A stretch of 64,000 bases of DNA from Paludibacteraceae bacterium. GTDB taxonomy: Bacteria; Bacteroidota; Bacteroidia; Bacteroidales; Paludibacteraceae. The notes under the pieces were generated by a model. That model was given only the letters and a program-made list of their open reading frames with translations, was not told the origin of the DNA and did not search any database. The position numbers and the translations under genes were made by a program. Below are positions 1-64,000 of this stretch, in pieces (positions within the stretch are counted from its first letter, which is position 1; the number at the start of each line of letters is the position of its first letter). The stretch covers positions 1 through 64,000 of the forward strand of contig JAKSNS010000001.1 of the NCBI GenBank assembly GCA_024399545.1, given 5' to 3'.

Positions 1-44
1 GCCTGCTCCGTCTCCAACAATATATGCTTTTCAAATCGTACCAA
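1..44 (-). CDS. possible 5' end of a leftward gene (partial)
   Basis: A leftward reading frame runs off the window edge. A TTG at 44..42 begins MVRFEKHILLETEQA, with an in-frame stop about 20 bases further upstream (TAG at 65..63). Only 14 complete codons are visible, so no family can be named. The reason to list it is position: it lies just downstream, in the leftward direction, of a repeat array (91-203) resembling the array before the ATPase at 8829. By analogy this could be the start of another AAA/DUF4143 ATPase. That is inference only. Confidence 0.2.
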   Translation of the reverse strand, partial: MVRFEKHILLETEQ

Positions 45-90
45 TTTATTATTTATCCCTGACTAAAAGTGGTTCTATTAATTATGTTTT

Positions 91-203
91 TTGACCTATA
101 AGTCGATTTTTATATGAAACTTGCAAGAGTTTTGTGGTTTTTCTCATCCAGCAATCTGACCTATAGAGACAATGTACGTTTTTTATCCAGCAATTTGACC
201 TAT
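91..203 (-). repeat. array of three degenerate repeats pointing left
   Basis: Read on the minus strand, TATAGGTCA occurs three times (starting at 203, 164 and 100). The first two are followed by ATTGCTGGAT and an A-rich run (AAAAAACGT, GAGAAAAACC). Aligned with the array at 8724, the unit GTCAAATTGCTGGATAAAAA matches GTCAACTTGGTGAATGAAAA at most positions. Spacing is irregular (39 and about 64 bp). It is probably the same class of element as the arrays before the DUF4143 ATPases. Confidence 0.55.
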
Positions 204-246
204 ACACATAATACTGCACAAAATGATGTTTGAAAATTTAATGCCA

Positions 247-283
247 TTTGTTGCGGATTTATAGATTTTTTTTCGTATCTTTG
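247..283 (+). promoter_or_regulatory. Bacteroidetes-type promoter of the GT4 gene
   Basis: The -7 box TATCTTTG lies at 276-283 and a -33 region TTTGTTG at 247-253, about 22 bases apart. The transcript would begin near 290, giving a very short leader before the ATG at 303. Confidence 0.7.
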
Positions 284-302
284 CGCCGCTAATCATATTG
301 TG

Positions 303-1418
303 ATGAAACGCATAGTAATAGTAGGACCGGCAAACCCGTATCGTGGTGGTATTGCGGCATTTAACGAGAGACTCGCCAGACAATTCTTGGCTGAGGGCAA
401 CGAGGTGTTTGTTTATACTTTCACGTTGCAGTACCCTTCGTTCCTCTTTCCGGGCAAGACTCAATATACCTCAGACCCTTGTCCCGAGGGGCTGATGGTG
501 CGTCGTCGCATAAACTCCGTGAACCCTTTCAACTGGATTTCGGTGGGTGACGAGATACGGGAAATGAACGCCGACCTTGTGATTTTCGCTTACTGGATGT
601 CGTTCATGGCACCGTGCTTCGGGACAATTGCCCGCAGAATAAAGAGAAATCACCACACAAGGCTTATAGGTCTAATGCACAATATGATACCGCATGAACC
701 GAAGATAATAGACCGGCTGTTTCCCGGCTATTTCGTTAGTGTGATGGACGGCTTTGCGGCATTGTCAGAAAGCGTTGTGAGGGATATTGAAAAGTTTGAC
801 CGTCATGGCAAGCCTAAGATTGCGTCGCCTCATCCCATTTACGACCATTACGGAGAGTTGCTGCCGCGTGAGGAGGCTCTTGCGAAATTAGGTTTGGATT
901 CTTCGTTGCGTTATGTGCTTTTCTTCGGGTTCATCCGTGCCTACAAAGGGTTGGATTTGCTGCTTGAGGCTATGGCGGACGAGCGTCTGAGGGATGTTCA
1001 TCTGATTGTGGCAGGCGAGTTTTATGAGGACAGCACAAAATACACTGACATAATCAAGTCCCATGAACTGGAGGATAAGGTCCATCTGTTTACGGAATAT
1101 ATCCCCGACACAGAGGTTAACCGTTTTTTCAGTGCGTGCGACATTGTGGCACAGCCATATAAGACTGCCACGCAGAGTGGAGTGACGCAGGTGGCTTATC
1201 ATTTCGAGAAACCTATGCTTGTGACGAACGTCGGTGGACTGTCGGAAATTGTGCCAGAAGGGAAAGTCGGCTATAACGTTGACCCGGAAGCTGGGGCAAT
1301 TGCCGGGGCAATCTCAAGGTTTTACGAATCAGGTGCTGATTTGCATGAAGGGATTGTCGATGAGAAAAAGAAATATTCGTGGTCGCTGTTGACGGAGAGA
1401 CTGGGGAAATTGATGTGA
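303..1418 (+). CDS. glycosyltransferase family 4 (GT-B)
   Basis: A 371-aa cytoplasmic or membrane-associated sugar transferase for assembly of a surface polysaccharide. The N-terminus (VGPANPYRGGIAAFNERLA) is the GT-B acceptor-side Rossmann start with the glycine loop. The C-terminal half carries the GT4 donor-site pattern: FFGFIRAYKGLDLLLEA near residues 208-225, then ACDIVAQPYKTATQSGV and the E of VGGLSEIV. There is no membrane anchor. ATG at 303 is preferred over the in-frame GTG at 300. It is followed after about 165 bp by a repeat array and an ATPase, so it may be transcribed alone. The sugar specificity cannot be read from sequence. Confidence 0.88.
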   Translation: MKRIVIVGPANPYRGGIAAFNERLARQFLAEGNEVFVYTFTLQYPSFLFPGKTQYTSDPCPEGLMVRRRINSVNPFNWISVGDEIREMNADLVIFAYWMSFMAPCFGTIARRIKRNHHTRLIGLMHNMIPHEPKIIDRLFPGYFVSVMDGFAALSESVVRDIEKFDRHGKPKIASPHPIYDHYGELLPREEALAKLGLDSSLRYVLFFGFIRAYKGLDLLLEAMADERLRDVHLIVAGEFYEDSTKYTDIIKSHELEDKVHLFTEYIPDTEVNRFFSACDIVAQPYKTATQSGVTQVAYHFEKPMLVTNVGGLSEIVPEGKVGYNVDPEAGAIAGAISRFYESGADLHEGIVDEKKKYSWSLLTERLGKLM

Positions 1419-1476
1419 CAGATGACCGTTTATTTGGACAATGGTTAAAGAAAATGTAAATCCAGACAATAGCGGA

Positions 1477-1575
1477 TTTTCGCCCAGAAAAGTGTAACGA
1501 ATGATAGAATTTTCGCCCAGAAAAGTGTAAGAAACAGTGAAATTTTCGCCCAGAAAAGTGTCAAATATCTGACAA
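1477..1575 (+). repeat. three 33-bp tandem repeats before an ATPase gene
   Basis: The segment TTTTCGCCCAGAAAAGTGT starts at 1477, 1510 and 1543, an exact 33-bp period. The 19-bp constant part includes a small inverted repeat (TTTTC/GAAAA), and about 14 bp between copies vary. The last copy ends 24 bases before the ATG at 1586, so it lies in the promoter/leader region of the ATPase. The core GAAAAGTGT recurs in the arrays before the two other DUF4143 ATPases. Confidence 0.9.
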
Positions 1576-1585
1576 ACAATAGAGT

Positions 1586-2920
1586 ATGAAACGCAAAATA
1601 GAACAGACATTGGAACAGTGGAAAGCCGACGCACGTCGGAAACCCATTGTGCTGAAGGGTTGTCGTCAATGCGGCAAAACATACTCTGTAATGGATTTCG
1701 CACGAAAACATTACCGCACAGTTTTTTATGTCAATTTCATGGACGAGCCAGACATGAAACGAGCCTTTTCTGGTTCAATGTCGGTTGACCAGATCACCAT
1801 GCGTCTGACAGCAGCGAAGCCTTCAGTCTCACTGATACCACACGAAAGTTGCATAGTGTTGGACGAATTGCAGGAGTGTCCCAGGGCGAGAATGGCATTG
1901 AAATCGTTTGCCATGGATGGACGATATGATGTCTTGTGTACAGGCTCGTTGTTAGGAATACAAGGTTACAGACCTCAGAATGAGACAGATGAAGATATAA
2001 AAGCTGATATTCCAGTAGGTTACGAGGATATAGTTACTATGTATCCTATGGATTTTGAAGAGTTTCTATGGGCAAACGGGCAAAACGAGACCTCAATAGG
2101 ACTAATAGAAGAATCATTCCGTAAAGAAGGCATGGTCGAAGATTTCTGGCATCAGCTTTTCAGGTCGCTTTTATTGCAGTATATAGTAGTGGGAGGAATG
2201 CCTGAAGCTGTGCAGACTTTTGTGTCACAACATGATATGGGGCAAGTGTTGAGAGTGCAACGTCGTATAGTTCAGGATTATCGTGCAGACATGCTGAAAT
2301 ATGCACCGCAAGAACTCAAACCGCTTATAACAGAGAGTTTTGACTCTATTCCAATACAGTTGAGCCGTGAAAACAAGAAATTCATGTACTCAACAATCAG
2401 GACGGGCGCACGGTCCAAGAACTACCGACCAACAATCCAATGGATGGAAGATGCTGGCATAATTCAACGATGCAGGAACCTGCAAATCACAGAGTTGCCA
2501 TTGGACGGCAATACGATTGACGATTGCTATAAGGTTTATATGGCAGATACAGGTCTGTTTGTAAGCATGTTGGAAGATGGCACACAGGCGGATATTCTTT
2601 CTGGAAACCTGTTGGGATATAAGGGTGCTATATACGAGAACCTGTTGGCGGACATATTGGGCAAAATGGGGCGTAAACTCTATTATTTCCATAAAGATGG
2701 AGGATTGGAGATTGACTTCATACTTCGTTACAAAGGAAAATGCACATTGTTGGAGTGTAAAGCCAAATCAGGACATACAAAATCCACACGTACGGTTTTG
2801 AATAATCCAGAGCATTACAATATACATCAGGCATTAAAGTTGGGTGACTACAATGTCGGACGAGATGGGAAATTACTGACATTGCCGCTTTATATGGCAT
2901 TTCTATTGAAAGATTTATGA
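1586..2920 (+). CDS. AAA ATPase with DUF4143/PD-(D/E)XK-like C-terminus
   Basis: A 444-aa protein of the COG1373 'predicted ATPase' family, common in Bacteroidetes and of unknown cellular role. Residues 1-170 form an AAA-type ATPase: Walker A in GCRQCGKT (about residue 25) and Walker B in CIVLDELQE (about 90). The rest is the DUF4143 region; near residues 372-392 it shows EIDF followed by LLECKAK, the E/D...ExK pattern of a PD-(D/E)XK nuclease fold. Length is normal and the gene looks intact. It is preceded by the 33-bp repeats, and its stop overlaps the next start (ATGA at 2917), so the cytidylyltransferase is probably translationally coupled to it. Nuclease activity is an inference from the motif. 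Confidence 0.88.
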   Translation: MKRKIEQTLEQWKADARRKPIVLKGCRQCGKTYSVMDFARKHYRTVFYVNFMDEPDMKRAFSGSMSVDQITMRLTAAKPSVSLIPHESCIVLDELQECPRARMALKSFAMDGRYDVLCTGSLLGIQGYRPQNETDEDIKADIPVGYEDIVTMYPMDFEEFLWANGQNETSIGLIEESFRKEGMVEDFWHQLFRSLLLQYIVVGGMPEAVQTFVSQHDMGQVLRVQRRIVQDYRADMLKYAPQELKPLITESFDSIPIQLSRENKKFMYSTIRTGARSKNYRPTIQWMEDAGIIQRCRNLQITELPLDGNTIDDCYKVYMADTGLFVSMLEDGTQADILSGNLLGYKGAIYENLLADILGKMGRKLYYFHKDGGLEIDFILRYKGKCTLLECKAKSGHTKSTRTVLNNPEHYNIHQALKLGDYNVGRDGKLLTLPLYMAFLLKDL

Positions 2921-3612
2921 AAAACGTGGCAGTCATATTGGCAGGAGGCGTGGGAAGCCGTTTGGGGGCTGACAAGCCTAAGCAGTTCCTTGAGATTGGA
3001 AGCAGGATGGTAATCGAAAGGAGCATTGATGCTTTCGAGCGACATAAGGGAATTGACGAGGTTGCAATAGTGATGAACCCTGAGTATGTGGGCGAGATGG
3101 AGGAGATTGTGAAGAGGAATGAATGGAAGAAGGTATCTAAGGTGCTGAAAGGAGGGGCAGAACGTTATATGTCAACATTGTCAGCTATTGAGTCTTACAA
3201 AAATGCTGGCGAGGTCAATATGATATTTCATGATGCGGTTCGTCCACTGGTCAGTCAGGCGATAATTGACCGAGTGATAGAGGCGTTGGAAAGACATAAA
3301 GCGGTTGGTGTCGCCGTAAAGGTTACAGACACTATATGGGAAGTCGATGGCAGTACAATTAAGTCTGTTCCAAACCGCAACATATTGCGAAAAGCCCAGA
3401 CTCCACAAGCATTCAGGTTGAGTGTGATAAAAGAGGCTTATCGCCGAGGATTGCAAGACCCAGAGATGAGCAGCACTGACGATTGCGGGATGGTGATGCG
3501 TTATATGCCGGAAGAGAAAATCTTCATCGTCGAGGGCGAAGAGAGGAATATGAAACTGACTTATAAAGAGGATATTTCATATATCGAGATGTTGGTGAAT
3601 AAGCAAAAATAA
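2917..3612 (+). CDS. IspD/TarI-type cytidylyltransferase
   Basis: A 231-aa enzyme that transfers CMP from CTP to a polyol phosphate. The N-terminal nucleotide loop LAGGVGSRLGADKPKQF, the signature FHDAVRPLVS near residue 108, and the tail KLTYKEDI place it in the IspD/TarI family. IspD makes CDP-methylerythritol for isoprenoids; TarI-like paralogues make CDP-ribitol for teichoic-type polymers. Its place inside a glycan locus, next to a TagD-like enzyme and a TagF-like transferase, favours CDP-polyol supply for a surface polymer. No TarJ-like reductase is visible beside it, so ribitol is not proven, and a second ispD elsewhere would settle it. Confidence 0.75.
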   Translation: MKNVAVILAGGVGSRLGADKPKQFLEIGSRMVIERSIDAFERHKGIDEVAIVMNPEYVGEMEEIVKRNEWKKVSKVLKGGAERYMSTLSAIESYKNAGEVNMIFHDAVRPLVSQAIIDRVIEALERHKAVGVAVKVTDTIWEVDGSTIKSVPNRNILRKAQTPQAFRLSVIKEAYRRGLQDPEMSSTDDCGMVMRYMPEEKIFIVEGEERNMKLTYKEDISYIEMLVNKQK

Positions 3613-3951
3613 TTGGCTTTTTGTGGAATATCTGGTAAATATACAGTAGAGAACGATGAGTATGCAGAATGCATCTGATTACACATCAACATACGTCCGA
3701 TAAAAACATAGAAAGACTATAGATACTCTGTCGATACTTTTTTGATAAATCGATGTGATGCCATAGTAACTCCACTCCTATTGCGGAGAAATTGCAGAAA
3801 CAGAGCGGAAAAAGAGTGGAAGCATAGAAATCATTGATAATGATTCGAGAGTAAAAGAATCTCAAATCCGACTTTAGGAAGAGATTGAAAGTTGGATAAA
3901 TTACTTATATTAAGAAGAATAGTATATAAATACAATAAAAGTTATACAAAT
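3613..3951. other. intergenic stretch without recognised gene
   Basis: About 340 A+T-rich bases between the two cytidylyltransferase genes. No coding frame, strong terminator or clear TAnnTTTG promoter was found. An in-frame TTG at 3892 would extend the next gene by 20 residues, but that extension does not resemble the family. Confidence 0.5.
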
Positions 3952-4413
3952 ATGATAATTGGATATACAGCAGGTGTTTACGATTTATTTCATATTGGAC
4001 ACCTAAATCTCTTGAAAAATGCCAAGGGTATGTGTGACAAACTCATAGTAGGTGTCACTACTGATGACTTGGTAACTTATAAAGGCAAACATGCAATGAT
4101 TCCATTTGAGGATAGGATGGAAATAGTTCGCAGCATTAAATATGTTGATGCAGCCGTACCACAAAGTGACATGGACAAATTGACTATGTGTAAGAAACTT
4201 GGTGCATCATTCCTTTTTGTAGGCGATGATTGGTATGGCACAGACAAATGGAAAAATTATGAAAAAGAGTTTGAAGAAGCAGGAATAAAGATTATCTATT
4301 TTCCTTATACTAAGGGAGTTTCTTCGACATTAATCAATAAAGCACTCGGCCAGGTTAGAGATAATCCAGAAACAGCAATAAAACGAGAACACATCATATT
4401 GAAAGAATACTAA
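3952..4413 (+). CDS. TagD-like glycerol-3-phosphate cytidylyltransferase
   Basis: A 153-aa nucleotidyltransferase expected to join CTP and glycerol 3-phosphate (or a related alcohol phosphate) into a CDP-linked donor. It has the GVYDLFHIGHLNLL motif at residues 7-20 with the HxGH signature, RMEIVRSIKYVD (about 70), VGDDWYG (about 105) and VSSTLI near the end, equivalent to the RTxGISTT segment of TagD. The ATG at 3952 was chosen because the family starts within a few residues of the GxxD/HxGH motif. The family uses CDP-glycerol in teichoic acid synthesis, matching the TagF-like gene at 7204. Base composition is visibly A+T-richer than the flanks. Confidence 0.82.
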   Translation: MIIGYTAGVYDLFHIGHLNLLKNAKGMCDKLIVGVTTDDLVTYKGKHAMIPFEDRMEIVRSIKYVDAAVPQSDMDKLTMCKKLGASFLFVGDDWYGTDKWKNYEKEFEEAGIKIIYFPYTKGVSSTLINKALGQVRDNPETAIKREHIILKEY

Positions 4414-4424
4414 ATTTGGTTGTC

Positions 4425-4931
4425 ATGAATAGTTACACTTTGAAAAAAGCAGATATACATATTTTTTGTGTAGATGTTGCCATAATCAGTATTGCAATGC
4501 TGATTCCCTTTTTCTCTCATTTGTTTATTCCATTGTATCAGTTTAATCCTATTTTATTTTTGCTGATGTTAAGTATCCCATATTACAGTAATCAATGGAA
4601 TGCGCACATACTGGCTACCGCAATTCCTTTATTATCTTTCTTGATAATTGGAATGCCCACATTGACCAAAGTTTACAGCATGGTGATTGAATATAACGTC
4701 GTTTTATATGTATATTTTCTTTTGCAAGACAAAATGGCAACCCGTCATATTTCCTCAATGTTTGTAATGATGTTTTTTGCCATATTTGTAGGAAAGTGTG
4801 CCTATTACTTATCAAAAACCATATTATTGGTAGGAACAATGGTTATTGATACTCCTGTTATTATACAATCTATATCGAGTATTGTAATAGCTCTGATTAG
4901 TTCTGTATTTGCAAAATTTAAGAATAGATAG
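4425..4931 (+). CDS. small multi-pass membrane protein
   Basis: A 168-aa hydrophobic protein with about five predicted membrane segments and a short basic C-terminus (FAKFKNR). No family was recognised. A TTG at 4416 could start it three codons earlier; ATG at 4425 is preferred. It starts 11 bases after the TagD-like gene and ends 2 bases before the ligase gene, so it belongs to the same operon. It may be a membrane subunit of polymer assembly or transport, but nothing in the sequence proves this. Confidence 0.65.
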   Translation: MNSYTLKKADIHIFCVDVAIISIAMLIPFFSHLFIPLYQFNPILFLLMLSIPYYSNQWNAHILATAIPLLSFLIIGMPTLTKVYSMVIEYNVVLYVYFLLQDKMATRHISSMFVMMFFAIFVGKCAYYLSKTILLVGTMVIDTPVIIQSISSIVIALISSVFAKFKNR

Positions 4932-4933
4932 AA

Positions 4934-5968
4934 ATGGAAGATAGGTTATATTGTTGCAATTCATTCCTGATATATCGCTATATTGCAGACGAAAACAAGC
5001 AATTCCGTTCGGATATAAAACCATATTTTTTCAAACCTAACCCTAATGAATATAAAATAAGAGGGTTAGAAGATACGGAGCATTCCATAAAAAACTATAT
5101 CGATGAGATTGTCGCATCTGGAGGGAAAATAGGATTGGCATTGTCTGGCGGCATTGATTCTGCAATATTGGCAAAATATGTTCCTAAAGGCACACCGACA
5201 TATACCTTTCATAGCGATTTACCTGGTGTGTTGGATGAGACATCTCAGGCAAAACAATATGCAAACGCCTGTGGCCTAGGAAATACTGTGATAGACATTA
5301 AATGGGAGGATGCAAAAAAGAATGCAGAGATACTTATGCGTCATAAAGGTGCTCCTATTCATAGTATTGAAGTCCAAATATATGCAGCTGCATGTCAGGC
5401 ACGGGAAGATGGAGTGACGCATTTATTGTTTGGGGAAAATGCTGATATAGTGTTTGGCGGTATGGATGGATTATTAGCAAAAGATTGGACTTTTGATGAA
5501 TTTGTGAAGAGATATTCGTACTTAGATCCGACAAAGGTATTAGTTGACGGCCGATGGGAAATGAAACCATTCGAGACTTTTAGAAAAGGAGACAACATTG
5601 ATTTCTATGGCTTTATTCGTCATTATTTTTATTACGAAGCCAATAATTCATACGACAATGCATGTGCTACTGCAGGTGTGAAATATTCAACACCCTTCAA
5701 TAGAATGCGTTTGCAATTTCAATTGGATTATGACAGAATAAGAAAAGGTGATACAAAATACGTACTTCGTGAGTTATTTAATAAATTATACCCCAATATG
5801 GGACAACCAGTCAAAGTGCCAATGCCTCGTGCCGTCACTCAATGGTTACAGGATTGGGAAGGACCATCGAGAAAAGAGTTTATTCCACATTGTGCCGATG
5901 GATTAAAGGGTGATCAGCGTTGGATGATTTATATCTTGGAACGTTTTTTGAATTTACTTGACAAATGA
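4934..5968 (+). CDS. asparagine-synthase-like ATP-dependent ligase
   Basis: A 344-aa protein with an AsnB-type synthetase domain. The PP-loop SGGIDSA lies near residue 71, followed by the LLFGENADIVFGG segment around 165-178. Unlike true AsnB it has no N-terminal glutaminase domain (no catalytic Cys2), so it would use ammonia or a partner's amine, or adenylate another substrate. Enzymes of this type in glycan loci amidate or aminoacylate sugars; here a modification of the polymer or its precursor is plausible. The stop overlaps the next start (ATGA at 5965), implying coupling with the DUF362 gene. Confidence 0.8.
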   Translation: MEDRLYCCNSFLIYRYIADENKQFRSDIKPYFFKPNPNEYKIRGLEDTEHSIKNYIDEIVASGGKIGLALSGGIDSAILAKYVPKGTPTYTFHSDLPGVLDETSQAKQYANACGLGNTVIDIKWEDAKKNAEILMRHKGAPIHSIEVQIYAAACQAREDGVTHLLFGENADIVFGGMDGLLAKDWTFDEFVKRYSYLDPTKVLVDGRWEMKPFETFRKGDNIDFYGFIRHYFYYEANNSYDNACATAGVKYSTPFNRMRLQFQLDYDRIRKGDTKYVLRELFNKLYPNMGQPVKVPMPRAVTQWLQDWEGPSRKEFIPHCADGLKGDQRWMIYILERFLNLLDK

Positions 5969-7185
5969 AAATTTTGAATATGCCGAAAATAGCAATTGCC
6001 AGTGCCGACAGTTACCATCCTTTGCAGGTTAATGCGGCGATAGATTCTATGATGATTTCTTTAGGTTTAGACCCTGAAAATCCATTCAAGGAAATCATCA
6101 AACCAGGTATGCGTGTTTTCATAAAACCAAATTGGGTTGCATCCCGTTGGCGTGAATCGTGTGACCATAGAGACAATTTGTATTGTGTAATAACTCATCC
6201 AAATGTAATAGAAGCAGTGGCAGATCGAGTTGCCAAGGCTCTTGACGGACAAGGCGAAATTATAATTGCAGACAATCCTTCGATTGATGCCGACTTTGAA
6301 GAACTTATGCTGTTTACTGGAATTCGCAAATTGCAAAATAAGTACAATGTTTCATGCAAGATTTATGATTTGCGCCCATTGGTATGCAAGAATTTAAAGG
6401 ATTATGGACAACGTGATAAGATGGTACATCAACCAGGTGACCCTTTAGGGGAAGTAGAGGTAAACATTGGTAAAGACAGTCTGCTCTATAACGTAGATTC
6501 CACATTGTTCCGTGGAGTATTTAATGAAAGAGAAGAAACAGTTGCAGCACATACAGGTGATACACAACTATATACTTTTGCCCGTAGTTTGTATGATGCT
6601 GATATCTATATTTCTATTCCAAAATTAAAAACACATCAGAAAGTTGGAGCGACTCTTAATTTAAAAGGACTGGTTGGTTCAATTACGCAAAAAAATCAAC
6701 TTGTACATTGGCGTATAGGTACACCTGAAACAGGAGGAGATGAATATCCAGACAGACAGAGTTGGGAAGCTGCCCAACAAGCCAAGGTGACCCACCGAGG
6801 CGCTCACCCATGTAATGATACTATATGGCGTATGGTTGCAGACCTGTATCAAAGTCTTCTCACCAAAGAACGTCAATATTTTACTATTATTGATGGCATT
6901 ATGGCAGGTGAAGGGAAAGGACCTTTTTGTCCCACATCAAAACATGCCAATACTTTGATAGGTGGCTTTGATTTGCTTTTGGCAGATATTGTTGCTGTGC
7001 GATATATGGGATTTGACCCAAATAAAGTCAAATATCTGAAGTTCTTTATTGATAAATGGAATCTGAATCTGAGTGACATTGAAGTTTTTGTTGACAAAGA
7101 ACTGAAAACTGATTTCTTTGTGTCTGATTCTCGTTACAAGGATTTTCTTCTTCCCGATGCTTGGAATATTATAAAAGTGGATTAA
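5965..7185 (+). CDS. DUF362-domain protein
   Basis: A 406-aa protein of the DUF362 family (COG2006). Family features are FIKPNWVA near residue 51, ADNPSIDADFEEL (about 104), PKLKTHQKVGATLNLKGLVG (about 218) and DGIMAGEGKGP (about 310). Many relatives carry ferredoxin cysteine clusters; none is visible here, so it is the cofactor-poor form. The family's biochemistry is poorly defined. Tight coupling to the AsnB-like ligase suggests the two act on one substrate in the surface-polymer pathway, which is inference. Confidence 0.8.
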   Translation: MKILNMPKIAIASADSYHPLQVNAAIDSMMISLGLDPENPFKEIIKPGMRVFIKPNWVASRWRESCDHRDNLYCVITHPNVIEAVADRVAKALDGQGEIIIADNPSIDADFEELMLFTGIRKLQNKYNVSCKIYDLRPLVCKNLKDYGQRDKMVHQPGDPLGEVEVNIGKDSLLYNVDSTLFRGVFNEREETVAAHTGDTQLYTFARSLYDADIYISIPKLKTHQKVGATLNLKGLVGSITQKNQLVHWRIGTPETGGDEYPDRQSWEAAQQAKVTHRGAHPCNDTIWRMVADLYQSLLTKERQYFTIIDGIMAGEGKGPFCPTSKHANTLIGGFDLLLADIVAVRYMGFDPNKVKYLKFFIDKWNLNLSDIEVFVDKELKTDFFVSDSRYKDFLLPDAWNIIKVD

Positions 7186-7203
7186 TCTATTATAATAGTC
7201 TGT

Positions 7204-8544
7204 ATGAATCTGATACAATCATTTCGAGAATGCTTCTTGACATCACCATTGATTTACAATCTCAGGTTGATTGTCGAATATCATGATGTGTTCAGAACTC
7301 GGATTCCCTTCTTATATAAGCGCTTTTTGAAAAAAAACATCCAATCGTCTCGTGATGCGGCACGGAATTTGAAAGGCAAGGAAGTCATTGAGGTGGCGTT
7401 TTTTCTTTCTATTCCTGGTATGTGGAAAGCAGATTATTTATTTCGTAGAATGCAGCAGGATCCTAAATTCCATCCCTATATTGTGTTGATTCCTTATACT
7501 AGATTCAAAAAGTTTGATAAAAAAGAGATATGGAATACGTTGCATCGTACAGAAACATTTATCAGAGAACGTGGTTTTGAGTATGTAATACCTTATGATA
7601 AAACTTCGGGGAGATGGCAAGATATAAAAAAAACGCTTCGACCAGATATCATTTTCTACACATTGCCATACAAAGATATGGAACGGAAATATTTTGTATA
7701 TAATTTTCGAGACAGGCTTACTTGCTATATTCCATACGCTTTTACTTCGATGAATGTATATAAGGCAAATTTTGATATCATCAGTATCAATAGTTATGGA
7801 TGTGTATTTACTGAAACTTCAATGCATCTTGATTTCGCTCGGAGATACAGCCATTCTAAAGGAGAGAATTTTGTTGTGACAGGTTCGTCCGGATGTGAGG
7901 TGTATCAATTGCCGGACTATTGTCCAAAAGAGGTGTGGAAACATCAAGATCTGCAAAAAAAACGAGTCATTTGGGGACCTCACCATAGTATTAATGACGT
8001 CTTTACAATTTCGACTTTTCTTATTTACTGTGACCTTATGGTGCAATTAGCAAAAGAGTATGCAAACACCATTCAGTTTGCTTTCAAACCACATCCGACA
8101 TTGAAATTCAAGTTACAGAAGATGTGGGGAAAAGAGCGTACAGACGCTTATTACAAGCAATGGGCAGAAATGAGTAATACTCAATTAGAAGAATCAGGGT
8201 ACATTGATTTGTTTTATGGTTCAGATGCAATGATTCACGATAGTGGAGGATTTACTACTGAGTATCTTTATATGAATAAGCCTGTTATGTATTTGGTTAA
8301 AACTAATGATCCTCGTAAACAGTTCAATGATTTTGGTGCTATTGCCTTCGACCAACATTACATTGGCCGTTGTGAACAAGATATAAGGAATTTTCTGGAT
8401 CATGTTGTGTTGGCTGGAGAAGACCCCAAAAAGGAAGAGCGAGAACAATTCTACAACAAGTATCTTTGTAGTCCAGACGAACTACTTCCATCACAACGCA
8501 TAATAGCAACGATTAATTCTTTGATCAATGGTCAAATGAAATAA
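7204..8544 (+). CDS. TagB/TagF-like CDP-glycerol glycerophosphotransferase
   Basis: A 446-aa transferase resembling the CDP-glycerol:polyglycerophosphate glycerophosphotransferase family. Recognisable parts are WGPHHSIND near residue 258, FKPHPTLKFKL (about 297), and the donor-site block MIHDSGGFTTEYLYMNKPV (about 344), whose D-S-x-x-x-E pattern binds the CDP-alcohol. It would extend or prime a polyol-phosphate chain at the inner membrane. Together with the two cytidylyltransferases it forms a minimal teichoic-acid-like set, unusual for a Gram-negative. It is the last gene of the A+T-rich block. Confidence 0.78.
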   Translation: MNLIQSFRECFLTSPLIYNLRLIVEYHDVFRTRIPFLYKRFLKKNIQSSRDAARNLKGKEVIEVAFFLSIPGMWKADYLFRRMQQDPKFHPYIVLIPYTRFKKFDKKEIWNTLHRTETFIRERGFEYVIPYDKTSGRWQDIKKTLRPDIIFYTLPYKDMERKYFVYNFRDRLTCYIPYAFTSMNVYKANFDIISINSYGCVFTETSMHLDFARRYSHSKGENFVVTGSSGCEVYQLPDYCPKEVWKHQDLQKKRVIWGPHHSINDVFTISTFLIYCDLMVQLAKEYANTIQFAFKPHPTLKFKLQKMWGKERTDAYYKQWAEMSNTQLEESGYIDLFYGSDAMIHDSGGFTTEYLYMNKPVMYLVKTNDPRKQFNDFGAIAFDQHYIGRCEQDIRNFLDHVVLAGEDPKKEEREQFYNKYLCSPDELLPSQRIIATINSLINGQMK

Positions 8545-8723
8545 TTCATTGTATGAGTCCACTTGAAAAAGTCTAAAAATGCATTTTGTGATTTATTATA
8601 CAGTGATAATCAATCTTGTATTTTGCGATTTTTTGCAAGAAACGACTTTTTCGGGTAGGTTCTTATTTTATGATTTTTTGATAAAAAAGTATAACCTATA
8701 GGAAGTTTGACTGACCTAAAAAC

Positions 8724-8795
8724 GTCAACTTGGTGAATGAAAAAGTGTCAACTTGGTGAACAGAAAAAAGGCAACCATTTGACGAACAGAAAATT
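8724..8795 (+). repeat. three ~23-bp tandem repeats before the ATPase remnant
   Basis: GTCAACTTGGTGAATGAAAAAGT starts at 8724 and is repeated at 8747 as GTCAACTTGGTGAACAGAAAA; a third, more diverged copy starts at 8770 (GGCAACCATTTGACGAACAG). The period is 23 bp. Further degenerate A-run copies lie upstream from about 8674 (GATAAAAAAGTATAACC). The array ends about 33 bases before the start codon at 8829. It shares the GAAAAAGTGT core with the arrays at 1477 and 23939. Confidence 0.85.
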
Positions 8796-8828
8796 ATGTT
8801 GTAATATTGTGGTTGGGAAAAACGCCTT

Positions 8829-9612
8829 ATGAACGACTATAAAAATAGGATAGCAGACTACCTGTTGGAAGAGCAACTTGAAGCAGTTGGAGCCGTGCTT
8901 ATACAAGGTCCAAAATGGTGTGGCAAGACCACCACGGCTGCCCAATGTGCAAATAGTGTCGTATATATGGACGACCCTGCGCGCAAGGATATTTATCTCA
9001 AAATGGCAGAAACGGCACCATTGATTCTGTTTGAAGGGGCTAAGCCAAGGCTCATTGACGAATGGCAGCTTGCACCGCAACTATGGGATGCTGCAAGGTT
9101 TGACATAAGCCAGAAAGGTGAAAATGGCTTATACATTTTCACAGGTTCATCAGTGCCGGCAGATGAAAGCAAGATAACGCATTCTGGCGTAGGCCGTTTT
9201 GGCAAGATAACCATGCGTCCAATGTCGTTATGGGAGTCCGGGGAATCGAATGGTTCCGTCAGTCTTGCCTCAATGTTCGATGGTGAGATGAAGGCGGCAA
9301 CAGCCGATGCCAAGACAATTGAGGAACTTAGCTTCCTTATTTGCAGGGGTGGCTGGCCTGGGTCATTGACACTGAAGCCAAAAGCTGCGCTGTTGCAGGC
9401 ACGGAATTATGTGGATATTGTGGCTGACTAAGCTCGGTGGGGAGACACTTGTCGAGAGTGGTGCATCTTCGTTACTTAAACTCGCCTCGAAGATTGATAC
9501 CGACAAAATGAAGGCACCATCGTTTATGATGGTGGTTACTGGTGTCGGGGAATATGCTTATCGCCGTGATGACGGCGTTTGCGTTGTCCCAATAGGAGCG
9601 CTGAAACATTGA
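8829..9612 (+). pseudogene. AAA/DUF4143 ATPase with internal deletion
   Basis: Remnant of a second-subtype COG1373 ATPase. The first frame (8829-9431) gives an intact ATPase half: Walker A in GPKWCGKT, Walker B in RLIDEWQ, then FTGSS and MRPMSLWESGESNG. It breaks off at QARNYVDIVAD and a stop. From about 9425, in the +1 frame, the family's C-terminal end follows: KLGGETLVESGASSLLKLAS, then IDTDKMKAPSF and VVPIGALKH, ending at 9612. The middle DUF4143 part, by family length roughly 150-200 residues, is missing, so a deletion also shifted the frame. The upstream repeat array is kept. Confidence 0.8.
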
Positions 9613-9653
9613 ATGTTCAGTCTGATTGTGTGGGTATAATATTTATATAGAAT

Positions 9654-10559
9654 ATGCTATCAGTAATAATTTGTACATATAACAGGGAAAGATATATACG
9701 ACCGTTGCTTGAGTCGTTGGTGGCTAACACGTTGTCCAAGAATGAGTATGAAATACTGCTTGTTGATAACAACTGCAAGGACAACACTCGGGGAGTGTGC
9801 AGGGATTTTGCCGATGAGCATCCAGATGTCACGTTCAGGTATGTTGAGGAGCATGAGCAGGGGTTGTCGGCGGCTAAGAATTGCGGAATACGCGAAGCTA
9901 AGGGTGATTTGATTGTCTATGTGGATGATGATGCGGTGGTGGACAATAATTATTTGGAGGATTATGTACGGTGGTTCGAGGGTCATCCTGAGACGATGGC
10001 TCTTGGTGGTCCTATTCTGCCTATGTATGAGAAAAGTGGCGAGCCTCGGTGGATGACACCATACACAAGGGCGTTGCTGACGGCATGGATGGATTATGGA
10101 CGGAAGGTGAGAAAATACCCTAAAGGCAGATACCCGGGTGGTGGAAACGCCGCTTTCAGGAAATGCGTGTTTGAAAAAGTGGGTGTGTTCAATACGGCAC
10201 TTGGTCGCAAGGGCGGCAACCTGATGGGCAGCGAGGAGAAGGATATTTTCGACAAAATGCGCACTCTCGGCATGGAAATCCTCTATCTGCCAACGCCTGT
10301 GTTGCACCACAGCATACCTCCGGCTAAACTTGAAAAGGATTATTTCGACCGTCTGACGTTGCAGATTGGGCGCAGCGAGCGTCAGCGCACTTTATCTATA
10401 GGAATATCCAAATACATCAAACGTCTGATTTCCGAGGGCGTCAAATGGGGTGGAACATTGGTGCTGTGGTGCAGGTACGCATTGGCAATGCAACCTGCGA
10501 AAGGAAACAAACTCATTGCTTTCAGAATAAATGTAACCAAAGGGCTGTTGGGAAAATAA
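9654..10559 (+). CDS. glycosyltransferase family 2
   Basis: A 301-aa GT-A glycosyltransferase. The N-terminus LSVIICTYNRERYIRPLL and LLVDNNCKDNT are the GT2 nucleotide-sugar site; VDDDAVV near residue 90 is the metal-binding DxD, and GGPILPMYE follows. GGGNAAFRK and GSEEKDIFDKM (about 190) fit the acceptor site and catalytic ED region. The C-terminal tail has a hydrophobic or amphipathic stretch but no clear multi-span domain. It would add a sugar to a surface polysaccharide and closes the glycan locus. The G+C-richer codon use matches the GT4 at 303 rather than the A+T-rich block between. Confidence 0.88.
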   Translation: MLSVIICTYNRERYIRPLLESLVANTLSKNEYEILLVDNNCKDNTRGVCRDFADEHPDVTFRYVEEHEQGLSAAKNCGIREAKGDLIVYVDDDAVVDNNYLEDYVRWFEGHPETMALGGPILPMYEKSGEPRWMTPYTRALLTAWMDYGRKVRKYPKGRYPGGGNAAFRKCVFEKVGVFNTALGRKGGNLMGSEEKDIFDKMRTLGMEILYLPTPVLHHSIPPAKLEKDYFDRLTLQIGRSERQRTLSIGISKYIKRLISEGVKWGGTLVLWCRYALAMQPAKGNKLIAFRINVTKGLLGK

Positions 10560-10728
10560 GCCATCACTAAAAACCGACCCCCAACTTTTCAGGTGAAATT
10601 ATTGAAATTATTGAAATACGCATACAAATGCGCACACTAACTCACAACACAAAAGAGCAAGAAAAGAGCAAGCCCTACCGTACCATAAAAACAGAAAAAT
10701 TCCCGAAGTCAGAACATATAGTCATTTG

Positions 10729-11253
10729 CTATTTTCCGGGCAATTCCAATCTCAACACACGCATAATGCGTTTATCACCTGATTTTTGCTCCTCATCTAT
10801 GGCAGTCTCCCCTGTTGCCTTGAAACCACATTTCTCCATCACACGGCCAGACGCGGGATTGTCGATATAATGGCTCGCTATCAGCGATTTATAGCTGGTC
10901 TCACGGCGGATATGGTCAAGCATAAGTTGCAACGCCTCAGTGCAAATCCCCTTGTTCCAATATGGCTTGCCAATCCAATATCCGACAAGGGGTTCGCCTT
11001 TGCGTGCAGGCAGATTCAGGTCATATTCAGGCATATAGCCCATACAGCCGATTGGTTCGCCAGTCTCTTTCAGCACAATTGCCCATATAGTCGGGATGGC
11101 GAAAACAGTTCTGATTACCTCCTGACTCTCTTCTACCGATTTATGGGGAGGCCAGCCGGCACGTACACCCACATCCTTGTCGCTTGCATATTTATATAGA
11201 GCCTCGGCATCTGACTCTTGCCATGGGCGGAGAATGATTCTGTCTGTCTGCAT
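10729..11253 (-). CDS. GNAT N-acetyltransferase (RimJ/RimL type)
   Basis: A 174-aa acetyltransferase that would use acetyl-CoA to modify an amine, typically a protein N-terminus or small molecule. MQTDRIILRPWQESDAEALY is the usual start of the RimJ/RimL group; GYWIGKPYWNKGICTEAL near residue 88 is the acetyl-CoA pyrophosphate loop, and SGRVMEKCGFKATG near 138 is motif B. It ends convergent with the GT2 gene and starts one base after the stop of the zinc-ribbon gene, so the two form a minus-strand pair. The substrate is unknown. Confidence 0.87.
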   Translation of the reverse strand: MQTDRIILRPWQESDAEALYKYASDKDVGVRAGWPPHKSVEESQEVIRTVFAIPTIWAIVLKETGEPIGCMGYMPEYDLNLPARKGEPLVGYWIGKPYWNKGICTEALQLMLDHIRRETSYKSLIASHYIDNPASGRVMEKCGFKATGETAIDEEQKSGDKRIMRVLRLELPGK

Positions 11254-11254
11254 T

Positions 11255-11857
11255 TTATCTTCTCTTCAGCATCACCAACTCAGCATCTGCGCCATCCTTT
11301 CCATATTCGCTGACAAGGATAAATTTCTCGCAGCAGGCTATGCCGTAGCAACGGTTGTCATTCTTGACCACTTGATTTCCCCAATACGTTGCATTGTCGT
11401 CAAGGAGTTTCACCTCATTGCCGTTGATATTATAAGCCTGATTAACGAAAGAGCCTTGCAGCACATACAAGTTCGTAATGTGAAGGTTCCGGATTCCGAG
11501 AGCGTTTACCTCATCAATTAACACCTTCTTCATAGGATGGTCAGCGTGAGGCAACTGGTCGGCAGGCAAATTCCAACGTTTCAGGGTTGGGTATAACTGA
11601 CGCAGCACCTCTTTATACTGACATGCAGTAAGGTTTTGCCCCGTGTTATTGTTATATTCATCCACAAACATCGAGCAATACTCCACCATCTCTTCCATAG
11701 TGAAATCACCCGTGAATGCCCCATCCCTGTAACAATAGATGCAGTAATCATCGTTTTTGCCACCATCGGCATTAGTGCCAAGAATATCGTCATTCAGAGG
11801 CATTCCGCAACTCTGACAGAATTTTGTTTCGTTTTTCATATTGTTTCGTTTTTCCAT
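11255..11857 (-). CDS. zinc-ribbon domain protein
   Basis: A 200-aa soluble protein. The N-terminal 40 residues form a putative zinc ribbon (CQSCGMPL, then CIYCYRDG), as in the zinc_ribbon_2 family, followed by a helical segment (FTMEEMVEYC). The last 90 residues look like a separate small beta-rich domain of unknown type. The start could be 11857 or the second ATG at 11839; the two share a near-identical 12-base surrounding repeat. Tandem promoters at 12035 and 12115 probably serve it together with the small lipoprotein gene. Function is unknown. Confidence 0.8.
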   Translation of the reverse strand: MEKRNNMKNETKFCQSCGMPLNDDILGTNADGGKNDDYCIYCYRDGAFTGDFTMEEMVEYCSMFVDEYNNNTGQNLTACQYKEVLRQLYPTLKRWNLPADQLPHADHPMKKVLIDEVNALGIRNLHITNLYVLQGSFVNQAYNINGNEVKLLDDNATYWGNQVVKNDNRCYGIACCEKFILVSEYGKDGADAELVMLKRR

Positions 11858-11882
11858 ACTGCAAAATTTCGTTCATTCATCG

Positions 11883-11996
11883 CTATATATCAAACTCATC
11901 AGGTTTTGGTCCTTCGTTGTCATACTTATTGCACGATGCCAAGAGCACGCTCAATGTTACAGATAGCACAAGAAATAATACCTTACTGGTTTTCAT
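11883..11996 (-). CDS. small lipoprotein, 37 aa
   Basis: A short gene encoding MKTSKVLFLVLSVTLSVLLA followed by SCNKYDNEGPKPDEFDI. It is a complete signal peptide with a lipobox (LLASC) and only 17 mature residues, so it would be a tiny membrane-anchored peptide. It lies directly downstream of minus-strand promoters and 25 bases before the zinc-ribbon gene. Similar mini-lipoproteins occur in Bacteroidetes, but no family or function was recognised. Confidence 0.6.
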   Translation of the reverse strand: MKTSKVLFLVLSVTLSVLLASCNKYDNEGPKPDEFDI

Positions 11997-12034
11997 AATA
12001 TATACAGTCTATTGCTTTCCCTGTTTTCGGGGTG

Positions 12035-12042
12035 CAAAGGTA
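12035..12042 (-). promoter_or_regulatory. minus-strand -7 box (TACCTTTG)
   Basis: CAAAGGTA on the plus strand is TACCTTTG on the minus strand, about 40 bases before the 37-aa lipoprotein start. The context GGTGCAAAGGTA is repeated at 12111. No good -33 box is seen. Confidence 0.55.
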
Positions 12043-12114
12043 GGCATTTGTCGGCATACATAGTTGTAAAAAATGGACATCTTTAATAGTGCTTGTGTGT
12101 CTGTTTCCATGGTG

Positions 12115-12144
12115 CAAAGGTACAACTATTTTCTGACTTGACAA
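12115..12144 (-). promoter_or_regulatory. second minus-strand promoter
   Basis: TACCTTTG (12122..12115) with TTG (12144..12142) 20 bases upstream matches the Bacteroidetes -33/-7 layout. It is a tandem promoter for the lipoprotein, zinc-ribbon and GNAT genes. Confidence 0.6.
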
Positions 12145-12153
12145 TGGCTTTTT

Positions 12154-12178
12154 CACACGAAACGTTATAAAGCCAAAA
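12154..12178 (+). repeat. solitary copy of a MITE-like end
   Basis: CACACGAAACGTTATAAAGCC here is nearly identical to CACACGAAACGTTATAGAGCC at 47297, the right end of the small element at 47070-47316. No partner end is seen nearby, so it is probably a remnant. Confidence 0.45.
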
Positions 12179-12193
12179 TATATTCAGAATAAA

Positions 12194-12225
12194 TTTGGTG
12201 AATAGATGAAAATGTTGTATCTTTG
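12194..12225 (+). promoter_or_regulatory. promoter of the AAA ATPase gene
   Basis: TTTG at 12194-12197 and TATCTTTG at 12218-12225 with a 20-base spacer match the Bacteroidetes consensus. Downstream, a 14-bp direct repeat (TTATCATAAAATGA twice) creates a five-codon frame, MIIIK, whose TGA overlaps the gene's ATG. Confidence 0.75.
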
Positions 12226-12255
12226 CCGCTGTTATCATAAAATGATTATCATAAA

Positions 12256-13386
12256 ATGAAAATAGAAATAAATCCCTTCATTACAAGTGGTTATGCAGGT
12301 CCAGAGTATTTTTGTGACAGAGTACAAGAGACTCAAGACATCATCGACTTGCTCACAAACGGCAACAATCTGGCACTAATTTCGCCTCGACGTTTGGGGA
12401 AAACGGATTTGTTGCGCCATTGTTTCTCGCAACGTCAGATACAGGAGCATTACTATACCTTCATAATCGATATCTACTCGACCAATTCGTTGGCTGAAAT
12501 GGCCGACCGTATGGGCAAAACTATACTGGAGAGCCTCAAACCAAAAGGACGTAGGGTGTGGGAATCATTTCTGAATGTAATGTCGTCAATCAAATCTTCG
12601 ATTACGTTTGATTCATTCGGAATGCCGTCTTGGAGTGTGGGCATTGGTGATATTCACAATCCCTCCGCCACGTTAGACGAGATATTCAGATATCTGCAAC
12701 AAGCGGATAAACCATGTTTGGTTGCTATTGACGAGTTTCAGCAAATACTGAAATATGGTGACAATCAGGTTGAAGCTGCTATGCGCACACACATACAATA
12801 CTGCGGCAACGCGCATTTTGTCTTCTCGGGATCTCAACGACATCTGATGGGGAGCATCTTCACTTCGTCGGCACGTCCTTTCTACCAGAGTGTCACAATC
12901 ATCAATCTTTATCCGATTGCATTGGATAAGTATTCCGAGTTTTGTCATAAACAATTTGCATTGGGCAATAAAAGCCTTGACGATGACCTGATTGTACAAA
13001 TATACAATAAATTTGAAGGAGTGACTTTTTATCTTCAGAAGGTCATGAATATCCTTTATATGCGTACTCCTGAAAACGGGAATTGTTCGATAGACGAACT
13101 GCAGCCGGCCATTGACTACATAATAGACTTTACTGCAGGGACATACCAGGATCTGATGTATCAGTTACCTGAGAAACAGCATATTGTATTACGCGCAATC
13201 AGTCAGGATTGCAAAGTCAGCCAAATTAAGTCGGGCTCATTCGTAAAGAAACATGCACTTGTTTCGGCAAGTTCGGTCAATTCTGCCGTCCGGGCTCTCA
13301 TGGATAAGGATCTTGTGACACAAGACCAGGGATACTATCAGGTTTACGACAAATTTCTTGCTATCTGGCTGAACCGCCAACAATGA
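12256..13386 (+). CDS. AAA ATPase, COG1672-like
   Basis: A 376-aa predicted ATPase of the archaeal-type/COG1672 group, abundant in Bacteroidetes. It opens with INPFITSGYAGPEYFCDRVQ, the usual start before the P-loop. Walker A is SPRRLGKTDLL (about residue 48) and Walker B is CLVAIDEFQQ (about 155), followed by VFSGSQRHLMGSIF, a sensor-like motif. The C-terminal 90 residues look like a winged-helix region. Unlike the DUF4143 genes it shows no PD-(D/E)XK signature and has no repeat array upstream. Role unknown; relatives are suggested to be NTP-dependent switches in defence or signalling. Confidence 0.85.
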   Translation: MKIEINPFITSGYAGPEYFCDRVQETQDIIDLLTNGNNLALISPRRLGKTDLLRHCFSQRQIQEHYYTFIIDIYSTNSLAEMADRMGKTILESLKPKGRRVWESFLNVMSSIKSSITFDSFGMPSWSVGIGDIHNPSATLDEIFRYLQQADKPCLVAIDEFQQILKYGDNQVEAAMRTHIQYCGNAHFVFSGSQRHLMGSIFTSSARPFYQSVTIINLYPIALDKYSEFCHKQFALGNKSLDDDLIVQIYNKFEGVTFYLQKVMNILYMRTPENGNCSIDELQPAIDYIIDFTAGTYQDLMYQLPEKQHIVLRAISQDCKVSQIKSGSFVKKHALVSASSVNSAVRALMDKDLVTQDQGYYQVYDKFLAIWLNRQQ

Positions 13387-13529
13387 TTTTCCGATAGGCT
13401 ATCCTCCGGAATTCTGAACCCTATTTTGAACGGATATGCTCTGGAATATGTAGATAAACACGCCATCGTATCTGGAGTTCCTCACGGGAATACTCGGACA
13501 GGAGGTCGCAAGTCCGTCATGCCTCCGTA
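13387..13529. other. noncoding stretch
   Basis: First part of the gap between the convergent ATPase and nuclease genes. No coding frame or promoter was found; the rest of the gap holds the hairpin at 13530 and repeat R1. Confidence 0.5.
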
Positions 13530-13577
13530 GTGAACTCGATTCTCGTCCGTTTCAGAACGGAGAAGAATCGAGTTCAC
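13530..13577. terminator. 22-bp stem hairpin between convergent genes
   Basis: The arms 13530-13551 and 13556-13577 (GTGAACTCGATTCT at the outer end) pair with two mismatches around a 4-base loop TCAG. There is no U-run, so it is a strong RNA or DNA hairpin rather than a classic terminator. It lies between convergent genes and touches the start of repeat R1. Confidence 0.6.
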
Positions 13578-13763
13578 TCTGGACTATCAGCGAAGTCACG
13601 GCAAAGTTTCTGTTTTCATACGGTGGTTTTGCACTGGTTCTACTAAAAGTTCGCTATGACTTTGCTGATCCTTCGCCGTGCCTCTGCTCTTTAGTAGAGA
13701 AACAGCAGACAATTAGTAGAGAAATAGCAGAGGCACAAAAAAGGCATTTCGGACCATTTCTCC
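13576..13763 (+). repeat. direct repeat R1 flanking the DUF1016 gene
   Basis: A ~188-bp noncoding repeat beginning ACTCTGGACTATCAGCGAAG and ending near a CATTTCTCC segment. A second copy lies at 15336-15535 in the same orientation, with an 11-bp insertion and scattered substitutions. Internal hairpins are visible, for example around CTCTGCTctttAG. The pair brackets the nuclease gene. Confidence 0.85.
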
Positions 13764-13891
13764 TTTTCCGAACCATGCAAATCTCACAATCTCATAATCT
13801 CAGTGAAAATCCCGCACACAAACACACCTTTGTCACGTTTCAAGTCATAACTGACGAATTAACCAGGTCTTTTGACCCGCAAAAAGCATTT

Positions 13892-15076
13892 CTATGGAAC
13901 AATGGCATCATCATCCTCGTTATCACAGTTTATCAACTGCAGCAATTCATCCTTTGGAGGGAGCACAGCTTTCAACCGCTCATCCATATCGCTATAAGTT
14001 TTATATGTGGCAACACCCATAGGGTGGTCATAATCCTGAATGACATATTCCACAAATGATTTGTCTGCCTTCTTGCAAAGGATAAGTCCTATTGAAGGGT
14101 TCTCGCCAGCAAGTTTCTCGTCGTCATTCAATATTCTGAGATATGCAGACAACTGACCGAGGTAACTTGGCTTGAATTCGCCTTTCTTTAGTTCAATTGC
14201 CACGAGGCTTTTCAGCTCACGGTTGAAGAAAAGAAGATCCACCCAACTGTCATGTCCCAGTTTGTCATAATGCACTTGATGTCCGATGTATGTGAACGAG
14301 CGGCCAAATGCCATTATATAATTTTTTATGTTCATCACAATCTGCTTCTCTATCACACGCTCATCGATGTCTTCGGGATCCATCTCGTCAATCTCCTCCA
14401 CATTAATGAAATCAAGCAGGTATTGATCTTTGAACATCTGCAATGTCTGCATTGCCAGTTTCTTGTCTGGAATAGTCTTGAAGAAATTGCTTGGGATACG
14501 GTCTTGTTTTTCATAGACCTTTGCTTTCAGTAATGTTTCCAGATCATCTACTTTCAGTCGTTGGTTGTAAGCCAACTGAATGTAATACTTCCGTTCGTCC
14601 AATGTCTCTGTATAACGAAGAATCATTGAATGATGAGAAAAACTGATGTTCAGAAATGCTATAATTGGGAATTCCTCATATCCTGTCAGCTTCAATGGGT
14701 ATATCATATCCAAATCGGTAATCGGGATTACCGATTTGTCGATATTGTTAATTTTTGTATTTTCGGTAATCGGAATTACCGATTTGGGCTCTATTTCTCT
14801 CCATTCCTCGTAGAACGTGCGCATTCTCTTTATCATACTGGCAGAAAAACCTCTCAAACCCGGCAGTTCTGTTTTCAGCAGTTTGCTGATTGATTCTATG
14901 GCATTCTGTCCCCAGAAACCCTTTCGCGAATTTTCGGACACAAAGCGTCCTATGCCGAAATAGAGAGCCAGTTGCTCCTGATTAACGGCCTGTGCTGCAC
15001 GAGTCTGACTTTGCAGGATGGCAGTTTTTATGGTGGCTACCGCCTTGTTGATTCTTGTAATATCGTTATTCTCCAT
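13892..15076 (-). CDS. DUF1016 (YhcG-like) PD-(D/E)XK nuclease family protein
   Basis: A 394-aa protein. Residues 1-100 are the DUF1016 N-terminal helical domain (IGRFVSENSRKGFWGQNAI, LRGFSASMIKRMRTFYEEW). A variable linker holds a repeated KSVIPIT heptad 16 residues apart, encoded by two near-perfect DNA palindromes (around 14714 and 14764). The C-terminal half is a PD-(D/E)XK nuclease-like domain: VDLLFF then AIELKKGEF near residues 275-300. Relatives are linked to mobile and defence loci; biochemical function is not established. The gene lies between two direct repeats (R1, R2) and has its own promoter at 15256 with a long leader. Intact by length. Confidence 0.88.
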   Translation of the reverse strand: MENNDITRINKAVATIKTAILQSQTRAAQAVNQEQLALYFGIGRFVSENSRKGFWGQNAIESISKLLKTELPGLRGFSASMIKRMRTFYEEWREIEPKSVIPITENTKINNIDKSVIPITDLDMIYPLKLTGYEEFPIIAFLNISFSHHSMILRYTETLDERKYYIQLAYNQRLKVDDLETLLKAKVYEKQDRIPSNFFKTIPDKKLAMQTLQMFKDQYLLDFINVEEIDEMDPEDIDERVIEKQIVMNIKNYIMAFGRSFTYIGHQVHYDKLGHDSWVDLLFFNRELKSLVAIELKKGEFKPSYLGQLSAYLRILNDDEKLAGENPSIGLILCKKADKSFVEYVIQDYDHPMGVATYKTYSDMDERLKAVLPPKDELLQLINCDNEDDDAIVP

Positions 15077-15255
15077 AGGTTTGTATTATTGTTTGTTATG
15101 GGGCGAAAAAGTCACTGTCATTACCCATAAGTATATCCTGATTATATGTTACGGGCAAAACCATCATTGCACGATATATGCACAATATCTATGTATATTC
15201 CCGTATATTAATCCCATAACCATAATATCAGGACAAAACACCTAATTTTCGATTG

Positions 15256-15288
15256 CAAAGGTACGGATAATTTTTGAACTGGCAAAAC
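15256..15288 (-). promoter_or_regulatory. promoter of the DUF1016 gene
   Basis: TACCTTTG (15263..15256) and TTTTG (15288..15284) with 20 bases between give a good minus-strand promoter. The untranslated leader would be about 170 bases. Confidence 0.7.
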
Positions 15289-15335
15289 AAAAAGAACTAA
15301 AATTAGTCCATTATTCCATCTATATTGGATTAAGA

Positions 15336-15535
15336 ACTCTGGACTATCAGCGAAGTCACGGCAAAGTTTCTGTTTTCATGCGGTGATTTTGCGGTGGTTT
15401 TGCACTGGTTCTACTGAAGGTTCGCTATGCCTTCGCTGATCCTTTGCTATGCCTCTGCTCTTTAGCAGAGAAATAGCAGAGAATTAGCAAAGAAATAGTA
15501 GAGGGTCAAAAAAGGCGCTTCAGACTATTTCTCTA
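15336..15535 (+). repeat. direct repeat R2 flanking the DUF1016 gene
   Basis: Second copy of the noncoding repeat at 13576, starting with the same ACTCTGGACTATCAGCGAAG. It carries an extra GCGGTGATTTT unit next to a matching GCGGTGGTTTT. The hairpin CTCTGCTctttAGCAGAG is perfect here, and it ends just before the stop of the next minus-strand gene. Confidence 0.85.
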
Positions 15536-15555
15536 CTCTTAACGTACCACAAACC

Positions 15556-15966
15556 TTATTCGAAGCCACACTCTTTATATTCTTTAATCCTATTATCAGT
15601 CTCTTTCTTAGACACTGCCTTATCCATGTAGTCAGCGACAAACCTGTACAAACCTGGATAGCAACTGTCTTTTAGTTTGGCAACGTCAGTCCATTCAGAA
15701 GGAAAATCCTCTTCGCCAAATAGACATCCAACATAATCGACAAAGGCAAGAACAACAATCTTTCCATCGTCGTCAAGTCCTACTCCATAAACCGTAAGGA
15801 AAACGTTATCAATAGAAGTGGCATCAACTGGAATATCATCACCAGCGGCCACAATGTAACGTTTCTCGCCTAATGATTTCAGCAGTTCTAAAGTTGCTGA
15901 ACATGCTTCTGCATTTATATTTTCTACTTGTTCCAAATACTTTTGAGGATTCAATAATTTATCCAT
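15556..15966 (-). CDS. hypothetical protein, 136 aa
   Basis: A soluble acidic protein of 136 residues with no recognised family. It has an N-terminal helical part and a central beta-rich stretch (VFLTVYGVGLDDDGKIVVLA) and lacks signal peptide or membrane segments. It lies downstream of the lipoprotein gene at 16015 in the same direction and may be the last gene of the long minus-strand series that includes the RiPP-like cluster. Confidence 0.6.
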   Translation of the reverse strand: MDKLLNPQKYLEQVENINAEACSATLELLKSLGEKRYIVAAGDDIPVDATSIDNVFLTVYGVGLDDDGKIVVLAFVDYVGCLFGEEDFPSEWTDVAKLKDSCYPGLYRFVADYMDKAVSKKETDNRIKEYKECGFE

Positions 15967-16014
15967 AACATTTCTCTAAGTTACTTCATTAAATCAATTA
16001 CTATATTTGAATAT

Positions 16015-16833
16015 TCACATATTTGGGTCATCTGCTTCGATTTCGTACGTGCCGTTGTTATATTCGGTCAGCCTTGCTCGGCAAAGCATATCATTGCCAC
16101 CAAAACCACCTCTTTTGCTTTTATGAAACTTGTATTTGTAGATTACAGAATAGGTCATACTGGTGTCTGTTGCCAACTTACAATCAGGTTGCCAACTTAC
16201 GACTTCTATATCCACATACTTTTTCCAATACTTCTCAGTCCAGTCTATAGGATTGTCATAGCCATCGAATTTGAAATCAAAAGCATTATAGTCAAAGAAA
16301 CATTTTTCCAAACATGAGTCAAGGGTGGAAAATTTTGGAAAATAATCGTTCTTGCAATAGTTCACAATCTGTCGTTTTGTTTTCTCTCGGTCAGGGAACT
16401 GCTTGGCATATTTCTCGTTAACTCCATAATCCAGATAACTGATAAATTCTATTAGGTTAATCTTACCATACCACCCTTTACCAAAACGCGATGTAAGCCA
16501 CTCACTACACAACTCTTCACTCTCCCAACAAGACTTGCCCACGGTGATTTCAAAGTTCCTACAATACTCACCTGCGAACTCGAAATACACCTTACTGATA
16601 AGTCCACTGCTATTGTACAGCATTACATTCCTCAGCAGTTGCCCATCCTTCAGTTCTTTATATAGGTGAGCTGGCTCAACTGTGTCGCAACCTTCTACAA
16701 CAGGTTGAGGCGTTTCTGCAATCGTATCTGCCTGTTGCAGTTCCTGAGGTTTTTTGTCTTGTTTTGATTCTTCTTCTGCCTTGCATGAAATCAGCAAAGC
16801 GAGAATGCCCAATAATAAAATGTGTTTTCTCAT
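16015..16833 (-). CDS. lipoprotein, unknown function
   Basis: A 272-aa secreted lipoprotein: MRKHILLLGILALLISC is a signal peptide with lipobox LISC, then a charged linker (KAEEESKQDKKP). The mature part has five or six cysteines and a DxxD-rich C-terminus, but no family was recognised. It is 9 bases downstream of the 83-aa gene, so it is likely co-transcribed with it. Probably periplasmic or outer-membrane. Confidence 0.7.
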   Translation of the reverse strand: MRKHILLLGILALLISCKAEEESKQDKKPQELQQADTIAETPQPVVEGCDTVEPAHLYKELKDGQLLRNVMLYNSSGLISKVYFEFAGEYCRNFEITVGKSCWESEELCSEWLTSRFGKGWYGKINLIEFISYLDYGVNEKYAKQFPDREKTKRQIVNYCKNDYFPKFSTLDSCLEKCFFDYNAFDFKFDGYDNPIDWTEKYWKKYVDIEVVSWQPDCKLATDTSMTYSVIYKYKFHKSKRGGFGGNDMLCRARLTEYNNGTYEIEADDPNM

Positions 16834-16842
16834 ATAAATAAA

Positions 16843-17094
16843 TCAATGTTTTTCTGGTACATAGCATTGGATTATACCCACAGTCTCGAAATCTTTTCCG
16901 AAACAGTTCTCGTCCAGGAACTTATAGCCATGAGAGGTATAGAATCTGCGACGAGCATCAGCATCCTCATGCGATTCTGCAATGTCGATATAGATATCCT
17001 CGCCAAACTGCTCTTCCCAACCCATGAAATACAATGCTATCATTGGTTGAAAGTCAGGATGCTGTTCAATAAAATGTTTTGTGTTGTTTTTCAT
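16843..17094 (-). CDS. hypothetical protein, 83 aa
   Basis: A small soluble acidic protein (YIDIAESHEDADARRRFY in its middle) without a recognised domain. Its ATG overlaps the stop of the 53-aa membrane protein gene (TAATG at 17096..17092), so translation is probably coupled. No signal sequence. Confidence 0.6.
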   Translation of the reverse strand: MKNNTKHFIEQHPDFQPMIALYFMGWEEQFGEDIYIDIAESHEDADARRRFYTSHGYKFLDENCFGKDFETVGIIQCYVPEKH

Positions 17095-17255
17095 TATTTT
17101 GACATCTTCCTTTTCACTCTTTCATCTTCATCCGCCATATATTTTAGTAGATATACCAAGGCAGAGACGATTAAGATTCCAACAATAATTGAAATTGTCC
17201 AATCTATTACGCCTCCATTAAAAATATTTTCAATAAACATTATTGTTCTCATCAT
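17094..17255 (-). CDS. single-span membrane protein, 53 aa
   Basis: A short gene starting with tandem ATGs (17255 and 17252). It encodes a 53-aa protein with one membrane segment (WTISIIVGILIVSALVYLL) and a charged tail rich in K, R, D and E (MADEDERVKRKMSK). Its stop overlaps the next start, and it lies just downstream of the 250-aa membrane protein, supporting a real operon gene. Function unknown. Confidence 0.55.
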   Translation of the reverse strand: MMRTIMFIENIFNGGVIDWTISIIVGILIVSALVYLLKYMADEDERVKRKMSK

Positions 17256-17274
17256 TACACATACTATTAATTTG

Positions 17275-18027
17275 TCACAAATCGCTTAAAGTCCTTATTT
17301 CCATGTATTTCGGATTTGGCTTTAGGCTTATTGATGCCGTTTTCATGACACCATCTGGATCAATATAAGTTATGACATCATTTTTTGACATAGTGCTTCC
17401 TCCGCCAGATATTGATTTCGATTCTATTCCTTGCATTTTGAATATATAATCATTCAAAATGTCCAAAATCTTTTTTTTCTTTGATATTTGATAATCTTCC
17501 AGCTCACTTATTCCTTTTGTATCAACACGCCTCCACTTGATGTTATATACCCTTGCATAGCACTCCTCATAATTTCTTTTTGTCGGTTTTGGAAGGTTAG
17601 ATATGATAGAATCGAGCCTATTGTATTCTAAATCAATTTCTGCTATAGCGATAGGCGAATATTCTGCCTTTCTTGCGTTTTCTGCAACTACTTTAGCATT
17701 TTCAAGACACCTATTTCTGAAGACAGCAACCTTGTAATTCACGAATAAAACTAAAACAAGAAACAAAATATAATAAAATATTGCTTTCTTATTTTCTTTA
17801 ATAACCTGCGCTCTCGCTATTGTTTCATCAGATGGTTCTTTCTCATCATTCCTATGTCCATCATCTATAACCTCTATCACTATTCGTAACATAAGAATGA
17901 TTGCAGAAACTGCAAGAAAAAAGACAATAATTCCAGGGCCGAAGAAAGCATACAACGCAAAGCAAAGCACTATAGCACCACAGAACAAAGAAAAGGCAAG
18001 AAAGCCATCTGCGCAACCGCCAAACAT
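17275..18027 (-). CDS. membrane protein with GGSTMS tail motif
   Basis: A 250-aa protein with two N-terminal membrane segments, a polar loop, a third segment (YYILFLVLVLFVNYKVAVF, about residue 88-106) and a soluble C-terminal region of about 140 residues. No family was recognised. Near residue 211 it contains SISGGGSTMSKNDV. The hexapeptide GGSTMS also occurs in the 54-aa precursor peptide at 20739, where 17 of 18 underlying bases match. It sits in line with the amidohydrolase and radical SAM genes, so a role in the same system (export, sensing or being a target) is possible but unproven. Confidence 0.6.
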   Translation of the reverse strand: MFGGCADGFLAFSLFCGAIVLCFALYAFFGPGIIVFFLAVSAIILMLRIVIEVIDDGHRNDEKEPSDETIARAQVIKENKKAIFYYILFLVLVLFVNYKVAVFRNRCLENAKVVAENARKAEYSPIAIAEIDLEYNRLDSIISNLPKPTKRNYEECYARVYNIKWRRVDTKGISELEDYQISKKKKILDILNDYIFKMQGIESKSISGGGSTMSKNDVITYIDPDGVMKTASISLKPNPKYMEIRTLSDL

Positions 18028-18156
18028 ATCTACTATTTTATTTTGATTTCAAATACCTAATTTCAGCTCTTGATTAACTTTTAAGACAAACGAAATATAT
18101 TTCTTCAGAAAGAGAAAGATAGGCTTGAATTTATTAATTCTATTCATCAGCCATAG

Positions 18157-18933
18157 CTACCGATTATATAACTTATACGCATTATTGTATGTCAATGCTA
18201 AATATTCCTCTTCTGTTAATTTTTTACGCAACTTATTTAGCATGTTGAAGCAATATGTTTTGTAATCAAACTCTTCTACTTTTTTTCCATCAAGATAGTT
18301 ATAATAATAACTCATGACGGGAATGTCTGTTCCCCACATTACACGGTTGCCTACTCCTGCATTAAACATTTTCAAAATATCCTCGGTTGGAGTAAATGCT
18401 GTATCCGCATAAGCATTGGGGTATTTGGACAATATTCGTATTGTCTGGTCAACTGGACGACTGTGGGCAATTACAAACTTGACATCTGGAGTAGCGGCAA
18501 TCAGTGGCTCATAATCATCAGGCATACACATTTCATTGCCACAATGAAACAACAAAGGCACATTGAGTTGGCGTGCCAAATCTGTAGCTTGAAGCATCAA
18601 TGAGCTTAGAGAATCGCCCCATTGCCCACGTTGCTGATAGTTATGAACCTTCACGCAACACCATTTGATGCCGCTTTCTATAAAACGAGTAATTGCACCT
18701 GTTTTCAACATTTTTGGCGAAATCCACAGAACAGGATGAATTGTCACTTCGTTTTGTGAGACCAACTCTTCCATTTCGGAAAACACAAGGTCAAAATCCT
18801 CGTCTGCCATAGTTGACGAGGATACTCCGACATCTGTGATACCCACTTGCTTGCAGATATTTATGAAATCAGCAGGTGTAAAATAACATTCGTGAAACCT
18901 GCCAACATGAGTGTGCGAGTCAAACAGTCTCAT
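18157..18933 (-). CDS. amidohydrolase-family metal-dependent hydrolase
   Basis: A 258-aa TIM-barrel hydrolase of the amidohydrolase_2/TatD-like type (COG2159). Metal ligands expected for the family are visible: HTH in FDSHTHVG (residues 6-8), H in LLFHCGNE (about 134), H in IAHSRP (about 159) and D in WGTDIPV (about 204). Its ATG overlaps the stop of the radical SAM gene by 4 bases, so the two are translationally coupled. In this cluster it may hydrolyse a modified peptide or small product; the substrate cannot be inferred from sequence. Confidence 0.78.
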   Translation of the reverse strand: MRLFDSHTHVGRFHECYFTPADFINICKQVGITDVGVSSSTMADEDFDLVFSEMEELVSQNEVTIHPVLWISPKMLKTGAITRFIESGIKWCCVKVHNYQQRGQWGDSLSSLMLQATDLARQLNVPLLFHCGNEMCMPDDYEPLIAATPDVKFVIAHSRPVDQTIRILSKYPNAYADTAFTPTEDILKMFNAGVGNRVMWGTDIPVMSYYYNYLDGKKVEEFDYKTYCFNMLNKLRKKLTEEEYLALTYNNAYKLYNR

Positions 18934-20402
18934 ATATTATGTTTTTTGAGTTCTTTCTCAAAATACTCGTGTGCAAGACGTTTTGTCAAGAAGGCAACAT
19001 CACAGAAATGCTTGTTGATTTTCATCATATCTCCACCACTCTCATTATAGTTTCGAACAAGACAACGTGCGCAAAAATCACGGGCTTCACATTCAACGCA
19101 CTGAGGAAAATCAGCCTGTGTTATTTTTCGCAACTCTTTAACCTCACTGTTTTCCCAAATGTCAAGCAATGATTGCTTATAGACATTGCCAAGTACCATA
19201 GATTGCCAGCCTGCACAAGGATATACATCGCCATTTGCCGTAATGCAGCAATTGTCGTAACCAACACCGCAAATACGCTGCTTTTTATATCGTTCGATGT
19301 CAAACTTGATTTCTTCGCTGATAGGACGCTTGTTGACAATCATCTGCTTATAAGTAGGGTCAAATTCCATAATGTCACGAAGCAGTTCTTCTGTCTCTTC
19401 AATTGATATCCTGTTTGCAAGATTGCTCGTGTCGAAATTTGCTTCTGCCATCATTATGAAATCTGTCTGCGCCTTTATCTTAAGCGAATTTGCATACTCA
19501 AGCACTGCACGATAACCTTTTCTGTTTGCTTTCATCACAGGACAGGAAATCTGAACAGGAACATCAGCCGCCACAAGTTTCTCGATGACTGCTTTGGTCT
19601 TGGCAAACGAGCCTTTGACAGTTGTAATCATGTCATGGATTTCTGGATCCATGCTGTAAAGTGAAACCTGAATGAGCGAAATGTTAAGGTCATGCAGGAG
19701 CTGTATCTGCTCATCTTTTACTGCGATAAGATTGCTTAGCACAGATACCATCATGTCTTTCTCACGGGCATAGCGAATCAATTCTATCAAGTCCTTATGC
19801 ATAAATGCCTCTCCTCCAGAAAAAGTCACATGCAGTCCACCCATTGCAGCAAGTTGGTCAATAAGGTCTTTGACTTTTGCCGTTGGCATGTCAAAGCCAT
19901 GATTCTTCTTCTCGTTTGGAATATAGCAGTGAATGCATCGCTCATTACAAAGGCTTGTCAGTTCAAACTGAATGTTTGAAATCAGCGGACGACCTTGCAC
20001 CTCTTCCAAGAAAAAGTCCCGGGTGTTTTCACTAATAGGCTTTTCCGTGACTTGGTAGAAATCTGTAGCCAATGTCTTTGGATCACCCATTGAGTAGGAG
20101 AATGTCAAATCCTTGGCATCTAATTCCTCTGGCGATTTGCCAATCATTATGAAATGATCTTTGGCAAGACTTTCTGCAAACTCCATAAAGTCTGCTTTCA
20201 ATGTTCCGAAATCGACATCTTTATAGATTGTCAAAAGATGGTTGACTATATCGTCAACACATTTTGGCTCACGAGATATTTCTCTGAGCAAATCACCACC
20301 AAATGAATCATAACTGCGGTCATGACGTGTTAATTGGTTCGTGATGTATCCGTAACGTTCTGTTGTTCGGATGAAGGAGTTTTTGGATTGCTTTACAAAC
20401 AT
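18930..20402 (-). CDS. radical SAM/SPASM peptide maturase
   Basis: A 490-aa enzyme expected to modify a ribosomal peptide using S-adenosylmethionine and iron-sulfur clusters. Residues 1-90 look like a PqqD-type peptide-binding domain (YGYITNQLTRHDRSYDSF). The radical SAM site is CNERCIHC (Cys152, 156, 159), then TFSGGEAF. From about residue 385 it has a SPASM region with many cysteines: CGVGYDNCC, NGDVYPCAG, CVECEARDFCARC and a final C. That supports two auxiliary clusters. It lies downstream of a 54-aa Cys peptide and an 85-aa coiled-coil protein, overlapping the latter by 10 bases. The link to the peptide is inference from context; no ABC exporter is seen nearby. Confidence 0.88.
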   Translation of the reverse strand: MFVKQSKNSFIRTTERYGYITNQLTRHDRSYDSFGGDLLREISREPKCVDDIVNHLLTIYKDVDFGTLKADFMEFAESLAKDHFIMIGKSPEELDAKDLTFSYSMGDPKTLATDFYQVTEKPISENTRDFFLEEVQGRPLISNIQFELTSLCNERCIHCYIPNEKKNHGFDMPTAKVKDLIDQLAAMGGLHVTFSGGEAFMHKDLIELIRYAREKDMMVSVLSNLIAVKDEQIQLLHDLNISLIQVSLYSMDPEIHDMITTVKGSFAKTKAVIEKLVAADVPVQISCPVMKANRKGYRAVLEYANSLKIKAQTDFIMMAEANFDTSNLANRISIEETEELLRDIMEFDPTYKQMIVNKRPISEEIKFDIERYKKQRICGVGYDNCCITANGDVYPCAGWQSMVLGNVYKQSLLDIWENSEVKELRKITQADFPQCVECEARDFCARCLVRNYNESGGDMMKINKHFCDVAFLTKRLAHEYFEKELKKHNI

Positions 20403-20650
20403 GATTGTGTCTTTAGTTCCCGAAGAATTTCTTCTAATAATGATTTTATTTCTTGCAAATCCTTTTCTTGTATACCAGTCTTATTGGATTGTTTGATGGA
20501 CATTGTATCAAGAGAATTTTCAAAATTTGGATTAGAAAACATCTCGATTTTATGAATTCTTCTTTGAGAATTATCTCTATATACTTTTATTTGCCACTGT
20601 AACCTCTTTTGTGGGTTAACTAACAACTGAAGGATTTCTTGCTGTGTCAT
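20393..20650 (-). CDS. small coiled-coil protein, 85 aa
   Basis: A soluble 85-aa protein starting MTQQEILQLL, with a probable C-terminal helix or coiled coil (EKDLQEIKSLLEEILREL) ending TQSCL. Its end overlaps the radical SAM start, implying coupled translation. It may be an accessory or partner protein of the maturase; no family was recognised. Confidence 0.6.
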   Translation of the reverse strand: MTQQEILQLLVNPQKRLQWQIKVYRDNSQRRIHKIEMFSNPNFENSLDTMSIKQSNKTGIQEKDLQEIKSLLEEILRELKTQSCL

Positions 20651-20694
20651 AATATGCGTTTATATTAAGGAATTAACTTTTTTGATTGTTGCCG

Positions 20695-20725
20695 ATTAAA
20701 AAATGAGTGCGTTTACACGCACTCA
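20695..20725 (-). terminator. hairpin after the precursor gene
   Basis: TGAGTGCG (20704-20711) pairs with CGCACTCA (20718-20725) around a 6-base loop, and on the minus strand it is followed by ATTTTTTAATC. It fits a partial terminator that would keep precursor RNA in excess over the downstream maturase genes. Confidence 0.7.
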
Positions 20726-20738
20726 TAATCAGAAATGA

Positions 20739-20903
20739 TTATCCAGCGATTTCGCACATATAGCAATACTGAGGAGCTGACATAGTACTTCCTCCTGGGA
20801 CAAGAACACTTGAACCTGCTTTCTGTTGAGCAGGACAACCTGCAGCATAAGAACCAGTAGGAAGGTTCTTTGCAATCATTTCTGCTTTTTGATAAGCTTT
20901 CAT
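20739..20903 (-). CDS. candidate RiPP precursor peptide, 54 aa
   Basis: A 54-residue peptide with a charged helical start (MKAYQKAEMIAKNL) that could be a leader, then a Gly/Ser/Ala/Pro-rich C-terminal part with three cysteines: SYAAGCPAQQKAG, VPGGSTMSAP and QYCYMCEIAG. It has no signal peptide. It is directly upstream of a hairpin and then of the maturase operon, the usual order for radical-SAM peptide systems. The Cys residues and the small side-chain context would suit thioether (sactipeptide or ranthipeptide) chemistry, but the modification is not known. It matches no precursor family that I can name. Confidence 0.68.
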   Translation of the reverse strand: MKAYQKAEMIAKNLPTGSYAAGCPAQQKAGSSVLVPGGSTMSAPQYCYMCEIAG

Positions 20904-20977
20904 AATAAATAATTTTTTGTTGTGCTATGGACACTTGCACGTTTATAGATAAGTTTATATAACATCTGCCCACAATG

Positions 20978-21283
20978 TCATTTAAATTTCACATCTTGAT
21001 TAGATTGATTAATCAACAAACAGCCATTGATTAAATGAAGACATTCCGATGTCCCTGCAAAAGAACAATTGTTCGCATATTTGCAAGGATTTGGTGCTCT
21101 AAACAGTTTGTTATTCATCGTAGTCAAATAATTTGTTGCATATAGAATTATGTAATGGTTCTTATTCTGAGTAATTTTTGATTTGGCAAATTTGAAAAGA
21201 TATGTATATTTACGCAGAATAATATCTTGTGTTGTTATTGTTGACAGGTCAACAATTGCGATAAGGTTAACATCTTTGTCCAT
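20978..21283 (-). CDS. hypothetical Cys-containing protein, 101 aa
   Basis: A 101-aa protein whose last third contains four cysteines (CKYANNC, then CLHLINGC). No family recognised. It starts within the end of the 98-aa gene (49-base overlap in another frame), which suggests coupling or a frame error. It lies 75 bases upstream of the precursor gene and may belong to the same cluster. Confidence 0.5.
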   Translation of the reverse strand: MDKDVNLIAIVDLSTITTQDIILRKYTYLFKFAKSKITQNKNHYIILYATNYLTTMNNKLFRAPNPCKYANNCSFAGTSECLHLINGCLLINQSNQDVKFK

Positions 21284-21531
21284 ATGACTGTATTTTTACA
21301 GCGTATATAAACTCCGTTAAAATTGTTATTGATGTCAAATAAGAAAACAAATGTAGGATCATTTGTTGCCATCGTTTCTTTCCTTAGACAGTCGTTGTCT
21401 TTGTCATAATAAAAATCATATTTGGGCAATTCGGAAATTTCTTCCGCAATTTTCAAACACAATGGTTTGTTGTTTAATCCATTTGCAATAGTAATTGCTA
21501 AATTGTAATTGGTTGTTGCATAGAATTTCAT
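21235..21531 (-). CDS. hypothetical protein, 98 aa
   Basis: A 98-aa soluble protein (KFYATTNYNLAITIANGL at the start, VFLFDINNNFNGVYIRC later). No recognised family. The overlap with the next gene is longer than usual for this genome, so either one start is wrong or the pair arose by a frame change. Its first 80 residues read as an ordinary protein; the last 15 are less convincing. Confidence 0.5.
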   Translation of the reverse strand: MKFYATTNYNLAITIANGLNNKPLCLKIAEEISELPKYDFYYDKDNDCLRKETMATNDPTFVFLFDINNNFNGVYIRCKNTVIWTKMLTLSQLLTCQQ

Positions 21532-21597
21532 ATCACATAGAATATTATTGCCTACTCTTTATGGGATTTTCGGCTTTACTCCCTTTTATTACTTTAT

Positions 21598-21879
21598 TTA
21601 TGCTATTATCAAATAAAATATTGTCACTACAATGAACGGAATAAAGAAACTCCTGACAGCATTAACCAAGAAGCGACCAAAGCCAAAAGACATCAATGAA
21701 CCAATCTTTGTGCTGAGCAAGCCTGTTATCGAGAAGCCCAAGATGCCATCAAATATAGCACCGATTATTCCACCAGGTATTGCAAGGATTGCCCCTATGA
21801 TGGCACATACATTAATCGAGGTTTCATAACCTGCCCAATTAAGGATGGCAAAGGATATTATTCCAAGGAGTACTATCAT
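21598..21879 (-). CDS. small glycine-rich membrane protein
   Basis: A 93-aa hydrophobic protein with about three membrane segments and small-residue motifs (AIIGAILAIPGGIIGAIFDG). This resembles the GlsB/YeaQ/transglycosylase-associated membrane group only loosely. It begins just after the terminator of the candidate noncoding RNA and could be transcribed from read-through. Function unknown. Confidence 0.55.
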   Translation of the reverse strand: MIVLLGIISFAILNWAGYETSINVCAIIGAILAIPGGIIGAIFDGILGFSITGLLSTKIGSLMSFGFGRFLVNAVRSFFIPFIVVTIFYLIIA

Positions 21880-21913
21880 GTCTTTGTCCGTTATATCAGT
21901 TAAGTATGGACAT

Positions 21914-21950
21914 AAAAAAACGTGGAACTTACATTGTCGTCAGTTCCACG
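21914..21950 (-). terminator. intrinsic terminator
   Basis: CGTGGAACT (21921-21929) and AGTTCCACG (21942-21950) form a perfect 9-bp stem, followed on the minus strand by seven T residues. Confidence 0.85.
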
Positions 21951-22347
21951 ATACGAGGCCTTCGCATGCCCATCAATTAAAAACCAACAACACGAAGCCC
22001 ACGCCGATATATAATCACCAACTACACCTTAATATAATATAAGCACACAAAATACGCAAATATTATAAACGGTGCAGCAAGATGCAATTATACATCCCGC
22101 AGACATTCAATGCTGCATAGTCCTATAATTGATTCTGAAAGTTGCGAAGTTTCGTATCAATAGAACTAAGCGTCAAATGAACGCCTTTAATATGTCCTTG
22201 CAGGCTTTTTCATCCTGCGGTAGGGAACGTTTTCCCGACCTCCCACCCGAATAGAGAAACATATTCCCTTTCAGCGTGGACTATTTTGCGGCTTTACATC
22301 CCGCTGATGTCGCAGTTTTCAAGTCTTGCGAGGGACTATCACTATTC
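21914..22347 (-). ncRNA. candidate structured noncoding RNA, about 430 nt
   Basis: A complete transcription unit without a convincing gene: a promoter at 22354-22384 and a strong intrinsic terminator at 21914-21950. Several hairpins lie between, for example ACATCagcggGATGT near the 5' end. The only leftward frame of note is 29 codons long (MFLYSGGRSGKRS start). It matches no RNA family I can name (not tmRNA, SRP or RNase P by their core motifs). Start is inferred from the promoter, end from the terminator. Confidence 0.5.
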
Positions 22348-22353
22348 CGGCTG

Positions 22354-22384
22354 CAAAGGTACGACATTTTTCTGGACTCACCAA
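22354..22384 (-). promoter_or_regulatory. promoter of the candidate ncRNA
   Basis: TACCTTTG (22361..22354) with TTG (22384..22382) and a 20-base spacer is a good Bacteroidetes promoter. The 210 bases beyond it, up to the ATPase stop at 22596, hold nothing recognised. Confidence 0.7.
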
Positions 22385-22595
22385 GCATTTTGCCTTATAT
22401 TTTTTTTGGTAGTGTTGTAATCTTCATCTCTCATGTTCACTCTGCCTCAGCGTTAGTGTCACACGTTCTACCATCGCTATGTAGATAGACCTTGTGAAAA
22501 AGCAAAAGTCTGAGGTATGATTAATGCTTGGACTTAACTTCCGATAATATTTCAACATCGATATTTACAGAGTCTCATAGCACTGAAACACAGCA

Positions 22596-23903
22596 CTAAT
22601 CGTGGTACTTTTGCTCTAAATATTCCCTGAAAGCGTACAGCGGAATATTTTCGAGCCAAGGTTGATTCTCATAGCCTTTCATACTCAGTCTGAGACCCTT
22701 AAGATTTGGATTGGTTTCTATGAATACCTTCATGGATTTGGATTTCACGTTTTCCTCAGCCTTGACCTCAACTGGATATACATTGTCACTGAGTTGAATA
22801 ACGAAGTCCAGTTCTATCCGGGATTGCTCAACGGTATGGTAGGAAACCGGTATCTGCGTTGTTGCCAGTTGCGAATAAACATAAACTTCAGTAAATGCGC
22901 CTTTGAATTCCTTGAAGATATTGTCACCTACCATTATCTGGCTGGCAGGCACATCCGCCATTGCTCCCATGAGTCCAACATCAATGATGAACAGTTTGAA
23001 CGCATCTCTGTCCTCATAGAATTTCAACGGCATTTGCACAGAAGTGACACGATTTATTCTATAAACTATGCCAGCATCCGTCAACCATTGAATTGCCTCT
23101 TCAAAATCGGAAGCACGGGCACCTTTTCTCAATGCACCAAAAATGAATTTTTTGTTCTCCTTAGCCAATTGCGAGACTATACTCTGCCACACCATCCTTA
23201 TGCGCGGAACGACACGTGCAGGAGCATGTTTGCTGAAGTCACGGTCGTAGTCTCTCAATATAAGTTTCTGTTCAGAACGCACAGCGTTCAACCCTCTGCC
23301 ATCAACGTATGCCTTTACGGCTGCAGGCATACCTCCGACATAGTAATACTGTCGGAGAAGGTCGATATATTCGTCTGATATAGCATTAATTATGCTCCAT
23401 TCATTTTGTTTGAGCAGTTCCTCCATCTGGTCTTTACCATTAGCCCGCAGAAATTCTCCGAATGTCATTGGATAAAGATACAACTCATCCACTTTCCCTA
23501 CTGGATATGAAACACCTTCATGCAAGGCAATGCCATGCAGACTGCCACACGCAGCCACGTGTATGTCGGGCGCATCTTCCGCAAACACCTTCAAGCGTGT
23601 AAGAGCAACGGGGCAGTCCTGTATCTCGTCAAGAATAACAAGCGTATCGTGTGGCGTGATGTCAATACCAGTAATGGCCGAAAGACCTCTCAATAGTTTT
23701 TCCGCACTATTCTCAGTTTGCATCAGTTGACGAGCTGCTTTGTCTCGGTCAAAACTTATGAATGCAGTTTTTGCATATACTTTTCTGCCGAATTCCTTCA
23801 ATAGCCAGGTTTTGCCCACCTGTCTTGCTCCGAATAGCACCAATGGTTTTCTTACGTCCGAAAAATGCCATTTTTCCAAACTTTCATATAATATTCTATA
23901 CAT
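22596..23903 (-). CDS. AAA ATPase with DUF4143/PD-(D/E)XK-like C-terminus
   Basis: A 435-aa, apparently intact COG1373 ATPase. Walker A is GARQVGKTWLL (about residue 25), Walker B is LVILDEIQDCP (about 90). YYVGGMPAAVKAYVDGRG (about 187) is the conserved segment at the start of the DUF4143 part. Near residues 362-380, IELDF followed by YPVEVKAEE gives the D...ExK nuclease-like signature. It resembles the ATPase at 1586 in layout, but the sequences are clearly diverged. It is preceded by its own array of three 33-bp repeats. Cellular role is unknown; nuclease activity is an inference. Confidence 0.88.
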   Translation of the reverse strand: MYRILYESLEKWHFSDVRKPLVLFGARQVGKTWLLKEFGRKVYAKTAFISFDRDKAARQLMQTENSAEKLLRGLSAITGIDITPHDTLVILDEIQDCPVALTRLKVFAEDAPDIHVAACGSLHGIALHEGVSYPVGKVDELYLYPMTFGEFLRANGKDQMEELLKQNEWSIINAISDEYIDLLRQYYYVGGMPAAVKAYVDGRGLNAVRSEQKLILRDYDRDFSKHAPARVVPRIRMVWQSIVSQLAKENKKFIFGALRKGARASDFEEAIQWLTDAGIVYRINRVTSVQMPLKFYEDRDAFKLFIIDVGLMGAMADVPASQIMVGDNIFKEFKGAFTEVYVYSQLATTQIPVSYHTVEQSRIELDFVIQLSDNVYPVEVKAEENVKSKSMKVFIETNPNLKGLRLSMKGYENQPWLENIPLYAFREYLEQKYHD

Positions 23904-23938
23904 AGCACTGACAATCAGAAAGATGATTTATTTTATTA

Positions 23939-24040
23939 CATTTTTTCAACTGAATATTCAGCACTACACAACACTTTTTTAACTGAATATTCAGTGTTAT
24001 ACCACACTTTTTCAACTGAATATAGGACATCCAAATGCGA
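23939..24040 (-). repeat. three 33-bp tandem repeats before an ATPase gene
   Basis: AACTGAATATTCAG starts at 23948 and 23981; a partial form is at 24014, so the period is exactly 33 bp. CTGAATATTCAG is a perfect 12-bp palindrome. In the direction of the gene each unit reads ATTCAGTTGAAAAAGTGTGG or similar, with the core GAAAAAGTGT. The copy nearest the gene ends about 35 bases from its start codon. Confidence 0.9.
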
Positions 24041-24042
24041 CC

Positions 24043-24574
24043 AGTTTTTTGCCCGCAAGAAATAAGAAGTGGTACACAAGAAAAATAACTGTTCGGGAAA
24101 AACTGTTTATCGCCCCCTAATCGACAGTCAATCCGCATTTTAGTTCCCGAACAGTTTCTCAAAAAAACTGTTCGAAACTGTTCGCCGTTTGGGTGTATAA
24201 AAAACTAAAAAAAATTGTTAACTCCAAAACCGTCATTTCTCGATTAAGAAATATTGCCCAAATGTAAACCAAACTTAAAAAAGAGCAAGCCCAAAGCAAC
24301 CCCTGACAGACAAAAAAGCAACCCCTGAAACCGCAAAAACGCACTCGCAATTGTTAAAATTCACACTCCGTATTTTTATGCCCCTGCCATTTTTCTCTAT
24401 TTTTTGACAGAGAATCCAATAAAAAAACAGGCGAACAGTTTCGAACAGTTATTTCCAGAAACTGTTCGCCTTTCAAAGCACTATTTTCTAACACATTAAC
24501 CATCAAAAAAACAGTTTTTCCCGAACAGTTATTTTTCTTGTGTACCCCTCCTTATTTCTTGCGGGCAAAAAACT
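24043..24574. mobile_element. 532-bp foldback element with 66-bp inverted repeats
   Basis: The arms 24043-24108 and 24509-24574 are inverted copies that differ at only two positions. A nested perfect 21-bp inverted repeat lies at 24166-24186 and 24430-24450 (AACTGTTCGAAACTGTTCGC core). The octamer AACTGTTC or its complement occurs eight times. No gene lies inside, and no target duplication is obvious. The right arm includes the last seven codons and stop of the YfhO-like gene, so the left arm repeats that gene end in inverted orientation. It could be a MITE-like element or an inverted duplication. Confidence 0.75.
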
Positions 24575-27005
24575 TCGGGCCATAGAGAGGCCAGAAGAGT
24601 AATGCCACGGTGAGAATGATGGAGAAGATGACAAGAGCGACGCAGAGTTTGTCGATTTGCAATGCGTCAGGGACAAACTCCATACGGACGGTGTGCTGAC
24701 CGGCAGGGATGACGGCTGCACGGAGGGTGTAGTTGACACGCCCAATCTCCTGTTCCTTGTCGTCAACATATAGATGCCAGCCTTCAGGGAAGTAGATTTC
24801 GGAGAAGACTGCAACTTTTGGCTCAGCGCAATTGGTTGTATATGAAAGACGGTCAGGGACATAACTGTCGAGGGTTATTGTGGCTGTCGAGTCGTGGGCG
24901 GTGACTGGAAGGTTGAGGATTTCGGCAAACTTCTGGTCAGCGACGGCTGTCGTCTTGAGGTTGATTGTGCGGAGAGCCTCGCTTTCGAGGTCTGGATTGG
25001 CGACAAATTGCAGTGAGTCAACGAACCAAGCGTTGCCCATAGCGTCAGGGTTAGGCATAATCTGACCCTGCTGGGTTATGATATACTTGGTGTTGAGCAT
25101 GTTGAGGACATTCCAGTTGTTCTTTGTTATGTGTGCGTCGATAAGGTCTTGGTAACGACGGAGTTTTGCGGCAGAGTAACCACCGATGGATTTCAGACGG
25201 TATGAGGTGCGGGCATCGTTGAAAGTATTGGCGGCAAGGTTGAAGACACGGTAGTCAAGGGATTTGTCCTGAAGGATTGCCTCCTCCCATGGCTGTGCCT
25301 CAAACGTGGCGTTCTGCTGACGAGTGGTGACAAAGTTGTCCTTGCCGAAGAAATTACGGTCAACAGTAACCATATCACATAAAATAAAGAATGCAAGAAT
25401 ACCGGCAAAAGCGATGTTTGTTCCGGATTTTTCGTCCTTGCGGAAGAAGGTGTAAATGTAGAAAATGGCAACACCAATGAGGACGAAGAAGAAACTGCGC
25501 CATGCCGAAGAGGTCATCAGTGCGTGACGCTGGTTGAGGATTGCGCCGTAGATTTGTTCGCCTACCTGACCTTTCCACTGCTCGTCGAATGATGAAGTTA
25601 CGTCGAACGAACCGCCGAAAAGTGCGACGAAAAGGCAAATAAGACCAGTTACACCACCTGCGATTAGGATGTTGCGACGGTCTTTCTTTGCGTCGTTTGA
25701 CTCGATGAGGCGTTTGATGGCGAGAAAACCGAGCAGAGGTATCGTGATTTCAGCCACGATGAGTATTGACTCGACGGCGCGGAACTTGTTGTACATTGGG
25801 AAATAGTCGTAGAAGAACTGCGTCCAACCGGTGAGGTTACGTCCCCAGGCGAGTGTGACGGAGAACAGGGTGGCAATGAGCAACGCCCACTTGTAAGCCC
25901 CTGGCACAATGATAAGTCCGAGGACGAAGAGGAAGCAGATTATAGCTCCGACATAAACAGGACCGGAGGTGAACATTTTTTCTCCCCAATAAGTAGGTGC
26001 GCCATGGCAGAAGCCACGGGCTTGTTGCGCAGGGACACCCATACCTTTGAGCTCCTGCTCAAGTTCGGAATTGTCGCCGAGGTTATAGCCGCTCGCTCCG
26101 CCCATGTAATTAGGAATGAGGAGGGTAAGAGTCTCAGCCTTGCCGTACGACCAGTCGGTGGCATACTTGAAATCAAGGCCTGCAGGTTTAGATTTGTCGT
26201 CACCCTCTTTCGTCAGTTCGCTGTGACCGCCGCGCATAGTCTCGTTGAGGTAGCTTTGGTTCATCTGGTACCAGCTGAGTTTTGTGCCGAAGACCAGTAA
26301 CAGCGAGATTGCGAGAAGGAGTGTTGAGAGACCTAACTCTTTATACTGACGCTCTTTGACGTGAATGAATATTTCGGCGAAGAAGAGAACGCCGAGGAGC
26401 ATGACGACGTAGTAGGTCATCTGTGGATGGAGCGTAAGCCCGATGACACCATATATTACAACCAACGGAATACCAAGCCAATAGCGGCGGCGGAAGATGG
26501 CGTAGAAGCCGCCAATCATAGGTGCGAGGCAGCAGATGGCGTTTGCCTTAGTGATGTGTCCCGCAGGGATGATGAGCATGAAATAAGATGAAAGTGTGAG
26601 GGCAAATGCGCCGGCGATGCTGAACCATGGGGAGACACCGAAACAGATGAGCATGAGGAAGAAACCGAAAAGATAGCCCATGAGGATTCCCGCAGGGGCA
26701 TAATCGCCGGTGAGTCCAAACTGAGAAACGTGTGCGATTTTCTCACGGATTTTGTTGGCAGGTGTCTGACCAGAGATTTGGTAGGACGGCATTCCACCGA
26801 ACATTGAGTTGGTCCACCACATCTGGCGGCCTTCGGATTCTGAGTATTCACGGACTTCCTGTGAAGCGCCGAGGTAGTTGTTGGTGTCGCCGGCCTGCAG
26901 CACACGGCCCTCAAACAACGGCGAGCAGTAGGCTACGGCAAACAGAAAAAACGCTACTATAGCCACGACGAAAGGGACAAGACCTTTCAGATTTCCTTGT
27001 TTCAT
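24552..27005 (-). CDS. YfhO-family membrane protein
   Basis: An 817-aa integral membrane protein of the YfhO type (large polytopic protein, GT-C-like fold, about 12 or more membrane segments, and a C-terminal soluble region). The start MKQGNLKGLVPFVVAIV with GDTNNYL near residue 45 carries the acidic loop typical of GT-C lipid-sugar transferases. Relatives take part in glycosylation of surface polymers such as lipoteichoic acid in Firmicutes; the Bacteroidetes substrate is unknown. The ATG at 27005 is preferred over a GTG at 27065. Its last codons (KFFARKK) lie in the foldback element's right arm. Confidence 0.82.
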   Translation of the reverse strand: MKQGNLKGLVPFVVAIVAFFLFAVAYCSPLFEGRVLQAGDTNNYLGASQEVREYSESEGRQMWWTNSMFGGMPSYQISGQTPANKIREKIAHVSQFGLTGDYAPAGILMGYLFGFFLMLICFGVSPWFSIAGAFALTLSSYFMLIIPAGHITKANAICCLAPMIGGFYAIFRRRYWLGIPLVVIYGVIGLTLHPQMTYYVVMLLGVLFFAEIFIHVKERQYKELGLSTLLLAISLLLVFGTKLSWYQMNQSYLNETMRGGHSELTKEGDDKSKPAGLDFKYATDWSYGKAETLTLLIPNYMGGASGYNLGDNSELEQELKGMGVPAQQARGFCHGAPTYWGEKMFTSGPVYVGAIICFLFVLGLIIVPGAYKWALLIATLFSVTLAWGRNLTGWTQFFYDYFPMYNKFRAVESILIVAEITIPLLGFLAIKRLIESNDAKKDRRNILIAGGVTGLICLFVALFGGSFDVTSSFDEQWKGQVGEQIYGAILNQRHALMTSSAWRSFFFVLIGVAIFYIYTFFRKDEKSGTNIAFAGILAFFILCDMVTVDRNFFGKDNFVTTRQQNATFEAQPWEEAILQDKSLDYRVFNLAANTFNDARTSYRLKSIGGYSAAKLRRYQDLIDAHITKNNWNVLNMLNTKYIITQQGQIMPNPDAMGNAWFVDSLQFVANPDLESEALRTINLKTTAVADQKFAEILNLPVTAHDSTATITLDSYVPDRLSYTTNCAEPKVAVFSEIYFPEGWHLYVDDKEQEIGRVNYTLRAAVIPAGQHTVRMEFVPDALQIDKLCVALVIFSIILTVALLFWPLYGPKFFARKK

Positions 27006-27079
27006 ATTGTTTATTTTGTTTGTTATCAGTGAAATAGTGGTTGGGGGATTGGAGAATATAGACACTTTATTTCAACTTG

Positions 27080-27087
27080 CAAAGATA
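27080..27087 (-). promoter_or_regulatory. -7 box of the YfhO-like gene
   Basis: TATCTTTG on the minus strand (27087..27080), about 75 bases before the ATG at 27005. A -33 box is not clear. Confidence 0.6.
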
Positions 27088-27281
27088 CGGAATATTTTTG
27101 GAATAGCCGTCATTTTTTTTGAAAAATATCACAAAAATGACGAGTAATGGGAGATAGGTTGAGAATAGTTTTTAATATTGGCTTTTTGTGGAGCAATGTT
27201 ACCCAGGACTAATGCCTTTATTATGTGGGGTAAAAAAATGTTCAATGAGTTTTTGTTCGCGGTTGGAGTCCGTCAATATAC

Positions 27282-27384
27282 CGTTAATCTATCGTTAATG
27301 TATCGTTAATCTATCGTTAATGTAACGTTAATCTATCGTTAATGTATCGTTAATGTATCGTTAATGTAACGTTAATCTATCGTT
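27282..27384. repeat. nine 11-bp tandem repeats
   Basis: CGTTAATSTAW is repeated nine times at an exact 11-bp period, starting at 27282, with a partial tenth copy at 27381. Variation is confined to two positions (C/G and T/A). The period is close to one helical turn, and the array ends about 70 bases before the rplY -7 box. The remaining parts of the 27006-27572 gap hold promoters and no gene. Confidence 0.9.
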
Positions 27385-27429
27385 GCGAGTAGGATACAGA
27401 AAGGGAATGAAAATAAAAACGGGAAAATG

Positions 27430-27461
27430 TTTGGTGGTTCGGAAAAAAAGCAGTATCTTTG
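27430..27461 (+). promoter_or_regulatory. promoter of the rplY operon
   Basis: TTTG (27430-27433) and TATCTTTG (27454-27461) with 20 bases between form a consensus promoter. The leader is about 105 bases. Confidence 0.8.
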
Positions 27462-27516
27462 CACCGCTTTTCCCGAGGTGTGCACCGTGGCGGCTTAGGG
27501 AAGTGTAATGGGAAAC

Positions 27517-27543
27517 GCAACTCCCCATAGTTCACAGAGTTGC
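27517..27543 (+). other. leader hairpin before rplY
   Basis: GCAACTC (27517-27523) and GAGTTGC (27537-27543) form a perfect 7-bp stem in the 5' leader. It might be an L25 autoregulatory site; there is no direct evidence. Confidence 0.4.
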
Positions 27544-27572
27544 ATTTTGAGTAACACACAAATTTTTTTATT

Positions 27573-28142
27573 ATGAAATCATTCCAGTTGTCAGGTTCTG
27601 TACGCACAGACCTTGGAAAAAAGGCTGCTAAAGCCTTCCGTTTGAACGGTGACATCCCTTGCGAGCTTTACGGCAAAGGCCGTAACGTACACTTTATTTG
27701 CAAAGAGTCAGACCTTCGCAAGTTGGTGTTCACACCTGAAATCTACTACGTTGAACTCACAATCGGTGAGGATAAGTGCCTTGCAATCATACAAGAGCTT
27801 CAGTTCCACCCAGTCTCTGGCCGTGTAATCCATATTGATTTCCTTGAGGTTACGGAGGACAAACCAATCGTTATGCAGGTTCCTGTAAGCCTTGAGGGTC
27901 TTGCTGTAGGTGTAAAGGCTGGTGGTAAGCTTTCGCTTGACGCACGTAAATTGAAAGTTCAGGGTCTCATCAGCGCTATCCCTGAGAAGTTGGTCATCAA
28001 CGTAGAGGCACTTGAGGTTGGAAAGGCAATCCAGGTTAAGAATCTTGACTTTGAAGGGCTTAAGTTCCTCAACCCTGCAAATGCACTTGTTTGCAGCGTT
28101 AAGGTTACCCGTGGCTCACGCGCGGCTTCGGAGGAAGCTTGA
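27573..28142 (+). CDS. rplY: 50S ribosomal protein L25/general stress protein Ctc
   Basis: A 189-aa long-form bacterial L25 (Ctc type) that binds 5S rRNA in the large subunit. MKSFQLSGSVRTDLGKKAAK is the typical N-terminus, with the L25 RNA-binding domain up to about residue 95. The Ctc-type beta-rich C-terminal domain (VSLEGLAVGVKAGGKLSL) follows. The start is supported by the promoter and leader. It is first in a plus-strand run with pth 6 bases downstream, the order usual in bacteria. Confidence 0.95.
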   Translation: MKSFQLSGSVRTDLGKKAAKAFRLNGDIPCELYGKGRNVHFICKESDLRKLVFTPEIYYVELTIGEDKCLAIIQELQFHPVSGRVIHIDFLEVTEDKPIVMQVPVSLEGLAVGVKAGGKLSLDARKLKVQGLISAIPEKLVINVEALEVGKAIQVKNLDFEGLKFLNPANALVCSVKVTRGSRAASEEA

Positions 28143-28148
28143 TAAATT

Positions 28149-28712
28149 ATGAAATATCTTATCGTGGGTTTGGGTAATATCGGCAATGAGTATGCCCATA
28201 CCCGCCATAACATAGGTTTCGACACATTGGACGCCTTAGCAGAAGCGTCCAATGTCGTTTTTGCCACGAAACGTTACGGTGACGTGGCGGAGATGAAACT
28301 GAAGGGACAGCAATTGGTTTTGCTTAAGCCATCGACTTATATGAACCTGAGTGGCAACGCCGTAAGGTATTGGTTGCAGCAGGAAAACATACCGATAGAG
28401 AACTTGTTGGTCGTTGTTGACGATTTGGCTCTTCCGTTCGGCACGTTGAGGCTGAAACCAAAAGGAAGCGACGGCGGTCACAATGGGTTGAGAAACATTC
28501 AGGAACTTATTGGGACACAGACTTATGCCAGACTGAGGTTCGGTATTGGCAATGAATTTGCCCGTGGCGGTCAGGTGGATTTCGTTTTGGGAAGGTTCAG
28601 CGCTGAGGACGAGAAGGTCAAAAAAGAGAGGATCGAGGTGGCGATAGAGATAATCAAGACGTTTTGCCTGGCAGGCGTTCAGACGGCTATGAACCAATAT
28701 AATAATAAGTAA
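28149..28712 (+). CDS. pth: peptidyl-tRNA hydrolase
   Basis: A 187-aa enzyme that frees tRNA from dropped-off peptidyl-tRNA. Family motifs are all present: [18 protein letters not shown] (catalytic His near 20), [10 protein letters not shown] (about 61), [11 protein letters not shown] (Asp near 92) and GGHNGLRNI (His near 112). Length is normal. The start is 6 bases after rplY; its stop abuts the S4-domain gene, so the three are one operon. Confidence 0.97.
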
Positions 28713-29084
28713 ATGCCATCAAGAATTGACAAATTCCTCTGGGAAGTACGGTTGTTCAAGACACGTTCGCTTGCGGCTGAGGCTTGCAAGAAGGGTCATG
28801 TGACGATTAACGGGCAGCAGGTCAAATCGTCGCATGAGATTAAGCAGGGAGAACAATTTTCGTTGAGGAAAGCCCCTGTGACCTATAGCTACGAGGTTTT
28901 GGGTCTGCCGACCGGTAGGGTTGGGGCGAAACTTGTGGCGGAGTATATAAGGGACATAACTACCCCTGAGATGTTGGAACTGCTTGAGGTTCTGAAAATT
29001 GACCAAGCCAACAATAGGGCAAGGGGTACGGGTCGTCCGACGAAAAAAGAGAGGCGCGATTTGGAGGAGTTTTTTGAAATGTAA
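28713..29084 (+). CDS. S4-domain RNA-binding protein (Hsp15-like)
   Basis: A 123-aa protein of the Hsp15/HslR type: RIDKFLWEVRLFKTRSLAAE at the N-terminus is the S4 RNA-binding domain, followed by GHVTINGQQVKSS. In E. coli, Hsp15 binds stalled 50S subunits carrying nascent chains; the same role is likely here. The C-terminus is basic (RARGTGRPTKKERRD). It starts right at the end of pth (zero spacing). Confidence 0.9.
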   Translation: MPSRIDKFLWEVRLFKTRSLAAEACKKGHVTINGQQVKSSHEIKQGEQFSLRKAPVTYSYEVLGLPTGRVGAKLVAEYIRDITTPEMLELLEVLKIDQANNRARGTGRPTKKERRDLEEFFEM

Positions 29085-29101
29085 TAACACATAAGTTAAT
29101 T

Positions 29102-29401
29102 ATGGAAGAGAAAAAAGAACTGCAAGTTGAAATTCAGCCAGAGGTTGCCGACGGAATGTATTCCAACCTTGCAATCATCGGGCATTCCGCAAGTGAGTTC
29201 ATTATGGATTTCCTGGCGGTTATGCCAAACAACCCAAAGGCAAAAGTCAAGAGCCGCATCATCATGACACCCGAAAACGCAAAAAGGTTGGCAATGGCGC
29301 TCAACGAAAACATCCATAAGTACGAAGGGACATTCGGGGAGATTGACGTGAGGAAAGGCGCTATTGTAACGCCTAACAAAATCAATACGTTGACGGATTG
29401 A
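29102..29401 (+). CDS. DUF3467 protein
   Basis: A 99-aa soluble protein of the DUF3467 family, well conserved in Bacteroidetes, unknown function. It shows the characteristic GMYSNLAIIGHSASEFIMDF, RIIMTPENAKRLAMALNENI and YEGTFGEI. Its TGA overlaps the TTG start of tilS. Confidence 0.9.
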   Translation: MEEKKELQVEIQPEVADGMYSNLAIIGHSASEFIMDFLAVMPNNPKAKVKSRIIMTPENAKRLAMALNENIHKYEGTFGEIDVRKGAIVTPNKINTLTD

Positions 29402-30600
29402 AATTAATATTGCCAGAAGAATGCACAAAAGAGACACCTCTGCTGGTTTGCGTCAGTGGGGGTGGGGATTCGGTTTGCCTTCTTTTGGCGTTGCATGAGC
29501 AAGGTTACAAGTGCTTAGCGGCACATTGTAACTTCCATCTGCGTGGGAAGGAGTCAGACAAGGATGAGGAATTCGTAACCTTGTTGGCTGACAGACTGCA
29601 CGTTCCGTTGGTCAAAAAAGATTTTGACACAGAGGCGTATGCGGAGGAAAAACATTTGTCGATAGAGATGGCCGCACGTGAATTGCGCTATGGGTGGTTC
29701 GAGGAGGAGAGGGTTAGGTTAGGTTGCCAGTATATTGCTGTGGCTCATAACCTTAACGACTCTGTAGAGACGTTTTTTTTGAACCTTACACGTGGTACAG
29801 GCATCAAAGGACTTACAGGCATTAGGCCTAAGAACAGTCGTGTCATCAGGCCGCTTCTGAATATCACAAGGGATGAGATTGAGGATTATCTCATTATCCA
29901 CAAACAAAATTTCCGTACAGACAGTACAAACAGCGACACAAAATACCGTCGTAACCGCATACGCCACAATATCTTACCTGAGTTTGTGGCTATGAACCCG
30001 TCGTTCCTTGAAACTATGCGTGACACGATGGAAAACCTTGCCGTAATACAAGCGTCATTGGATGACCCTTCGTCGCCTGAAAAACGTCTTTATGAACTGT
30101 ATAAACAGTTGAGCCAATTGGGGTTTACGCATGACAGGATTCGCCAGGTGTGGAAAGCCGAACAGACGGAGGCAAGCGGTAAAGTGTTCGAGAACGGGCA
30201 GGTTAAAGTGGTGGTTGACAGAGGGAAGACGCTTATCTATAAAAAAAGAGAAACGAAGGAATTGTGCTTCACGGTGACTAATGTTGATAATCAAGGCGCA
30301 TCATTGAAAAGCGGTGCTGATTTTGCTTTTTTCGACGAAGACAAGTTGGTTTTGCCATTGAACATCAGGCGGTGGAAAGCCGGTGACTGGTTCGTGCCTT
30401 ACGGGATGAAAGGTCGAAAGAAAATAAGCGACTACTTGACAGAACGCAAACTTGACGTGGTGCAAAAAGAGTCGCAACAGTTGCTCGTTGACGCTTCCGG
30501 CAATGTGGTGTGGGTAATCGGGCAAAGGACAGACAATCGTTTTTCGGTTGATAATAAGACCGTTCGGGTAGTTAAAGTGGAGGTTTCGGAGAAATGTTGA
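29398..30600 (+). CDS. tilS: tRNA(Ile)-lysidine synthase
   Basis: A 400-aa enzyme that converts C34 of the AUA-reading tRNA(Ile) to lysidine. The PP-loop VSGGGDSVCLLL lies near residue 19, followed by HCNFHLRGKESDKDEEFV and VAHNLNDSVETFFLNLTRGT. The C-terminal TilS domain with RRWKAGDWFVPYGMKGRKKI and ISDYL is present. The likely start is TTG at 29398, overlapping the preceding stop; no good ATG precedes the PP-loop. It is essential in most bacteria. Confidence 0.93.
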   Translation: MKLILPEECTKETPLLVCVSGGGDSVCLLLALHEQGYKCLAAHCNFHLRGKESDKDEEFVTLLADRLHVPLVKKDFDTEAYAEEKHLSIEMAARELRYGWFEEERVRLGCQYIAVAHNLNDSVETFFLNLTRGTGIKGLTGIRPKNSRVIRPLLNITRDEIEDYLIIHKQNFRTDSTNSDTKYRRNRIRHNILPEFVAMNPSFLETMRDTMENLAVIQASLDDPSSPEKRLYELYKQLSQLGFTHDRIRQVWKAEQTEASGKVFENGQVKVVVDRGKTLIYKKRETKELCFTVTNVDNQGASLKSGADFAFFDEDKLVLPLNIRRWKAGDWFVPYGMKGRKKISDYLTERKLDVVQKESQQLLVDASGNVVWVIGQRTDNRFSVDNKTVRVVKVEVSEKC

Positions 30601-30615
30601 ATATTCGGAGGCAAA

Positions 30616-30650
30616 TTTGGCGATAAAGTCAAAAAAAAGTTGTAACTTTG
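30616..30650 (+). promoter_or_regulatory. promoter of the lipoprotein/subtilase genes
   Basis: TTTG at 30616-30619 and TAACTTTG at 30643-30650, about 23 bases apart. The leader to the ATG at 30682 is short, which rules out the in-frame ATG at 30655. Confidence 0.7.
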
Positions 30651-30681
30651 CAGGTTGAAAAACCAAATAATAATCATAACA

Positions 30682-31131
30682 ATGAAAAAGTTATTTTTAG
30701 TTCTATTTTGTATGTTGTCGGTTTCCGCTATGGCATGCAACAAGAAAGAGGCGAAAACAGAAGAGAAACTCTCTGAGACCCTTCCTACAACTTCTTGGTT
30801 CTCAAACCAGTTTAAGGTTTTTTGGGCTGACTTTGTCTATGAGGTCAACCAAAGCGGAAAATCGCTCAAGAAGTTCAAACCATCTGCCGAACTCGTTGAT
30901 TTCTACGCTTTGCCAAAGGATAAGAAGGGGTATGTTCTCACTGGTTACATCCAAACACTGGGCAAGAACTTCGACGCTGACGCCGTTCGCTCGACGGGTG
31001 TTGTCATCAACGAAATGATTAAGGATGTCTATTCATTCCGTTGCCCTCTTTATCTCTTGCCTGAGTTCATCAAGACCGCTGGTGTTAAGAGTTTCGAGGC
31101 TGGCAAAAAACTAGAAAGACTCCATAAATAA
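30682..31131 (+). CDS. small lipoprotein, 149 aa
   Basis: A lipoprotein with signal peptide MKKLFLVLFCMLSVSAMAC and lipobox SAMAC; the mature part is basic near its start (NKKEAKTEEK). No family recognised. The promoter places the start at 30682. It is followed 8 bases later by the first subtilase gene and probably shares its transcript. Located in the inner or outer membrane. Confidence 0.75.
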   Translation: MKKLFLVLFCMLSVSAMACNKKEAKTEEKLSETLPTTSWFSNQFKVFWADFVYEVNQSGKSLKKFKPSAELVDFYALPKDKKGYVLTGYIQTLGKNFDADAVRSTGVVINEMIKDVYSFRCPLYLLPEFIKTAGVKSFEAGKKLERLHK

Positions 31132-31139
31132 TTTGATTT

Positions 31140-33293
31140 ATGAAAAGGTTGCTTTGTTTCGTGGCCATCATTATGATGGTGGCTTTGTCTGTCTTTGCAC
31201 AGAGTAAGATGTCCAACAGGACAAAGATTATAACATCTGCCACGAAGGGACGCACGTCGAATGCTCCTTCGCGTGCCACTGTCAAGAATATAAACAATGT
31301 TGATTATGTTACCGTTTTCGTTCGTTTCAACGGTGCAGTTGACAGGTCAGTGATAGAAAAATATGGAGGTCAGGTCAGGGCTGAATACCCTGCAAATTCG
31401 ACCGTTACTGCCAATGTTCCAGTTGCTTCGCTCGAAGCTTTGGCGGCTGAAGAGTGCATCTCGTACATTGAGGCTTCGCAAAAGACACGTGTTAAAATGG
31501 ATGAGGCTCGCTCAGCGTCAAACGCCCAGAAAGTCATTGACGGAGTCTCACCGCTGCCACATGCCTTCAAGGGCAACGGAGTCATCGTCGGTATCGTTGA
31601 CCAGGAGATTCAGGTGTCGCACATCAACTTTTGGAACGAGGACAAGACACGCTACCGCATAAAAAGTTTCTGGAACCAGAACAAAAACGGTTCCGGCGGC
31701 TTTGGCTATACATACGGAAGGTTCTTCACTGACTCAGCATCGATTCTCGCTGCAGGTTATGACATTACGTCTATGGAATCTGGCCATGCGACACACGTCA
31801 CTGGTATTGCCGCAGGTGCCGACCACTCATTGAACTATTATGGCACGGCTGGCGAGGCTGACATTGTAATCACCAGTACCACTGGTGAGGATGCAGACCT
31901 TACTGATGGTGCGCAGTATATTTTCCATTATGCTGACTCAGTCGGCAAACCTTGCGTCATCAACATTAGCATGGGTGGTGAACTCGGTCCACACGACGGT
32001 ACGGATCTCTGTAGCAGCGTCCTTGAGGGTTTGGTGAAACCAGGTAACGTCATCATTGGCGCGGCCGGCAACAGTGGTGGCGTTAACGTCCACCTCGGCA
32101 AGGATTTTACCCCTGAGGACTCTATCGCCGGTACTTTCATCGAACTGATGTACGAATGGTGGATGCCTTACGCCATGATGGAGGCTTGGGGAGAAGAGGG
32201 CAATGACTTTGAATTTGCCATCGTGGCCTACTCGCCATCGGGTGACTCTATTTTTTATTCAACCCCATTCTTCCGCGCAAGCCAAGACACATCTTTCAGA
32301 TATAGGGCTAACGTGACTGGCACACGTGCCATCAAGTTTTCAGCGGACATTGCCTCTGGTATTAACCCTCTGAACAACAAACCTAACATTGCCATTGAAT
32401 ACGAGCAGGACGATGTTTCGTCAAGCCTGAAGATTGGTGTCCTCCTTCGCAGTGACTCTGGCCATGTAGATCTCTGGTGCAACGACTATTGCTCTGCCTT
32501 CACCGATAATGGTTACGCCTCTCGTGGTTGGATGTCGGGCGACGATGCTATGTCTATTGGTGAAGGTATAGCAATCAGCAAGAAGGTTGTTGCTGTCGGC
32601 TCTTATGTCAATAAACCAGAAACTTACGATAGCCAAAAGGGCGATATTTCATATTTCTCGTCCCGTGGTCCTTCGGCTGACGGCCGTCTGAAACCTGAAA
32701 TCGCCGCACCTGGCGAGGGCATTTACTCTTCACTCCCTGACAAGCTGTATTACTCTTACGGCAACGAATATACCATATATGACGGCAATAAATATTATTA
32801 CGGTTCAATGTCAGGCACTTCTATGGCTTGTCCTTATGTTACGGGCGTTGTCGCAACTTGGCTTGAGGCAAATCCTAATCTTGACTACGATGACCTCATC
32901 GACATCTTTGCCCATACTGCCAAGAAGGACAATTTCACAGGTTCAGACCTTCCTGACTACACTTGGGGATACGGCAAGATAGACGCTTACGAGGGCTTGA
33001 TGTATATTCTTGGATACCCTGAAGGCATCGAAAACGTTACAGACCACCAGATTGTCGCCATCTATCCGAACCCTACCGTTGACCAATTCACGATTGGTTT
33101 CGCCTCAAACGACAACAACGTAGTAGTTTCCGTTTATGATCTCAGCGGACGTCAGGTTATGGCAACTTCGCTTGGCAGCGTTTTTGCAGGCGAGGAGAGG
33201 ACATTCTCGCTTGACGGTGCGCCAACCGGCATTTACACAGTACGTATCGCAGGTGCGAACCAGTCGCGGTGCTATAAGCTCGTAAAACAATAA
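31140..33293 (+). CDS. secreted subtilisin-like protease (S8) with T9SS domain
   Basis: A 717-aa secreted serine protease. A signal peptide (LLCFVAIIMMVALSVFAQ) is followed by an inhibitor-like N-terminal region. Catalytic residues fit the S8 triad: Asp in VGIVDQEIQ (about 153), His in SGHATHV (about 216), Ser in GSMSGTSMACP (about 560). The long insert between His and Ser is typical of Bacteroidetes S8 enzymes. The last 80 residues (IYPNPTVDQF, SVYDLSGRQV, YKLVKQ) are a type IX secretion C-terminal domain, so it is exported or attached at the surface. A paralogue follows 13 bases later. Confidence 0.9.
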   Translation: MKRLLCFVAIIMMVALSVFAQSKMSNRTKIITSATKGRTSNAPSRATVKNINNVDYVTVFVRFNGAVDRSVIEKYGGQVRAEYPANSTVTANVPVASLEALAAEECISYIEASQKTRVKMDEARSASNAQKVIDGVSPLPHAFKGNGVIVGIVDQEIQVSHINFWNEDKTRYRIKSFWNQNKNGSGGFGYTYGRFFTDSASILAAGYDITSMESGHATHVTGIAAGADHSLNYYGTAGEADIVITSTTGEDADLTDGAQYIFHYADSVGKPCVINISMGGELGPHDGTDLCSSVLEGLVKPGNVIIGAAGNSGGVNVHLGKDFTPEDSIAGTFIELMYEWWMPYAMMEAWGEEGNDFEFAIVAYSPSGDSIFYSTPFFRASQDTSFRYRANVTGTRAIKFSADIASGINPLNNKPNIAIEYEQDDVSSSLKIGVLLRSDSGHVDLWCNDYCSAFTDNGYASRGWMSGDDAMSIGEGIAISKKVVAVGSYVNKPETYDSQKGDISYFSSRGPSADGRLKPEIAAPGEGIYSSLPDKLYYSYGNEYTIYDGNKYYYGSMSGTSMACPYVTGVVATWLEANPNLDYDDLIDIFAHTAKKDNFTGSDLPDYTWGYGKIDAYEGLMYILGYPEGIENVTDHQIVAIYPNPTVDQFTIGFASNDNNVVVSVYDLSGRQVMATSLGSVFAGEERTFSLDGAPTGIYTVRIAGANQSRCYKLVKQ

Positions 33294-33306
33294 CACAATA
33301 AATAAC

Positions 33307-35493
33307 ATGAAGAAAATTCTATTCGTGATGGCAGTGGCACTGTTTTCCACTGTCACACTGGTTGGACAAAGCAAAATTTCCAACTATACGGCATCCCTCA
33401 TCGAGAGTCGGAAATCGAATGCCGAGTTCCATCGCTCCCCTATGGCTAAGACCGTTAAGATGGTAAACGGTAAGGAGTACGTGGATTGCTATGTACGTTT
33501 CGTAGGACAGATTGACGAAGAATTGCTGAATGCATACGGTGCAAAGTTGCATTGCCGCTATGATTTTATCAATGTGGCAACTGCCGCCGTGCCAATTGAC
33601 GCAATCGAGCCACTCTCCGAGAACGAGAACATCAAACGTGTTGAGGCAGGTATGCCAGTCTCGACAAATATGGACCTTGCGCGTGTTGCAAGCAATGCTA
33701 ATGGTGCGATGAATGGTGCTGCACCTCTGACTAAATCCTACCTTGGCCGTGGTGTCGTTGTAGGTGTTGTCGATAGGGATATGCAATTGAACCACCCTGC
33801 TTTCTGGGACGCTTCGCACTCAAGATACAGAATCAAACGTTTCTGGAATGAGAACGGAACGACTGGTGTCAACCCTTCACAGTTCAATTACGGTTCTGAA
33901 TACACTGACTCCGCAAAAATCCTTCAGGTCAAATACGATACGCGCCAGATGACCTCTGGCCACGCCACCCACGTTGCAGGTATAGCCGTTGGAGCAGACC
34001 GTACCCAGAACTATTACGGTATCGCACAGGAGTCTGACATCGTTTTCGTTTCAGACGACAACGCCCTCTCGACAGGTATCCCTGACGGTATCAAATACTG
34101 CTTCGACTATGCTAAATCAGTTGGCAAACCTTGCGTTGTCAATGTCAGCATGGGATCAACCCTCGGCCCACACGATGGCACGTCAATCGAAAGCCAGATT
34201 ATCGACGGCTTGGTAGGCCCTGGTTACATTGCTGTTGGTTCGGCTGGTAATGAGGCAGATGGCGACCTACACACTGGTAAACTCCTTGACGGTGTCAACG
34301 ACACGTCATATATAACCTTCGTGTCATTCAAGAATAACCCTGGTTATCAGTATGGTTACGCCTACATTGATGTTTATGGCGAGCCAAACCAAGTATATAC
34401 CGTGCAGTTGGTTGCCTACAATAAGGATGCGAAGGAATGCTCTTATATGAGTGCTCCATTGGCATGCAACGGTTCTGGTAGGATTTCAATTAAGCCAGAT
34501 ACCGTCATCGACTCATACGGAAGACTGAAATGCAATATGTTTATGGCTGCCGAGACTACAGACAACGGTCGTGGACACATCTCAGTGACTTTCAACAGTG
34601 TGGATAGTGTTCCTAAGCGTCACAACATCGGTCTGAGGGTAGTGACTAACAATCCTGGTTTTGTTCACATGTGGTCATACGAGAAGTACAGTAGCTTTAC
34701 CAATTCCAACCAAAGCCAGATTGTTGGTGGCGATGCTTCATACTCCGTTGGCGAGCCTATGGGTGTTACCGATGGTGTAATCACAGTCGGTTCTTACGTT
34801 ACGCGTCCTGGCAGTTCTGCCACAAAAGAGGGTACAATCTCGAACTTCTCATCTCGTGGACCAACCTCCGACAACCGCGTGAAACCAGATATCACAGCAC
34901 CGGGCGAATTTATTTGGTCTGCTTATCCTGACCTTAACGTTATAAAGGATGGTCGTAGCGCACAAACTACCGTCGGCGGTGAGACATTCTATTATGGCTC
35001 TATGAAGGGTACTTCAATGTCTTCTCCTTATTGCGCTGGTGTCATCGCAACTTGGCTTGAGGCTGACCCTACGCTTGACCCTGACGACATTCGCGACGTC
35101 TTTGCACACTCCGTAATCCTTGACGAGTTTACGGGTGATGTCTCAGACAAGCCAAACAACACTTGGGGTATGGGTAAAATCAACGACTATTACGGTCTCC
35201 TCTATATCCTTGGGCAAACCACTAAGACTCAGGATGTCTTCGAGACTGGTGTCCTCGTCGCTTATCCTAACCCAACTTCCGACATTCTTAACATCGGTCT
35301 TCCAGTAGCAGACGAGAATGTTACGGTAGCAATCTATGACCTCAGTGGCAAATGTGTCTATATTGAGAACTTGGACGAGACATCGGCTGGTCAAAACGTT
35401 GAGGTTTCGGTAAGTCATCTCGCAAGCGGGGCCTATATCGTCAAGGTTTCTGGCAGTAAGATGAATGACACATTCAAACTGATCAAGGAATAA
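33307..35493 (+). CDS. secreted subtilisin-like protease, paralogue
   Basis: A 728-aa S8 protease, clearly paralogous to the gene just before it and in tandem. Asp is in VVGVVDRDMQ (about 154), His in SGHATHVAG (about 218), Ser in GTSMSSPYC (about 571). The T9SS C-terminal domain ends AYPNPTSDI, AIYDLSGKC and FKLIKE. The pair probably arose by duplication and then diverged, possibly in substrate specificity. Only 3 bases separate it from glyS, so it likely shares a transcript with a housekeeping gene. Confidence 0.9.
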   Translation: MKKILFVMAVALFSTVTLVGQSKISNYTASLIESRKSNAEFHRSPMAKTVKMVNGKEYVDCYVRFVGQIDEELLNAYGAKLHCRYDFINVATAAVPIDAIEPLSENENIKRVEAGMPVSTNMDLARVASNANGAMNGAAPLTKSYLGRGVVVGVVDRDMQLNHPAFWDASHSRYRIKRFWNENGTTGVNPSQFNYGSEYTDSAKILQVKYDTRQMTSGHATHVAGIAVGADRTQNYYGIAQESDIVFVSDDNALSTGIPDGIKYCFDYAKSVGKPCVVNVSMGSTLGPHDGTSIESQIIDGLVGPGYIAVGSAGNEADGDLHTGKLLDGVNDTSYITFVSFKNNPGYQYGYAYIDVYGEPNQVYTVQLVAYNKDAKECSYMSAPLACNGSGRISIKPDTVIDSYGRLKCNMFMAAETTDNGRGHISVTFNSVDSVPKRHNIGLRVVTNNPGFVHMWSYEKYSSFTNSNQSQIVGGDASYSVGEPMGVTDGVITVGSYVTRPGSSATKEGTISNFSSRGPTSDNRVKPDITAPGEFIWSAYPDLNVIKDGRSAQTTVGGETFYYGSMKGTSMSSPYCAGVIATWLEADPTLDPDDIRDVFAHSVILDEFTGDVSDKPNNTWGMGKINDYYGLLYILGQTTKTQDVFETGVLVAYPNPTSDILNIGLPVADENVTVAIYDLSGKCVYIENLDETSAGQNVEVSVSHLASGAYIVKVSGSKMNDTFKLIKE

Positions 35494-35496
35494 ATT

Positions 35497-37041
35497 ATGG
35501 CTTCACAGGAAGAAACATTCAAAAAGATGGTCGCTCACTGCAAGGAATACGGTTTCGTATTTCCTTCGAGCGACATCTATGACGGTCTCGCCGCTGTCTA
35601 TGATTATGGTCAGAATGGCGTTGAACTGAAGAACAATATAAAGAAATATTGGTGGGACAGCATGACGCTCCTTCACGAGAACGTGGTGGGCATTGATGCT
35701 TCCATCTTCATGCACCCAACGGTTTGGAAAGCCTCTGGCCATGTCGATGCCTTCAACGACCCATTGATTGACAACCGCGACAGCAAGAAACGCTATCGTG
35801 CCGATGTCCTTATCGAAGACCATCTTGCCAAATTCGACGAGAAAATCAACAAGGAGTGCGACAAGGCGGCAAAGCGTTTCGGCGACAAATTCGACCGTGA
35901 GATGTTCGTCCAGACCAACCCACGTGTCGTTGAATATGCCAAGAAACGTGACGAAATCCACGCACGTTTCGTCAAGGCACTTGAAGCCAACGACCTTGCT
36001 GAGTTGAAGCAGATTATCATCGACTGCGAGATTGTCTGCCCAATCTCAGGCACTCGCAATTGGACTGACGTTCGTCAGTTTAACCTTATGTTCTCGACCG
36101 AGGTTGGCTCGACCGCTGACGGTGCCACCAAGATTTATCTCCGTCCAGAGACCGCACAAGGCATTTTCGTTAACTATATGAACGTGCAGAAGACTGGCCG
36201 TATGAAGATTCCTTTCGGTATCTGTCAGATTGGTAAGGCTTTCCGCAACGAGATTGTGGCACGTCAGTTCATCTTCCGCATGCGCGAGTTCGAGCAGATG
36301 GAGATGCAGTTCTTCGTTCGTCCAGGCGAGGAGATGAAGTGGTTCGAGTACTGGAAAGAGTTCCGCCTGCGTTGGCACAAGGCTCTCGGTCTTGGCGATG
36401 AGAAATACCGTTTCCACGACCACGATAAACTTGCCCATTACGCCAATGCCGCTACAGACATAGAGTTTGAGATGCCGTTTGGTTTCAAGGAGGTTGAGGG
36501 AATCCACTCGCGAACAGACTTTGACCTTTCAAGCCACGAGAAATATTGCGGCAAGAACATAAAGTACTTCGACCCTGAACTCAACCAGAGCTACACCCCT
36601 TACGTCATTGAGACATCTATCGGTGTTGACCGTATGTTCCTCTCGATTCTCTGTGCGGCTTACGAGGAGCAGCCTCTTGAAGGTGGCGACAGCCGTGTCG
36701 TGCTTCACCTTCCTGCCGTCCTCGCTCCTGTCAAGGTGTGCGTGATGCCGCTTGTCAAGAAGGATGGTCTGCCTGAGAAAGCCCGTGAGATTATGGATGA
36801 CCTCAAGTTCGATTTCCGTTGTTCTTACGACGAGAAGGACTCAATCGGCAAACGCTACCGCCGGCAGGATGCCATCGGCACACCTTTCTGCGTAACTGTT
36901 GACCACGATTCACTCAACGACAATTGCGTTACGATACGTCACCGCGACTCTATGCAACAGCAACGCATACCTATCGCAGACCTTCGTGGCATACTTGCGA
37001 ACGAGCTTGACGCACGTCAACTCCTCCGCAAACTGCTATAA
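35497..37041 (+). CDS. glyS: glycyl-tRNA synthetase, single-chain type
   Basis: A 514-aa class II enzyme charging tRNA(Gly), the alpha2 (eukaryote-like) type found in Bacteroidetes rather than the alpha2beta2 GlyQS. It has GTRNWTDVRQFNLMF (about 183), LRPETAQGIFVNY (about 210), FRNEIVARQFIFRMREFEQ (motif 2 region, about 248), and IETSIGVDRMFL (motif 3, about 370). A C-terminal anticodon-binding domain (APVKVCVMPLVKK) follows. Its stop is followed by a strong terminator at 37074, so this operon ends here. Confidence 0.96.
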   Translation: MASQEETFKKMVAHCKEYGFVFPSSDIYDGLAAVYDYGQNGVELKNNIKKYWWDSMTLLHENVVGIDASIFMHPTVWKASGHVDAFNDPLIDNRDSKKRYRADVLIEDHLAKFDEKINKECDKAAKRFGDKFDREMFVQTNPRVVEYAKKRDEIHARFVKALEANDLAELKQIIIDCEIVCPISGTRNWTDVRQFNLMFSTEVGSTADGATKIYLRPETAQGIFVNYMNVQKTGRMKIPFGICQIGKAFRNEIVARQFIFRMREFEQMEMQFFVRPGEEMKWFEYWKEFRLRWHKALGLGDEKYRFHDHDKLAHYANAATDIEFEMPFGFKEVEGIHSRTDFDLSSHEKYCGKNIKYFDPELNQSYTPYVIETSIGVDRMFLSILCAAYEEQPLEGGDSRVVLHLPAVLAPVKVCVMPLVKKDGLPEKAREIMDDLKFDFRCSYDEKDSIGKRYRRQDAIGTPFCVTVDHDSLNDNCVTIRHRDSMQQQRIPIADLRGILANELDARQLLRKLL

Positions 37042-37073
37042 GGGTGGTTCACCACAATCCACCGATGTTGTTA

Positions 37074-37112
37074 AAAAGCCTATTCTAATCGATATTGAAT
37101 AGGCTTTTTTTT
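37074..37112 (+). terminator. intrinsic terminator after glyS
   Basis: AAAAGCCTATTC and GAATAGGCTTTT form a perfect stem followed by eight T residues. The T-run directly abuts the left end of the small element at 37113. Confidence 0.9.
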
Positions 37113-37313
37113 GGCTCTATAATGAATCGTTTGATAACTTTGTATGCAAACTCCAAAGCTCTAAAAAAACGACATAAATCAGTTCAGGACGTAAGTCCTG
37201 GGTAATAAGGCATTACCTATCAAGGTATTCCTCTCCTTGGGGAGGTCAGTGGTGTGGAGAATCCAATTCTGTGAATATACATTGTTTCGACTCACTCAAT
37301 TCGTTATAGAGCC
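37113..37313. mobile_element. 201-bp MITE-like element
   Basis: The ends are inverted: GGCTCTATAATGAAT at 37113 and the complement of GGCTCTATAACGAAT at 37299-37313, 14 of 15 matching. Internal hairpins include CAGGACgtaaGTCCTG (37185-37200), GGTAATaaggcATTACC and CCTCtccttgggGAGG. No gene is inside. The ends vaguely resemble those of ISL3-type insertion sequences. Target duplications are not clear. Confidence 0.6.
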
Positions 37314-37363
37314 TAATTTTTTAACCATTCATGTATTACAAAAACGGTAGGGTATGCTCAAAA

Positions 37364-37394
37364 TTAATTGAGTTAATTGAGTTAATTGAGTTAA
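37364..37394. repeat. three 9-bp tandem repeats
   Basis: TTAATTGAG is repeated three times and followed by TTAA in the A+T-rich upstream region of the giant gene. The rest of 37314-37686 is A+T-rich with no coding frame. Confidence 0.7.
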
Positions 37395-37686
37395 ATGGCT
37401 AATAAATCTTAACTCATCCATTCCAAAAAGACAATGGGTAAAAGCGAAAAAAAAACTACTTCCAACGGAGCAGCACCGAAGGATGTACGGACCATCAACC
37501 CCTTTATAACCCCAAAACAAAAAAACGCATCACATTAAGATTATTTAAATCAAAAAACTTCACTTTCCAAAATAAACCCTATATATAAGGTAGAAACCTT
37601 TCACACCATAGAGTCATTTTCCGCCAATTCAGTTCCTTTTTCATGCATTAGGGTGACGATGGCATTCCAGTGTCAAAAAAAAACCG

Positions 37687-37694
37687 TACCTTTG
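37687..37694 (+). promoter_or_regulatory. -7 box of the giant repeat-protein gene
   Basis: TACCTTTG lies 28 bases upstream of the ATG at 37722. The alternative in-frame ATG at 37653 precedes this promoter and so is not used. Confidence 0.7.
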
Positions 37695-37721
37695 TGCCAA
37701 ATTCGCACAAAAAATTCACCA

Positions 37722-40700
37722 ATGAAAAAAAATCTACTTTTATTTTTGCTTTTGTTTGTCAGCGTACTTGCATGGTCGCAGTACCAACTTCCCAACTCCA
37801 GTTTCGAGACATACGAGAGCGATGCCGCCCACAGTGGCGCAGGTATCCGCCCAACGAGTTGGAACGCCTCGAACGTTAGCCAGTTCGGACTCGAGATGAC
37901 CGTCTTGACGCAGGACAACAACGGCCATACGGGGAAATGCGCCCACCTGAAGAACGTCACCGTTATCGGACAAACCTCGCCGGCATGGATTTCGCTCGGC
38001 ACGCCATGGGCTTACCTTGAGAGCATAGCAAAGGTGAACGAGGCCACCGCGGGAACGGATGGCGGCACGGCTTGGACCCACCGCCCAGACTCGGTGGAGG
38101 TTTGGATAAAACGTACCAACAACGGTTCGGAGGAGGCATTCATCGTCTATTACGCCTGGACAGGCACATTCCGCGGGGACCGCTACAAAGGCAAAAACGG
38201 CCAGTGCGCCAGCACCACCCATTACGACGAGGAGTCGGACATACGCCAGGCCTTCAACGGCAACGCCTGCGGTACGTCGGTTATGGGAACGCAAGTGGCA
38301 GAAGGACATTGGCGCAACGCCACGCAATACCCAAACTGGACAAAGATAACAGTGCCAATCACCTACCTGAGTAACGACGTGCCAGAGAAGATGAACCTCA
38401 TCCTTTCGGGCGGAAACTACCCTAACGCGCGTTCGGCCGATATCCACGAGGGTAGCGAACTGTGGGTTGACGACGTAAGGCTGATTTATAGTTCGAAGGC
38501 TCACGAACTGCTGCTCAACAACCGCACGATGACTGGTTTCAACCAAGATACGCACACATACACCTACACGCTCGGCGCAACGTCAACGACCGTCCCAACG
38601 ATAGTCCCTAAGCGCAGCGGCCGTCGCCTTGACGCTTCGGAATACACCATAAACTACGGAGCGATAGGCGACACCACGACAATAACCATCAACGCTGAGG
38701 ACGGCTCGTCGTCAACGACATACAAAATCCTGTTCACAACCCAACTGTCCCAAAACTCGCGCCTTGCCGACATTATGGTGGACGGGACAAGCGTAACAGG
38801 CTTCAACCCGCTTATTTTCAACTACAACATAGCATTGCCATTCGGCACGACAACGTACCCAACGATTACATACACCCTTGGCGAGGACGGGCAGACGGCT
38901 ACCGTAAACACCCCATCGAGCTTCCCAGGCACGGCGACAGTGACCTGTACGGCCGCCGACCCTGCCTTCTCAACCGTCTATTCACTCAACTTCTCCGTCG
39001 CACCGCTGAACGACAACACTTTGACCGACATCAAGGTGAACGGCAAGACCATCAACGGTTTCCGCCCCACACGCAACTCGTACGTCGTGGAACTCCCTAC
39101 GGGTACGACGGCCGACCCTGTGGTGACCTACACGACCGCATACCCTAACGACCAGATTATCGTCGTGACCAACAACGGTTTGGCTGGAGGTGTGACGATA
39201 ACCGTAACCCCACAAGGCACGACCAACACACGCACGTACCGCCTGAACTTCGTCATTACCGCCTCGACCTATTCGTACCTGAACGACTTGCGGCTTGACG
39301 GTCAGACGATCGATGGTTTCGACCCAGAGGTCTTCGTCTATTACGACACCCTGCCAATCGGCACGACGCAGATACCTAACGTCGCATGGACGGCTGGGGA
39401 CGAGTACCAGACCATCACCTACCAACCTTCGGGCATAGACGGTACGGCAAAAGTGACAGTCACCGCGCAGGCCGGCAACAGCAGCATATACAGGATAAAT
39501 TTCACTACGCTGAAATCGACCAACACGGCACTTAACGCCATAATGCTTGACGGGGAGTTGATAGGAGGTTTCGACCCAGACGTGACCAACTACACGGTGG
39601 CCTTGCCTTTGGGCGTGACGACACCACCGACGATAACATGGTTGGCCGGCGACGAGTACCAGTCTATTACATTCCAAGACGGAGGCTTGACCATGGCCTC
39701 GCGTATCGTGGTTCGCGCAAGCGGCGGAGCGACACGCACCTACAGCATAACCTTCACGACGACACAGTCGTCGAACAGCCGTCTCGCCTCGCTTATGTTG
39801 GGCGGCGTGCAGATAGACGGTTGGGACCCTGACGTTACGGAGTACGCCATCGTCCTTCCCCATGGCACGACATCATTGCCAAACATAACTTGGACACCAG
39901 GCGACAACTACCAGACAATCCGCAAGGTGGAGGGTGGCGTGAACGGGGACACCCGAATAACCGTCAAGGCTCAGGATGGCTCAAGCACGATTTACATAAT
40001 ACACTTCTCGGTTCTTACGAACACCTGCAATTACCTCACGTCAATAATGATAGACGGTACGGTGTTGCCTGATTTCAACAGGGACACACTCAATTACGCA
40101 TACCAGCTCGCAGGCGGCACGACCGTACTCCCTTCGATAAGCTACACCAAGGGTGACGAGTCGCAGACCGTAGCAGTCAACCGCGGTGGCGTGAATGGCG
40201 TATCGACAATCACGGTACGCGCCGAGGATGGCAGCTCACGCACCTACTCAATCGCTTTCTCGGTGGCTAAGTCCGCCAACGCTTTCCTTAGAGGCATATC
40301 GGTTGACAACGTCGCACTTGCAGGCTTTGACCCAGAGGTGCTGAATTACGATTACGAGATCCCGGCAACCGCTACCGCTTGCCCACAGATAACAGTCGAG
40401 AAGAACGAGGGCCAAAACGTGACCATCACCGTTCCAAACGTCATCGGAATGGTTCGTATAACAGTGACCCCCGAGACTGGCACGCAGAATGTCTATACAA
40501 TCAACATCCACTACCCTCAGTCTTCAAACAAACTGCTCGCAGGAATCAACATAGACGGTGCACCTTTGGCAGGCTTCGTCGCAACCGTGCGCAACTATAC
40601 CTACAACCTGACCTCGACAGCCCTCCCTACAGTCGAGGGCGTGGCAGGCGACCCATTGCAGACCGTCCACACAAACACTGACCCAGCAAGGCTTGAGTCT

Positions 40701-43700
40701 CGCATTTACGTCCGTGCCGAGAGTGGCGACACCGCCAACTATACAGTTACCTTCATACGCAGGGTCTCTTCCGTCTGCCAGTTGAACGACCTTAAGGTGG
40801 CAGGCACAACGATAGCCTCGTTCGCGCCAACGACCTTCAACTACTCATATACTTTGGCCCAAGGCACGACCGTTGCACCAGCGATCACCTATACACTGGC
40901 CGACCCACAAGCCTCTGTCGTGATGACGACCCCGGCTTTGGACGGCACGGCGACCGTTACGGTGACCGCAGCGGACGGTATGACCTCGTCAACATACACA
41001 GTGGAATTTGCGTTCCTGAAATCGTCCGACGCGGCACTGAACGCTGTGACCCGCAACGGCGTCAACATCCCTGCCGAACAGTTCGTCAACGACACCGCCA
41101 CGATAACCCTCAACTATGGCGACGCACTGCCAACCATCGGTTATGTCCGTGGCAACGACCGCCAGACAGTTATGCTGGCCAATGCCGGCCTCCAGGGTAC
41201 AGACATCGTCGTCTATGCGGAGGACAGCACCGTAAGGCACTACTCAGTGCGCTTCCATACCATACCAAGCAACAACTCGAAACTGCAAGGGTTGAATATT
41301 GACGGTTTCAACCCTAACGTCACGACTTACAACATCACCCTTCCTTGGCGCACCCGTACCCAGCCGCAGCTCGAACCACGCCCCGCCGAGGAGTCGCAGA
41401 GCGTCGCAGTGGCTTACGGTGGCATAAACGGTGCGACCACTATAACGGTCACTGCCGCCGACGGTGTCTCGCGGACGGTCTATACAATCAATTACAACAT
41501 AAAGAAGTCGTCTGTCAACTACCTTGAGAACTTATATTACGACGGTGCGTCAATACCAGCCTTCGACCGTGACAGGTTGTCGTATTCCATCGCCATCCCT
41601 GCCGAGACGACCACGACCCCTAAACTGACCTGGGACCTTGCCCTCGCCCCTGACGGCACGGACGTTATCGAGCAGACGGTGCGTTACGTCGAGCGTCCTT
41701 TGAATGACACCTCTTTCGTAATCGTAACTGCCGAGGACGGTTCGCAACGTACCTACTCAGTCACTTTCCGCATACAGGAATCGACTTTGGACAACCTCCT
41801 CACAATGATTGCCCTCAATGGCGAGCCGCTTGCCGGCTTTGACCCTAACAGGTTCAACTACGACGTCTCGCTCCCTATCGGCACTACCGTTTTCCCTCTC
41901 GTGTCTTACGTCAAGATGTTTGACTCGCAGAGCGTAGAGATAACAAGCGATGGTACGGACGGACTGACCATAATCAAGGTACGCAGCAACCGCCGTGACA
42001 ATGACTCGACCATCTACACCATCCACTCCGAGGTCTCGACCGTATCTTCGGCACGCCTCACCTCCGTCACCGTTGACGGTACGATTTTCTCGTCATTCAA
42101 ACCAACCCAGACTTCATACATCCTCAGCGTCAACGAAAAACCAGAAATCGAGGTAGTCGCCGCAACAGGTTGCTCGACGAACATCCTTGTTGACAACGAC
42201 AAGAAAATGGCTATCGAGGTTACAGACGGCGTCAACACCGAGCAATATGTTTTCCACTATTTCTATCAGACCGACGTGATCCCTAACCAGAATTTCGTGG
42301 AATGGGAGGCTGCAAGCCATAAGGGTAGCAAACCCGTTGGATGGACGACCCCTGGTGATGTGGTTGGCTGTTACACATGGACCTTCCTTAGCACCTGCAC
42401 CGGCTCCGAAGTCGCCTCGCTTGGCGGCAACGGTGGTGTGGTACTCCAAACCACGCGCGAGGGTGATGCCAACGCAATCTACGGCTCAATCCCTGGTATG
42501 ATAACCACTGGTACAATGACAATGAATCTGGCATCCGCCGGTGGCTCCACCTCTTCGGTCAGCGGCTCCATACCATTCCGCAACACGCCTCAGCAACTCT
42601 ATGTTGAGTATATGCCAATAGAAAGCAAAAGCATGGACAATTGGCGTATGTGGGTTAATATGTTCGATGGGAATACGTCTAAGCAGTCTCTCTTTAGTGG
42701 CTCGTTCAATAATCCTAATGAATGGAATGACGCCTACCTCAACATCGACTATGCGGGCATCAACAATGTCTCGGCTATGAATATCTGCCTGAACTCTGGC
42801 CACTCGGAGAACGCAAGCAGTTACGGCGGCATAACAAAACGCACCTCTACGGTCCATTTCCGTAACCTGCATTTCATCTACAACAGCGCACTAAGCTCCA
42901 TTTCCGTTGATGGCATGCCTTTGGAGGGTTTCTCGGAATCCACATACGATTATAACTTTGTCCTCGATGCCGAATATTCCGGAAGGCCACAGATAACGAT
43001 GACAGGCCAGGTTGACGACCAGGAGCACCGTGTGGCTTGGAGCGAATGGGTTAACGGCGTTCTGACCGCTACGATACGTTCCATCGGCGAGGATGGCGAC
43101 CAATACACGGAGTACCGCATACACTTCACACGCGGCAACTCATCAAATAACACACTACAGTCCATTACCGTCGGTGGCAACCCATTGCAGGGCTTCAACC
43201 CTTCCGTCACCTCTTACACAGTGCCAGTAACGGCAGGTCTCGTGACCTTGCCAGACCTTTGCGTTGTCAAGGGTTCGAGCCATTCCGTCGTCACTATCAC
43301 TCGTGGAAATTTCAGTTACAACATCCATGTGGTTGCCGAGGACGGTTCGGCCCGTAACTATTCAATCACTTTCGCAAGCGCTGGCCACAGCGACTCACGC
43401 CTTGCCGACCTCATCATTGACAACCACCAAGAGGTTGTTTTCGACCCTGACACATATATCTATACTTACAACCTCGGCGCTTACGAGGCTTACCCTCGCC
43501 TTGATTTCTTGCGTATGAACGGAGAACAGAGCGTTGACGCCACCGATTCGTTGATTACCGTAACCGCTGGCGACGGTTCTGTATCGCGTTACGTCATCAA
43601 TGCTGTCCGTAGCGTTGTCGCCCCAACATCAAGGTTGACCGACCTCACAATCGACGGCGAGGATATCCATGGCTTCTCGCCTGACACTTACGAATATACC

Positions 43701-46700
43701 ATCGATATGACTGGGCGTCCAAGCTACTCGTATGCTTTCAGTGGCTATTCCGAAAACGACCGTCTGAGCGTCAACGCAACTCGTGACTCGCTCGCCATCA
43801 CCGTAACCAACGCCACCTACGTCGTCCGTTTCGCACGCACGCTTGGCAGCGACGACCGCCTGTCATACATTCGTCAGGACGGTTCTTCAATCGCCAATTT
43901 CGATGACGCCATTTACAATTATGTGGTGACGATTCCTTACCAGACCAACCCTGAGTTCACCACACGCACAGCGGCAAGCGACGCTTCGTTGAACCTTCTC
44001 CCAGTCGCTAACGGTTACGACATCGTGGCAACAGCCGCCGATGGCGTCACAACGCATACCACCAACCTCCGCTTCACGCCTGAACTCGATACCGCAAACA
44101 CTTTGTCTGCTATCTATATCAACGGTGCTATGCTCGCTCGCGTGGGTGACGGTTATATAGCTAATACCGTTTTCCGTCCTACCACTACCGAGTACGACAT
44201 CACGCTGTTGGGCGACGAACCTAAACTTGTGCAGCCAACGATGCCTTCCATCTCCGCCGTTGCCACATCCCGCGACGCAAAGGTTACAATTATGCGTGGC
44301 ACAACCTCCACACCTACCATCATCACTGTCCTTTCGGCTAACGGCTACGAACGTGACTATACATTGAATATGGAGGTTGAGCGTTCGTCGAATACCTATC
44401 TGAGCGATCTTGCGGTCAACTACACGACTGTGGCAGGCTTCAACCCTACCGTTGCCGCTTACACCTACACCCTTGCCGTGGGCGAGACTCAACCAGTGAT
44501 TACCTACTCGCCTGGCGATGCTTTCCAGAGTGTCGAGGTCAACACCTACCCTTCGCACGCCGAGGTAGTGGTGACTGCCGAGTCGGGTGCCGTTCGCACG
44601 TACTCTATTACGTTCAACAGCAGCCACTCGTCCGATGCCCGTATCAACAACCTGCTCATCGACGGCAGTCCGATTCCGGGCTTCAACCCTAACGTCAACG
44701 ATTATGTGGTGACTTTGCCAATAGGTACGGTCAATGCCCCTACGGTGACAGTGGTAGCCGGCGACGACAGCCAGAGCATCACCGTCAACGAAGGCGGAAT
44801 AGACGCTCCTACGTCTATAGTCGTCACTGCCGGCGACGGTAGCACCACCCGTTTCTATACGGTAACGTTCGACGTTACCCGTTCCGCCGTTGACACCCTC
44901 TCTATGATTTATGTTGACGGAACACCGCTTGGGGGCTTCGCCGGAAAGCAGCAGAATTACTCGATGGTGCTCCCAATCGGCGTCTCTTCAATGCCACTCG
45001 TCACCTTCGACCTTGGCGACGAGTACCAGTCCGCCACCTTGTCGGCGGATACCGAGAACCTTATCGCCTCTATCCAAGTTGAGGCGCAGAATGGTTCGTC
45101 GCGCAACTACCTCGTTACTTTCTATACCCAGGATTCGCACAATGCCCAACTCCAGCAGATTTTCATGGACGGTGACTCGCTTGACGGCTTCGCTCCCGAC
45201 ACTTATTCTTACGAGATTTACCTTCCTGTCGGCACGACCCGAATCCCGGAATTGTCTTGGATTGAGGGCGACAATTACCAGACCATTAACTACACCGCCG
45301 CTACTTCAGTCGATGGCATAGCCACAATCTCCGTGCTTGCTGGCGACGGCTACGGCTCTCGCAACTATACGGTTCAGTTCCACCGCACAAGGTCTTCAAA
45401 CGCATTGTTGAATAGCATATCAATCAACGGCACGCCTATTTATGACTTCGACCCTCATACATTTGTCTATCATGACACTATGGCAGTCATGCCTCTGATT
45501 GAGTTCGTCCCTGGCGACGAGTACCAAACCTTCGACACCATCCAAGGTTCGTTGGGTAGCGCACATGTCATCGCCGTCCACGCCGAGGATATGACGACCG
45601 AACTTTATACCATCAACGTTATGCCTGTCCGCTCGTCGAATGCCAACCTTTCGGATATCTCCGTCAACGGCAACACCATTGCCAATTTCGACCCTGAGCA
45701 GTTCAATTACGTAGTCGAGGTCCCTTACGGCCAGACCACTTTGCCTTACATCTCGTTCGCGGCTGCCGAACCTGGCGTCCAGAACGTCTTCCCAATCTTC
45801 GCCAATACGCTTTCCGACACCACTTATATCTATGTGACAGCCGAGGACGGCGTTACGCGGAATACCTATTCCATATCATATAGGACTGGCTTGAGCGACA
45901 ATGCGAACCTCTCTGACATCCGTATCTTTGGCGAAACGCTTTCCCGCCGTTCGCCATACTATGAATGCGATAATGATTTTTCTTCTGACGAGTTTATCTA
46001 TAACATCGTCCTCCCTAACGGTATGGACTCTATTCCGCTGATAGAGTTTACCACCGAGGTGCCAGATGTGCATTCCGCAACCCTTACGGTCAACGACTCC
46101 CTCTTTGCGGCAACCATTGAGGTCATCTCGCAGGATATGCTTGTCATCAACGAGTATGAGTTGCGTTTCTCCGTGAAACCATCCTCCAACGCCATCCTTG
46201 CCGACCTTTCGCAGGCTGATGGGCTTCTCACCGGTTTCGACCCTAACGTATTCGATTATGAGGTCACCTACCCACAGGGAACTGACACCGCTTCGTTGCC
46301 TAAGATTTCCGACATTACTTACGTTAAGGGCAACCCTGGGCAGTCGGTATTGGTATCGCAAAACGTACCTACCGAGATGGTCGTTTCGGTTATCGCTGAG
46401 GACGGTGTGACGTCTAACGCTTATTTCATCACATACCTGATTGACCGTTCCGACAATTCGTTGCTTAAGGATATCATCATCAAGGGGCGTTCGATTAAGA
46501 ATTTCGTTCCAGAGCGCAAGTCCTATGAATATATAATCGAGGCGGGCGATACCGTTCCTTCCATTACGGCTATCCCTTCCGACTCGCTCACGCAGGTTGT
46601 CGATATTACTATGGGCTTTGCCGAGGACACCTCTTACATCTACGTCACTGCCGAGGATGGTTCTTATTCTACCTATACTATCTTCTTTGCCAATTCCAAG

Positions 46701-46988
46701 ACTGACCTCACTCAGACCCCTTGGGAAGACGAGGTCTCCTTCCTCCCTCTCGGTGATGGTTATTACCGTATCTCATGCGTCCGCAAAGGTGTTATCTTCT
46801 CCATCTATGACTTGAACGGAAGGATTATACGTTCGTTCGATGTTGGGCTTGTTGACCCTAACGACGACATCCATGACCCTCACCACAGCGGCGGCACAGT
46901 TTTCCACCTCGACAAAACCAACCAGTTGTACATCTTCACATTCTGGTATAACACTAAGAGGCTCAAGTCAGGTAAGTTCATCCGCTAA
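37722..46988 (+). CDS. giant secreted protein with about 30 cadherin-like repeats
   Basis: A 3,088-aa secreted protein. Signal peptide MKKNLLLFLLLFVSVLAWSQ; residues about 25-265 look like a PCMD (putative carbohydrate metabolism) domain. About 15 beta-sandwich repeats of the cadherin-like type (PF12733-like) of some 80-90 residues follow, each with LxxIxVDGxxIxGFxP, then LPxGTT, GDxxQT and AEDGSxRTYxIxF. A second PCMD-like region (about 1,530-1,740) interrupts, then about 15 more repeats. The C-terminus (SIYDLNGRIIRSFDV, KSGKFIR) resembles a T9SS sorting end. It is likely a fibrous surface adhesin or matrix protein. ATG 37722 is set by the promoter. It is bracketed by MITE-like elements. Confidence 0.85.
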   Translation: MKKNLLLFLLLFVSVLAWSQYQLPNSSFETYESDAAHSGAGIRPTSWNASNVSQFGLEMTVLTQDNNGHTGKCAHLKNVTVIGQTSPAWISLGTPWAYLESIAKVNEATAGTDGGTAWTHRPDSVEVWIKRTNNGSEEAFIVYYAWTGTFRGDRYKGKNGQCASTTHYDEESDIRQAFNGNACGTSVMGTQVAEGHWRNATQYPNWTKITVPITYLSNDVPEKMNLILSGGNYPNARSADIHEGSELWVDDVRLIYSSKAHELLLNNRTMTGFNQDTHTYTYTLGATSTTVPTIVPKRSGRRLDASEYTINYGAIGDTTTITINAEDGSSSTTYKILFTTQLSQNSRLADIMVDGTSVTGFNPLIFNYNIALPFGTTTYPTITYTLGEDGQTATVNTPSSFPGTATVTCTAADPAFSTVYSLNFSVAPLNDNTLTDIKVNGKTINGFRPTRNSYVVELPTGTTADPVVTYTTAYPNDQIIVVTNNGLAGGVTITVTPQGTTNTRTYRLNFVITASTYSYLNDLRLDGQTIDGFDPEVFVYYDTLPIGTTQIPNVAWTAGDEYQTITYQPSGIDGTAKVTVTAQAGNSSIYRINFTTLKSTNTALNAIMLDGELIGGFDPDVTNYTVALPLGVTTPPTITWLAGDEYQSITFQDGGLTMASRIVVRASGGATRTYSITFTTTQSSNSRLASLMLGGVQIDGWDPDVTEYAIVLPHGTTSLPNITWTPGDNYQTIRKVEGGVNGDTRITVKAQDGSSTIYIIHFSVLTNTCNYLTSIMIDGTVLPDFNRDTLNYAYQLAGGTTVLPSISYTKGDESQTVAVNRGGVNGVSTITVRAEDGSSRTYSIAFSVAKSANAFLRGISVDNVALAGFDPEVLNYDYEIPATATACPQITVEKNEGQNVTITVPNVIGMVRITVTPETGTQNVYTINIHYPQSSNKLLAGINIDGAPLAGFVATVRNYTYNLTSTALPTVEGVAGDPLQTVHTNTDPARLESRIYVRAESGDTANYTVTFIRRVSSVCQLNDLKVAGTTIASFAPTTFNYSYTLAQGTTVAPAITYTLADPQASVVMTTPALDGTATVTVTAADGMTSSTYTVEFAFLKSSDAALNAVTRNGVNIPAEQFVNDTATITLNYGDALPTIGYVRGNDRQTVMLANAGLQGTDIVVYAEDSTVRHYSVRFHTIPSNNSKLQGLNIDGFNPNVTTYNITLPWRTRTQPQLEPRPAEESQSVAVAYGGINGATTITVTAADGVSRTVYTINYNIKKSSVNYLENLYYDGASIPAFDRDRLSYSIAIPAETTTTPKLTWDLALAPDGTDVIEQTVRYVERPLNDTSFVIVTAEDGSQRTYSVTFRIQESTLDNLLTMIALNGEPLAGFDPNRFNYDVSLPIGTTVFPLVSYVKMFDSQSVEITSDGTDGLTIIKVRSNRRDNDSTIYTIHSEVSTVSSARLTSVTVDGTIFSSFKPTQTSYILSVNEKPEIEVVAATGCSTNILVDNDKKMAIEVTDGVNTEQYVFHYFYQTDVIPNQNFVEWEAASHKGSKPVGWTTPGDVVGCYTWTFLSTCTGSEVASLGGNGGVVLQTTREGDANAIYGSIPGMITTGTMTMNLASAGGSTSSVSGSIPFRNTPQQLYVEYMPIESKSMDNWRMWVNMFDGNTSKQSLFSGSFNNPNEWNDAYLNIDYAGINNVSAMNICLNSGHSENASSYGGITKRTSTVHFRNLHFIYNSALSSISVDGMPLEGFSESTYDYNFVLDAEYSGRPQITMTGQVDDQEHRVAWSEWVNGVLTATIRSIGEDGDQYTEYRIHFTRGNSSNNTLQSITVGGNPLQGFNPSVTSYTVPVTAGLVTLPDLCVVKGSSHSVVTITRGNFSYNIHVVAEDGSARNYSITFASAGHSDSRLADLIIDNHQEVVFDPDTYIYTYNLGAYEAYPRLDFLRMNGEQSVDATDSLITVTAGDGSVSRYVINAVRSVVAPTSRLTDLTIDGEDIHGFSPDTYEYTIDMTGRPSYSYAFSGYSENDRLSVNATRDSLAITVTNATYVVRFARTLGSDDRLSYIRQDGSSIANFDDAIYNYVVTIPYQTNPEFTTRTAASDASLNLLPVANGYDIVATAADGVTTHTTNLRFTPELDTANTLSAIYINGAMLARVGDGYIANTVFRPTTTEYDITLLGDEPKLVQPTMPSISAVATSRDAKVTIMRGTTSTPTIITVLSANGYERDYTLNMEVERSSNTYLSDLAVNYTTVAGFNPTVAAYTYTLAVGETQPVITYSPGDAFQSVEVNTYPSHAEVVVTAESGAVRTYSITFNSSHSSDARINNLLIDGSPIPGFNPNVNDYVVTLPIGTVNAPTVTVVAGDDSQSITVNEGGIDAPTSIVVTAGDGSTTRFYTVTFDVTRSAVDTLSMIYVDGTPLGGFAGKQQNYSMVLPIGVSSMPLVTFDLGDEYQSATLSADTENLIASIQVEAQNGSSRNYLVTFYTQDSHNAQLQQIFMDGDSLDGFAPDTYSYEIYLPVGTTRIPELSWIEGDNYQTINYTAATSVDGIATISVLAGDGYGSRNYTVQFHRTRSSNALLNSISINGTPIYDFDPHTFVYHDTMAVMPLIEFVPGDEYQTFDTIQGSLGSAHVIAVHAEDMTTELYTINVMPVRSSNANLSDISVNGNTIANFDPEQFNYVVEVPYGQTTLPYISFAAAEPGVQNVFPIFANTLSDTTYIYVTAEDGVTRNTYSISYRTGLSDNANLSDIRIFGETLSRRSPYYECDNDFSSDEFIYNIVLPNGMDSIPLIEFTTEVPDVHSATLTVNDSLFAATIEVISQDMLVINEYELRFSVKPSSNAILADLSQADGLLTGFDPNVFDYEVTYPQGTDTASLPKISDITYVKGNPGQSVLVSQNVPTEMVVSVIAEDGVTSNAYFITYLIDRSDNSLLKDIIIKGRSIKNFVPERKSYEYIIEAGDTVPSITAIPSDSLTQVVDITMGFAEDTSYIYVTAEDGSYSTYTIFFANSKTDLTQTPWEDEVSFLPLGDGYYRISCVRKGVIFSIYDLNGRIIRSFDVGLVDPNDDIHDPHHSGGTVFHLDKTNQLYIFTFWYNTKRLKSGKFIR

Positions 46989-47005
46989 TCTGGTTACCGC
47001 ACTAC

Positions 47006-47047
47006 AAAAAAGGCTGACTTCTGTTTTCTTGAAGTCAGCTTTTTTTT
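47006..47047 (+). terminator. intrinsic terminator of the giant gene
   Basis: AAAAAAGGCTGACTTC and GAAGTCAGCTTTTTTT form a strong hairpin with a U-run just after the stop at 46988. Confidence 0.9.
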
Positions 47048-47069
47048 GCCCTGGGAGTGGGGCTATTTA

Positions 47070-47316
47070 GGCTCTATAACGAATTAAGTTGGTAAGTTCG
47101 CCTAAGCGGTTGGCAATGTGCATATCAGCAAAAGAATAGTTATAGAGGCATAGTTCTACTAGAACGCTGCGCTTTTCTATGTGTTCTAGTTCTAGAAGAT
47201 TGCTTTAGCGGGATGGCTTAACTGGCACACGCCACAGGTTTGCATGATTTTTCTGAGTTTGTATGTAGTTTTGCTATTAGCTTATGAATGTATTACACAC
47301 GAAACGTTATAGAGCC
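47070..47316. mobile_element. 247-bp MITE-like element
   Basis: Starts GGCTCTATAACGAAT (47070) and ends in the complement of GGCTCTATAACGTTTCG (47300-47316). It shares the end sequence of the element at 37113 but differs inside. Together the two bracket the giant gene. A solitary right-end-like copy is at 12154. No gene inside. Confidence 0.6.
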
Positions 47317-47334
47317 AAAAAAATTCTACTTTCC

Positions 47335-47367
47335 TTGCGTTAATGTCAGAAAAAAGTAGTAACTTTG
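47335..47367 (+). promoter_or_regulatory. promoter of the 340-aa secreted protein gene
   Basis: TTG at 47335-47337 and TAACTTTG at 47360-47367, 22 bases apart, just outside the MITE-like element. Confidence 0.7.
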
Positions 47368-47375
47368 CAGCCAGT

Positions 47376-47507
47376 TTGAGAGAGGTCTCAACAAAGGAGG
47401 GATATAACCGATGGGACAGATATCCCTCGGAGACGAAGCAAGCTCCGTCTTTACAGGGGTTAGCGTGCAGTTATATAGAAGTCTGAATAAAACCAAAAAC
47501 AACAAGT
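47376..47507 (+). promoter_or_regulatory. structured 5' leader
   Basis: A leader of about 130 bases holds stacked hairpins: TTGAGAgaggTCTCAA (47376-47391), GGGATAT/ATATCCC (47399-47426) and a GACG/CGTC stem around 47432-47450. No known riboswitch was recognised. Confidence 0.45.
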
Positions 47508-48530
47508 ATGAAAAAATTATTACTTTCAGTCGTCGCTTTGTTGGCGGCAATTACGGTCTCAGCAAGGGACTTACAGTACAAATTGGTCAGATATAGTGAC
47601 GATTATGGCTATGAGACCACCGAGTTTATCTATGACGCACAGCACAAGATGATTGCCACGCACACCGTGGTTGATGACATCGAGGGCTATGAGTTTTATG
47701 ACTCAATCAGATACGACGACAACGGCAATCTGGTGAAAATCAGCGAGTGGCAGTTGATCAATAATGAGTTCAAATTGGTCAATTACGTTGATTACACCTA
47801 CGATGCCCAAAACCGCATAACCAGCCGCAGTAACTACAACCTGATTGGCGGCACTTTCGAGTTAGGTGGCATATACACATACATTTACGACGAGGCAGGC
47901 AACCACACGCTGACCTATCTGGATATGGGTGGCGTTCGCTACCAGCAGATTGAATACACCTACGAAGAGGGGAAACTGGTCGAGGAGATCTGGAAGAACA
48001 CGGAAGACCCATTCTATGGTGGCCAAATGCTGATCTCGGAAAAGATTACTTACGACTACAACATCGAGGGAAAGCTTACCGCCAAGTACGACAGCATGTA
48101 TGAGGCTAACGCCTACACCCTTTACAAACGTCACGAATACAGTTATGACAAGGATGGCAACTGCGAGTCGCACAAGTCATTCGACGGTTCGGCAAACGAA
48201 ACCGAGCGTCGCGTCTACACCTATTGCGACAAGCTGAAGGAGGAGACCCTCATGCCTTACACCCCTGAGATGACCCGCCCAGAGGACACCGAGTATAACG
48301 TTAACGTCTATACTAAGGAGGAGTATTGGGCATTGGACGCAAACTGGCATCTACAACACATTTGCGACTACAATTATGAATATGTGGGCATCAACGAGAG
48401 TGGCGTTGAGGACGTAAACGACAACGTCATCAGAAAAGCCATGGCGGTCAAGAAAATCCTCATCGACGGTCGCCTATATATAGAATGTGGTGACAAAATG
48501 TATGACCTGAATGGCAGAAGGGTAAAATAA
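47508..48530 (+). CDS. secreted YD-repeat-like protein
   Basis: A 340-aa exported protein with signal peptide MKKLLLSVVALLAAITVSA. It consists largely of YD/RHS-like repeats in short form: YDDNGNLVKISEW, YDAQNRITSRSNY, YDEAGNHTLTYL, YDKDGNCESHKSF. The C-terminus (ILIDGRLYIECGDKMYDLNG, then RRVK) looks like a short T9SS-type sorting tail. Bacteroidetes secrete many such repeat proteins; the ligand is not predictable. It has its own promoter and a structured leader. Confidence 0.72.
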   Translation: MKKLLLSVVALLAAITVSARDLQYKLVRYSDDYGYETTEFIYDAQHKMIATHTVVDDIEGYEFYDSIRYDDNGNLVKISEWQLINNEFKLVNYVDYTYDAQNRITSRSNYNLIGGTFELGGIYTYIYDEAGNHTLTYLDMGGVRYQQIEYTYEEGKLVEEIWKNTEDPFYGGQMLISEKITYDYNIEGKLTAKYDSMYEANAYTLYKRHEYSYDKDGNCESHKSFDGSANETERRVYTYCDKLKEETLMPYTPEMTRPEDTEYNVNVYTKEEYWALDANWHLQHICDYNYEYVGINESGVEDVNDNVIRKAMAVKKILIDGRLYIECGDKMYDLNGRRVK

Positions 48531-48547
48531 CCCCATTCATCCATTGT

Positions 48548-48589
48548 AAAAAAAGTCACTCTCCGCATATCAAAACGAAGAGTGACTTT

Positions 48590-48591
<2 letters not shown>
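48548..48591. terminator. bidirectional terminator
   Basis: AAAAAGTCACTCT and AGAGTGACTTTTT form a stem with A-run and T-run on opposite sides. It lies between convergent genes and ends at the stop of the sialidase gene. Confidence 0.88.
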
Positions 48592-53414
<4,823 letters not shown>

Positions 53415-53418
53415 ATTG

Positions 53419-56127
53419 TTATTGTTTATGTTGTTCGCGGGTTAAGTCGTTGATAGTCTTGACAGGGTTGAACGTAACAAGCGGTACTTGTACGAAAACA
53501 GTGTTCCAATCACTCATTGCGCCATTCCATAGGCCAGGGAGTTCGAGGGCTTTGAGTTGACGGCCGTTGTGACTCTTGGAAGAAATAAAGCCGGTCTGAG
53601 GGTCAGTATAACGGCGAAGGTCAAAGTGATTACCGTTGTGGTCACGCAAGGAGCATACCAAATCAACAGGATTGAAATGTGTGCCGTCGTTGAACATAGT
53701 GACGTAATCGGCGTTGCTCTTGTCAATCTGGCTTGACTCAAGGATTTGGAGGGAGGTAGTGCCGTCAGGATTTTCAGCCACGAAAGGGCCGCCGCCTGGT
53801 TCGCCGACGTTAGGAACCATACCGCAGACGCGTATTGGACGGTTGAGCTTCTCCAAAAGGTATTCACGCGTCACAGGCTGTGAGGTGTGAATGCAGAGTT
53901 GGTTTTCGACAAAGGCGGCAACCTCGTCAAGAGGCATTCCGGGGTTGTTTTCCATTTGGGTAATAAAGGAGAAGACGCGTTGCTGGATTTCGACCAAAAC
54001 GCCAGCCAAAAGTTCCTTGTAACGGACTGTCTCAGCCTTCAAGCGATCAGGGACGACATTATCTATATTCTTGATAAACACGATGTCGGCATCTATATCG
54101 TTGAGGTTTTCAATCAAAGCGCCATGACCAGCAGGTCGGAAAAGCAAAGAGCCGTCATCATTACGGAAGACGGTATTGTCAGGGTTTACGGCTATTGTGT
54201 CAGTGGATGGCTTCTGCTCGGAGAAAGTTATATCGTACTTAACGCCAAACCTGGACTCATATTTGCCAACGACCTCTTTTACTTTGTTTTTGAAAAGTTC
54301 CAGATGCTCGTGAGAGACGGTGAAATGAACCTTGGTTTGTCCGTTTATGGCAGAATACGAACTTGCCTCGACAAGATGCTCCTCCATTGCCGTGCGTACT
54401 TCATTGTCATACTTATGGAATGGCAAAAGTCCTTTTGGCAAGTTTGCGTATTTTTCGAGGAATTTGGTTATGAACTCCTTAGGAGCAGGGGTAGGCTGAG
54501 GGATATCGAAAGGCAGGGCATGAAGTTGGGAGAAAAAATGCTTCTCGAAATCAGTCTGCGGGGTGTCGTAGCCAGCGTCGCGGAAGGCGAAAAGGTCTTT
54601 GAACATACGAGTAGCCGCCCCAGATGCAGGGACGAACTTGACAATCTTGCGTCTGCCATTCTTGTATGAATGCCAGGCACTAATAAGGCGTTCAATCTCG
54701 TCCTCGTCAGGATTGGCGATGTGTGTGCCAAGTTGCGCAGGGGCAATGATTTTGAGGAAAGGGAAGCCTGTGCGGAAAATGTGTTTCTGTTCGCTAATCT
54801 GCTGGACAGTCAAGCCGTGGGCAGTAAGCTGGCGAATGTCTTTGTCGGTCAACATATTGTCAGTGCGGAATTTAAGCATTTTTTTTGAGTTATCTCTATT
54901 AGCGAGTCGTTTTTCTGGAGCGTCAAGCCAGTTTGAAGTCTTTTTCCACCATTGTTTATGCCCAAGGTGGGTAGCAGAGCTGAAATCCTTGAGGAAAAGC
55001 ACAAACCAAGTCTCTTGGGTTTTAGATGAGGTGAGGAAGAAATAGGTTCCCCAAGTCAGGATGAGCGATGAAACGATGACAACATAAAGTTGCTCGGTGA
55101 AACCAGCAATGAAAAACTTGACGCTTATCGCCCAAATCAGCACAACAAGCATATCAATGCAAATCTCTATGAATGTGATTGCTATGTGTGAAATTCCGAC
55201 CTTGACGAAAGCATGGTGGAGGTGGGTTTTGTCAGGGTGGAAAGGGCTTTTGTGGTGTAAAATCCTCATAATCATAACGCGCAAAGTGTCGAAGACAGGA
55301 ACGCTGACGATGGCAAGGGCAAGAGCCACAAAACCAACGCCTTGGAAATCGGGATTAGCTTCAAGGATATTCTGTCCGCTGAGCAGGTAAATCGTCAGCC
55401 AGCAAATAAGAGTGCCCATCATCATCGTGCCAGCGTCACCGATAAACATCTTGGAACTTTTGCCGAAGATGTTATGCACGAGGAAAGGGAAAAGAGCCGC
55501 AGCGGTTGATATTGAGAGGATTGCGTTGGCGGTGTCACCTACCTTGATGAAGGTGATTGAGAAATAGATAAAGATGGTCATGCAGAGGCCACTGGAGAGA
55601 CCGTTGACGCCATCGACCATATTGACGGCATTAATAATCCCGACACAGGCGAAAACGGTGAGAGGGACGGCTATGTGCCAGGAAAAGAGGTTGATATGCC
55701 ATAAACCATGCAATGAGTCGATGCACATTCCAGAGCCAACGATTAGCCCTAAGATTGTAATAACCTCGATGATTAGGCGAGAGAGGGGAGAAAGCCCAAT
55801 AATGTCGTCCATAGCACCGACATAAAGCATAATTGCCATAGCGCAAATGATTGGTGCTATGCGTGTTATGGTGTCAGGGATAGGAGTATGGGAAACTATT
55901 GAAGGGATGGTGAAAAAAGCTATTCCGAGAAGTACGCCCACCAAAACGCCGAGGAAAACGGCTATTCCGCCCATCATAGGGACAGGCTCTTTTTGCAACT
56001 TTCGAGCGTCGGGGTTATCGACAAGGTTCTTGTCCTTAGCAATCTTAAGCACCTTGAAATAAGCCCAATGGACTGTCAATAAGGCTATTACAGCTGATGT
56101 CAATATTGCAAGGAGGTTGAAAGACAT
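53419..56127 (-). CDS. fusion: WecA/MraY-family GlcNAc-1-P transferase + DUF4301
   Basis: A 902-aa protein. Residues 1-370 form a polytopic prenyl-phosphate sugar-1-P transferase: NPDARKLQKEPVPMMGGIAV, VGAMDDIIGLSP, NAVNMVDGVNGLSSG and DAGTMMMGT are the family's metal and uridine-site motifs. It would start a glycan on undecaprenyl phosphate. After a linker, residues from about 425 are a full-length DUF4301 domain (MLTDKDIRQLTAHGL, KFVPASGAATRMFKDL), usually a separate ~500-aa cytosolic protein. The junction has an A8 run. The -7 box overlaps an upstream ATG at 56148, so ATG 56127 is chosen. Confidence 0.85.
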   Translation of the reverse strand: MSFNLLAILTSAVIALLTVHWAYFKVLKIAKDKNLVDNPDARKLQKEPVPMMGGIAVFLGVLVGVLLGIAFFTIPSIVSHTPIPDTITRIAPIICAMAIMLYVGAMDDIIGLSPLSRLIIEVITILGLIVGSGMCIDSLHGLWHINLFSWHIAVPLTVFACVGIINAVNMVDGVNGLSSGLCMTIFIYFSITFIKVGDTANAILSISTAAALFPFLVHNIFGKSSKMFIGDAGTMMMGTLICWLTIYLLSGQNILEANPDFQGVGFVALALAIVSVPVFDTLRVMIMRILHHKSPFHPDKTHLHHAFVKVGISHIAITFIEICIDMLVVLIWAISVKFFIAGFTEQLYVVIVSSLILTWGTYFFLTSSKTQETWFVLFLKDFSSATHLGHKQWWKKTSNWLDAPEKRLANRDNSKKMLKFRTDNMLTDKDIRQLTAHGLTVQQISEQKHIFRTGFPFLKIIAPAQLGTHIANPDEDEIERLISAWHSYKNGRRKIVKFVPASGAATRMFKDLFAFRDAGYDTPQTDFEKHFFSQLHALPFDIPQPTPAPKEFITKFLEKYANLPKGLLPFHKYDNEVRTAMEEHLVEASSYSAINGQTKVHFTVSHEHLELFKNKVKEVVGKYESRFGVKYDITFSEQKPSTDTIAVNPDNTVFRNDDGSLLFRPAGHGALIENLNDIDADIVFIKNIDNVVPDRLKAETVRYKELLAGVLVEIQQRVFSFITQMENNPGMPLDEVAAFVENQLCIHTSQPVTREYLLEKLNRPIRVCGMVPNVGEPGGGPFVAENPDGTTSLQILESSQIDKSNADYVTMFNDGTHFNPVDLVCSLRDHNGNHFDLRRYTDPQTGFISSKSHNGRQLKALELPGLWNGAMSDWNTVFVQVPLVTFNPVKTINDLTREQHKQ

Positions 56128-56145
56128 AGAATGCGGTTTATGGCG

Positions 56146-56177
56146 CAAAGTTACGAAAATATTTTGGTTTTGGCAAA
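56146..56177 (-). promoter_or_regulatory. promoter of the fusion gene and its operon
   Basis: TAACTTTG (56153..56146) and TTTG (56177..56174), 20 bases apart. It gives a leader of about 12 bases to the ATG at 56127. Confidence 0.75.
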
Positions 56178-56242
56178 AAAACGAGTAAGTTTTTTGGGGA
56201 AAAAATAAAAGTGGGTTGATTTTTTGGGGAAAGGCACTATAT

Positions 56243-56305
56243 TATAGCCGGTAGAGACGCACTTATAGCCGGTAGAGACGCACTAATAGCCGATTGAGAC
56301 GCTCT
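56243..56305. repeat. three 21-bp tandem repeats
   Basis: TATAGCCGGTAGAGACGCACT starts at 56243 and 56264 (identical); the third copy at 56285 differs at several positions (AATAGCCGATTGAGACGCTC). The period is exactly 21 bp. It lies upstream of the fusion gene's promoter and downstream of the 196-aa gene. Confidence 0.85.
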
Positions 56306-56400
56306 ACGATTTAGTTAGTGAGGCAATCAGAAAAGTAGGTGACAGACTAAATTCAGTTGATACCCAAGGTGTTGCCCTGGGCTATATGTAGATTGCCCTC

Positions 56401-56991
56401 TCAGGGCGCAGGTTTTGCATGACAAAAAGTCGTGTTTTCGGACAGTCTGGGGGGGTGGGCGAAGTAGAAGGGTTGTTTGCCGTCAAAGGCAAGGCGGTCG
56501 GAGAAGAGGTTGAGGCGGATGAAGAGGGTAAGGATTTCGGTAGGTAATTGTCGGTATTTCTTGGAGGTAATGGTGAGTTGTGGGCGGTCAGAAATGAGCG
56601 CAGTGAGGGCATGGGTGTAGGATGCGAGGATAAAGTAACGCACTGAGGTATAGGGGCGTATGTGCTGTGGGTCGTTGAACTTGTTGTAGTTTTCGGGGTG
56701 ACGTGCGAAGTCGGGGTTTGCGCTAATAGCGAGACGGTTATGCTCTTCCATGCGGTGTTTCCATTCAGCGAGTTTGAAGGGAAGGCGCATGTCGAGGGAG
56801 GTGTAGAGTGAGGCGGTCTTAAAGATTTTGCGTGTGCGAATAGTGCCGAGGGTTGGTGGTTTGGTGTTGGGGTTCCAGAGGAGGTAGGCGTAGGTTTTGC
56901 CGTTTATGGTACGGTAATAGACGTCACTACGGCGGCTTAATTTGCCTGAGATTGAGGAAATTGGCTTATTGTCGAAGGTGTAGTCACGCAT
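56401..56991 (-). CDS. hypothetical protein, 196 aa
   Basis: A basic soluble protein of 196 residues with no signal peptide. It has Tyr-rich stretches (YYRTINGKTYAYLLW) but no recognised family. A promoter at 57057 supports expression. The C-terminus (NTTFCHAKPAP) is less ordered. It may be an accessory gene; similar short proteins in Bacteroidetes are unassigned. Confidence 0.6.
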   Translation of the reverse strand: MRDYTFDNKPISSISGKLSRRSDVYYRTINGKTYAYLLWNPNTKPPTLGTIRTRKIFKTASLYTSLDMRLPFKLAEWKHRMEEHNRLAISANPDFARHPENYNKFNDPQHIRPYTSVRYFILASYTHALTALISDRPQLTITSKKYRQLPTEILTLFIRLNLFSDRLAFDGKQPFYFAHPPRLSENTTFCHAKPAP

Positions 56992-57056
56992 ATTGTTGGT
57001 ATTTTGGCTGTAAGTTGTTGATAATCATATTCACTGTCCGTAGGGGGTTCGTAGTG

Positions 57057-57087
57057 CAAAGGTAAGGAATATTTTTGATATAGGCAA
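57057..57087 (-). promoter_or_regulatory. promoter of the 196-aa protein gene
   Basis: TACCTTTG (57064..57057) and TTG (57087..57085) with a 20-base spacer; the leader is about 60 bases. The rest of 56992-57300 holds only this and the promoter of the next gene on the other strand. Confidence 0.7.
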
Positions 57088-57259
57088 GGGTTTTTGGGGG
57101 ATTTTTTTGCCGATAAGTTGTTTTTTTCGTATGTTGGATAAAATGTTAAGAACCCATTGGAAAGTTGCGCCACTTTATATCTGAGAAAATAAGAAAAACG
57201 AACGAATTAGGGGTAAATATTTTTATGGGGAAAATGGTGGTTATTTGGAAAAAAATGCG

Positions 57260-57267
57260 TATATTTG
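57260..57267 (+). promoter_or_regulatory. -7 box of the WG/collagen-like gene
   Basis: TATATTTG lies about 34 bases before the ATG at 57301. The -33 box is weak. Confidence 0.55.
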
Positions 57268-57300
57268 CAAGGCGATATGAGCAGAAATATACTTATTTAT

Positions 57301-58848
57301 ATGTCATTGAGGAACAAAACATTAGCGGCAATAATAGTATGCTTGACGTGGGCGTTTTCGCTTATGGGCGAGGGTGCGACGCTCCATCCGGTGAAACGTG
57401 GAGAGAAATATGGCTACGCCAACGAGCAGGGGAAGATGGTTATTACACCAAGGTTCACGATAGCTATGGATTTTGGTGAGGGGATGGCGTATGTGGTTGA
57501 GGGTCAGGATAAACATGGGTCGTGGAAGCACGGTTTCATAAACGAAAACGGACGGTGGGTGGTTTTTTTGGACGGGAAGAGTTTCAGGCCAGCGACGCAA
57601 GAGGAAGGTTATGGAGAGAGGAGTGACTTTGTGGTTTTCGCAAACGGTTTCGCCGAATTGCCATCATACAATAGCACAGGGGGAAAGGACTTTGAGTCGT
57701 CGAGCGTGTGGATAAACCGTAACCAGATGCTGGAAATGGTGGAGAGGTTTGGGAAAGAGACACCAATAAGGGCGACCTCGCGGATATTCTTCACGCAACT
57801 GCTGAAAGACGAGACGCACGTCCTTGGGGTTTGCGCAAAGGCTCGTAACACGAAGGGACCCAACGGAATACTGGCATTCGACATAAAAGAGAAAAAGCCT
57901 GTGACGACAATACAGGCGGGGGAGCAGAACGAGTGGTTCGGCAGTTTTGGCATTATGAGATACACGGGGAACACTTACCTTGTCTATAGGGACGGGAACA
58001 AAAAGGTGAGGTATTTCGACGAAGTGACCGTGCTGCAAGACAGTAAAGGGGAATTGGAAATACTGGGGAAAGTGCTGGGTGGTCCTTATAGGCTTTATAC
58101 GGCTGATATAGAGGAGGTTGAACAAGACACATTCAAGACGGTTGGGGATTTTATGAAAAGCCATAAGAACCACTATATCAGGGAGACAGCAGACTATGTG
58201 ACGGATTTGTCGGAATTGCAATCGCGGAAAATGATGGACTTCAGGACAATGGAGGATATGGAGAGGTATTATCTGACTGACGGAGAGAGATTTAACGCAG
58301 GGAAGACACCTGTTTGCAACGTGGTGAAAGGCGAGGCGAAAGAGAAAGTGCGCATACAGACACGTTGTGGCGTAGTAATGCTGACAGGATACGCGAGAGA
58401 CACAAAAGAGGCGTGGCTGTGGGATTTCTCGTCGAACAGCAAGATGAAAGTGAAAATGCCGTTGGAGATTGACGCAAGCGGAAATGACGGTGAAAACGGC
58501 GAGGCAGGTTCGGCAGGTGTGGCAGGTCGTCCAAAACTGACTTACAGAGAGGGGAATATAACAAAAACAGAACCAGGGACTTGCGGTGAGGCAGGAGAAG
58601 ACGGAGAAGATGGTAAAGACGGGGAAAACGGGGCGACGCTGATGGTGATTATTGAGGGGAAAATACCTACGGGTGAAGTAACGGTGAAAGTTGAGGCAGG
58701 AAAAGGCGGAAAAGGCGGGAAAGGCGGTGTTGGTGGAATTCATGGTAACGGGTCGCCGTGCAAAGGAAAAGCAAAAGATGGCAAAAACGGACGTGACGGA
58801 AAAGATGGCAAAAAGGGAGAAGTTAAGATTGTAAGATTCGGAGAATGA
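57301..58848 (+). CDS. secreted WG-repeat protein with collagen-like tail
   Basis: A 515-aa secreted protein. The signal peptide MSLRNKTLAAIIVCLTWAFS supports the start at 57301 (in-frame ATG 57277 is also possible). An N-terminal WG-type repeat region (EKYGYANEQGKMVITPRF, KHGFINENGRWVVF) is followed by a middle part without a known domain. From about residue 390 there is a Gly-Xaa-Yaa stretch: GNDGENGEAGSAGVAG, GEAGEDGEDGKDGENGA, GKGGKGGVGG and KDGKNGRDGKDGKKGE. This resembles bacterial collagen-like tails, which form triple helices or bind surfaces. Its stop overlaps the chorismate mutase start (ATGA). Confidence 0.75.
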   Translation: MSLRNKTLAAIIVCLTWAFSLMGEGATLHPVKRGEKYGYANEQGKMVITPRFTIAMDFGEGMAYVVEGQDKHGSWKHGFINENGRWVVFLDGKSFRPATQEEGYGERSDFVVFANGFAELPSYNSTGGKDFESSSVWINRNQMLEMVERFGKETPIRATSRIFFTQLLKDETHVLGVCAKARNTKGPNGILAFDIKEKKPVTTIQAGEQNEWFGSFGIMRYTGNTYLVYRDGNKKVRYFDEVTVLQDSKGELEILGKVLGGPYRLYTADIEEVEQDTFKTVGDFMKSHKNHYIRETADYVTDLSELQSRKMMDFRTMEDMERYYLTDGERFNAGKTPVCNVVKGEAKEKVRIQTRCGVVMLTGYARDTKEAWLWDFSSNSKMKVKMPLEIDASGNDGENGEAGSAGVAGRPKLTYREGNITKTEPGTCGEAGEDGEDGKDGENGATLMVIIEGKIPTGEVTVKVEAGKGGKGGKGGVGGIHGNGSPCKGKAKDGKNGRDGKDGKKGEVKIVRFGE

Positions 58849-59102
58849 GAAAGATAGAAGAAATAAGGAAAGACTTTGACAGGACGGACGGTGAGATTTG
58901 CCGCCTGTTGGAGAGGCGTATGGAATTGTCGAGGGAAATAGCTGAGACAAAGCGTGTTGAGGGGATAGATGTGGTGCAAGAGGATAGACGGAGAAAAGTG
59001 ATGGAAAGATGGGTGGAGAATTGCCCTTCGTACAGCCGTGAAAGCGTGGAGAGGATTTATGGAATAATACACAAAGAATCGGTAAAACAACAAGAAATAT
59101 GA
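58845..59102 (+). CDS. chorismate mutase, AroQ type
   Basis: An 85-aa all-helical chorismate mutase domain that would convert chorismate to prephenate for Phe and Tyr synthesis. It shows the AroQ pattern: RKDFDRTDGEICRLLERRME (Arg, Asp and the LLxxR helix), EIAETKR (Lys in helix 1), and VVQEDRRRKVMERW with a final helix ESVERIYGIIHKES. As a stand-alone gene it lacks prephenate dehydratase or DAHP synthase parts, which in Bacteroidetes are often fused. It is coupled to the gene before and to era (ATGA at 59099). Confidence 0.88.
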   Translation: MRKIEEIRKDFDRTDGEICRLLERRMELSREIAETKRVEGIDVVQEDRRRKVMERWVENCPSYSRESVERIYGIIHKESVKQQEI

Positions 59103-59989
59103 AATCAGGATTCGTAAACATAGTAGGCAACCCCAACGTGGGGAAATCGACGCTGATGAACGCCCTTGTGGGTGAGAGGATTTCGATAATAACGTCAAAA
59201 GCCCAGACGACACGCCACAGGATAATGGGTATCGTCAACGGTGATGATTTCCAGATAGTTTACTCAGACACGCCAGGGGTGCTGAAGCCAAACTACAAGA
59301 TGCAGGAGGCTATGCTCGGGTTCTCGATGTCGGCACTGACGGACGCTGACGTGCTGCTGTATGTGACTGACACTCAAGACTCGATGGAGAAAAACGCATT
59401 CTACTTGGAGAAAGTCAAGAAGATGGACCATATACACACGATTGTGTTGATAAACAAGATAGACCTCATTGACCAGCAAAGGCTTGAGGCAATGGTGGAT
59501 ATGTGGCACAAAGAATTGCCTGACGCAGAGATTTTCCCGATTTCGGCACTTAACAAATTCGGCGTTGACACGTTGATAAAACACATAGTGTCGCTGCTGC
59601 CTGAGGGTGAACCGTATTTCGACCGTGACGCACTGACGGACAGACCAGAAAGGTTCTTCGTTGACGAGATTATAAGGGAGAAAATCCTGCTGAACTACGA
59701 CAAGGAGGTGCCATACGCCGTGGAAGTTGCAGTTGAAGAGTTCAAGGAAGAGGCTAACATTATAAGAATCAGAGCGATAATATATTGCGAACGTGACTCG
59801 CAGAAGGGAATCATCATAGGCCACGGAGGTGCGTCGATAAGGAAAGTGGGGATTGAGGCGAGAAAAGACATAGAGGCATTCTTCGGAAAAAAAGTGTTTT
59901 TGGAGACTGTGGTTAGAGTCGAGAAAGACTGGAGGAACAGGGAACAGAAACTGAGGTCATTCGGGTATCAATTGGAACATAAAGACTAA
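59099..59989 (+). CDS. era: GTPase Era
   Basis: A 296-aa ribosome-assembly GTPase. G1 [12 protein letters not shown] (about 10-21), G2 TTRHRIMG, G3 DTPGV (about 58), G4 NKIDLI (about 119) and the C-terminal KH domain ([20 protein letters not shown]). Era helps 16S rRNA 3'-end maturation. Length and motifs are normal. It starts by ATGA overlap with the chorismate mutase gene and ends just 4 bases before leuS. Confidence 0.96.
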
Positions 59990-59993
59990 AAAT

Positions 59994-62780
59994 ATGGACT
60001 ACAACTTTAGAGAAATCGAGAAAAAATGGCAGAGCCAGTGGGTTAAGGATAAGACCTACGAGGTGAATGTGGATAACAGCAGACCAAAATTCTATGTGCT
60101 GGATATGTTCCCTTATCCTTCGGGAGCAGGGTTGCACGTTGGTCATCCACTCGGCTACATAGCTTCAGACATATACTCAAGATACAAGAGACTGAAAGGG
60201 TTCAACGTCTTGCACCCAATGGGTTACGACTCGTACGGACTTCCTGCCGAGCAGTATGCGATACAGACAGGACAACACCCGGCAGTGACCACCGAAAAGA
60301 ATATCAATCGCTATCGTGAACAGTTGGACAAGATTGGTTTCTCGTATGACTGGAGTCGCGAAGTAAGAACCTGCGAACCTGGGTATTACAAGTGGACGCA
60401 ATGGGCTTTCATTCAGATGTTCAACCACTACTATGACACAGAGCGTCAGTGCGCAAGACCAATCAGCGAGTTAGTGGAGAAATTCGAGAGAGAGGATGCA
60501 GAGTGGAAGAATATGACCGAGGCTCAGAAATCAGAAAGACTGATGCAATACAGGATTGCTTATCTGGCTGATACAAAAGTTAACTGGTGTCCTGCATTAG
60601 GTACTGTGTTGGCAAACGACGAAGTGTCTGAGGGGTTATCGGTACGTGGGGGATTCCCTGTAGAGCAGAAAGTGATGAGACAATGGTCGCTGAGGGTTTC
60701 GGCATACGCTGAGAGGCTGCTCCGTGGTCTTGAGAGTGTTGACTGGACAGAATCGCTGAAAGAGACACAAAGGAACTGGATTGGACGTTCCGAAGGTGCT
60801 GAGATGTACTTCCCAGTGAAAGACAAAGACGTTGAACTTGAGATATTCACGACACGTGCCGACACTGTTTTTGGCGTTACTTTTATGGTGCTTGCGCCTG
60901 AAAGCCAATATGTTGACATGATAACTACTAAAGAGCAGCGTGTGGCTGTTGATGAGTATCTTGCCATGGTCAAGAAACGCACCGAGCGTGAGAGGATTTC
61001 AGACCGCAGGGTGACAGGTGTATTCACAGGTGCTTACGCCATCAACCCATTGACAAAGGCGGAAATACCAGTATATGTATCTGACTATGTGCTTGCAGGT
61101 TACGGTACAGGCGCAATCATGGCTGTACCTGCGCACGACTCGCGCGACTACGCATTCGCCAAACACTTTGACCTGCCAATAATCCCGTTGATTGAAGGGG
61201 CAGACGTAAGCGAAGAGAGTTATGACGCAAAAGAGGGCAAGGTCATCAACTCAGGATTCCTGAACGGTTTGGAAGTCAAAGCTGCAATAGCCGAAATGAA
61301 GAGATACATAACGGAGAAAGGGCTTGGACGTGTGAAGGTTAATTACCGTCTGCGAGATGCAATATTCTCGCGCCAGAGGTATTGGGGAGAGCCATTCCCT
61401 GTATATTACAAAGACGGAGTGCCATACGTGATGGACGAGAGTAAATTGCCACTGCTACTGCCTGAAATCAAAGAATTCAAGCCAACAGCTGACGGTCGTC
61501 CGCCACTGGGACATGCTGAAAATTGGGTGACAGAAGATGGTTATCCAATAGAGTTGAACACAATGCCAGGGTTTGCAGGATCATCTGCTTATTATCTGAG
61601 ATACATGGATCCTCATAACACAGAGGCACTTGTGGGCAAAGAGGCGGATGAATACTGGCGGCAGGTGGATTTGTACGTTGGAGGAACGGAACATGCTACT
61701 GGTCACCTGATTTATTCACGTTTCTGGAATAAGTTCTTGTATGATTTGGGTATTGTCTGCGAAGAAGAGCCATACAAGAAACTGGTGAACCAAGGTATGA
61801 TTCAGGGGCGTTCCAACTTCGTATATCGTTTCATTGGCGAGGGTTCAACGGGCAATCTGTTCATATCCTACAACCTCATAGACAACCCAGAGTACAAGAA
61901 CCGCACACAGCCTATCCACGTAGATGTCAACATAGTAAACAACGATATTCTCGACATCAACGCATTCCGTGCATGGAACCCTGAATACAAAGACGCACAA
62001 TTTGTCTTCGCTGACGGCTCTTCGACACTTGATGCAGACAACCCATACTTAGGCAAACCATCCGAGCAACAGTACATTTGCGGATACGCTGTAGAAAAGA
62101 TGTCGAAATCAATGTTCAACGTGGTCAACCCTGATAATGTCGTGGAAAAATACGGTGCTGACACATTGAGATTATATGAGATGTTCCTCGGACCTTTGGA
62201 ACAGTCAAAACCTTGGGACACAAAAGGTATTGACGGTGTTTCACGTTTCCTGCGCAAGATGTGGAAACTGTATGCAGACGACAATGGATGGATTATAGAC
62301 AACGCCGAGCCAACGCCAGAGATGATGAAAGCCCTGCACAAAACAATTGAGAAAGTGGCTTGGGACATAGAGAACTTCTCGTTCAACACCACAATACCCG
62401 CATTTATGGTGTGCGTCAACGAGTTGACATCGTTGAAATGCCATTCAAGGAAAGTTCTCGAACCTTTGGCAGTAATCATTGCGCCATACGCTCCTCATTT
62501 GGCAGAAGAGTTGTGGCACGCCTGTGGCAACGAGACAACAGTATGCGATGCCAAATTCCCAGAGGTTGACAAAAAATGGTTGGTCGAAGACACAGTGAAA
62601 CAGCCAGTAGCCATCAACGGTAAGGTTAAAGAGACCATCGACATTGCGGCAGGAGCATCGCAGGCTGAAGTACGTGAGGCTGCCATAGCCGCCCTGAACA
62701 AAAAGGGGTTGATGGACGGTAAAAACATTGTCAAGGAGATTATCATCCCTGGAAAGATGGTTAACTTCGTGATAAAATAA
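59994..62780 (+). CDS. leuS: leucyl-tRNA synthetase
   Basis: A 928-aa class I enzyme charging tRNA(Leu). HIGH motif in [17 protein letters not shown] (about residue 40), the editing domain from about 230 ([26 protein letters not shown]), KMSKS as [14 protein letters not shown] (about 704), and C-terminal anticodon-binding parts. A lineage-specific insert before KMSKS (about 620-690) fits Bacteroidetes LeuS. It starts 4 bases after era. Confidence 0.97.
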
Positions 62781-62786
62781 TAACTT

Positions 62787-63677
62787 ATGAGATTCAAGAA
62801 CAAGACATTAAACACTGCCAAGCAGATAACGGCGATTGCCGTCGGTCTGTTGCTGAACGTAATGGCATGGCAATTCTTCATATTGCCGCACCACATCACC
62901 GGTGGCGGGGCGACGGGTATTGCCGTAATAACATACTATGCCACAGACGGTGCCATACCAGTGTCGGCAACCTATTTAGCAATCAACATCATACTGCTTT
63001 TGATAGCATTCAAGATTGTTGACAAGCAATTCACCCTCCGCACCATTCTGGGTGTAGGGTTTATGACACTTTGGTTCGCCATACCGATGAACGACATCTT
63101 CGAGCATATTTTCGGTGAGAAATTCCCAATCTTCGACCCATTCATGAGCGTCATCATCGCAGGAGTCGTCGAGGGTTTCGGTATGGCAATAGCCTTCACA
63201 AACAACGGCTCGACAGGAGGCTCGGACATCATAGCGAAAATCATTAACCAATACAAAGACATCACCCTCGGGCGTGCGTTGATCTTCATAGATGTGGTGA
63301 TTATCTGCTCGTCAATCTTCGTGCCTGAATCGACAATCGAGAGTCTGGTTTACGGTCTTTTGTTTATGATAATAGCCTACGAGTCAATGGATATCTACAT
63401 CAACGGTATCCGCCAGTCGGTGCAATTCTTCATATATACAAAGAAACCGGACGAGATTGCCGAGGCCATCTCAAGTCAGGCGCACCGTGGCGTGACAGTA
63501 CTGACAGGCGAAGGATGGTACAGCAAATCCGAAATCAAGATTGTGACGGTATTGGTAAGGAAACAGGAATCGTCACATATTTTTGCAATAATCAAATCCA
63601 TAGACCGTCAGGCATTTATATCACAAATTCCGGCAATAGGCGTCTATGGTGAAGGGTTTGACTCATTAAGAAAGTAA
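62787..63677 (+). CDS. YitT-family membrane protein
   Basis: A 296-aa integral membrane protein of the YitT/DUF2179 family. Five or six membrane segments occupy residues 10-180: ITAIAVGLLLNVMAWQFFIL, then GGGATGIAVITYYATDG, GFMTLWFAIPM, and FGMAIAFTNNGSTGGSDII. The C-terminal DUF2179 cytosolic domain includes RGVTVLTGEGWYS and FISQIPAIGVYGEGFDSLRK. The family's function is unsettled (suggested transporter or lipid-related). It starts 6 bases after leuS. Confidence 0.88.
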   Translation: MRFKNKTLNTAKQITAIAVGLLLNVMAWQFFILPHHITGGGATGIAVITYYATDGAIPVSATYLAINIILLLIAFKIVDKQFTLRTILGVGFMTLWFAIPMNDIFEHIFGEKFPIFDPFMSVIIAGVVEGFGMAIAFTNNGSTGGSDIIAKIINQYKDITLGRALIFIDVVIICSSIFVPESTIESLVYGLLFMIIAYESMDIYINGIRQSVQFFIYTKKPDEIAEAISSQAHRGVTVLTGEGWYSKSEIKIVTVLVRKQESSHIFAIIKSIDRQAFISQIPAIGVYGEGFDSLRK

Positions 63678-63684
63678 CCAAACA

Positions 63685-64000
63685 ATGAAAAAACATTTAT
63701 TGACAATTGTCATGCTTACAGTTACTGCCGTGCTGATGGCAGCACCTGTAAGTCAGCAGGAAACAGAACGGATTGCGAACTTCTTCTTTCATGAACACGG
63801 GGGAAGGGGTGACTTGCATTATGTGGAAAACAGCAAATTCAGCCATCTGCATTTTTACAGCGGAGAGAACGGCAGGGGTTTCGTGATAATGTCGGCAGAC
63901 GACTGCGTGTTGCCAATCCTCGGCTACTCAGCAGGCAACGAGCTGAACATCACGGATATGGGTCCAAACACACGCTATTGGCTTGAGGAGTACGAACGCC
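63685..64000 (+). CDS. C10-type cysteine peptidase, 5' part (partial)
   Basis: The first 105 residues of a secreted protein cut by the window edge. A signal peptide (MKKHLLTIVMLTVTAVLMAA) is followed by APVSQQETERIANFFF and GFVIMSADDCVLPILGYS, the pro-region pattern of streptopain-like C10 peptidases (Spi/prodomain). The catalytic Cys and His would lie outside this window. It starts 7 bases after the YitT-family gene. Confidence 0.75.
   Translation, partial: MKKHLLTIVMLTVTAVLMAAPVSQQETERIANFFFHEHGGRGDLHYVENSKFSHLHFYSGENGRGFVIMSADDCVLPILGYSAGNELNITDMGPNTRYWLEEYER

What the first reader, a model, noticed from the sequence alone, without database searches (positions are those of the whole stretch)
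1477..24040. Every DUF4143 ATPase here is preceded by its own three-copy tandem array with a shared core
Seen: arrays at 1477-1575 (33 bp x3), 8724-8795 (23 bp x3) and 23939-24040 (33 bp x3), each 25-35 bases from the start codon of a COG1373 ATPase. The unit sequences differ, but most units include a form of GAAAA(A)GTGT. Other AAA genes in the window (12256) lack arrays. Known: the family is widespread in Bacteroidetes and unassigned. Inference: the arrays are operators or recombination sites that travel with each ATPase, and the ATPase or a cognate factor recognises them.
Basis: partly seen in the sequence, partly recalled or inferred. Interest (0 to 1): 0.8.

Follow-up and report, generated by a model that had tools for sequence, protein, structure and literature searches.

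The report
ATPase genes carrying matched DNA arrays
A very common but unexplained bacterial ATPase-nuclease gene (candidate phage-defence family PDC-S01) often carries, just upstream, a private ladder of short DNA repeats; the protein's own sequence predicts part of the repeat's sequence, so the protein very probably grips its own ladder, and the two spread together as one cassette.

Summary
In this genome 17 of 19 DUF4143 genes have a tandem array directly upstream (69 of 97 in the genus; 10 of 284 other genes), each with its own sequence but a fixed period of 22/23 or 32/33 bp (two or three helical turns). Array type follows the ATPase clade. The 23-bp clade keeps its array in Bacteroidota, Firmicutes, Spirochaetes, Gardnerella and Fibrobacter, with unit GCCAAA-N6-GAANRAAAA, nearly always in one orientation.

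Protein and array covary. Nuclease-hairpin residue 346 predicts unit base 2, and recognition-helix residue 254 predicts base 12. Both rules were written down first and then held on new loci (17/17 against 0/5; 8/9 against 1/18); a third rule failed. So the ATPase itself very probably reads its array.

Array plus gene behaves as one cassette: homology between species starts at the array and stops at the stop codon; an empty site and a 99.6% identical intragenomic duplicate were found. The proteins match PADLOC candidate PDC-S01 (AAA+ ATPase, winged helix, PD-(D/E)XK nuclease), of unproven mechanism. Most likely the array is a polar binding platform at the gene's own promoter. Autoregulation, nuclease control and defence remain inferred.

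The parts
1476..1561 (+). 33-bp array, three cores ATTTTCGCCCAGAAAAGTGT at 1476-1495, 1509-1528 and 1542-1561; 5' limit of the homologous cassette shared with G007:C18
1586..2920 (+). Intact DUF4143 ATPase-nuclease (AAA_14 + DUF4143, PDC-S01), 33-bp clade; its stop overlaps the ispD start codon
2917..3612 (+). ispD-like gene in front of which the cassette sits; a relative genome (G006:C17) has ispD without the cassette
8724..8795 (+). Decaying 23-bp array (copies at 8724 and 8747, third copy disrupted), 23-bp family
8829..9431 (+). Broken 23-clade ATPase: AAA_14 domain kept, winged helix and most of the nuclease lost
9425..9612 (+). C-terminal remnant of the same ATPase (KLGGETLVESG...VVPIGALKH)
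   Evidence: read from sequence, compared with L113 in the alignment
22596..23903 (-). Intact DUF4143 ATPase-nuclease (PDC-S01), 33-bp clade; AF2 model mdd2bd788e03b, mean pLDDT 93
23938..24023 (-). 33-bp array, three cores CTGAATATTCAGTTGAAAAAGTGT (first copy partial)

Best explanation
Each DUF4143 ATPase of these clades is a sequence-specific DNA-binding protein whose cognate site is the tandem array at its own promoter. One protomer reads one unit: in the 23-bp clade the winged-helix recognition helix reads bases around 10-12 and the hairpin before the nuclease catalytic Asp reads base 2. The units are asymmetric, head to tail and 2 or 3 helical turns apart, so AAA+ protomers line up head to tail on one face of the DNA. 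The bound assembly most likely controls expression of its own gene and holds the ATPase-nuclease in a defined state at its locus. Array plus gene is inherited and moved as a single cassette of about 1.4-1.5 kb, and array sequences diverge with the protein, which would let many cassettes coexist in one genome without cross-talk. Shown by computation: arrays, phasing, orientation, cassette unity, residue-base covariation with hold-out confirmation. Inferred: direct binding, oligomerisation, autoregulation, effect on the nuclease, avoidance of cross-talk, any role in defence; extension of the reading code from the 23-bp clade to the 33-bp clade of the window.
For: Array at 17 of 19 own-genome and 69 of 97 genus DUF4143 genes against 10 of 284 other genes; periods 22/23/32/33 fixed although spacers vary; array type follows protein clade; 23-bp array kept across phyla in one orientation; residue 346/base 2 and residue 254/bases 10-12 covariation, independent pairs 7:0 and 10:0, rules written in advance and confirmed on new loci; contacts fall in the predicted winged helix and nuclease hairpin; ORC/archaeal-ATPase and STAND-like fold; a -7 box lies between array and ATG in 38 of 69 arrays and directly 5' of the array in 12; no RNA fold signal.
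Against: No binding or expression data. The array lies on either side of the promoter, so one simple repression geometry cannot apply everywhere. Some arrays stand without an intact ATPase. Covariation in the 33-bp clade, to which the two intact window genes belong, was inconclusive. Rule 3 failed. The unbiased scan has no single test surviving correction, and hold-out P values ignore relatedness. In the order-level 33-clade sample only 14 of 30 pass the array cut.
Confidence: 0.66

Rival explanations
1. The array is the working end of a one-gene mobile element: the ATPase-nuclease binds it to cut or move its own cassette, and regulation is secondary.
For: Cassette limits lie at the array and the stop codon in about 30 pairs; empty site; two 99.6% identical copies at different places in genome G031; different ATPases before the same target gene; nuclease residues invariant in the alignments; the nuclease hairpin contacts the array.
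Against: Array at one end only, no downstream copy seen in the 21 loci inspected; no inverted ends or target duplication, and the left edge of the G031 duplicate is 36 bp outside the array and inside a neighbouring ORF sequence; ordinary horizontal transfer by host recombination could explain the pattern.
Confidence: 0.2
2. The array acts as RNA, as in type III toxin-antitoxin systems, where tandem repeats upstream of the gene form an RNA antitoxin.
For: Repeats upstream of a nuclease gene, constant orientation relative to the gene.
Against: No consistent RNA structure on either strand (mean z -0.7 and -0.6); many arrays lie 5' of the apparent promoter (38 of 69); periods are helical multiples; protein is not a ToxN-type RNase; base-specific covariation with a winged helix.
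Confidence: 0.04
3. An unrelated host factor reads the arrays, and the ATPase is only a passenger or a regulated gene.
For: Orphan 33-bp array before folK without an ATPase.
Against: Array sequence is specific to each ATPase and covaries with residues of that ATPase; no second gene lies in the cassette.
Confidence: 0.08
4. Neutral tandem duplication in AT-rich intergenic DNA.
For: Other tandem repeats exist in this genome and copies within one array are homogenised.
Against: Clade-specific period kept across phyla, conserved consensus and orientation, constant spacing with variable spacers, strong enrichment.
Confidence: 0.01

Closest known systems
PDC-S01 (PADLOC candidate single-gene defence family; PMC12988326, PMC13356809)
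   Same: Same proteins: ATPase fused to PD-(D/E)XK nuclease, single gene, very widespread
   Different: The passages I read describe no upstream array, no cognate DNA site and no mechanism; antiphage activity is unvalidated
RptR operator of a defence island (PMC12255303)
   Different: RptR is a separate small homodimer reading a 6-bp palindrome; here the apparent reader is the ATPase-nuclease itself and the unit is asymmetric
Iterons of plasmid and Orc1/Cdc6- or DnaA-type initiators
   Same: Direct repeats in helical phase read by AAA+/winged-helix proteins (own knowledge); fold neighbours include Cdc6/Orc1 on origin DNA
   Different: No sign of a replication origin was looked for or seen; a nuclease domain is fused and one of the contacts lies in it
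Type III toxin-antitoxin (ToxIN, AbiQ)
   Same: Tandem repeats directly upstream of a nuclease gene (own knowledge)
   Different: No RNA structure, no ToxN-type RNase, arrays often outside the apparent transcript
Tn7-type ends (TnsB sites, TnsC ATPase, TnsA nuclease)
   Same: Short repeats, an AAA+ ATPase and a restriction-fold nuclease linked to mobility (own knowledge)
   Different: Here one protein, array at one end only, no integrase and no inverted ends found

Membership tests
PDC-S01 | Match to the PADLOC PDC-S01 profile models | tested here: met
   E 1e-142 and 2.6e-167 for the window proteins, 1.3e-59 and 2.9e-175 for 23- and 22-bp clade proteins
PDC-S01 | ATPase domain fused to a PD-(D/E)XK nuclease | tested here: met
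   AAA_14 and DUF4143; Walker residues and nuclease E, D, E-x-K invariant in 47 and 84 sequences; Foldseek matches to Card1/Cdn1 for the 23-clade model
PDC-S01 | Antiphage activity | not testable with these tools
   Needs phage challenge; validation described as pending
Type III toxin-antitoxin | Toxin is a ToxN-type endoribonuclease | tested here: not met
   Pfam finds AAA_14 and DUF4143 only
Type III toxin-antitoxin | Repeats fold as RNA antitoxin | tested here: inconclusive
   No excess secondary structure (mean z -0.7 and -0.6); pseudoknots were not modelled
Transposon or insertion sequence | Terminal inverted repeats and target-site duplication | tested here: not met
   Neither was seen at the ends of the G031 duplicate; one case only
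Transposon or insertion sequence | Same unit at different sites, with an empty site | tested here: met
Iteron-controlled replicon | Phased direct repeats read by a AAA+/winged-helix protein | tested here: met
   Phasing; reading by covariation only
Iteron-controlled replicon | Array is a replication origin | not testable with these tools
   No plasmid replication assay possible
RptR-type repressor operator | Short palindromic site read by a separate small repressor | tested here: not met
   The 23-bp unit consensus is asymmetric; no second gene moves with the cassette

The most novel reading that the evidence does not exclude
The most widespread candidate 'defence' ATPase is really a self-recognising minimal mobile cassette: one AAA+/winged-helix/nuclease protein plus its private iteron-like array, each lineage evolving a new protein-DNA specificity to coexist with its siblings, with host defence a by-product.
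Probability: 0.22. Interest if true: 0.93.

Novelty: new variant of a known kind. Interest (0 to 1): 0.85.

Why it matters
PDC-S01 is reported as the fourth most common defence candidate in prokaryotes (29,494 bacterial and 9,986 archaeal systems, PMC12988326) and the most frequent single locus in rumen genomes (PMC13356809), with no known mechanism. A likely cognate DNA site for several of its bacterial clades, with two residue-base rules that predict unseen loci, gives the family a defined substrate, a binding assay and specificity-swap mutants. It also supplies a natural series of diverged protein-DNA pairs for studying how specificity evolves.

Tried and rejected
Single shared core across all arrays: rejected; cores group by clade. 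RNA-structured repeats: no signal. Downstream copy of the array as a second end: none clear in the 21 loci inspected before the script stopped (one apparent 14/14 match was in a locus whose best repeat was an unrelated 39-bp element). Residue 248/base 11 rule: failed on the hold-out. Covariation in the 33-bp clade: inconclusive at n = 37. Phylum-wide sampling outside the order gave few close 23-clade genes. Viral-contig search with the window protein found no relative. The first own-genome 23-bp pattern was mis-spaced by one base and returned nothing; the corrected one found only the ATPase arrays at C12 and C14. PDB sequence search gave only AAA+ matches to midasin. Repeats near other genes were traced to an 11-bp (CGTTAATSTAT)n family, coding repeats and a 21-bp repeat. 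Distant plasmid homologues: a Collinsella gene at 40% identity shows a weak 23-bp array (score 16); Thermus, Actinomyces and a Parabacteroides 33-clade plasmid gene show none above chance.
Full report
OBSERVATION. Tandem Repeats Finder recovers all three arrays at the stated places. The two 33-bp arrays belong to intact AAA_14+DUF4143 genes (1586-2920 and 22596-23903). The third, at 8724, is a 23-bp array before a broken gene that keeps only the ATPase part. Its similarity to the others (AAAAAGTGT) arises at a unit junction; it belongs to another array family.

HOW GENERAL. The genome (2.3 Mb, 67 contigs) has 19 DUF4143 matches. With a self-offset score whose Markov null never exceeded 14 in 324 trials, 17 of 19 have an upstream array scoring 20 or more; in nine genomes of the genus 69 of 97 do. 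Of 289 control ORFs in about 440 kb of the same genome, 15 score 20 or more; three of those are DUF4143 genes and two flank an ATPase_2 gene with a 53-bp array, leaving 10 of 284. Of these ten, seven belong to a dispersed 11-bp repeat family, and the others are coding or unrelated repeats. Fisher P is 5e-19 for the own genome and 1e-41 for the genus; related genes are counted separately, so these are indications only.

REGULARITY. Periods are almost only 22, 23, 32 or 33 bp (67 of 69 arrays). Stacked copies show spacing that is constant while spacer sequence varies. On a protein tree the array type follows clades, and whole clades lack arrays. In the 33-bp clade sampled across the order the signal is weaker: 14 of 30 loci score 20 or more, one of these (L274) being a run of N and a few being reruns of own-genome loci or overlapping loci.

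ACROSS PHYLA. A scan of named genomes with the 23-bp clade gave 80 loci; 68 of the 77 with enough upstream sequence score 20 or more, nearly all with period 23 or 46, in Bacteroidota, Clostridia, Erysipelotrichales, Negativicutes, Treponema, Gardnerella and Fibrobacter (one of the 68 is a run of N and one a 28-bp repeat that overshadows a weaker 23-bp array). Most records are metagenome bins, so single taxon labels are uncertain; isolates include Porphyromonas levii, Traorella, Neglectibacter, Gardnerella and Treponema vincentii. Registered together, 87 arrays give GCCAAA-N6-GAANRAAAA plus a variable tail, 85 in the same orientation relative to the gene; the two reversed ones fit poorly. A Bacteroides ovatus plasmid homologue at 56% identity has the same array.

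WHO READS THE ARRAY. With 75 protein-array pairs, corrected mutual information puts residue 346 against bases 1 and 2 far ahead (z 10.3 and 10.6, next 5.3), followed by several recognition-helix residues (248-258) against bases 10-15 among other signals. K346 goes with C2 in 52 of 52; S, A, N, T or G at 346 never does. In phylogenetically independent pairs the association is 7:0 for 346/base 2, 10:0 for 254/base 12 and 7:1 for 248/base 11. These classes were chosen after seeing the data, and an unbiased scan of 32,509 combinations gives no single test that survives correction, although its two best are both residue 254 with base 11. I therefore wrote three rules in the notebook before fetching new loci from the order. 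Of 49 with enough upstream sequence and not over the 90% identity limit, 45 have a 23-bp array. Among those with a trustworthy register, rule 1: K346 gives C2 in 17 of 17, S or A in 0 of 5. Rule 2: D/E254 gives G12 in 8 of 9, other residues in 1 of 18. Rule 3 (residue 248) failed. Fisher P is 4e-5 and 3e-5, not corrected for relatedness. Residue 346 lies in the hairpin just before the invariant E350-x-D352 of the nuclease, and residue 254 begins the recognition helix in the AF2 model. The two contacts are about one helical turn apart on the unit. The same test for the 33-bp clade was inconclusive, so for the window's two intact genes the reading is by analogy.

CASSETTE. In about 30 close pairs, most with more than a kilobase of unmatched flank on both sides, homology begins in or near the array and ends within about 10 bp of the stop codon; one pair in the DUF4143 set (G000_C34/G002_C163) shows upstream synteny instead. 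An empty site was found: G006:C17 has ABC gene, promoter, ispD, whereas G007:C18 has ABC gene, promoter, array plus ATPase, ispD. In the window the ATPase stop overlaps the ispD start. Two different 33-clade ATPases sit before the same downstream gene in G005 and G003. Genome G031 has two 99.6% identical copies (1391 bp) with different flanks, no inverted ends and no target duplication, the left edge 36 bp outside the array. So the cassette moves; how is not shown.

DECAY. The window's 8829 gene is broken and its array is decaying. At C3:28424 an array stands before a fragmentary ATPase, and at C34:72450 a 33-bp array stands alone before folK.

IDENTITY. The proteins match PADLOC candidate PDC-S01, described as an ATPase fused to PD-(D/E)XK, fourth most common defence in prokaryotes, validation pending. 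AF2 models are confident. For the window protein the closest folds are archaeal ATPases 2qen and 2fna (Z 16.2, rmsd 4.8 over 267; Z 15.3, rmsd 4.1 over 263), then STAND proteins and ORC; for the 23-clade model Cdn1/Card1, 2fna and Cdc6/Orc1 on DNA. DUF4143 occurs in one paper of the held library, and the passages on PDC-S01 that I read say nothing of arrays; the library lacks most subscription papers and preprints, including the one that defined PDC-S01, so novelty is provisional.

MECHANISM. Asymmetric head-to-tail sites at integral helical turns, apparently read by a winged helix plus a second contact in the same AAA+ protein, fit a polar AAA+ assembly on DNA. A -7 box lies between array and start codon in 38 of 69 cases and directly 5' of the array (array in the 5' UTR) in 12, so the sign of regulation may differ. 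RNA folding gives no support for an RNA antitoxin. Autoregulation is a common use of such sites (RptR is a defence example) and is my leading inference; direct use of the array in cutting or mobility is the main rival.

Noticed in passing
L138:2095-3534 (own genome C67:22095-23534): An ATPase_2-family gene, related to but distinct from DUF4143, has a 53-bp x5 array shared with the divergent D-lysine aminomutase gene; other archaeal-type ATPase families may carry arrays too.
   Followed up: partly
window 27271-27384: An 11-bp (CGTTAATSTAT)n repeat lies between the YfhO-like and L25-like genes and recurs at several other places in the genome (L126, L130, L133), not tied to ATPases.
   Followed up: partly
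own genome C34:72450-72524 (L289, L350): A 33-bp array of the AAAAATGT family stands directly before a folK-like gene with no ATPase: a remnant or a site acted on in trans.
   Followed up: partly
window 60-215: Degenerate repeats containing TGACCTATA upstream of the glycosyltransferase at 300; possibly an old array without its ATPase.
   Followed up: no
window 56242-56302: 21-bp repeat with GCGTCTCTAC before the gene at 53419; similar GTAGAGACGC repeats appear near a DUF4143 gene in G003 (L062).
   Followed up: no
window 13892-15076: A YhcG/DUF1016 PDDEXK nuclease gene lies in the same variable region.
   Followed up: no
L064 and L048, flanks of the ATPase genes: Terminator hairpin directly followed by a promoter (AATCTCCATTCG..CGAATGGAGATTTTTTTATACCTTTGCG) recurs before and after cassettes in this genus.
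   Followed up: no
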